Source: a virus. Taken from it: a stretch of 24,132 nt of DNA. Positions 1 through 24,132 of this stretch are shown here, one piece after another. The notes under the pieces are model-generated. The model did no database searches. It saw nothing but the letters and a program-made list of their open reading frames with translations, and was not told where the DNA came from. The stretch lies in the IMG/VR virus record IMGVR_UViG_3300025645_000439, positions 1-24,132 of that record; one strand, given 5' to 3'. Numbering within the stretch: position 1 is the first letter of the stretch; every line of letters starts with the position of its first letter. Made by a program: the position numbers and the translations under genes.

Positions 1-299
1 TGACACATTCAGAATTTCACACCAGGTTGGAGGCTTTAAAATTGTCAATCATAACCGCAACCGACCATTATTTAATTATCAAAGACAAATTTCAGTACTT
101 GAAAAAAGAGGAAAAACAAAATTTAAACGCGTGGTTCAATCATTCGGAAAAGGTTGTTTTTGAATATAAAATGTCCAAACCGGACGAATACATCGGTATT
201 TTGACAGATTGTTTGCACGAACAAATGGACGAAGTTGTCAAGGCAATCGAGGGGTTGAAATTAAAGGCATTGCGAGAACAACAAGATAATGGACAATAA
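1..299 (+). CDS. Hypothetical small protein, start at or just before window edge
   Basis: The frame is open from base 3 and ends at the TAA at 297-299. Bases 1-2 are TG followed in frame by ACA, so the start codon is very probably an NTG whose first base lies just outside the window. That would give about 98 residues beginning (M)THSEFHTRLEALKLS. A TTG at 27 is an alternative start but is less attractive. The product is charged, probably helical and soluble, with no membrane segment or recognised motif. Its 3' end overlaps the next gene by 11 bp, which implies co-translation with the putative small terminase. I do not recognise the family. By position it belongs to the early or packaging cluster. 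Confidence 0.7.
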   Translation, partial: THSEFHTRLEALKLSIITATDHYLIIKDKFQYLKKEEKQNLNAWFNHSEKVVFEYKMSKPDEYIGILTDCLHEQMDEVVKAIEGLKLKALREQQDNGQ

Positions 300-762
300 A
301 AAAGGGTACATTGAACCGGTTAAGTTTGACGCATTTTTCACAATGTTTGAACGCGTATTGGCTGAAAACCAAACGATTGAAACAAAGGACGGGAAACGGC
401 AAATTCCAAACAACAACGCGATAATTTTTACCGATATGGAATTGGTGGAGGAAACCAACGACCGATTGCCGAAAAACCAACGAATCACAAAACGCACATT
501 CGAGGGTTGGAAAAAGGCATTCAACGACGAAACACTATCGCCCGAAATTATGGAACGTTTTTTTCGGGTTTATAAAACCGCAATACGTAAATCAAAGGAA
601 AAATTATTCAATGCGTTGGTAATTGACCATAACGGTTGGCAACGGTTCGCCTGGATAATGGAACGCAAGTTTTCGGAAACGTGGGGCAAAAAGGAAATCG
701 CGGAGGAGGAAAAACCACAACAAATTCAAATCGTTAAAAACTATCAAAAAAAAATAGAATGA
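289..762 (+). CDS. Probable terminase small subunit / DNA-packaging protein
   Basis: 157 residues. A central segment (about residues 60-80) reads like a helix-turn-helix (RLPKNQRITKRTFEGWKKAF). The C-terminal part carries WQRFAWIMERKFSETWGKK, which resembles the W-x-x-x-A-W-x-x-E-R-K/R-F segment seen in many phage small terminase and DNA-packaging proteins. A small subunit would recognise the packaging site and load the large terminase. The large terminase gene lies about 1.9 kb downstream rather than directly adjacent, which is unusual but not unknown. The ATG lies inside the previous gene, and the TGA overlaps the next ATG (ATGA at 759-762). The assignment rests on motif resemblance and position. 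A phage DNA-binding regulator is the main alternative. Confidence 0.55.
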   Translation: MDNKKGYIEPVKFDAFFTMFERVLAENQTIETKDGKRQIPNNNAIIFTDMELVEETNDRLPKNQRITKRTFEGWKKAFNDETLSPEIMERFFRVYKTAIRKSKEKLFNALVIDHNGWQRFAWIMERKFSETWGKKEIAEEEKPQQIQIVKNYQKKIE

Positions 763-941
763 AAAATATAACATTAGTATTAATACCGGTTTTAATATTG
801 GGCGTTTTTGTCAGTATTCAGAAACCACAACAACAAGTCATTCACAAACAAATTGAATGTCCGGTTGATACATTACAATACGAATACAATTGTAAATTGC
901 AAAATTATTCTTTACTTTGGAGCAAAAAAAATATATTATGA
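759..941 (+). CDS. Small membrane-anchored protein, unknown function
   Basis: 60 residues. The N-terminus is MKN followed by a continuous hydrophobic stretch (residues 4-20, ITLVLIPVLILGVFVSI), then a polar, Gln-rich segment with two cysteines (C34 and C45). This looks like a single N-terminal membrane anchor with a short tail outside the membrane. There is no lipobox, because the first Cys is too far from the hydrophobic core. It is translationally coupled on both sides by ATGA overlaps (759-762 and 938-941). A spanin or holin accessory role cannot be excluded, but nothing specific supports it. Confidence 0.6.
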   Translation: MKNITLVLIPVLILGVFVSIQKPQQQVIHKQIECPVDTLQYEYNCKLQNYSLLWSKKNIL

Positions 942-1351
942 AAAATCAATGTAATTGTGTGACCGTTGCGTCAATGAAAGTATGCGACGCAATATGCAAC
1001 AATGAAAATAATTCAAAAGACCGTGCGTTCACCCCGGATTGGTTAGCAATCAAAAGCAAATTCGACAATTCGGAATGGTGTGTTGACGTTGAAATTTTGG
1101 AGGACAACGACGACGTTTCGGTTGTCCTGGAATGGTTGGAGCGTTGCCAAATATCAAAGGAATATATTATAGAGGTTTTTGAGCGCGTAAATGAAACCAA
1201 CGTTGAACCGATTTATTCAAATGATTGCATAATCGAACTAATTGAAAACGAGGTTGCAAAACAGAAAATAAACGAATCAAAAGCAGTGCAAAAATTAGGA
1301 ATCAATTTTGAAAATTACTATTTTTACATAAATAATCGAACAAATGAATAA
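938..1351 (+). CDS. Hypothetical protein with Cys-rich N-terminus
   Basis: 137 residues from the ATG at 938, which forms an ATGA overlap with the preceding stop. An in-frame TTG at 917 would extend it by seven residues, but the overlap architecture used throughout the window favours 938. The first 30 residues contain five cysteines (C5, C7, C17, C21 and the local MKVCDAIC motif), followed by an acidic, Trp-containing central part (EWCVDVEILEDNDD) and a helical C-terminus. It could bind a metal through the N-terminal cysteines, but the spacing does not match a finger that I recognise. It overlaps the next gene by 8 bp. Confidence 0.65.
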   Translation: MKNQCNCVTVASMKVCDAICNNENNSKDRAFTPDWLAIKSKFDNSEWCVDVEILEDNDDVSVVLEWLERCQISKEYIIEVFERVNETNVEPIYSNDCIIELIENEVAKQKINESKAVQKLGINFENYYFYINNRTNE

Positions 1352-1529
1352 ACCATTATCAAAACAAGATGTTGAACGTATGGAACCGGGCGTTCTTTAC
1401 AAAACGGTTGGAGCGAACCGGAAACAACGACGGGAATTTGTGAAATTCCAAACGTCAAACGACAAAATTGTTGTCCAAACAATCAAAATAAAAGGAGCAA
1501 AAAACAAAATAATCAAACATAATAAATAA
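1344..1529 (+). CDS. Small basic hypothetical protein
   Basis: 61 residues and strongly basic, ending in a lysine-rich tail (IKIKGAKNKIIKHNK). The central segment (ANRKQRREFVKF) is also basic, so nucleic-acid contact is plausible. I recognise no family. The start lies inside the previous gene, and the stop is 4 bp before the SSB-like gene, so it belongs to the same transcription unit. Confidence 0.6.
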   Translation: MNKPLSKQDVERMEPGVLYKTVGANRKQRREFVKFQTSNDKIVVQTIKIKGAKNKIIKHNK

Positions 1530-1533
1530 ATAT

Positions 1534-1896
1534 ATGGAATTTGAATTGACCGGTACAATTACCGAAATTAAACAAGTGCAAAAAGGGGTTGCAAAAGGGA
1601 CCGGGAACGAATGGCAAAAAATTGAATTTGTCATTGACACCAACGCGGAATATGACAACATATTTTGTTTTGAAATTTTCAAAGCGGACAAAGTGGAACA
1701 ATTCACGAAATACAACAAAGTCGGTGATGTTGTAAAGGTTGCATTCAATATTAAGTGCAACGCCTGGAATGGAAAACATTTCACATCGTTGTCAGCGTGG
1801 AAAGTGGACAACCGATTGGAGGGAATAACCAACGAACCGACACCGCAACCACAACCCGCCGGAATTGAGGACGACACCGACGAAATGCCGTTTTGA
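1534..1896 (+). CDS. SSB-like OB-fold protein (DUF3127 type)
   Basis: 120 residues. Residues 1-95 have the strand pattern of the DUF3127 family of Bacteroidota (start MEFELTGTITEI, later KVAFNIKCNAWNGKHFTSLSAWKV), predicted as an OB-fold single-strand DNA-binding domain. A proline/glutamine-rich linker (PTPQPQPAG) leads to an acidic C-terminus EDDTDEMPF. This closely resembles the acidic Asp/Glu-x-Pro-Phe tip with which bacterial SSB recruits repair and replication proteins. It therefore probably coats phage single-stranded DNA and recruits partners during replication or recombination, and RusA is encoded 0.4 kb downstream. The stop overlaps the next ATG (TGATG, 1894-1898). Confidence 0.75.
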   Translation: MEFELTGTITEIKQVQKGVAKGTGNEWQKIEFVIDTNAEYDNIFCFEIFKADKVEQFTKYNKVGDVVKVAFNIKCNAWNGKHFTSLSAWKVDNRLEGITNEPTPQPQPAGIEDDTDEMPF

Positions 1897-2066
1897 TGAG
1901 TATTGAAACAAAATTGTTGCCTTGTGAATTATGCCACACGGCAACGCCGGAAACGGTATTAAATGAAAACGCTAGGTATTCAACAACGTCATTTCAAAAA
2001 TGTTGCGAATCTTGTTATGACAAACGCCAAACAATTATTGACAATGAAATTGACGGACGAGAATAA
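1896..2066 (+). CDS. 56-aa zinc-ribbon-like mini protein
   Basis: The ATG at 1896 overlaps the stop of the SSB-like gene (TGATG) and opens a 56-residue frame ending with TAA at 2064-2066. It contains P-C-E-L-C-H at residues 9-14 and K-C-C-E-S-C-Y at residues 35-41: two Cys-x-x-Cys pairs about 25 residues apart, the layout of a four-cysteine zinc ribbon. The 3' end overlaps the next gene by 23 bp. The coupled start and paired CxxC motifs argue that it is a real gene despite its size. Its function is unknown; DNA binding or an adaptor role is possible. Confidence 0.6.
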   Translation: MSIETKLLPCELCHTATPETVLNENARYSTTSFQKCCESCYDKRQTIIDNEIDGRE

Positions 2067-2265
2067 AGAATGTCGCGGTGATTGTGGGGAAACAAAACCG
2101 GTCGAAGAATTTTATATAATTGGAGGGAACCGTGGTTCGTATTGTAAACCGTGCCACATTATTAAAGTAAATTCGGCGGTTCGTAATACACAACATAAGT
2201 TAAAAAAGAAATTTAAACCGGAGCCGGTTTATAAGTTGCGCGACAATTTCGGCATATTTTTTTAA
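2044..2265 (+). CDS. Small zinc-finger protein (HNH-associated type knuckle)
   Basis: 73 residues from the ATG at 2044. An upstream in-frame ATG at 1963 exists, but that extension lies inside the preceding mini gene and adds no recognisable sequence, so I prefer 2044. Residues about 9-37 form C-x3-C-GETKP-x-EEFY ... SYCKPCH. This is the zinc knuckle commonly found N-terminal to phage HNH nucleases and as stand-alone small proteins. There is no HNH catalytic core; the rest is a basic tail (QHKLKKKFKPEP). It is likely a small DNA- or RNA-binding protein. The gene is followed by a 49-bp non-coding gap with inverted repeats. Confidence 0.65.
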   Translation: MKLTDENKECRGDCGETKPVEEFYIIGGNRGSYCKPCHIIKVNSAVRNTQHKLKKKFKPEPVYKLRDNFGIFF

Positions 2266-2275
2266 TTACACACAA

Positions 2276-2307
2276 CGTTAAGGCTAACGGTCACAAACGC
2301 CCGTTAG
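2276..2307 (+). repeat. Overlapping inverted repeats (two alternative hairpins) before rusA
   Basis: Three related arms lie in one of the few non-coding gaps of the early region: CGTTA (2276-2280), TAACG/CTAACGG (2284-2290) and CCGTTAG (2301-2307). The middle arm can pair with either neighbour: CGTTA-AGGC-TAACG, or CTAACGG-N10-CCGTTAG. No T-tract follows, so it does not look like a simple intrinsic terminator. It lies 8 bp before the rusA ATG, where it could act as an operator, an RNA switch-like element or a processing site. Confidence 0.4.
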
Positions 2308-2314
2308 ATAAAAT

Positions 2315-2635
2315 ATGAAAGTAGAAATTAAACCCTTTTCAGTCAATAACGCGTGGCGGGGCAAACGATACCGAACCGACGCATATATCAATTGGGCGGA
2401 ACAATTAGGTTGGATATTGCCAAACAACGTTCAAACGTTCCCAAAAATGGAATTGAACGTTGTTTTTGGGTTTTCGTCGGGGTCGGCGGACATTGACAAC
2501 CCGTTGAAACCATTTATTGACGTTTTGCAACGCCGTTATTCGTTCAATGACAAACAAATCAAACGGTTGGTTGTTGATGTTGTTTCGGTCAAAAAAGGGG
2601 AGGAATTTATAGATTTTAAATTGAATGAATTATAA
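2315..2635 (+). CDS. rusA: RusA-like Holliday junction resolvase
   Basis: 106 residues, the usual size for the RusA family of phage crossover-junction endodeoxyribonucleases. The N-terminus has the SVNNAWRGKRYRT-x-x-Y-x-x-W pattern. The catalytic signature is D59-I-D61-N62 with K65, D69 and D79, matching the family arrangement of acidic residues plus a lysine (DxDN-x2-K ... D). The enzyme would act as a dimer, cutting four-way junctions symmetrically to resolve replication or recombination intermediates and to debranch DNA before packaging. That fits its place directly before the large terminase, with which it overlaps by 11 bp. All expected acidic residues are present. Confidence 0.85.
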   Translation: MKVEIKPFSVNNAWRGKRYRTDAYINWAEQLGWILPNNVQTFPKMELNVVFGFSSGSADIDNPLKPFIDVLQRRYSFNDKQIKRLVVDVVSVKKGEEFIDFKLNEL

Positions 2636-4025
2636 AAAAATCGAATTATCAATTGAGCAAACCGACGCGTTCGACACGTTAACCCAAACCAATGGGGTTT
2701 CCCGGTTGTTGTATGGAGGTCAAGCCGGGGGCGGAAAATCTTTCTTAATTTGTTTGTGGCAAATACACCAACGGTTGAACTATCCGGGAACGCGTGGGTA
2801 CATTGGACGAACGGTTTTAAAACGTTTGAAAGAATCCGTTTTGGTCACGTTTTTTGACGTGGCAAACAACTTGGGGGTTGCATTCACTTATAACGACAAC
2901 AAATCACACATTGATTTCCCGAACGGCTCGCGAATCGTTTTGTTGGATTGCGAATATAAACCGTCCGACCCAAATTTGGATTCGCTCGGTTCGGTTGAAT
3001 TTACGGACGGAGCCATTGAGGAGGGCGTCCAGGTGAACAAAAGAGTTGCCGACATATTATTGACCCGGACACGTTACAAACACCACGAATTTGGATTGGA
3101 AAAGAAACAATTAATCACGTGCAACCCGTCCGACGGTTGGGTCAAAGACGAAATTATAATTCCGCATTTCGAGGGGTTGTTGTTACCTAAAAACAAATTC
3201 ATTTCGGCGTCATTGGACACCAACCCGGACAAAGAATTTGTAAAATCGTATAAACAAACGTTGGAGGAATTAGACGACGAATTTGACCGGTCAAGATTGT
3301 TGCACGGTGATTGGTTCAGCCAACCAAAAACCGGGGGTGAATTTTACAAACGATTCGAGGAAAAAAACAATGTTTCAAATATTGCGTACAACCCGGAATT
3401 GCCGTTGCACTTAACGTTTGATTTTAACGTCAACCCTTATATGACTTTATTAGTTCACCAATTGGACGGGAAACACTTAAAACAAATCAACGAAATATGT
3501 TTGGAAACACCACGGAACACAACCGCCGGAGTTTGTAAGGAATTCATTTACCAATATGGGGAACACCAAAACGGGGTTTTTGTTTATGGTGACCCCGCCG
3601 GGAAACACGAGGACACCAGGACGGAAAAGGGACACAACGATTATACAATCATTGAAACGGAATTAGCGAAATTTTCCCCAACGTTTCGGGTCAGCAAATC
3701 CGCCCCGTCAATTGTTATGCGTGGAAATTTTATCAATCGTTTGTTTGAAAATAGAATCGAGGGTTGCACATTCACAATTGACCGGGAATGCTCAAAAACG
3801 GTTTCCGATTATACGCAAGTAAAGGAAGATATGGACGGTAAAAAGAAAAAAACAAAGGTTAAAAATCCACGTACCGGGGTGACCTATGAAAAATACGGTC
3901 ATTGTTCCGACGCGAATGACTATTTGATTTGTTCGGTATTTTCGGACGAATACAACGCTTTTATTAGAGGAAACCGCGAGGTTGTACGTACTTTGTCAAC
4001 AAACTCAAAAACATTAAGGTTTTAA
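2625..4025 (+). CDS. terL: Terminase large subunit (packaging ATPase/nuclease)
   Basis: 466 residues. The N-terminal ATPase domain has Walker A G-G-Q-A-G-G-G-K-S at residues 31-39. The Walker B-like acidic region around 121-133 (SVEFTDGAIEE) is not a textbook hhhhDE. A coupling-type motif ITCNP is at 164-168. The C-terminal RNase H-like nuclease domain shows the three acidic clusters: D266 in LTFDFNVNP, D323 in VYGDPAG, and D429/D432 in HCSDANDY. The protein would drive DNA into the prohead through the portal and cut concatemers. It overlaps rusA upstream, and the next gene starts 1 bp after its stop. The ATG at 2625 directly precedes the core fold, and the length is ordinary for the family. 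Confidence 0.93.
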   Translation: MNYKKIELSIEQTDAFDTLTQTNGVSRLLYGGQAGGGKSFLICLWQIHQRLNYPGTRGYIGRTVLKRLKESVLVTFFDVANNLGVAFTYNDNKSHIDFPNGSRIVLLDCEYKPSDPNLDSLGSVEFTDGAIEEGVQVNKRVADILLTRTRYKHHEFGLEKKQLITCNPSDGWVKDEIIIPHFEGLLLPKNKFISASLDTNPDKEFVKSYKQTLEELDDEFDRSRLLHGDWFSQPKTGGEFYKRFEEKNNVSNIAYNPELPLHLTFDFNVNPYMTLLVHQLDGKHLKQINEICLETPRNTTAGVCKEFIYQYGEHQNGVFVYGDPAGKHEDTRTEKGHNDYTIIETELAKFSPTFRVSKSAPSIVMRGNFINRLFENRIEGCTFTIDRECSKTVSDYTQVKEDMDGKKKKTKVKNPRTGVTYEKYGHCSDANDYLICSVFSDEYNAFIRGNREVVRTLSTNSKTLRF

Positions 4026-4026
4026 A

Positions 4027-4578
4027 ATGAATTACTTAATCAAACCGGATTATCTAAAACACATTCAAAGCGATAATTTAACCGTAATAACAGACGGAAA
4101 CGACGCGTATTTGGACGAATGCGAGGCAATCGCAATTGAGGAAATCAAATCATATATTTCAAGCCGTTACGATGTGGAAACGATATTTGCCGACATTCCG
4201 GAATTTGACGTTTTATTGTCTTATGCAATAGGTAATTTCGTCACTTATTTAGACGTAATTTATAAATGTAATGTTGCAACAACACCGGGAAACCTACCAA
4301 CCGACACCAATTTTTGGTCAGCAACGGACGAACGGTCGGCAAAAATGGTTTCAATTGTCGTTGATTTGTCATTGTATCATTTGCATTCGAGAATTAACCC
4401 GCGAAATATTCCGGATTTACGAGGAATTAGACGTGACGACGCGGTCAGATGGTTAACAGAAACACGCGATTTGAAAAACAACCCGTCATTTTTGCCGGTA
4501 TTGGACGCCAACGCGGACGGTGTGGACGGTTTGAAAATCAAATGGGGGTCAAATGATATTACAACTAATAGTTATTAA
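4027..4578 (+). CDS. Mu gp36-like protein (DUF1320 type), head-tail connection
   Basis: 183 residues. The N-terminal half has the pattern of phage Mu gp36-like (DUF1320) proteins: an acidic helix with AIAIEEIKSYISSRYDVETIF near residues 35-55, then helical segments typical of small connector proteins (LYHLHSRINPRNIP, RRDDAVRWL). Such proteins are thought to form part of the head-tail interface. In Mu, gp36 lies downstream of the capsid gene; here it sits between the terminase and portal genes, a rearrangement of the standard order. It starts 1 bp after the terminase stop and ends 3 bp before the portal ATG. Confidence 0.65.
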   Translation: MNYLIKPDYLKHIQSDNLTVITDGNDAYLDECEAIAIEEIKSYISSRYDVETIFADIPEFDVLLSYAIGNFVTYLDVIYKCNVATTPGNLPTDTNFWSATDERSAKMVSIVVDLSLYHLHSRINPRNIPDLRGIRRDDAVRWLTETRDLKNNPSFLPVLDANADGVDGLKIKWGSNDITTNSY

Positions 4579-4581
4579 AAA

Positions 4582-5817
4582 ATGGAGTTATTCGGATTTG
4601 AAATCGGACGTGCAAAAACATTGGACAATGTGGTTGTGAAACAAAAAGAAGTGGAACGCATAATTGAGCGAATCACCCGTTCACAATTGCAAAGGTCAAA
4701 ACAAGACATTGGAATTTGGCGGAGCGCAATAAATCAAAGCGAATCCGCAATGAATCCAAAACGAACCGAATTAATAAAGACATTCAAGGACGTTGTTTTG
4801 GACGCGCATTTGTCGTCGTTAATTCAAACCCGGATTTTAAAAGTTGTCGGACACGATTTTTCGGTTGTTGATTCAGACGGCGAAATTGACATTGAAAAAA
4901 CAAAATTATTTCGGGACGAATGGTTTGAAAAGTTTGTCAATATATCAATGGAATCAATTTTTTGGGGTTACTCATTAATTCAATTCGGGGCGTTGGTTGA
5001 CGACAAATTCGAATCGGTTGAATCCGTACCACGGGAATATATTATTCCGGAAAAAAGGGGCGTAATGAAAAGAATGTCCGATTCAAATAATTTAATATAT
5101 TTTGACGAAAAGCCATTTAAACAATGGTTGATTTTTTTAGATTCCAACGGTTTGGGTTTACTCAATAAAGCAACACCGCACGCGATTTGGAAGAAAAACG
5201 CGGTTGGAAGTTGGGCTGAATACGTCGAAAAATACGGTCAACCAACAAGGGTTGGAAAAACGCATTCGAGCAACAAAGCGAACCGGGAAAACCTGGAATC
5301 AATGTTGGCAAATATGGGGTCGAATGGTTGGGCGGTTTTTGACAACGACGACGAATTGCAATTTTTGGAAACGAGCAAAACCGACGCACACTCTGTTTTT
5401 AACGAAATGGTTTCATTGTGTAATTCTGAAATGTCAAAATTGATTGTTGGTCAAACGATGACATCGGACAACGGGTCGTCAAGGTCGCAAGCAACGGTTC
5501 ACGAAAACATTTTGAACGATTATTTCAAACACGATTTAATGTACATTTCAAACATTGTCAACAATAAATTGATTCCTTTAATGGTTGACAAAGGCGTTGC
5601 GCTGGAGGGGTTTACATTCGAGTGGGACACGTCCGAAAAAATGTCAATAAGCCAACAATTCGCCATTGATAACGAACTATTAAAAACCTACACAATACAA
5701 CCGGAATATTTTATTGAAAAATACGGTGTTCCCGTTGAAACAAAACAAAACGATATAAACGACCCAACCGCAACAAATGTGTATTTCAAAAACTCAATTT
5801 CAAAGTATTACGAATAA
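4582..5817 (+). CDS. Portal protein, Mu gp29-like (DUF935)
   Basis: 411 residues. Signature segments of the DUF935 portal family are present: the N-terminal RTELIKTFKDVVLDAHL region, FWGYSLIQFG, then the highly characteristic W-x-E-Y-V-E-K-Y-G-Q-P-T-R-V-G-K followed by LANMGSNGWAVFDNDDELQFLE, and VGQTMTSD with a nearby RSQATVH. Portals form the dodecameric ring at one vertex through which terminase pumps DNA and to which the neck binds. The family is usually somewhat longer, so this is a compact member. It starts 3 bp after the gp36-like gene, and its 3' end overlaps the MuF-like gene by 41 bp in another frame. Confidence 0.92.
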   Translation: MELFGFEIGRAKTLDNVVVKQKEVERIIERITRSQLQRSKQDIGIWRSAINQSESAMNPKRTELIKTFKDVVLDAHLSSLIQTRILKVVGHDFSVVDSDGEIDIEKTKLFRDEWFEKFVNISMESIFWGYSLIQFGALVDDKFESVESVPREYIIPEKRGVMKRMSDSNNLIYFDEKPFKQWLIFLDSNGLGLLNKATPHAIWKKNAVGSWAEYVEKYGQPTRVGKTHSSNKANRENLESMLANMGSNGWAVFDNDDELQFLETSKTDAHSVFNEMVSLCNSEMSKLIVGQTMTSDNGSSRSQATVHENILNDYFKHDLMYISNIVNNKLIPLMVDKGVALEGFTFEWDTSEKMSISQQFAIDNELLKTYTIQPEYFIEKYGVPVETKQNDINDPTATNVYFKNSISKYYE

Positions 5818-7483
5818 GAGAACGGACGAAATCGTTTCATTGTATTATTCCGGATTTAGCAAAAATTCATTTGCCGGGTTGGTCAATGAAGTTGTCCCGG
5901 ATTTTGACGAATTGTTCAGCGACGACGAAATTGAAACGTTGTCGGCGTCCATTTTTAACGGGGTCACGACATTGGATAATATGCCAACCGGCGTTTATAT
6001 GAAAATCGGTTCAATCCTTGAAAACGCGGTGTTTACGGGGTTCAATGGAACACCTTTAGACTTTGCGATTGAATCACCGGCGTTTGATATGGTAGAAAGT
6101 TTACGTCAGTCAACGTGGGTGTTTTCCGGAGCGAAAACAAGTTCGCAAATATTAGAAATTCAGTCAAAAATATTTGACGAAAAAGGATTTAAACGTCCTT
6201 ATTCAGAATTTAAAAAGGACGCAAAACAAATCTTTGAAACACACAACAAACATTGGTTGCAAGCCGAACACCAAACCGCAATCGCACAAAGTCGTTCGGC
6301 GTCGCAATGGTTGGAAATTGTGGACGGTGGGTTGGAGCTGCTACAATATCAAACGATTGGGGACGGTGTGGTGCGTCCGGAACACGTTAAGTTGGACAAT
6401 ATAGTCAAACCGGTTGATTCGCCATTTTGGGACACGTTTTTCCCCCCGAATGGTTGGCGTTGCCGTTGCGATGTTTTAGAATTGGAAACCGGCGACGCGG
6501 AAATCACGGAAACAAACGACAAAGAATTGACGGAGGAAACGCACCCGTTGTTTCGAATGAATCCAGGAAAAGACAAAATTGTTTTCAGTCCGGAACACCC
6601 CTATTTTGAATTAAAAGGGGTTAACGAACGTTTCAAAGTTTTGGCAAAAAAGAATTTCAACCTACCGATTCCGCCCCCAATGGTCCGACAAATACCGGTC
6701 AAGGTTGCACCGCCGAAAATAGATATTCCAAAAACAAAAAAACAATTAAGCATCGAAAAGGAAACAAAAGAGTTGTTTGAAAAAGTTGTTCCGGATAATT
6801 ATGTTTCCGATTGGGGCGCGGAAATGCCGAATGAGTTTTGGAAGTTATTAAAAAACAAACCAAAATTAAAAATATTACCAACCAACAAGGCATATTGTGA
6901 CAACGATGGAATGTTGGTCGCATTAGGAAAGCCGGAAATTTCACCACGTTGGAACACACCATATTTGAAGAAAAAAATCGTTGCACACGAATTTGGTCAC
7001 GCAATCCACGACCAAACAAAAGAAATTGCAATTTCTTTTAATTCTGAAATGAAATTGGTCGGACGTGGAAAACCGGAATTTGAATCTTTTTTTGAAAAAT
7101 CACAAAAACAAATCGGATTTGGTGGTCGGAAATTATCGGATAAAAAATTGCAGTCGGATTTGGGGCGACAAATAAATGAAATTTATAAGAAAAATAAAAT
7201 GGCGTTTTATGACGATTTGTTCGAAAATAAATATAGTCCAAACGAAATAAAGGAAATGATGTCGGCAACATTTGACCACATCGGCGGTTTGACAAATGGA
7301 AAGTTTGGTGGTGGTCACGATATTTCGTATTATAGAGCGAATAGTGGTGTTGGTGGTCGTTGGGAAGTTTGGGCGCATAGTTCGGAAAATTATTTCGTTG
7401 GAAATGAATTGTTCAAATATGAATTTCCGGAGTTGTACGAATTATCAATCGAATATATTGAAAATTTTATCAAAAGACAATAA
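5777..7483 (+). CDS. MuF-like minor head protein fused to a zinc-metallopeptidase-like domain
   Basis: 568 residues from the ATG at 5777, inside the portal gene; no other good start precedes the conserved region. Residues about 60-290 are the Mu gpF / SPP1 gp7 head morphogenesis domain, with the signature D196-G-V-V-R-P-E-H203 and FWDTFFPPNGWRCRC ending at C229/C231. A proline-rich linker (297-320) follows. Residues 325-568 form a separate domain with the zincin motif H404-E405-F406-G407-H408 inside VAHEFGHAIHD, then FDHIGGLTNGKFGGGHD (D500-H514) and WEVWAHSSENYF (E530 or E537 could be the third zinc ligand). The MuF part would sit inside or near the portal. The extra domain could process capsid proteins or be carried into the host as an effector. 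C-terminal enzymatic fusions to MuF are a known theme of phage polymorphic toxins. The gene is followed after 4 bp by a 58-aa gene. Confidence 0.88.
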   Translation: MCISKTQFQSITNKRTDEIVSLYYSGFSKNSFAGLVNEVVPDFDELFSDDEIETLSASIFNGVTTLDNMPTGVYMKIGSILENAVFTGFNGTPLDFAIESPAFDMVESLRQSTWVFSGAKTSSQILEIQSKIFDEKGFKRPYSEFKKDAKQIFETHNKHWLQAEHQTAIAQSRSASQWLEIVDGGLELLQYQTIGDGVVRPEHVKLDNIVKPVDSPFWDTFFPPNGWRCRCDVLELETGDAEITETNDKELTEETHPLFRMNPGKDKIVFSPEHPYFELKGVNERFKVLAKKNFNLPIPPPMVRQIPVKVAPPKIDIPKTKKQLSIEKETKELFEKVVPDNYVSDWGAEMPNEFWKLLKNKPKLKILPTNKAYCDNDGMLVALGKPEISPRWNTPYLKKKIVAHEFGHAIHDQTKEIAISFNSEMKLVGRGKPEFESFFEKSQKQIGFGGRKLSDKKLQSDLGRQINEIYKKNKMAFYDDLFENKYSPNEIKEMMSATFDHIGGLTNGKFGGGHDISYYRANSGVGGRWEVWAHSSENYFVGNELFKYEFPELYELSIEYIENFIKRQ

Positions 7484-7487
7484 AAAA

Positions 7488-7664
7488 ATGGACGAATTAG
7501 TTGAAAAATACATTGAAAAACACGGTTACAACCCGGAAATCCAATTTGGTGAATCAATGACGGAAAAAGAATTGTTTGAACATTTGAAAAAAGCAAATGG
7601 ACGAAAAATTGTGATTCTATATGACAAAGGTTTTGATAAAATAAAACAAATTGTTTATAAATAA
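7488..7664 (+). CDS. 58-aa protein next to MuF-metallopeptidase; possible immunity/inhibitor or accessory protein
   Basis: 58 residues from the ATG at 7488, 4 bp after the MuF-fusion stop and preceded by an A-rich leader like other starts in the window. The frame is open further upstream to 7296, but that part is the shadow of the peptidase domain. The sequence is acidic in the first half (MDELVEKYIEKHGYNPEIQF, then MTEKELFEHLKK) and ends in a strand-helix-rich GRKIVILYDKGFDKIKQIVYK. I recognise no family. Mu-like phages usually go straight from gpF to gpG, so this gene looks like an insertion that travels with the C-terminal domain. Its position is that expected of an immunity protein or a chaperone for that domain; this is inference. 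Confidence 0.65.
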   Translation: MDELVEKYIEKHGYNPEIQFGESMTEKELFEHLKKANGRKIVILYDKGFDKIKQIVYK

Positions 7665-7667
7665 TTA

Positions 7668-8099
7668 ATGGCAAAACGAACGGATTTCAATTTCAAAGAA
7701 GTATTGAGGCGAATAACCAACGACCCAACATTGCCCCGGCGGTTGGGGTCAATCGCGGTGAACCATTTTAAACAATCATTCGTTGCCGGCGGTTTTACGG
7801 ACAAAAATTTTGTTGCCTGGAAAAGGAGGGAAAACGACAAAACACCAAACCGTGCAACATTGGTTAAAAGTGGCGATTTAAAACGCTCAATTAAAATTCG
7901 CCGTGCAACTTTCAAATCGGTAATTGTTGGAACGTCCGGCATTCCGTACGCTGAAATACACAACGAGGGGTTGCCGGGAATAGCATTTGGAAAACATCGG
8001 TTCGTTATGCCTAAACGTCAATTCATTGGTGATTCGGAGGTTTTGGAAAAGAAATTGAAAAAACGAATCTTGCAACACGTCAAACAATCATTTAGATAA
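7668..8099 (+). CDS. Virion morphogenesis protein, Mu gpG-like
   Basis: 143 residues. The C-terminal half shows the typical motif series of the phage virion morphogenesis family (Mu gpG / P2 gpS tail completion): LVKSGDLKRSI, VGTSGIPYAEIHNEG, then HRFVMPKRQFIG. The N-terminal part is basic and helical (LPRRLGSIAVNHFKQSF). These proteins act in head-tail joining or tail completion. The order MuF, gpG is conserved in Mu-like phages and is broken here only by the 58-aa gene. It starts 3 bp after that gene's stop and is followed 8 bp later by the tail-terminator-like gene. Confidence 0.85.
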   Translation: MAKRTDFNFKEVLRRITNDPTLPRRLGSIAVNHFKQSFVAGGFTDKNFVAWKRRENDKTPNRATLVKSGDLKRSIKIRRATFKSVIVGTSGIPYAEIHNEGLPGIAFGKHRFVMPKRQFIGDSEVLEKKLKKRILQHVKQSFR

Positions 8100-8107
8100 A
8101 ATATATT

Positions 8108-8620
8108 ATGTCAGTAAAAGCCTTATATTCAGCCATTAAAACAAAAATAGAAACGGACGTTCCGGAAATTAAAACGGTGCGATTGTACAACAACCAATTC
8201 GACAAAGACAACGTTGAAATGGCGTTTCCTTATCCGTGTTTATTTATAGAATTTACGTCGATTGAGTGGGAAAACGAACACGCCGGAATTTCGAGTTCGT
8301 CGGTTGCAATTGCGTTTCATATTGGGTTTCAATCATTGGAAAACGAAAACATTGATTTCCTTGACACAACGCAAAAAGTATTCAACACATTAAACGGATT
8401 TACAAACGAAAAATGGTCGCCAATGATACGGACATCAGAGCAACAAGATACCGACCACGGGAACGTGTGGGTGTGGATTCAAAATTGGTTCGTTGACAAA
8501 TTGATTGATTGTTCCGGATTCATTTATAAAAACAACCAAACCGTCACCGTCAACACGTTGGAATTCACCGCGGAATTGGACGTTGACAATTTGGTCATTC
8601 GTACGGGTGACGGTCAATAA
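8108..8620 (+). CDS. Probable tail terminator / gp37-like structural protein
   Basis: 170 residues. An N-terminal helix (SVKALYSAIKTKIETDVPEIKTVRLYNNQ) is followed by a strand-rich core with FPYPCLFIEFTSIEWEN and SSVAIAFHIGFQ, a helix (LDTTQKVFNTLNGF), and C-terminal strands ending in TLEFTAELDVD. This pattern (P-x-x-F-I-E-F ... helix ... final strand) resembles small phage proteins encoded between gpG and the head protease, which include tail terminators that cap the tube. No catalytic motif is seen. Its last 7 bp overlap the end of the minus-strand HTH gene. The assignment is from fold pattern and position. Confidence 0.5.
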   Translation: MSVKALYSAIKTKIETDVPEIKTVRLYNNQFDKDNVEMAFPYPCLFIEFTSIEWENEHAGISSSSVAIAFHIGFQSLENENIDFLDTTQKVFNTLNGFTNEKWSPMIRTSEQQDTDHGNVWVWIQNWFVDKLIDCSGFIYKNNQTVTVNTLEFTAELDVDNLVIRTGDGQ

Positions 8621-8802
8621 GAATTTTTTTCGTTCCTTGGTTTATGGTACAACCAATTTTCAACCGTTCGCGGGTGACAAATGAATCGTTCGGACAATTC
8701 ATATATTATTCCCTGGATTTTTTCGCCGTTTTTCGTGCGCTCGTTGACTTCATTTTTTACGAAATCACGTTTCTTTTCAATGTATCGTTTTGGGTTGTCC
8801 AT
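8614..8802 (-). CDS. Small helix-turn-helix protein on the opposite strand
   Basis: 62 residues read on the minus strand from the ATG at 8802-8800 to the TGA at 8616-8614. A longer in-frame start at 8859 would pass through the promoter region and adds a cysteine/aromatic stretch unlike the rest, so I prefer 8802. The N-terminus is a charged helix (RYIEKKRDFVKNEVNERTKNG). Residues about 31-54 (IIYELSERFICHP-RTVENWLYHK) form a convincing helix-turn-helix, with RTVENWLY as the recognition helix. A Bacteroidota-type promoter lies immediately upstream. It is the only supported minus-strand gene in the window, so a small regulator, perhaps a repressor or activator of the capsid operon, is the natural guess. 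Its stop overlaps the convergent structural gene by 7 bp. Confidence 0.7.
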   Translation of the reverse strand: MDNPKRYIEKKRDFVKNEVNERTKNGEKIQGIIYELSERFICHPRTVENWLYHKPRNEKNSY

Positions 8803-8813
8803 AGTTTTTTTTA

Positions 8814-8844
8814 CAAAGATAAAACAATTCGTCCGAAAATACAA
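8814..8844 (-). promoter_or_regulatory. Bacteroidota-type promoter for the minus-strand HTH gene
   Basis: On the minus strand TTG (plus positions 8844-8842) is followed after 20 bp by TATCTTTG (8821-8814). This is a full match to the TAnnTTTG -7 element of Bacteroidota, with a -33 TTG at a suitable distance. The start codon at 8802 lies 11 bp after the -7 box, so the transcript would be leaderless or carry only a few bases before the ATG. Confidence 0.6.
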
Positions 8845-8864
8845 TTGCCACGGTGTCAAATTGT
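8841..8864. promoter_or_regulatory. Operator-like dyad between divergent promoters
   Basis: The arms ACAATTGCCAC (8841-8851) and GTGTCAAATTGT (8853-8864) are inverted repeats with one bulged base and one mismatch. The dyad covers the -33 TTG of the minus-strand promoter (8842-8844) and reaches the first base of the candidate plus-strand -33 TTG (8864-8866). A protein bound here could control both directions. The neighbouring HTH protein is the obvious candidate, by inference. Confidence 0.4.
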
Positions 8865-8894
8865 TGGTAATTCGTTAAAATAGTTTCAAATTTG
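8864..8894 (+). promoter_or_regulatory. Candidate promoter for the protease-capsid operon
   Basis: TTG (8864-8866), a 20-bp spacer, then CAAATTTG (8887-8894), one base off the TAnnTTTG consensus. The ATG of the head protease follows 5 bp later, implying a leaderless or nearly leaderless mRNA. The spacing equals that of the opposite promoter. The assignment is weak because of the mismatch at the first -7 base and the very short leader. Confidence 0.3.
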
Positions 8895-8899
8895 AGCAA

Positions 8900-9988
8900 A
8901 TGAAAGATTTATATTTATACGACGCAATTACAACGGATTCCGCAACAAAAATTCACAACGAAATATTGGGTGCTGAAATGGACGGCGAAAACGAAATTAC
9001 AATCAATATTAATTCGGTTGGCGGTTCAATTTTTGCCGGTTGGTCAATCATTTCGACAATGTTGTCAAAACAAAATGCGGGAATGATAATAAACACCCAC
9101 GTTTCCGGAATTGGCGGTTCAATGGGGGGTGTTGTTGCAATGTTTGGGAACAATGTATCAATGAATGATTTTGCGTTGCTTATGATACACAATCCGTCGT
9201 TTGGAGGTCAACAACCAACCAATCCGGCGGAACGAATTGTCATTGATAAAATAAAAAATTCATTAATCACTATATTTTCCGGACGTCGTGGAATGGATAA
9301 AAACACAATCGCAAACGTAATGTCAGCGGAAACGTGGTTTGATTCGTCCGACGCAATGGAATTTGGATTGGTTGACAATATAGTCAATACCGGAACGGCA
9401 ATACAAATCGAGAATAAAACATTTGATTATATTTATAATATGGTCAATTCTTTAATAGTAAAAACAAAACCAAAAACAGAAATGAAAGAAATTACAAACG
9501 TATTAGGCATTGCCGAAACCGACAACGAATCGGTTGTTGTTGAGGCAATCGAAAATAAAATTGGAGCGTTCGAAACAACGATTGTTGAAAAGGACGGACA
9601 AATTGTTGAATTAACAAATTCAATAACGGAAATGACCGAAAAATTAACAAACAACGACGCATTAATTGTTGAGTTAAAAACAAAAATTGCTGAAATTGTA
9701 GTGAATGAAGCAATTGCAAACGGTAAAATCGACGCAACATCAAAAAATGTTTGGGTTGAAATGGCGGTTAACGATATGGAAAAAACCGTTGGGTTGATTG
9801 CGTCGTTTAAATCGCAACCGGCAAACATTATCAACCAATTAGTTGTTGATAAAACAGAGGAAAAGAAAATGACATTTAAGGAAATGAGTAAAAACGACCC
9901 CAAAGGATTGCAAAATCTTATGAACAATGATTGGGAAAAATACTCAAATCTTTACAAAGAACAATACGGTGTTGCACCGGCGAAATAA
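8900..9988 (+). CDS. ClpP-like head maturation protease with C-terminal scaffold domain
   Basis: 362 residues. Residues 1-185 are a ClpP/crotonase-like serine protease: NSVGGSIFAGWSI (oxyanion loop region), the nucleophile S74 in GIGGSMGG, H97 in LLMIHNPS, and the usual ETWFDSSDAMEFGLVD segment near 145-160. Residues about 195-362 form a charged helical region with coiled-coil character (ETTIVEKDGQIVELTNSITEM and onward), ending in LQNLMNNDWEKYSNLYKEQYGV. This is the layout of phage protease-scaffold fusions. The protein would template the procapsid and then degrade the scaffold. An in-frame ATG at 9482 (M195), preceded by an A-rich leader, could produce the scaffold alone, as Mu gene Z does inside gene I. 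Confidence 0.88.
   Translation: MKDLYLYDAITTDSATKIHNEILGAEMDGENEITININSVGGSIFAGWSIISTMLSKQNAGMIINTHVSGIGGSMGGVVAMFGNNVSMNDFALLMIHNPSFGGQQPTNPAERIVIDKIKNSLITIFSGRRGMDKNTIANVMSAETWFDSSDAMEFGLVDNIVNTGTAIQIENKTFDYIYNMVNSLIVKTKPKTEMKEITNVLGIAETDNESVVVEAIENKIGAFETTIVEKDGQIVELTNSITEMTEKLTNNDALIVELKTKIAEIVVNEAIANGKIDATSKNVWVEMAVNDMEKTVGLIASFKSQPANIINQLVVDKTEEKKMTFKEMSKNDPKGLQNLMNNDWEKYSNLYKEQYGVAPAK
9482..9988 (+). CDS. Possible nested scaffold protein (internal start in protease gene)
   Basis: An in-frame ATG at 9482 gives a 168-residue product comprising only the helical scaffold part of the head protease gene. It is preceded by AAAACAAAACCAAAAACAGA, an A-rich leader like those before most starts in the window. 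Nested scaffold genes are established in Mu (Z in I) and lambda (Nu3 in C). Another in-frame ATG at 9440 is possible but comes before the linker. There is no direct proof of internal initiation. Confidence 0.35.
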   Translation: MKEITNVLGIAETDNESVVVEAIENKIGAFETTIVEKDGQIVELTNSITEMTEKLTNNDALIVELKTKIAEIVVNEAIANGKIDATSKNVWVEMAVNDMEKTVGLIASFKSQPANIINQLVVDKTEEKKMTFKEMSKNDPKGLQNLMNNDWEKYSNLYKEQYGVAPAK

Positions 9989-10039
9989 TCGAAACCGCAA
10001 CGAATTAATTTAATATCTAAAAGCTAAAAAAAAACAAAA

Positions 10040-10960
10040 ATGGCAATTCAAAAAGAAGTTTGGTTGGATTTAATCCAGGACAATTTGTATAAGGGTCAAG
10101 AATTTATGACAATGTCAGTGAATTTGGATTCAGAAGTTGGAAACAAAACGGTTCACATTCCACAAAGCGGGGCGAATCCGTCGGTTGAAAAAAATAGGTC
10201 GTCATTCCCGGCGTCAATAACTGAAAGAACGGACACGTTGTTGTCATTCGGTTTAGACAATTACACAACCGACCCAATAAGAGTTCGAAGACTTGAGGAA
10301 TTACAAACAAGTTACAACAAAATGGAATCGGTTATGGGGTCACACCTTGCGGTTTTGAACGAAAGAATGGGGGACGAAACCGCATATGCGTGGGCGCCAA
10401 CAACGGACGCAACATTGGTATTAAGAACAACCGGTTCAGCGTCCGCGTTAAACCTACCAAACGCAACGGCAACGGGTACGCGTTTAATCGTTACAAAAGA
10501 CGACATTAAGAGAATGGCGCAAAAATTAGATAAAGACAATATGCCGAAAAACGGTCGTAAATTGTTAATGCCGGTTGATATGTATTACGAATTATTCAGC
10601 GATGCGGATTTGTTATCTACTGAAAAAATGGGTCAATTAGCATTGCCAAATGGTGTTGTAAACAGATTATTCGGTTTTGATATAATGGTAAGGTCAACGG
10701 TTGTTTTATACAACGAAGTTGTTGCGGGTGTTAAAAAGGCAATTGGTTCAGCGGACGCAATAACGGATTGTTACGGGGCAATTGCCTGGTCGGAATTTTC
10801 GGTGTGTAAAGCATTAAGCGATACGGAGGTTTTTGCAAACCTTGGGGTTGCTGAAAATTACGGCGATATTATTTCGGCGGAATTGAATTTTGGGGCGTCG
10901 GTTATGCGTTCGGATTTCAAAGGAGTTGTTGCATTGGCGCAAGGTTACGTTGCCGCTTAA
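10040..10960 (+). CDS. Major capsid protein (HK97 fold)
   Basis: 306 residues, following the protease-scaffold gene in the standard head order. The sequence has an N-terminal segment MAIQKEVWLDLIQDNLYKGQEFM, a strand-rich E-loop-like region (VNLDSEVGNKTVHIPQSG), a long spine-like helix (RVRRLEELQTSYNKMESVMGSHLAVLNERMGDE), and a C-terminal half rich in small residues and strands (AIAWSEFSVCKALSD ... NFGASVMRSDF), all consistent with HK97-type capsid subunits. It would be the most abundant virion protein. The 51-bp leader is A-rich, and a strong intrinsic terminator follows 11 bp after the stop. No N-terminal pro-peptide is obvious because the scaffold is encoded separately. Confidence 0.85.
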   Translation: MAIQKEVWLDLIQDNLYKGQEFMTMSVNLDSEVGNKTVHIPQSGANPSVEKNRSSFPASITERTDTLLSFGLDNYTTDPIRVRRLEELQTSYNKMESVMGSHLAVLNERMGDETAYAWAPTTDATLVLRTTGSASALNLPNATATGTRLIVTKDDIKRMAQKLDKDNMPKNGRKLLMPVDMYYELFSDADLLSTEKMGQLALPNGVVNRLFGFDIMVRSTVVLYNEVVAGVKKAIGSADAITDCYGAIAWSEFSVCKALSDTEVFANLGVAENYGDIISAELNFGASVMRSDFKGVVALAQGYVAA

Positions 10961-10971
10961 ATTCCATAATT

Positions 10972-11010
10972 ACCGGGGCGGATTAATCGCCCCGGTTTAT
11001 TAATTTTTAT
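10972..11010 (+). terminator. Intrinsic terminator after the capsid gene
   Basis: A perfect 9-bp GC-rich stem ACCGGGGCG (10972-10980) / CGCCCCGGT (10988-10996) with a 7-base loop is followed by TTATTAATTTTTAT. It lies directly after the major capsid gene and before the next gene of the same strand, so it probably reduces rather than blocks read-through, or stabilises the capsid mRNA end. Confidence 0.85.
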
Positions 11011-11023
11011 TTAAAAAAATCAA

Positions 11024-11251
11024 ATGGAATATACAAAAGACGAACTACAAAAAAAAGCCGAAAATTTGTTCACAACTTTAAAATGTGAAAAATTATTCGC
11101 AACATCGGACGGCAATTTCTTTGAGGAAAAAAACAAACAATTTGCAATTGGTCATTCACATAATGGTCATAAATTATTTGAACTTGAAAAATTGACAATC
11201 GAAACACCGGAGGAAAAACCAAAGGAACAAAATTTTAAAAAACGTAAATAA
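11024..11251 (+). CDS. Small hypothetical protein between capsid and sheath
   Basis: 75 residues. The middle reads KLFATSDGNFFEEKNKQFAIGHSHNGHK, a segment that I associate with small proteins encoded after the capsid in Bacteroidota phages, but I know no function for it. The C-terminus is a Pro/Glu/Lys-rich tail (ETPEEKPKEQNFKKRK). By position it corresponds to the small genes between the capsid and the sheath in Mu (the gp35-gp38 region). The start follows the capsid terminator by 14 bp, and the stop overlaps the sheath ATG (TAATG). Confidence 0.65.
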   Translation: MEYTKDELQKKAENLFTTLKCEKLFATSDGNFFEEKNKQFAIGHSHNGHKLFELEKLTIETPEEKPKEQNFKKRK

Positions 11252-12435
11252 TGGCACAACCAATTATTAATTTCAACCGTGCGTCCGGCGGATTAGGACG
11301 CCCGGCAAGTGGAACCGACCACATTTCGGGGTTGTTGTTTTACAACGCCGTTTTGCCGTCCGGATTTGCAACCGACGACAGAATTAAAAAAATACAATCA
11401 ATCCAGGACGCGGAAACGTTGGGAATCATTGAGGGCGGGACAAACTCGGTTGAATGGTACCACATCAACGAATGTTTCCGTATAAATCCAAAATGCGTTT
11501 TATACGTTGGTATATATACACCGTTAGCGTCGCAAATCTTATTCGATGCGCACGATTTCAACGAAATTTCATTAATTCAAACATTTGCGGACGGTCAAGT
11601 CAAACAAATCGGTGTGTTTTCCGAATCTTGGGTTTGGTCGTCGGACGTTGTTGTTGCAATGAACACGCAAGCGGTCGCATTAGCTACTGAAAAAAGGGGT
11701 TTATCCGTTTTATGGTCACCGAATTATTCGGCAACCGTTGACATCACGGTATTACCAACAACACGTGTTGCTTCAAAATATGTTTCCGTATTAATCGGAC
11801 AAGACGGTGCAAACGTTGGTTCAGCACTTGCGATTTCAAAAGGGTTTTCGGTTGGCTGTATAGGATTAGCAATTGGCGTTTTGTCAAAATCGGCGGTTCA
11901 CGAATCAATCGGTTACGTTGGAAAATTTAACGTTGTGACGGGTGCGGAAATGGACGTTCCGGCGTTTTCAAATGGTCAATTGGTCAAAGATATTTCGAAC
12001 ACCGCATTGGACACGTTGGACGACAACGGTTTTGTTTTCTTAAAAAAATATACCGATTTTATAGGTACTTATTTTCAATTCGGAAACACGGCAATTGCGA
12101 CAACATCGGATTTCGCAACAATCGAAAACAATAGAGTAATTGAAAAGGCAATCCGTTTAACGAATGCAAATCTATTACCATTGTTAAATTCGCCGTTGAC
12201 GGTTTCGGATTCGGGGACATTAACAGAACCAACCATTGCAACATTCGAATCGTACGCAAGTAAAGGAATTGAACAAATGGAGCGTGACGGGGAATTGTCG
12301 GGGTCGCAAGTAGTGATTAACCCGGCGCAAGATGTTTTATCGAGTTCAAAAATTGAAATCACTTTAAAATTGATTCCGCGAGGGGTTGCAAAAGTGATTG
12401 AAGTTTCAATTGGGTTTGCTACTTCATTAAATTAG
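11251..12435 (+). CDS. Tail sheath protein (DUF2586 type)
   Basis: 394 residues. The N-terminus (INFNRASGGLGRPASGTDHISGLLFY, then FATDDRIKKIQSIQDAETLGI) and the C-terminus (SGSQVVINPAQDVLSSSKIEITLKLIPRGVAKVIEVSIGF) match the DUF2586 proteins that serve as contractile sheath subunits in Bacteroidota phages. The C-terminal strand pattern (LKLIPRGVAKVIEVSIGFA) is typical of sheath proteins, whose terminal strands interlock with neighbours. Immediate upstream and downstream neighbours (small gene, tube) agree. The sheath contracts to drive the tube through the envelope, so the window encodes a myovirus-type tail. The ATG overlaps the previous stop (TAATG). Confidence 0.85.
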   Translation: MAQPIINFNRASGGLGRPASGTDHISGLLFYNAVLPSGFATDDRIKKIQSIQDAETLGIIEGGTNSVEWYHINECFRINPKCVLYVGIYTPLASQILFDAHDFNEISLIQTFADGQVKQIGVFSESWVWSSDVVVAMNTQAVALATEKRGLSVLWSPNYSATVDITVLPTTRVASKYVSVLIGQDGANVGSALAISKGFSVGCIGLAIGVLSKSAVHESIGYVGKFNVVTGAEMDVPAFSNGQLVKDISNTALDTLDDNGFVFLKKYTDFIGTYFQFGNTAIATTSDFATIENNRVIEKAIRLTNANLLPLLNSPLTVSDSGTLTEPTIATFESYASKGIEQMERDGELSGSQVVINPAQDVLSSSKIEITLKLIPRGVAKVIEVSIGFATSLN

Positions 12436-12456
12436 AACTTTTAAAAGAAAAAAATT

Positions 12457-12870
12457 ATGGCACAATGCTTAATAAATGGAATTGCTTATGATTGGGGACA
12501 AATCGTTGTTTCGGTTTTAGGGTCGCCAATTTACGGAATCACCGCGGTAAAATACGAGGAAAACCAAACGATTGAAGATTCGTACGGAGCGGGAAACTTT
12601 GCCGTTGAACGTGGATTTGGTCAAGTAGAATTTACGGGGTCATTAACTTTGCAAATGAAAGAAATCGAGTTGTTAACTCTTATTGCACCAAATAGACGTA
12701 TTCAGCAAATACCGGAATTTGATGTTGTTGTTTCTTACTTGAATGCGGGGTTGGTAGTCAATCACGTTTTACAAAATTGTAGATTCAAAAACAACGGACG
12801 CGACGTTTCGCAAGGCGACACGACAATTGAAAAAGAAATCGAATTGGCGGTTGGTTGCATAAAATGGTAA
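12457..12870 (+). CDS. Tail tube protein
   Basis: 137 residues. The strand-rich sequence (INGIAYDWGQIVVSVLG, YEENQTIEDSYGAGNFAVERGFGQVEFTGSLTLQ, and a C-terminal TTIEKEIELAVGCIKW) follows the pattern of contractile-tail tube subunits. It sits directly after the sheath and before the chaperone and tape measure, the fixed order in myoviruses. Tube subunits stack as hexamers inside the sheath. A leader of 21 bp precedes the ATG, and a terminator begins 6 bp after the stop. Confidence 0.82.
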   Translation: MAQCLINGIAYDWGQIVVSVLGSPIYGITAVKYEENQTIEDSYGAGNFAVERGFGQVEFTGSLTLQMKEIELLTLIAPNRRIQQIPEFDVVVSYLNAGLVVNHVLQNCRFKNNGRDVSQGDTTIEKEIELAVGCIKW

Positions 12871-12876
12871 AAATAC

Positions 12877-12907
12877 AAACCCCTTGCAAGTTGTAAGGGG
12901 TTTTTTT
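12877..12907 (+). terminator. Intrinsic terminator after the tail tube gene
   Basis: The stem AAACCCCTT (12877-12885) / AAGGGGTTT (12895-12903) has a 9-base loop and continues into a T-run to 12907. It is the second strong hairpin placed just after an abundant structural gene, while the downstream tail genes continue on the same strand without a clear new promoter. Confidence 0.85.
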
Positions 12908-12932
12908 AAAACAAATCAAACAAACAAAACAA

Positions 12933-13438
12933 ATGGAAAATCAAACAGAACAAAAAATTGTCAATGTTGAGGCATTGAAAAGAAAACACGGAACGGTTTA
13001 TTCGTTAACGATACCACGCAACGACGAATCAACAGAATTTGCGGTTGGGTACTTGCGCAAACCCGACCGTGCGACATTAAAGGTTGTCATTTCAAAGATT
13101 GACAACGACCCGGTTTCAGCAATGGAAATTTTATTGAATACGTGTTGGTTGGAGGGTGATGAAGATATAAAAACCGATGACGAATTGTTTTTTGGCGCAA
13201 TGGGGCAATTGCAACAAATGGTCACAATTAGAACCGGCGAATTAAAAAAAATTTAAGTGACAACCGAATCCGCCCCGGCGACGATTGGGACGAATTAAAA
13301 AAATACGATGCTTTAATCCGGTTTTATTTTCGAATGGAGCCGGATTTATTAACAGACGACGAATGGTCGGAACGGGTGAACGATTTGTTGTTTTGCCTCA
13401 AATTTCAAAGTGAAAAATTAAATCCTTTTAACGTGTAA
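12933..13438 (+). CDS. Tail assembly chaperone with probable -1 programmed frameshift
   Basis: The zero-frame product is 107 residues (12933-13256), containing EFAVGYLRKPDRATLKVVISKIDNDPVSAMEILLNTCWLEGD, typical of small tail assembly chaperones between the tube and tape measure. It ends ELKKI-stop at a run of eight A (13244-13251), read as TTA-AAA-AAA-ATT-TAA. This is an A-AAA-AAA slippery heptamer in the right phase, with a stop just after it. A -1 slip joins a further 62 codons ending at TAA 13436-13438 (NLSDNRIRPGDDWDELKKYDA ... RFYFRMEPDLLTDDEWSERV ... SEKLNPFNV), giving about 168 residues. The -1 extension has no good start of its own and fills the gap exactly to the tape measure gene. 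Both forms would coat the tape measure protein during tail assembly. Confidence 0.75.
13244..13251 (+). promoter_or_regulatory. Slippery sequence for -1 ribosomal frameshift
   Basis: Eight consecutive A bases, with zero-frame codons TTA AAA AAA ATT TAA. The heptamer A-AAA-AAA at 13244-13250 allows both tRNAs to re-pair after a -1 slip. The zero-frame stop follows one codon later. I saw no strong downstream hairpin, only a short CGCC-CC-GGCG palindrome near 13275. Confidence 0.6.
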
Positions 13439-13440
13439 AA

Positions 13441-15087
13441 ATGGCGGACAATACGGTCGAATACAAATTATTATTGAACAACAAACAATTCATTTCCGAA
13501 TTGTCGGAGGCGGTCAACAAAACCAAAGGATTGAAAAAAAACGTTGACCAAACGAAATCGTCATTTTCCGGTATTGGGTCATTGATTGGAGGGTTGGCAA
13601 TTGGCGGTTCAATCGCAATGATTGGAAAATCAATCTTTGATTTGGGTGTATCAATGGAACAAACCCGTGTTTCATTTGCCACGTTTACCGGTTCAGCCGA
13701 AAAGGGAAACCAGGTTTTAAAAGAATTAAACGAATTTGCCAACGTAACACCGTTTGACAACGCGCAAGTGATTGAGGCGTCGAAAACATTGTTGTCGTTT
13801 GGTGTCACCGCTGAGGAATTACAACCAACTTTAAAATTAATCGGTGATATTTCAGCCGGGACCGGAAAAGATTTGTCGGAAATGGGGCGAATTTTCGGTA
13901 AAATTAAAGGCAACGGGCGATTAATGGGCGAGGAATTAGGGCAATTAATTGACGGAGGGTTCAATCCGTTAAATGAAATTTCCAAACGTACCGGATTAAG
14001 CCAACAAGAATTGCGCAAGGAAATGGAAAAGGGCAATTTATCCTTTGAAATGGTTACGCAAGCATTCAAGGACGCCACATCGGAGGGCGGACAATTTGCT
14101 AATATGATGGACAAACAATCCAAAACGGTTGGCGGTCGAATTTCAACAATGGTTGGAAAATTTCAATCATTAGGAATCGGAATTGGCGAGGCGGTTTTGC
14201 CTAAATTGGGCGAAATTTTGGACGGTTTTATGAATGTATTTGAATGGACAATGACCAATTGGAGCAAAATAAAAAACGTTTTTATGCCATTGTTACCAAT
14301 TTTCAATATGTTAATTGATGATTTAAACCAAATGCGGGTTCAACTCGGGTTGATTGGAAGTGAAACAAAACAATTGGAGTCAATTTTTAATTTTTTAGGC
14401 AATACGTTAAAAATTTTAGCACCTATATTGAAATTCACAACCGGTTTGGCGTTATTTCCAATCCGTGCATTGGTTTATTTATTGACCGGTGCAATTAAAT
14501 TAATAAACGGTTTTACCGGCGCATTGATTGGCGGTTTCACGGCAATATGGAACGCCGGGAAATCAATGTTCGGAAATTTAGGCGATTTGATAATTGGCGT
14601 TTTAACACTTGACAAAGATAAGATAATGTCGGCGGTGAATGGTTTTACTACAATAGGAAAACAAATCGGTGTTGGGTTTTCAAATGGAGCGAAAGAGGGT
14701 GCGACCGGTTTGTTGGGAAAAGATTATTTTGCAAGCGACGGAATCGCGGGAACAACCGGAAAACGTGGGAAAGCTACCGGAACAACCGGACGTTTTGTTG
14801 AACGTAAAGACCGAACAACCGGCGGTTTAATGGATTTAGCAACCGACCCAACAAAACCAACAAAGCCAGGAGCAACAACCAAACCGGATTCAAAAATTGG
14901 GGGCGGTTTGTCGGAGGTCAAAGGAACAAAAGCGGTCAATTTAACAATCAATATTGGTTCATTAGTAGAACGATTTGACGTTACAACGGAAACAATTACC
15001 GGGGGCGCAAATTCAGTAAAAGACGAAATTGTCCGTGCATTATTGGGGGCGGTCAACGATGTCAACACAATTTCATTATCACAATAA
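13441..15087 (+). CDS. Tail tape measure protein
   Basis: 548 residues. Residues about 60-215 contain the tape-measure N-terminal domain pattern (SMEQTRVSFATFTGSAEKG, NEFANVTPFDNAQVIEASKTLLSFGV, GDISAGTGKDLSEMGRIFGKIKGNGRLMGEEL, LIDGGFNPL). Hydrophobic, glycine-rich stretches occur near 43-65 and 320-370 (ILAPILKFTTGLALFPIRALVYLLTGAIKLI), as expected for a protein that is ejected and may form a channel in the membrane. A Thr/Gly/Lys-rich linker (about 430-490) precedes a C-terminal strand/helix segment. At about 0.15 nm per residue the tail would be roughly 80 nm long, short for a myovirus. It starts 2 bp after the end of the frameshift extension. Confidence 0.92.
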   Translation: MADNTVEYKLLLNNKQFISELSEAVNKTKGLKKNVDQTKSSFSGIGSLIGGLAIGGSIAMIGKSIFDLGVSMEQTRVSFATFTGSAEKGNQVLKELNEFANVTPFDNAQVIEASKTLLSFGVTAEELQPTLKLIGDISAGTGKDLSEMGRIFGKIKGNGRLMGEELGQLIDGGFNPLNEISKRTGLSQQELRKEMEKGNLSFEMVTQAFKDATSEGGQFANMMDKQSKTVGGRISTMVGKFQSLGIGIGEAVLPKLGEILDGFMNVFEWTMTNWSKIKNVFMPLLPIFNMLIDDLNQMRVQLGLIGSETKQLESIFNFLGNTLKILAPILKFTTGLALFPIRALVYLLTGAIKLINGFTGALIGGFTAIWNAGKSMFGNLGDLIIGVLTLDKDKIMSAVNGFTTIGKQIGVGFSNGAKEGATGLLGKDYFASDGIAGTTGKRGKATGTTGRFVERKDRTTGGLMDLATDPTKPTKPGATTKPDSKIGGGLSEVKGTKAVNLTINIGSLVERFDVTTETITGGANSVKDEIVRALLGAVNDVNTISLSQ

Positions 15088-15093
15088 AAAAAA

Positions 15094-15705
15094 ATGGCTC
15101 AATCAAAATACAACCTATCGAATACAACGCCGAATTTTCAGAAACCCCGACCAATTTTTTTACCTATAAACGGAAAAGAAAACGACGATTGGGACGAAGT
15201 GAACGTTGGACAATTAGGAAACCCGGTTTATTCAAATTTAACATTTGACGCGAAAACGTATATCTACGGTGACAGAGAGGAAACTTTTTTGGAATTAGTC
15301 ATAAATTCGGTAATTATAAGCGTTTCCCAATCAAAAAACATCGTTAAAACGTCAATTCAAGGTCGTTCGGGGACGGTCAAAGAATACATTTGTGACGGCG
15401 ATTTTTCAATTTCTGTTGAGGGTCAAATAATAGACCCGGACGCGTTGGTTTATCCGGAAAAAAGGGTCAAAGATTTAATAAAATTGCTTAATATACCAAT
15501 GGAATTGGCGGTGACATCGGAATTTTTATTGCGTTTCGGCATTTTTAACGTTGTGGTAGATTCTTATTCATTCCCACAACAAAAGGGGTCGCGCAACGTT
15601 CAACCGTTCACGTTGTCGTTGTCAAGTGAAAAACCGTTGGAATTAGATTTGAAACCGTACGATTCGAGGCGTTCGTCAATCATTTTACCAAAATTTAGGG
15701 CGTGA
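15094..15705 (+). CDS. Tail/baseplate protein following tape measure (DUF6046-like)
   Basis: 203 residues. The middle has the recognisable run LELVINSVIISVSQSKNIVKTSIQGRSGTVKEYICDGDFSISVEGQI followed by YPEKRVKDLIKLL and a C-terminal FNVVVDSYSFPQQKGSRNVQPFTLSLSSE. I associate this with the DUF6046 proteins of Bacteroidota myophages. By position (after the tape measure and before the hub) it corresponds to Mu gpN, a baseplate hub or adaptor protein that closes the tube. The evidence is the pattern plus synteny. It is followed by an overlapping GTG start (GTGA at 15702-15705). Confidence 0.6.
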   Translation: MAQSKYNLSNTTPNFQKPRPIFLPINGKENDDWDEVNVGQLGNPVYSNLTFDAKTYIYGDREETFLELVINSVIISVSQSKNIVKTSIQGRSGTVKEYICDGDFSISVEGQIIDPDALVYPEKRVKDLIKLLNIPMELAVTSEFLLRFGIFNVVVDSYSFPQQKGSRNVQPFTLSLSSEKPLELDLKPYDSRRSSIILPKFRA

Positions 15706-16673
15706 AAAGGCTTAATTGTAGAATAGAGCGGTGGGACGCCAACGGCGATTTTATCGAGTGGGATTTTATCACGGAAATTGAAATCAATTCGAGTTGGGCG
15801 GAATTTACGGAAACGGCGAAATTGACATTTCCGAATAAAATTCAGTACAAAAATAAACCAATTGTAAATGGTGACGAATCAATTTTTAAGCGTGGCGATA
15901 ATATAGAAATATTTTTGGGTTACGACGACACAATCATTTCGGAATTTTCCGGATATATTACAAAAATAATTCCAGGCGTTCCAATTGTTTTGGAGTGCGA
16001 AAACGAGGCGTTTTTATTGAAACAAAAAACGATTAAAAAATTGTCGTTCAAATCGGTAACATTAAAGGAATTATTAACCGCCATTATTCCCGACGGAATA
16101 CCGGTTGTATCACCGGACGCAAAATTGGGTGCGTTTAGAATCACGAACGCAACGTCAATGCAAGTACTTGACGAACTTAAAAAAACATACGGATTCCCGG
16201 CATTTTTCAGAAACGGCACATTGTACGTTGGACAAACATACGTTGGAGCATTAAGGGAAACACACGTTGTTGAATTTGAAAACGATGTGATTTCGTCTGA
16301 TTTGGAATATAAAAGAAAAGAAGATTTGAAAATCAAAGTCAAAGCAATTTCGATGTTGGAGGACAACACAAAAATTGAAATTGAAACGGGCGACGACGAC
16401 GGCGAATTGCGAACGTTGACATTTTACAACATAACATCTGAAACGGAATTGGAAAAAATAGCATTGGCGGAATTAGACCGGTTAAAATTTGACGGTTATG
16501 CGGGGTCATTCGAAATGTTCGGTCAACCTACAATTCAGCACCAACACGTTGTTGAAATTATTGACGGAAAATTCCCGGAGCGTTCCGGCGAATACTTTGT
16601 CAAATCGCACGGTGTGACATTTGGACAATCCGGTTTTAGACGAAACATTGAATTAGGGACAAAAAGTTTATGA
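15702..16673 (+). CDS. Baseplate hub protein (gpD / Mu gpP-like)
   Basis: 323 residues with a GTG start at 15702, chosen because of the 4-bp overlap with the previous stop and because the first strand begins at once (KRLNCRIERWDANGDF). The N-terminus has the immunoglobulin-like hub pattern (INSSWAEFTETAKLTFPNKI ... FKRGDNIEIFLGYDD ... FSGYITKI). The middle has VLDELKKTYGFPAFFRNGTLYVG, and the C-terminus ends RSGEYFVKSHGVTFGQSGFRRNIELG. This is the layout of the gp27/gpD/Mu gpP hub proteins, which form a trimer under the tube and carry the spike encoded next. It overlaps the spike gene through ATGA. Confidence 0.75.
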   Translation: MKRLNCRIERWDANGDFIEWDFITEIEINSSWAEFTETAKLTFPNKIQYKNKPIVNGDESIFKRGDNIEIFLGYDDTIISEFSGYITKIIPGVPIVLECENEAFLLKQKTIKKLSFKSVTLKELLTAIIPDGIPVVSPDAKLGAFRITNATSMQVLDELKKTYGFPAFFRNGTLYVGQTYVGALRETHVVEFENDVISSDLEYKRKEDLKIKVKAISMLEDNTKIEIETGDDDGELRTLTFYNITSETELEKIALAELDRLKFDGYAGSFEMFGQPTIQHQHVVEIIDGKFPERSGEYFVKSHGVTFGQSGFRRNIELGTKSL

Positions 16674-17248
16674 GTACAATAAAACAATTAATTGAACAAT
16701 TGGTTTCGGGCGTCGTTAAAAACGAACAAATTTATTCGGTCGTTTGCAAGGTTGTAAGCGTGGACACGGCAACGCAAACGTGCGATTGCGAGCCAATCAA
16801 TGACGACGCCGACATTTTCGACGTACGGTTGAAAGCTAATTTGTCAAATGAAAACGGCGTTTTAAAAATACCGGTTGTAGGTTCAAACGTGATTGCAACA
16901 TTTTTGAACAAACAAATTGCGTTTGTTTCGGCATATTCAGACGTTGAAAAAATAGAAATCAAAATAAATGATATAAATTTGGTTGTTGACGACAACGGTT
17001 TTGTGTTTAACGACGGGAATTTGGACGGAATGGTCATTGTCGGGGAATTGATTAAAAAATTGAATAGTTTAGAAATGGCATTTAATCAATTGAACACAGA
17101 ATATAAAACACACGTTCACCCAATCGTTGGGGCGTTGCCTTTGTTACCGCCAACACTACCAACAAGCACGCCAACATTGAGTGCAACGACGCCGTTTTTG
17201 TCGCCAACGTTACAACCGGAAATTGAAAACAAAAAAGTGAAACATTAA
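16670..17248 (+). CDS. Baseplate assembly protein V / central spike
   Basis: 192 residues. The N-terminal OB-like domain (SVVCKVVSVDTATQTCDCEPINDDADIFDVRLKA ... GVLKIPVVGSNVIATFL) matches Mu gp45/P2 gpV-type spikes. The middle repeats short strands typical of a beta-helical needle (IEIKINDINLVVDDNGFVFND). A helix is followed by THVHPIVGALP, where H-x-H near residue 149 resembles the metal-binding motif of spike tips. A Pro/Thr-rich tail follows. The trimer would form the membrane-piercing tip below the hub. It overlaps the hub gene (ATGA) and the next gene (TAATG). Confidence 0.7.
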   Translation: MSTIKQLIEQLVSGVVKNEQIYSVVCKVVSVDTATQTCDCEPINDDADIFDVRLKANLSNENGVLKIPVVGSNVIATFLNKQIAFVSAYSDVEKIEIKINDINLVVDDNGFVFNDGNLDGMVIVGELIKKLNSLEMAFNQLNTEYKTHVHPIVGALPLLPPTLPTSTPTLSATTPFLSPTLQPEIENKKVKH

Positions 17249-17529
17249 TGAATGATATATTAGTTTTAAACGGTGAAATACAATTTTCCAATGGTGATTT
17301 CAAAATAAGTGATTCCGGCAACCAGGAAATCGACCATATATTGCAAGCGAATAAAGGCGTTTTTAAACAATCGCCATTGGTAGGTGTTGGAATGACCCAA
17401 TTTTTGAATGGTAACACGTCGCGAAATGAAATCAAAAAAGCAATTGACATTGGATTGCAATTTGACGGTTTTACAATTGAGGAAATCACATTTGACAACG
17501 GAATAATTGACGTAATAGCAACAAAATGA
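17248..17529 (+). CDS. Baseplate wedge protein, gpW/gp25-like
   Basis: 93 residues, within the size range of the gpW/gp25 family. The characteristic segment GDFKISDSGNQEIDHILQANKGVFKQSPLVGVGMTQFLNG is present, followed by RNEIKKAIDIGLQFDGFTIEEI. This corresponds to the conserved I-x-x-I-L-x-x-x-x-G-x-x-x-x-x-P-x-x-G-x-G core of wedge proteins that initiate sheath polymerisation at the baseplate. The sheath-initiator EPR-type motif of the T4 protein is not evident. It starts TAATG on the spike stop and ends in an ATGA overlap with the next gene. Confidence 0.7.
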   Translation: MNDILVLNGEIQFSNGDFKISDSGNQEIDHILQANKGVFKQSPLVGVGMTQFLNGNTSRNEIKKAIDIGLQFDGFTIEEITFDNGIIDVIATK

Positions 17530-17795
17530 AAATAGTAACAACGGAAAACCAAACAATTTTTGATATATTAATACAATATTATGGTTCAATTGAACCGTTA
17601 TTTGATTTTATGGAGGACAACAACATTGTTTCCGTAAACGAGAACGTCAACGCCGGTACAACATTTATAATTGACGAAAATTTGGTTGTTGACAATTCGG
17701 TTGTTGATTATTTAGTCAGTAAAAAAACAAGTGTTGCAACATCGGACGGTTCGGTAAATGGCGACTTTTCATTGGATTTTAACAACGATTTTTAA
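17526..17795 (+). CDS. LysM / tail protein X-like protein
   Basis: 89 residues. The first 60 residues follow the LysM/tail protein X pattern: a leading strand KIVTTENQTIFDIL, then YYGSIEPLFDFMEDN, then a turn and strand AGTTFIIDENLVV. Tail protein X-like proteins sit at the tube-baseplate junction, and LysM modules can bind peptidoglycan. The tail (SVATSDGSVNGDFSLDFNNDF) is low-complexity and acidic. It is coupled to the wedge gene by ATGA and lies 9 bp before the fibre genes. Confidence 0.55.
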   Translation: MKIVTTENQTIFDILIQYYGSIEPLFDFMEDNNIVSVNENVNAGTTFIIDENLVVDNSVVDYLVSKKTSVATSDGSVNGDFSLDFNNDF

Positions 17796-17804
17796 ATTAA
17801 TTAA

Positions 17805-18905
17805 ATGGCACAAAAAACAAAGGCGCAATTATTAGCCGACATAAATTCATTTATAACAACCAACGGAAACAAAGAAATAACCGGTGCAATTTTAAATCAA
17901 TTATTAATTGATTTGAATGATTCATTAGCGAATTTGTCAACCGATTCGGAATTGATAGGTTTAAACGAATTTGACGTTGCCCGAACTTACGCGTTGGGCG
18001 ATTGTATGGTTTACCAAAATGAAATCTACCAATCCGGCGAAATCGTTTCGCCTGGAGTATTAGACTTGGCGCAATGGGTTAAACTTACAACATTAAGCGA
18101 CCCGGCGACGGATTACGATTTTGTACCTTACGAGAATGCAACAACGTACAACATTGACGACCGGGTTGAATTTGCCGGGAAACTATTTAAGTGCGATATA
18201 AACGGAACGGTTGGAATTTTTCCCGACGACATTTCAGCAAATTGGACGGAAATTTCAGCGGGTACGGGTTTATTTGGTTTAAATTATACAACCGAAACAC
18301 TTTATAAATTGGGCGATGTTGTAACTTATACCGATAATAAATTATATATTAAAACGGCATTAACAACACCGTTTTATTCAACGGATTTTGCAACGGAATT
18401 GTCCGGGTTGGAGTGGGTTTTATTTCACCAATTAAACAAAACGGACGTTGGATTGTCGAATGTTGACAACACATCGGATTTGAACAAACCAATTTCAACG
18501 TTGACACAAACGGCGTTGGATTCTAAGGTCGAATTTTGGAATCAAAGCGTAACTACTACCAACGCAACATTGACGACCGCCACGGGGTCGAAAACAACCG
18601 CAACAAATACAAATTATGATTTTGTTTCAAAAATTGTTGGACGTCAAACGGTTGTTGGAGCGGACGGGGTTGTTGGGAATGTTTATTCTTATGAAGTTGC
18701 CGGAGCGGTTCAAAATATAGCCGGAACAACTACGTTGTCAAACATAACCGGTACAAATATAATTGAGGGGTTTGCATTGCCAATTGATACCACAACCGGA
18801 CACGCGGTTACCGTTTCAATTTCGGGTCAAAATGTAGATTTCGGACTAAAAGGATTGAGCGGAACAATTGTTTGGACAATAAAAACTATATTTACGGAAA
18901 TCTAA
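17805..18905 (+). CDS. Tail fibre protein with three CBM-like repeats and a collar motif
   Basis: 366 residues. After an N-terminal helix (1-45) come three repeats resembling chitin-binding/CBM5/12 modules (Y-x-x-G/D-D-x-V-x-Y/F ... Y/F-x ... W): about residues 58-92 (TYALGDCMVYQNEIYQ ... W91), 110-149 (TYNIDDRVEFAGKLFK ... W147) and 162-206 (TLYKLGDVVTYTDNKLYIK ... W204). Then NKTDVGLSNVDNTSDLNKPIS (211-231) is the stalk or collar motif found in many tail fibres. The C-terminal 115 residues are Thr/Gly-rich strands, likely the trimeric tip. It probably contributes to host surface binding. No chaperone is obvious. Confidence 0.65.
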   Translation: MAQKTKAQLLADINSFITTNGNKEITGAILNQLLIDLNDSLANLSTDSELIGLNEFDVARTYALGDCMVYQNEIYQSGEIVSPGVLDLAQWVKLTTLSDPATDYDFVPYENATTYNIDDRVEFAGKLFKCDINGTVGIFPDDISANWTEISAGTGLFGLNYTTETLYKLGDVVTYTDNKLYIKTALTTPFYSTDFATELSGLEWVLFHQLNKTDVGLSNVDNTSDLNKPISTLTQTALDSKVEFWNQSVTTTNATLTTATGSKTTATNTNYDFVSKIVGRQTVVGADGVVGNVYSYEVAGAVQNIAGTTTLSNITGTNIIEGFALPIDTTTGHAVTVSISGQNVDFGLKGLSGTIVWTIKTIFTEI

Positions 18906-18915
18906 AACAAATAAA

Positions 18916-19149
18916 ATGCACGAACAAAAACACCTTGACGACCGGATTTATTACGAATTACCAATTGCGCACCCGTCATTTGAGGCAATTCGAAAAAGTT
19001 GTGTAAATGTAGGACACGAAACAATTGACGATTATAGAAAGTCAAACGACGGATTGTTGGTTGTTGTTGCGTCGTACGTTCAAATTCACGGGTTGACGGT
19101 GTTTAACCCGGAAAATGAAAATTGGGTTCAACTTGACGAATTGTTTTAA
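18916..19149 (+). CDS. Small hypothetical protein between fibre genes
   Basis: 77 residues, mixed alpha/beta with several histidines and aromatic residues (MHEQKHLDDRIYYELPIAHPSFEAIRKSC, later GLTVFNPENENWVQLDELF). There is no membrane segment. The stop overlaps the ATG of the LamG-like gene (TAATG), so the two are translationally linked. It could be a fibre-assembly factor or a small virion protein; I do not recognise a family. Confidence 0.55.
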   Translation: MHEQKHLDDRIYYELPIAHPSFEAIRKSCVNVGHETIDDYRKSNDGLLVVVASYVQIHGLTVFNPENENWVQLDELF

Positions 19150-20642
19150 TGGCAAACGGTTTAATTATACAATCGCAACCGGGCGACACAATCATTTCAA
19201 CGAGTTTTAACGGTGTAAATGAGTATATTTCAATGGGTGATACTTTAGGTTTTGAACGAACAAACCCTTTTAGTATTAGTATGTGGGTATATCCAAATGA
19301 TATTACAACTTCGCAGGGGTTGGTAACTAAACAAATACAGGGCTCTATATTTAGAGGGTATCAATTAAACATAATTTCTAACGGCAAGTTATATTTTGCT
19401 TTAATAAATACCGTTTCCACGAATAGTGCAGTAGTAACTACTTTGAATGGGGCATTATCTTTATCAAATTGGCAACATATAGTATTAACATATAATGGAA
19501 GTTCAAACACAACTGGAATAAATTTTTATGTGAACGGAGTTTTAAAAACAAAAGATACACCTTCTTTTAATAATTTATCAGGAACTATTATAAATAGCGT
19601 TGATTTTCAAATAAGTGCAAGAAATGGGGGTAATATACCTTTCAATGGTAAAATAGACAAACCAATAATTTATAATACTGAATTAACCGCTGGACAAGTC
19701 ACAACCGCATACAATTTTGGTCGTAAAACCGGAATAATTCCCGGGTTACCAACCCCCGTTTCACAATGGGAATTGGACACGTTAAACCCGGTTGACGTTG
19801 TAGGAACAAATAATGGAACATCCTTTTTTATGGATTCAAACAATTTGATTGTCGAAAGTTCGGGCGAACCGGAGGACATACCAAACAACAATGGTTTAGT
19901 TGTTAGTAGTCAAGTTTCTAATACAATAATATCAACGAGTTTTAACGGTGTGAATGAGTATATTTCAGTTCCACATAATGCAAGTTTGTCTTTTGAAAGA
20001 ACGGATAGTTTTAGTATTAATTTTAATTTTTATAGCAATGATAATACCTCATTTAATATAATTATAGCAAAAATGCTGGATTCGTCACCATATAAAGGAT
20101 ATGCGATTTCTAAAACGGAATCAAACAAAATAAGGTTATCACTATCAAATACCGCTATGTTAAACGATTTAGTAGTGGATACGGTTGACACTATACCTTT
20201 CCAACAATGGATAATGATAACTGTTACCTATAATGGCACTAGTGTAGCTGGGGGGGTTAATATATTTTTCAACACAGTAAACAAAACGATTACTCCTATA
20301 AGAAGTAATTTAACCGCTTCAATATCAAATATTAGTCCGTTGTGGATAGGGGCGAGGTATGTCAGTAATACAACAAATGGGTATATAGATAAGGTTATCA
20401 TATACAATGATGTTATTACAAGTGGAGAAGTAACAACTATTTACAATTACGGTCGTAAAGCGGGGTTAATTGGAATAGGTGGAGAAGTATCACAATGGGA
20501 GTTAGACGCAACAAACCCGGTTGACGTGGTCGGCTCAAATAATGGAACATCGTTTTTTATGGACGCAAGTAATATCATTGTCGAATCCGCGGGTCAAGGC
20601 GACATTCAAAACAACAACGGAATAATAATTTCAGAACAATAA
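19149..20642 (+). CDS. Tandem LamG/concanavalin-like adhesion protein
   Basis: 497 residues made of two copies of one module, offset by about 244 residues. Each module begins T-I-I-S-T-S-F-N-G-V-N-E-Y-I-S (residues 14-28 and 259-273) and continues with a LamG-like jelly-roll core (FERTNPFSISMWVYP ... SNWQHIVLTYNGS ... NFYVNGVLK ... FNGKIDKPIIYNTELTAGQV; second copy FQQWIMITVTYNGTS ... NGYIDKVIIYND). It ends with VSQWELD-x-x-NPVDVVG-x-NNGTSFFMD (from V204 and V447). The last ten residues (NNNGIIISEQ) repeat the start of a module, as if a third copy had been cut off. LamG/ConA folds bind carbohydrates, so receptor binding is likely. The cores use different codons from the rest of the window (many AAT, AGT, ACT, TTA). 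Confidence 0.75.
   Translation: MANGLIIQSQPGDTIISTSFNGVNEYISMGDTLGFERTNPFSISMWVYPNDITTSQGLVTKQIQGSIFRGYQLNIISNGKLYFALINTVSTNSAVVTTLNGALSLSNWQHIVLTYNGSSNTTGINFYVNGVLKTKDTPSFNNLSGTIINSVDFQISARNGGNIPFNGKIDKPIIYNTELTAGQVTTAYNFGRKTGIIPGLPTPVSQWELDTLNPVDVVGTNNGTSFFMDSNNLIVESSGEPEDIPNNNGLVVSSQVSNTIISTSFNGVNEYISVPHNASLSFERTDSFSINFNFYSNDNTSFNIIIAKMLDSSPYKGYAISKTESNKIRLSLSNTAMLNDLVVDTVDTIPFQQWIMITVTYNGTSVAGGVNIFFNTVNKTITPIRSNLTASISNISPLWIGARYVSNTTNGYIDKVIIYNDVITSGEVTTIYNYGRKAGLIGIGGEVSQWELDATNPVDVVGSNNGTSFFMDASNIIVESAGQGDIQNNNGIIISEQ
19197..19232 (+). repeat. Direct repeat copy 1 (module start of LamG gene)
   Basis: 36 bp identical, except for one base, to 19932-19967 (TCAACGAGTTTTAACGGTGT...TATTTCA). 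It encodes STSFNGVNEYIS. The surrounding core DNA is much more diverged, so the repeat may serve as a recombination point. Confidence 0.85.
19932..19967 (+). repeat. Direct repeat copy 2 (module start of LamG gene)
   Basis: Second copy of the 36-bp repeat, 735 bp after the first, with a single A/G difference at the third base of a valine codon. Confidence 0.85.
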
Positions 20643-20643
20643 A

Positions 20644-22092
20644 ATGAAAAAATTTTTTAATACATTAGGGTTTTGGTTTAACAAAGTGACCATTGCAAAC
20701 AACCTAACATTCGCGGATTTAGGCAACCCTTTATTCACTTTAAACGGTACATTTTTAGTCAATCTAAAAACCGCCATTGCGGATTCATTCCGATTTCGTG
20801 ACAACACAAAAGGGTTTGACATTATAAGCATTGACACCGATTTAAACATTGTTGAATTGGGCGAAAATTACGACGGTCAAGGGTTTGCCGGAAAACAACG
20901 AATATTTGTAAACCAAACAAACGTTGCGTCCACATTGGGCGGGACAATTGATTCAACAAAGGAATATTTTATTGACGGAATAGTTGATTGCACCGGAGTA
21001 TCAATTGAAATTCCGGCGACCGGTATTTATTTAAAAGGGTACAATTTCGACACATCACAATTGGTTTGTTCCGATTCAAGTTATACAATGTTTACATCGC
21101 CGGTTGGGGGTTCGGGCAACGTTTTAATGGCGGAATTATCAATTGAAGTTTCCGGGACGTCCTCAAAAGTATTTGACATTTTCAGCGACACCGGATTTGA
21201 AGCGGTCGAAATAAATATTGTCAATTTTAACAATTGCACATCGTTGGGAACAATCACAAATTACCGTCAAGGGTTGGAAACCGGAACGGGTCGTTTTGGA
21301 GGAAAACCGGAATTAACATTGGCGGGTGTTTGGGTTGGAGGGTACACAATAAGAACGTCAATTGTTAGGTCGTTAACCGCCGGAACTTATAATTTATTCA
21401 AAGCGGGAACGGGTTTTTTGATGTCGTCAAGGTTCAAAACAGATATTAATTGCGATTTGCCGGCGTCCGCGTCATTTGTTGATTTTGCACCGGCTAATTT
21501 TGTGAATCCGTCAACGTTACAATTTGACGGTGTTTTATTAACACGTGCGGGTGTTTATAATTCCACGGATTCATTATTGACACCAAACATTTCATATTCA
21601 GATTTGGCGTCAAATTGGACGAATTGCCAGGGGTTGCAAAATACATTTGTCGGTGGTTTTATTGCAATTGGTACAGAATTAGAAACCACAATCAACACGG
21701 TTGACGTACCGGAAACGGTTGTTGCGACGGCGTGGACAACCTCCGATTTGGTACATTTTGACAACCCGTCGGGCGGTCAATTGCGACACCTTGGAAACAA
21801 CCCCCGGGAATATAGATTGGTGTATGATTTGCACGTCAAAGGAACGGCGAGCAAAGTCGTAACGATAAGAGTTAAAAAATACGATAGTTCATTAACTACA
21901 TTTTCAACGGTATTTGACCAACAACGAGTTGTAAACAATTTGGTTGGGTCGGACGACAAAGCATTTTTTAATATTGATTTAACAACAACATTAGACCAAA
22001 ATGATTACATTTATTTAGAAATAATTAACAACACCGACGATTCAAATTTAACCGTCGAAAATTCTTCATTTTTTAGATTAGAACAAAGATAA
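20644..22092 (+). CDS. Tail spike-like structural protein
   Basis: 482 residues. After MKKFFNTLGFWFNKVTIANNLT the sequence is almost wholly strand-rich with short repeats typical of a right-handed beta-helix (VNQTNVASTLGGTIDSTKEYFIDGIVDCTGVSIEIPATGIYLKG, and later TFVGGFIAIG). The C-terminal 130 residues (from about 345) look like a separate jelly-roll tip (REYRLVYDLHVKGTASKVVTIRVKKYD ... NIDLTTTLDQNDYIYLEIINNTD). That is the plan of phage tail spikes and receptor-binding fibres. I see no certain catalytic residues, so depolymerase activity is not claimed. It starts 1 bp after the LamG gene and overlaps the next gene (TAATG). Confidence 0.6.
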   Translation: MKKFFNTLGFWFNKVTIANNLTFADLGNPLFTLNGTFLVNLKTAIADSFRFRDNTKGFDIISIDTDLNIVELGENYDGQGFAGKQRIFVNQTNVASTLGGTIDSTKEYFIDGIVDCTGVSIEIPATGIYLKGYNFDTSQLVCSDSSYTMFTSPVGGSGNVLMAELSIEVSGTSSKVFDIFSDTGFEAVEINIVNFNNCTSLGTITNYRQGLETGTGRFGGKPELTLAGVWVGGYTIRTSIVRSLTAGTYNLFKAGTGFLMSSRFKTDINCDLPASASFVDFAPANFVNPSTLQFDGVLLTRAGVYNSTDSLLTPNISYSDLASNWTNCQGLQNTFVGGFIAIGTELETTINTVDVPETVVATAWTTSDLVHFDNPSGGQLRHLGNNPREYRLVYDLHVKGTASKVVTIRVKKYDSSLTTFSTVFDQQRVVNNLVGSDDKAFFNIDLTTTLDQNDYIYLEIINNTDDSNLTVENSSFFRLEQR

Positions 22093-22952
22093 TGGCACGA
22101 ACAATAAATGAAATTTACAACGTAATTGTTGCGGAAAAGGACAACCAAACGGAATTGTCAGCATTACAACCAGTCGGTGATTCGGCGTCGGGTTTGACAA
22201 CGGATTTGTCCACGGGTTCAAAGGTTGCAATATGGAGGTTGTGGGCGTGGGTTACATCGGTAGCCATTTGGACATTGGAAAAATTATACGACGAATTTGT
22301 CGCTGAAATCAACGCGAAAATTGAATTGACCAATTACGGAACCAATTTATGGTGGATTGATAGAATGAGAAAATACCAATTCGGGGACAATTTGGTAATT
22401 GTTGAAACGGCGGGCGAAAAGTCATTGACGTATTCAGTAATTAACGAAAATTTGCAAATCATTGATTTCGTTGCAATAAGTGATTCCGGCGACGGTGGGT
22501 CAATTATTAAGGTTGCAAAGGACGACGGGTTCGGATTGCCGACACCATTGAACACGGCGGAATTATTAGGGGCGATTGCTTACGTTGATACACTGCAACC
22601 GGCGGGTGCAAAATTAGGGGTCATTTCCAGGGCGTCCGATTTGGTAAAATACACAATTGATTTATATTATAATCCTTTGTTGGATTTAGCAACAATAACG
22701 GCGAATGTTGAATTGGCGGTTGTAAATTACCACAAAAATTTGGAGTTCAACGGGGCGGTGATTTTATCGAAATTAGTTGACGAAATCCAATCGGTTGACG
22801 GTGTTTTTGATTTGGTTGTGAATAGTGCGTCCGGCAAACCGTCCGGCGGAACTTATTCAGTTTTCAATAGAAAATATAGTACGTCCGCGGGTTTTGTAAC
22901 GGTTGACCCGGCAAACCCTTTGTCCGCAACAATCACATATTTGCCAAAATAA
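22092..22952 (+). CDS. Baseplate wedge protein, J-like
   Basis: 286 residues. The N-terminus MARTINEIYNVIVAEKDNQTEL ... SKVAIWRLWAWVTSVAIWTLEKLYDEFVAEI is a pattern I know from proteins at the Mu gp47/gpJ position of Bacteroidota myophages. The second half has LQPAGAKLGVISRASDLVKYTIDLYY and a C-terminal repeat-like strand region (NLEFNGAVILSKLVDEIQSVDGVFDLVV). This suits the wedge protein that links hub, sheath and fibres. It is shorter than Mu J, and it lies after three adhesion genes instead of directly after the W-like gene. It is followed 1 bp later by the I-like gene. Confidence 0.6.
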   Translation: MARTINEIYNVIVAEKDNQTELSALQPVGDSASGLTTDLSTGSKVAIWRLWAWVTSVAIWTLEKLYDEFVAEINAKIELTNYGTNLWWIDRMRKYQFGDNLVIVETAGEKSLTYSVINENLQIIDFVAISDSGDGGSIIKVAKDDGFGLPTPLNTAELLGAIAYVDTLQPAGAKLGVISRASDLVKYTIDLYYNPLLDLATITANVELAVVNYHKNLEFNGAVILSKLVDEIQSVDGVFDLVVNSASGKPSGGTYSVFNRKYSTSAGFVTVDPANPLSATITYLPK

Positions 22953-22953
22953 A

Positions 22954-23448
22954 ATGGAAAAGTACATTGTAAATTTTAATTTATTGGTCATTAGGTTGAC
23001 ACCGTCATTTTTACGAATGGAGCCGTTGACCGCGTGGTTTGTTGCATTGTTTAAACCTTTGTCAGATTTAAACTATACATTAGTTTCTTTTATTTCGGCG
23101 GTTCGTTTAACGGTTTCATATAATTCGCAACGATTGATTTTTGAAACGTATTTGAACGATTTATTCGACCCGGTTGACCGTGGAATTGTAATTGAAAACA
23201 CGTTTAAATTTGTTGAACGTTTATTTATATTTTATAAAATTGAATTACAAACCGAAAATCAACAATATAATTATTTAGATTCGGAGGTACAACCGCCTAA
23301 ATTCATATATTCGCATTTAGAATTGGGGTTGAATTATGATTTTATTGTAAAAGTTCCGGTTTTATTAGTTTACAACGCTGAAAAAATGAATGAAATTATT
23401 TTAAACACAAAATTAGCGGGGAAACGTTACGAAATACAAACATATTAA
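22954..23448 (+). CDS. Baseplate-associated protein at gpI / Mu gp48 position
   Basis: 164 residues from the ATG at 22954, the first start after the J-like stop. An earlier in-frame ATG at 22903 lies inside the J-like gene and is less likely. The N-terminus is rich in hydrophobic and aromatic residues (LVIRLTPSFLRMEPLTAWFVALFKPLSDLNY), followed by RLTVSYNSQRLIFETYLNDLFDPVDRGIVIEN. That last segment (sequence input, L-N-D-x-F-D-P) recurs in proteins following gpJ in Bacteroidota myophages. It probably completes the baseplate and connects fibres. The family function is not established. Confidence 0.6.
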   Translation: MEKYIVNFNLLVIRLTPSFLRMEPLTAWFVALFKPLSDLNYTLVSFISAVRLTVSYNSQRLIFETYLNDLFDPVDRGIVIENTFKFVERLFIFYKIELQTENQQYNYLDSEVQPPKFIYSHLELGLNYDFIVKVPVLLVYNAEKMNEIILNTKLAGKRYEIQTY

Positions 23449-23458
23449 ATAAATAATT

Positions 23459-24132
23459 ATGCAAAAAATTGATTTTAAGATTGGAGGACACCCGCAATTG
23501 AATGACGATTTGGTTCACATTCAAAACGGTGTTTACAATGATATTAAGGCAATCACGGATTCATTATTCAGAAACCGCACCGGTTCAACACCATTTCGTT
23601 TGTTGGACGGTTTTGTTGTAAGCGAACCAACACCGGGGAATTTTACGTGGACGTCTGGTTTCTGTTACATTGACGGAATCGTTTATGAAATACCGGAGGA
23701 AACGACACCACAAACGATTGATTTTAATTTATACGGTGTTTATGCAACTACAACTTATGACTTAACAATCGACCCGGTTTTGTACGAAAACGGTTCGCCG
23801 GAATTTGTCCACGAAAAAAGAATCATTGAATTTAAGGAAATAGCAACAAATGTTGGTTCACTTGGAACGATGACAGAATTACAACGATACGAGGGTTTAG
23901 ACGTATTATTGCAAAATTTATTGAGTGATTACGGAAAAGAGGTTTTAAAAGACTTTATTGTCAACGACGGTTGGGTCAATTTAACGATTTCAACCGGAAT
24001 TTCAACAATCGTTGTACAACCGCAAGTCCGTTTGTCGGAGGGGTTAGTCGAATTTAGAGGTCGTTTTGTGATTACGTCGGACACGTGGTCGTTTTTATTG
24101 CCAGGAACGTATCAACCGCCATTGGGCGTAAA
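23459..24132 (+). CDS. Tail fibre / baseplate-distal structural protein, partial at 3' end
   Basis: The ATG at 23459, 10 bp after the previous stop, opens a frame that stays open to the window end (224 residues seen). The N-terminus MQKIDFKIGGHPQLNDDLVHIQNGVYNDI is followed by PFRLLDGFVVSEPTPGNFTWTSGFCYIDGIVYEIPEE. This pattern (G-F-x-x-x-x-x-DL-x-x-x-Q, then a strand pair with 'G-x-x-Y-I-D-G-x-x-Y') is common in fibre-attachment proteins after the I-like gene. The later part is strand-rich (SEGLVEFRGRFVITSDTW). It could be the base of a fibre or an upper collar; the missing C-terminus prevents a firmer call. Confidence 0.7.
   Translation, partial: MQKIDFKIGGHPQLNDDLVHIQNGVYNDIKAITDSLFRNRTGSTPFRLLDGFVVSEPTPGNFTWTSGFCYIDGIVYEIPEETTPQTIDFNLYGVYATTTYDLTIDPVLYENGSPEFVHEKRIIEFKEIATNVGSLGTMTELQRYEGLDVLLQNLLSDYGKEVLKDFIVNDGWVNLTISTGISTIVVQPQVRLSEGLVEFRGRFVITSDTWSFLLPGTYQPPLGV

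Follow-up and report, generated by a model that had tools for sequence, protein, structure and literature searches.

Elimination of GATC, CATG and GGCC from a tailed phage genome fragment, consistent with escape from Type II restriction

Rusinov et al. (2018; PMC6286503) described the complete or almost complete elimination of particular sites in roughly one in ten genomes of prokaryotic viruses, a pattern typical where the sites belong to orthodox Type II systems. The window considered here, by which is meant the whole stretch of 24,132 bases that was analyzed, is a single IMG/VR virus record representing an incomplete genome, and it offers a clear new example of this already known strategy. 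It resembles the published cases in being dsDNA phage from which palindromic tetranucleotides have been fully eliminated, but three words, GATC, CATG and GGCC, are gone together in the window, and the hosts of the phages behind the published analysis are known.

The closest named relatives of the window phage are two Winoviridae phages of Flavobacterium, pippi8-1 (MN812205) and FPSV-S1 (MK764442), each of which has matches to 18 of the 24 window proteins tested, in the same order and at 23-45% identity; a megablast search for the nearest named phage by DNA gave no match to the window. Both share with the window its structural gene order and the purging of palindromic tetramers. The purged words differ, however, since pippi8-1 keeps GATC (58 copies) and is devoid of CCGG, as well as of CATG and GGCC (0 each), whereas the window is devoid of GATC and rich in CCGG. 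FPSV-S1 contains no CCGG and only 2 GATC, 3 GGCC and 4 CATG. Unlike the window, neither phage displays a strong depletion of the dinucleotides CT and AG (ratios of 0.78-0.91). Two further observations concern these genomes: GATC is over-represented in pippi8-1 (58 against 15 by a Markov model), where CTAG is absent along with the three other words, and an annotated Dcm-type methylase lies within the structural module of FPSV-S1 (L157:15234-16148), a phage that avoids CCGG, GATC and GGCC.

The window covers the half of a contractile-tail phage genome that carries the terminase and structural genes. Several small proteins come first, followed by a DUF3127 protein, RusA and the terminase large subunit, and thereafter by the Mu gp36-like protein, Mu portal, Mu F, neck, ClpP-type protease, capsid, sheath, tube, tape measure, hub and baseplate proteins, as follows.

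1534..1896, plus strand, DUF3127 protein, function unknown (Pfam PF11325, E 6e-23)
2315..2635, plus strand, RusA-like Holliday-junction endonuclease (Pfam PF05866, E 2.7e-5)
2625..4025, plus strand, terminase large subunit (PHROGs phrog_979, E 1.3e-20; best viral relatives L002, 56% in the best segment)
4027..4578, plus strand, Mu gp36-like protein (Pfam PF07030; 38% identity with pippi8-1)
4582..5817, plus strand, Mu-type portal protein (Pfam PF06074, E 5.6e-79)
5777..7483, plus strand, Mu F-like head morphogenesis protein (Pfam PF04233, E 4.2e-11)
7668..8099, plus strand, tail completion or neck protein (phrog_26)
8900..9988, plus strand, ClpP-type head maturation protease (phrog_2976, E 4.5e-35)
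10040..10960, plus strand, major capsid protein (phrog_267, E 1.6e-26; 44% identity with pippi8-1 and FPSV-S1)
11251..12435, plus strand, contractile tail sheath (phrog_907, E 1.4e-39; 45% identity with pippi8-1)
12457..12870, plus strand, tail tube-like protein (phrog_4579, E 7e-14)
13441..15087, plus strand, tape measure protein (phrog_9959, E 1e-51)
15702..16673, plus strand, baseplate hub protein (phrog_4930, E 1.5e-71)
22092..22952, plus strand, baseplate wedge-like protein (phrog_38413, E 3.3e-43; phrog_6, E 1.5e-5)

The same phage is also represented by IMGVR_UViG_3300006920_000326, a contig that differs from the window at 2 positions over 19.1 kb. It continues for 1815 bases to the right of the window, where it encodes an M15-family peptidase, and this extension also contains zero GATC, CATG and GGCC. 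No methylase was found among the scanned proteins of the window, which represent part of its open reading frames and of the genome; a methyltransferase or another counter-defence may lie elsewhere in the genome, beyond the window.

A reading of the letters alone, here called the sequence-only reading, had claimed that none of the three words occurs anywhere in the 24 kb, and a program count over the 24,132 bases returned 0, 0 and 0. The 80, 80 and 30 occurrences that it had expected of GATC, CATG and GGCC correspond roughly to the independence expectation; a Markov model of maximal order lowers these to 35.3, 40.4 and 32.8, still far from the zero counts. As approximately 22.4 kb of the window are coding, with every gene on the plus strand, codon models provide the proper control, and codon-preserving shuffles had been named beforehand as the test that could refute the claim. 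When synonymous codons were swapped throughout the genes, such that proteins and codon usage were kept (n = 1000), the expectations were 49.5 for GATC, 35.8 for CATG and 19.8 for GGCC, with minima of 34, 24 and 9. A stricter shuffle, in which codons traded places only if their flanking bases were identical so as to fix the dinucleotides at codon junctions (n = 1000), lowered the expectations to 28.5, 27.4 and 15.2 and the minima to 15, 16 and 6; not one of its 1000 replicates reached zero for any of the three words, and the shuffled counts were thus not similarly low. Across four models, 15-50 copies of each word are expected where none is observed, and all three fall under near-complete elimination, defined as an observed/expected ratio below 0.1. 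When 768 palindromes spanning 4-13 bases (tetramers, pentamers with a degenerate center, hexamers with at most one degenerate pair, and interrupted palindromes) were ranked by depletion, GATC, CATG and GGCC took the first three places. Weaker candidates from the same 768 tests, RTCGAY (3 against 15.9 expected), GGNCC (3 against 17.1) and GAATTC (2 against 11.9), are not pressed. Words one substitution away are frequent, with 205 GATT, 175 AATC, 215 AATG, 206 CATT and 134 GGCG, which bears out the earlier claim that near neighbors are not avoided. The under-representation of the three words in the window therefore exceeds what composition and codon usage account for.

This specific absence, together with the purging of other sets of words from relatives, leads us to regard the window, with a probability of roughly 0.88, as part of a tailed dsDNA phage, probably of a Bacteroidota host, that has been purged of sites for host Type II enzymes specific for GATC, CATG and GGCC. 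Such a host would cut incoming unmethylated DNA at these sites, and genomes with fewer of them would better survive each round. Repeated rounds of mostly synonymous substitutions would bring the site count to zero, after which the enzymes would find nothing to cut in the phage DNA. The interpretation of the missing words as an adaptation to restriction had already been put forward from the letters, and it draws support from both the shuffles and the differing palindrome sets of syntenic relatives; that the agents are restriction endonucleases, and that the three specificities act in past or present Bacteroidota hosts, is what we infer from these observations. The purging of three sites at once implies that a single host carried three systems or that more than one host was involved.

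The relatives were surveyed as 62 distinct contigs of at least 8 kb, with CTAG left out of the tally. At least one palindromic tetramer is absent or nearly so in 40 of them, most often GATC (31 contigs), followed by GGCC (20), CCGG (11), CGCG (10), CATG (8) and GCGC (4), with ACGT, AGCT and TCGA each avoided in one. Bacteroides phage Versailles lacks GATC (0/152) and GGCC (0/153) and retains CATG and CCGG, and relatives of the sheath protein at approximately 45% identity come from genomes that are devoid of CCGG instead. Palindrome purging is thus the rule in this phage group, but the set of avoided tetramers varies among related phages and switches between syntenic genomes, and so is not fixed by descent. 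The loss of different sets by syntenic relatives accords with hosts that differ in their restriction enzymes. Within Flavobacterium psychrophilum, two strains are known to differ in their methylation motifs (PMC4571129), and the avoided set is therefore expected to change rapidly.

The host is probably a member of the Bacteroidota, with no closer assignment possible, as both the Winoviridae phages of Flavobacterium and the terminase relatives in cellular genomes point to this phylum. A scan of genome contigs for an exact prophage found only distant terminase relatives, located in Hymenobacter, Chitinophagaceae and other Bacteroidota. When Pfam families were searched for in 296 genomes of the phylum to which a Chitinophagaceae genome belongs, the HaeIII family (PF09556) scored above cut-off in 4 and the DpnII family (PF04556) in 7, while the ICEA family (PF05315), which we take to be NlaIII-like, did so in 1 genome, where the hit covered just a 31-residue end. 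Predicted GGCC and GATC enzymes of the HaeIII and DpnII families thus occur in the presumed host phylum, and the search says little about CATG. None of the 296 genomes combined all three systems, as judged from these three families. The low counts constitute weak counter-evidence because endonucleases of a single specificity span many families. Purged palindromes may be taken as a record of the enzymes a phage has met. The window accordingly predicts GATC-, CATG- and GGCC-specific systems in the host lineage, and purged words of this kind offer a handle for the host assignment of uncultured phages.

Of the other explanations, the one that best survives is a site-specific defence other than Type II restriction, either phosphorothioate-based (Dnd-type) restriction or nicking by methyl-directed repair, and we consider it improbable. 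GATC and GGCC are both known phosphorothioation contexts, but we know of no Dnd-type account of CATG. The lack of GATC in phiX174 has been connected with evasion of mismatch repair (PMC5014478), but this process covers GATC only, and the varied sets avoided by the relatives, which include CCGG, CGCG, GCGC, AGCT and ACGT, resemble the repertoire of Type II enzymes. It is less probable again, and distinctly so, that methylation of the words in a lysogenic or methylating host led to their loss by mutation without selection. GGCC and CCGG-type sites can indeed carry mutable 5-methylcytosine, but the methylating enzymes for GATC and CATG are usually adenine methylases, and adenine methylation is not strongly mutagenic; moreover, residual sites would be expected under such decay rather than an exact zero for all three words. 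Least credible of all is that the zero counts follow from an unusual base, dinucleotide or codon composition, for although the dinucleotide ratios of the window are odd and account for its scarce AGCT, CTAG and TCTC, both kinds of codon shuffle rule out such an artefact for GATC, CATG and GGCC, and the maximal-order Markov model still expects 33-40 of each.

The proposed escape from Type II restriction concerns three words, and other rare tetramers of the window have a different origin. Only 4 of the 256 tetramers are absent, namely GATC, CATG, GGCC and TCTC. TCTC is ordinary in the codon- and dinucleotide-preserving shuffle (0 against 5.3 expected, shuffle minimum 0), its absence being due to the general depletion of CT and AG. 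Similarly, the sequence-only reading had placed AGCT and CTAG beside the avoided words; their scarcity stands (6 and 2 copies), but their membership of the avoided set does not, as 5.6 and 2.8 are expected in the coding sequence with dinucleotides kept, and both words are rare because CT and AG are themselves rare. None of these three words is retained as avoided once dinucleotides are held fixed. At the other extreme, CCGG is abundant: the window has 158 copies, 141 of them in coding sequence, where shuffles that preserve codons and dinucleotides predict 109. Under the same constraints CCWGG is also over-represented (18 against 4.5).

The depletion of CT and AG is the more unusual and least explained feature of the window, and no mechanism for it is offered with confidence. 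On the plus strand, the observed/expected ratio (rho) is 0.22 for CT and 0.40 for AG, compared with 0.86 for TC, 0.89 for GA and 1.76 for CG, and the depletion is uniform along the window. It extends to synonymous choice, such that C ends 3% of the window's fourfold-degenerate codons before T and 13-26% otherwise, except before C (11%), and A ends 10% before G and 30-61% otherwise. Leucine CTN codons make up 50 of 576 in the window, and NCT codons are rare. A search of the literature for comparable depletion in phages yielded only a paper on invertebrate viruses. Large DNA viruses of invertebrates are reported to have CpT ratios of about 0.72 and CpG ratios of about 1.41, a bias tentatively tied to host methylation (PMC4219779). 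The window resembles them in that CT/AG is low, CG high and TC/GA nearly normal, but its values are more extreme, and it belongs to a phage, with no methylating eukaryotic host.

Depletion of comparable strength was found in only three of the 62 relatives, L010 (CT 0.21, AG 0.45), L031 (0.24, 0.45) and L026 (0.42, 0.48). These terminase relatives avoid different palindromes, CCGG in L010 and GATC in L031, with none flagged in L026, which separates the CT/AG depletion from restriction sites. The terminase domain of L024 is 89% identical to that of L026, and L024 is more mildly depleted (0.71, 0.61). In their aligned DNA, CT and AG words of L024 correspond in L026 to TT, AT, CC, CG and GT and to AA, CG, GG and TC, respectively, a comparison that is unpolarized, being made without an outgroup, and in which a milder reverse flow is also present. 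Losses to several products speak against a single mutational process such as deamination of CT to TT; because either base changes, and to several others, this unpolarized comparison looks like selection against the CT/AG word. A signature imposed by the host was likewise rejected. Counts of the pattern CTNNCTNNCTNNCT against the reversed pattern across 395 genomes of the presumed host phylum revealed none resembling the phage; the lowest ratio was 17 to 248 (G106), and the contig sampled from that genome has 62% GC and an ordinary AG ratio of 0.77. It is tentatively suggested, as a possibility we would not yet favor, that the window phage, L010, L031 and L026 are subject to a second, undescribed genome-wide pressure against CT/AG that is independent of the avoided sites and in which either base is replaced by any other. 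If the depletion does reflect selection, it would indicate a defence or constraint that senses a two-base word, which would be new, and it merits separate study. Among the CT/AG-depleted relatives, L010 encodes a protein (L010:7888-8622) that bears a likeness, judged by eye, to ATP pyrophosphatases of the PAPS-reductase/DndC type, including an SGGKTSA motif.

Follow-up and report, generated by a model that had tools for sequence, protein, structure and literature searches.

A conserved helix-turn-helix gene beside the protease-capsid promoter, a candidate local regulator of the virion operon in Bacteroidota contractile phages

We analysed a stretch of 24,132 nucleotides (hereafter the window; positions 1 to 24,132 of the IMG/VR virus record IMGVR_UViG_3300025645_000439), whose gene content marks it as the structural part of a Mu-like contractile Bacteroidota phage, and found that a small helix-turn-helix (HTH) gene within it belongs, as judged from profile matches and gene position, to a conserved phage HTH family fixed in one slot, next to the promoter of the protease and capsid genes. 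From these comparisons, and by analogy with Ltr/RinA, we consider it rather probable that the HTH protein is a small local regulator of the adjacent virion operon and, where the two genes are divergent, of its own gene. Control of late genes in Bacteroidota phages is practically undescribed; the papers on phages pippi8-1 and Peternella mention neither "repressor" nor "transcriptional regulator". A conserved slot together with a defined target promoter makes a testable candidate for a late switch.

Results

Gene order of the window

The window has one near-identical contig (IMGVR_UViG_3300006920_000326), and its closest isolated phages by sheath and portal are Winoviridae phages of Flavobacterium, with sheath identities of 44% (pippi8-1/lotta8-1, Pippivirus) and 42% (FPSV-S1/S27). 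Its features are as follows.

From 289: TerS
From 2625: TerL
From 4582: Mu-type portal
5777-7483 (+): MuF head protein
From 7668: gpG/neck gene
8108-8620 (+): phrog_6911-like neck/tail gene, last in the upstream packaging-neck operon (phrog_6911, E 7.2e-21)
8614-8802 (-): HTH gene, 62 aa (ATG 8802, stop 8614-8616)
8814-8821 (-): -7 box TATCTTTG of the HTH promoter, a perfect TAnnTTTG
8842-8844 (-): -33-like TTG of the HTH promoter, separated from its -7 box by 20 nt
8841-8864: inverted repeat ACAATT-N12-AATTGT, proposed as an operator; at chance level and unconserved
8864-8866 (+): -33-like TTG of the protease promoter, N20 before CAAATTTG; not conserved in relatives
8887-8894 (+): -7 box CAAATTTG of the protease promoter, 5/6 matches, 5 nt before the start codon
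8900-9988 (+): ClpP-type prohead protease, extended at the C terminus by a scaffold-like part; it opens the head operon (Pfam CLP_protease, E 5.4e-24; phrog_2976, E 4.5e-35)
10040-10960 (+): major capsid protein (MCP), downstream in the same operon (phrog_267, E 1.6e-26)
From 11251: DUF2586 sheath

The HTH gene thus lies between the phrog_6911-like gene and the protease gene, on the opposite strand, and at its 3' end 7 nt are shared with the phrog_6911-like gene, which runs towards it. Further upstream, the MuF protein carries a C-terminal zinc-metallopeptidase-like extension (HEFGH motif, weak Peptidase_M78/M90 matches) that recalls MuF-fused effector domains.

The HTH gene and its protein

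The first-pass annotation of this DNA had described a 62-codon minus-strand open reading frame that opposes the structural operon and encodes an HTH protein, and both statements were borne out. The reading frame is present and has homologues; a dN/dS of 0.02-0.29 in the pippi group, i.e., strong purifying selection, argues that it encodes a real protein. The HTH assignment draws on homology to pippi8-1 gp33 and the FPSV-S27 protein, on an AlphaFold2 model with three helices (residues 4-24, 29-40 and 44-52; mean pLDDT 79.5, pTM 0.54), on weak Pfam HTH_11 matches in 10 of 14 family members and on a weak PDB profile match to SpoIIID; Foldseek with the model returned generic HTH proteins only, none at E <= 0.001.

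A single profile matches both the window protein (E 9e-26, the window sequence being among the rows of that profile) and its relatives (down to 4e-8). Pairwise E values against pippi8-1 gp33 and the FPSV-S27 protein are 1e-5 and 6e-6, at an identity of only 21-27%. In simpler searches, tblastn of the window HTH against phages gave no match. When viral contigs were searched with the HTH, protease or phrog_6911 protein of the window as a single sequence, only the near-identical contig was recovered, besides L003, an unrelated phage whose match (77% over 13 residues) was spurious. Profile A1 had no match in bacterial genome contigs. Relatives had to be reached by synteny through the sheath and portal genes.

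The slot before the protease gene in relatives

Loci came from annotated phages and from searches with the sheath profile, two in viral and one in bacterial genome contigs, and the 147 loci with a protease were reduced to 100 representatives below 90% protease identity. Fifty-eight representatives are termed plus-module here (packaging genes not opposed to the protease), and 42 have a divergent packaging arm led by TerS, an arrangement that occurs in Peternella_1, fF4, and Bacteroides and Porphyromonas phages. Enough upstream sequence for a judgement was available in 48 of the 58 plus-module loci. The HTH gene lies directly before the protease in 25 of these (18 divergent, 7 codirectional), and a small ribbon-helix-helix (RHH) gene occupies the same place in 16 (13 divergent, 3 codirectional). 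One or the other therefore fills the slot in 41/48 judgeable loci vs 0/42 TerS-divergent loci, counts that overstate independence, as the loci are phylogenetically related, and that rest on mechanically called starts. Seven loci have neither family directly in the slot, one of which (L171) has an HTH gene 874 nt away. Altogether, the HTH is present in 26 plus-module representatives, in 25 cases immediately ahead of the protease; neither profile, HTH or RHH, had a match below threshold elsewhere in the surveyed loci.

The two slot families are unrelated (hhalign probability 0.1%). As the RHH profile was built from slot proteins, its informative results are the absence of matches elsewhere and in the TerS group, and its similarity to CopG: in PDB profile comparisons it matches the CopG-family entry 9kkd (E 8e-5) and ORF56 (E 0.0026), and an AlphaFold2 model (pLDDT 91.5) has CopG (1b01/1ea4) as its best Foldseek matches (probability 0.94-0.97, TM 0.69-0.78). 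One 141-aa slot protein (L038:3692-4117, minus strand) appears to fuse an HTH domain with an RHH domain.

The surroundings of the slot vary. Many RHH phages have baseplate genes between phrog_6911 and the slot; hence, what the small gene accompanies is the protease promoter, not phrog_6911. In the codirectional HTH clade (L104, L019, L114, L115, L033 and L023), the HTH gene directly follows or overlaps the phrog_6911 gene, has no recognisable promoter of its own and is without a gp32-type gene (see below). In a sheath tree, which was built by a quick method, has a weak backbone and does not allow the direction of the orientation change to be read, this clade is sister to a divergent clade, and the six slot states need 10 changes vs 34.8 with shuffled labels, with 2 changes for HTH orientation and 3 for HTH vs RHH.

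Divergent promoters and a predicted leaderless protease mRNA

The elements found upstream of the two genes support a divergent promoter pair, as the first-pass annotation had described it, although not in every detail. On the minus strand, the TTG and the -7 box are present as described, and the box-to-start distance from Flavobacterium psychrophilum transcription start mapping (PMC9723704) places the predicted start at about 8809, with a leader of about 7 nt. The window holds 4 TTG-N19-21-TAnnTTTG elements vs 2.65 expected in shuffles, so that in DNA this AT-rich the minus promoter is unproven by the window alone. The TCTTT core of TATCTTTG is invariant across 11 aligned divergent loci and present in 10 of 12 loci checked, and by inspection a TTG or TTTG lies 19-20 nt from a box in several relatives. 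Within the pippi group, the exact start of HTH transcription is uncertain, since the best minus box there may be TTA(A/T)TTTG, a few nucleotides upstream. A sigma-70 promoter scan gave no excess, as expected for Bacteroidota.

On the plus strand, the proposed TTG-N20-CAAATTTG element is present, and its -7 box is the conserved part. A box with at least 5/6 matches precedes the start codon of the protease by exactly 4 or 5 nt in 31 of 56 plus-module loci (12 perfect), some of the negatives being contigs cut within the protease or mis-called starts (L106, L134). Control genes of the same phages, given the same freedom of start choice, have it in 6/166 cases (MCP 0/49, sheath 2/58, phrog_6911 2/26, gpG 2/23, portal 0/10; Fisher p 7.7e-17), and the protease genes of the TerS-divergent group in 3/42 (p 3.7e-7). 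Phages with a divergent HTH, a codirectional HTH or an RHH gene all retain the box, and in most divergent loci checked the gap between the HTH and protease starts is 69-77 nt. The -33 TTG, by contrast, is not conserved, which agrees with the promoters of F. johnsoniae, in which a -33 motif was likewise not found (PMC7366714).

The TAnnTTTG box of F. psychrophilum lies at -12 to -5, and leaderless transcripts make up just 5.5% of its mRNAs (PMC9723704). A box at these positions that ends 4 nt before the start codon would give a leaderless transcript. At the spacing of 4-5 nt, +1 falls on or next to the protease start codon, and the head-operon mRNA should therefore be leaderless or nearly so; in the window, with its 5/6 box at 5 nt, the predicted start at 8899 leaves a 1-nt leader before the ATG at 8900. 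Leaderless mRNAs of the capsid operon are thus to be expected in hosts that otherwise make few of them.

The slot in pippi8-1 and FPSV-S27

The isolated phages pippi8-1/lotta8-1 and FPSV-S27 share with the window the gene order, a homologous minus-strand HTH gene flanked by the phrog_6911 and protease genes, and, 4-5 nt ahead of the protease start, a TAATATTG box. Their HTH genes encode 60 aa (pippi8-1 gp33) and 64 aa (FPSV-S27), and the proteins are homologous, with 60% identity over 52 aa. Two elements of pippi8-1 and FPSV-S27 are missing from the window, namely gp32, a further gene on the minus strand, and a terminator. The gp32-type gene, also present in relatives, comes right after the HTH gene (pippi8-1, L006:6824-7333, minus strand, 169 aa; FPSV-S27, L007:8007-8507, minus strand, 166 aa); its products are related to each other (E 9e-11), and no Pfam family was found for them. 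The terminator, which is strong and in FPSV-S27 bidirectional, parts the HTH-gp32 pair from the upstream operon. Upstream of the HTH genes, GTCTTTA is repeated in tandem at a distance of 11 bp, in part within the HTH promoter (L006 7497-7535 in pippi8-1, L007 8687-8725 in FPSV-S27); this is possibly a direct-repeat operator, though only a lead, because other relatives have the repeat in degenerate form and because it coincides in part with the promoter box. FPSV-S27 further carries a Dcm-type DNA methylase gene (L007:6072-6986, plus strand) within the neck part of its structural operon, just before the gpG-like gene.

This arrangement invites another reading, namely that the slot is a moron or cargo site and that the HTH, which gp32 accompanies in the pippi and FPSV phages, is an accessory insert between two late operons, expressed independently and regulating its own cassette only. 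The pairing with a gene of no known function, the terminator that sets the pair apart and the HTH's own promoter in divergent loci would all fit. The window and the codirectional clade, however, lack gp32, and in the latter the HTH gene is joined directly to the phrog_6911 gene; moreover, the presence of another DNA-binding fold in the same slot and the retention of the HTH in headless clusters (see below) would not be expected of random cargo. We regard this reading as unlikely, but as the best placed of the alternatives.

The HTH in headless tail clusters of Flavobacterium

The HTH profile matches 30 of 299 Flavobacterium genomes, about 22 of them in a short open reading frame of 58-91 aa. 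In 19 of 20 loci examined, the HTH gene lies codirectionally ahead of a contractile sheath gene, and in five 20-kb regions no match to TerL, portal, protease or capsid was found, one of them (L199) being also without a sheath match. One perfect TAnnTTTG box follows the HTH stop codon in 19/19 loci (57-59 nt away in 18, 34 nt in one), against 2.3 expected in total, many of these loci being close relatives and not independent. That the HTH and the box are kept in headless clusters indicates that the HTH associates with the next virion-operon promoter, whatever gene follows, and the slot thereby links phages to chromosomal tail clusters. The clusters in L175-L198 (e.g., L195:2307-7050) begin with a divergent CI-like repressor gene, followed by a phrog_6911-like gene, the HTH, the sheath and tail genes. 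They are probably tailocins, present in roughly 7% of sampled Flavobacterium species; a literature search found no published description of them.

The same clusters bear on the notion that the HTH is a small DNA-binding protein of virion assembly or packaging (a TerS-like helper or head protein) and not a transcription regulator. Its place among the head genes, the occupation of the slot by TerS, also an HTH protein, in the Peternella-type arrangement, and a faint profile similarity to TerS N-termini (hhalign probability 23%) point that way, a similarity too weak for us to accept the HTH as a relocated TerS. A separate TerS is nevertheless present in the window, FPSV-S27 and pippi8-1, the HTH is kept where protease and capsid genes are absent, and it is replaced elsewhere by CopG-like RHH proteins, which are mostly transcription repressors. 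Hence, we hold a role in assembly or packaging to be improbable.

The inverted repeat between the two genes

The first-pass annotation had also seen in the inverted repeat an operator shared by both promoters. It consists of two 6-bp arms only, with 12 nt between them; when the 97 bp between the genes were shuffled by dinucleotides, the shuffles contained a mean of 1.95 such dyads and at least one in 72% of cases, the whole window contains 252, and relatives lack it, and so we rejected it as an operator. Of the two features whose conservation in relatives had been proposed as the test, the HTH gene and the dyad, the gene is thus conserved, as is the promoter pair, and the dyad is not. In an alignment of the pippi group only the promoter boxes stand out, with no conserved operator, and inspection revealed no operator motif that the divergent and codirectional clades share; the boxes stand back to back in the window and in divergent relatives, but share no conserved operator. 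That the HTH is an autorepressor shutting off both divergent promoters through this dyad is accordingly the least probable reading, very doubtful in spite of the promoter pair and its conserved architecture, given the dyad's chance-level occurrence and a codirectional clade without a divergent promoter.

Discussion

We favour the reading of the HTH as a local regulator of the virion operon. The HTH protein would bind the short region between the HTH and protease starts and would set when or how strongly protease, scaffold and capsid are transcribed; in loci with divergent promoters, it would also regulate its own gene. In the window and about two thirds of HTH loci the HTH gene has its own back-to-back promoter; in another clade it forms the end of the upstream operon. 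In this respect, the compact switch proposed by the first-pass annotation survives in part: the linkage of the HTH to the protease-capsid promoter is strong, but the divergent geometry is not essential, because one clade carries the HTH codirectionally and without a recognisable promoter of its own. The local regulator is favoured by the persistence of the slot despite the HTH flip, the RHH replacement and the changed module order around it; against it stand the seven judgeable loci with neither family directly in the slot and the failure to find a conserved operator, and an insertion hotspot could by itself account for the adjacency. Most RHH proteins are repressors, Ltr/RinA proteins are activators, and the HTH, as a promoter-adjacent late regulator, may equally well be either.

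More broadly, we speculate, at about even odds, that Bacteroidota contractile phages and their tail-only derivatives possess a late-regulator slot, in which unrelated small DNA-binding proteins (HTH, CopG-like RHH, or the HTH-RHH fusion of the L038 type) are swapped and flipped while a leaderless, -7-only virion promoter is kept. If true, this would be the first late-gene switch described for Bacteroidota contractile phages.

Comparison with known systems

Compared with the sigma-A promoters of Bacteroidota, the plus and minus boxes of the window fit the TAnnTTTG -7 consensus, with the -33 element weak or absent as in F. johnsoniae (PMC7366714); they differ in that the phage protease box lies 4-5 nt from the start codon, which predicts a leaderless mRNA, a small fraction of the mRNAs in F. 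psychrophilum (PMC9723704). Among regulators, the CopG/Arc RHH repressors resemble the slot RHH of more distant relatives, which fits CopG by profile and predicted structure; their fold is other than that of the window HTH protein, to which they are not homologous. A further parallel is offered by Ltr/RinA, small proteins of staphylococcal and other Gram-positive phages whose genes lie directly upstream of the promoter of the late (packaging/structural) operon, in a slot filled by several families without mutual sequence similarity (PMC13123087). The likeness lies in a small protein gene directly upstream of a late promoter and in unrelated families sharing one slot, and the window HTH agrees with Ltr/RinA/ArpU by position only: no RinA/ArpU-type NCBIfam or Pfam model is among its matches up to E 1, and phrog_836, "late transcriptional activator", reaches only E 0.036, in 3/14 HTH members. 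The Ltr/RinA proteins, in turn, activate the late promoter through repeats, have about 130 aa, belong to other sequence families and act at Gram-positive promoters, whereas many slot HTHs are divergent from their target promoter. As no homology to Ltr/RinA was found, we therefore regard the relationship as analogy and not membership, the HTH resembling these late regulators in where its gene stands.
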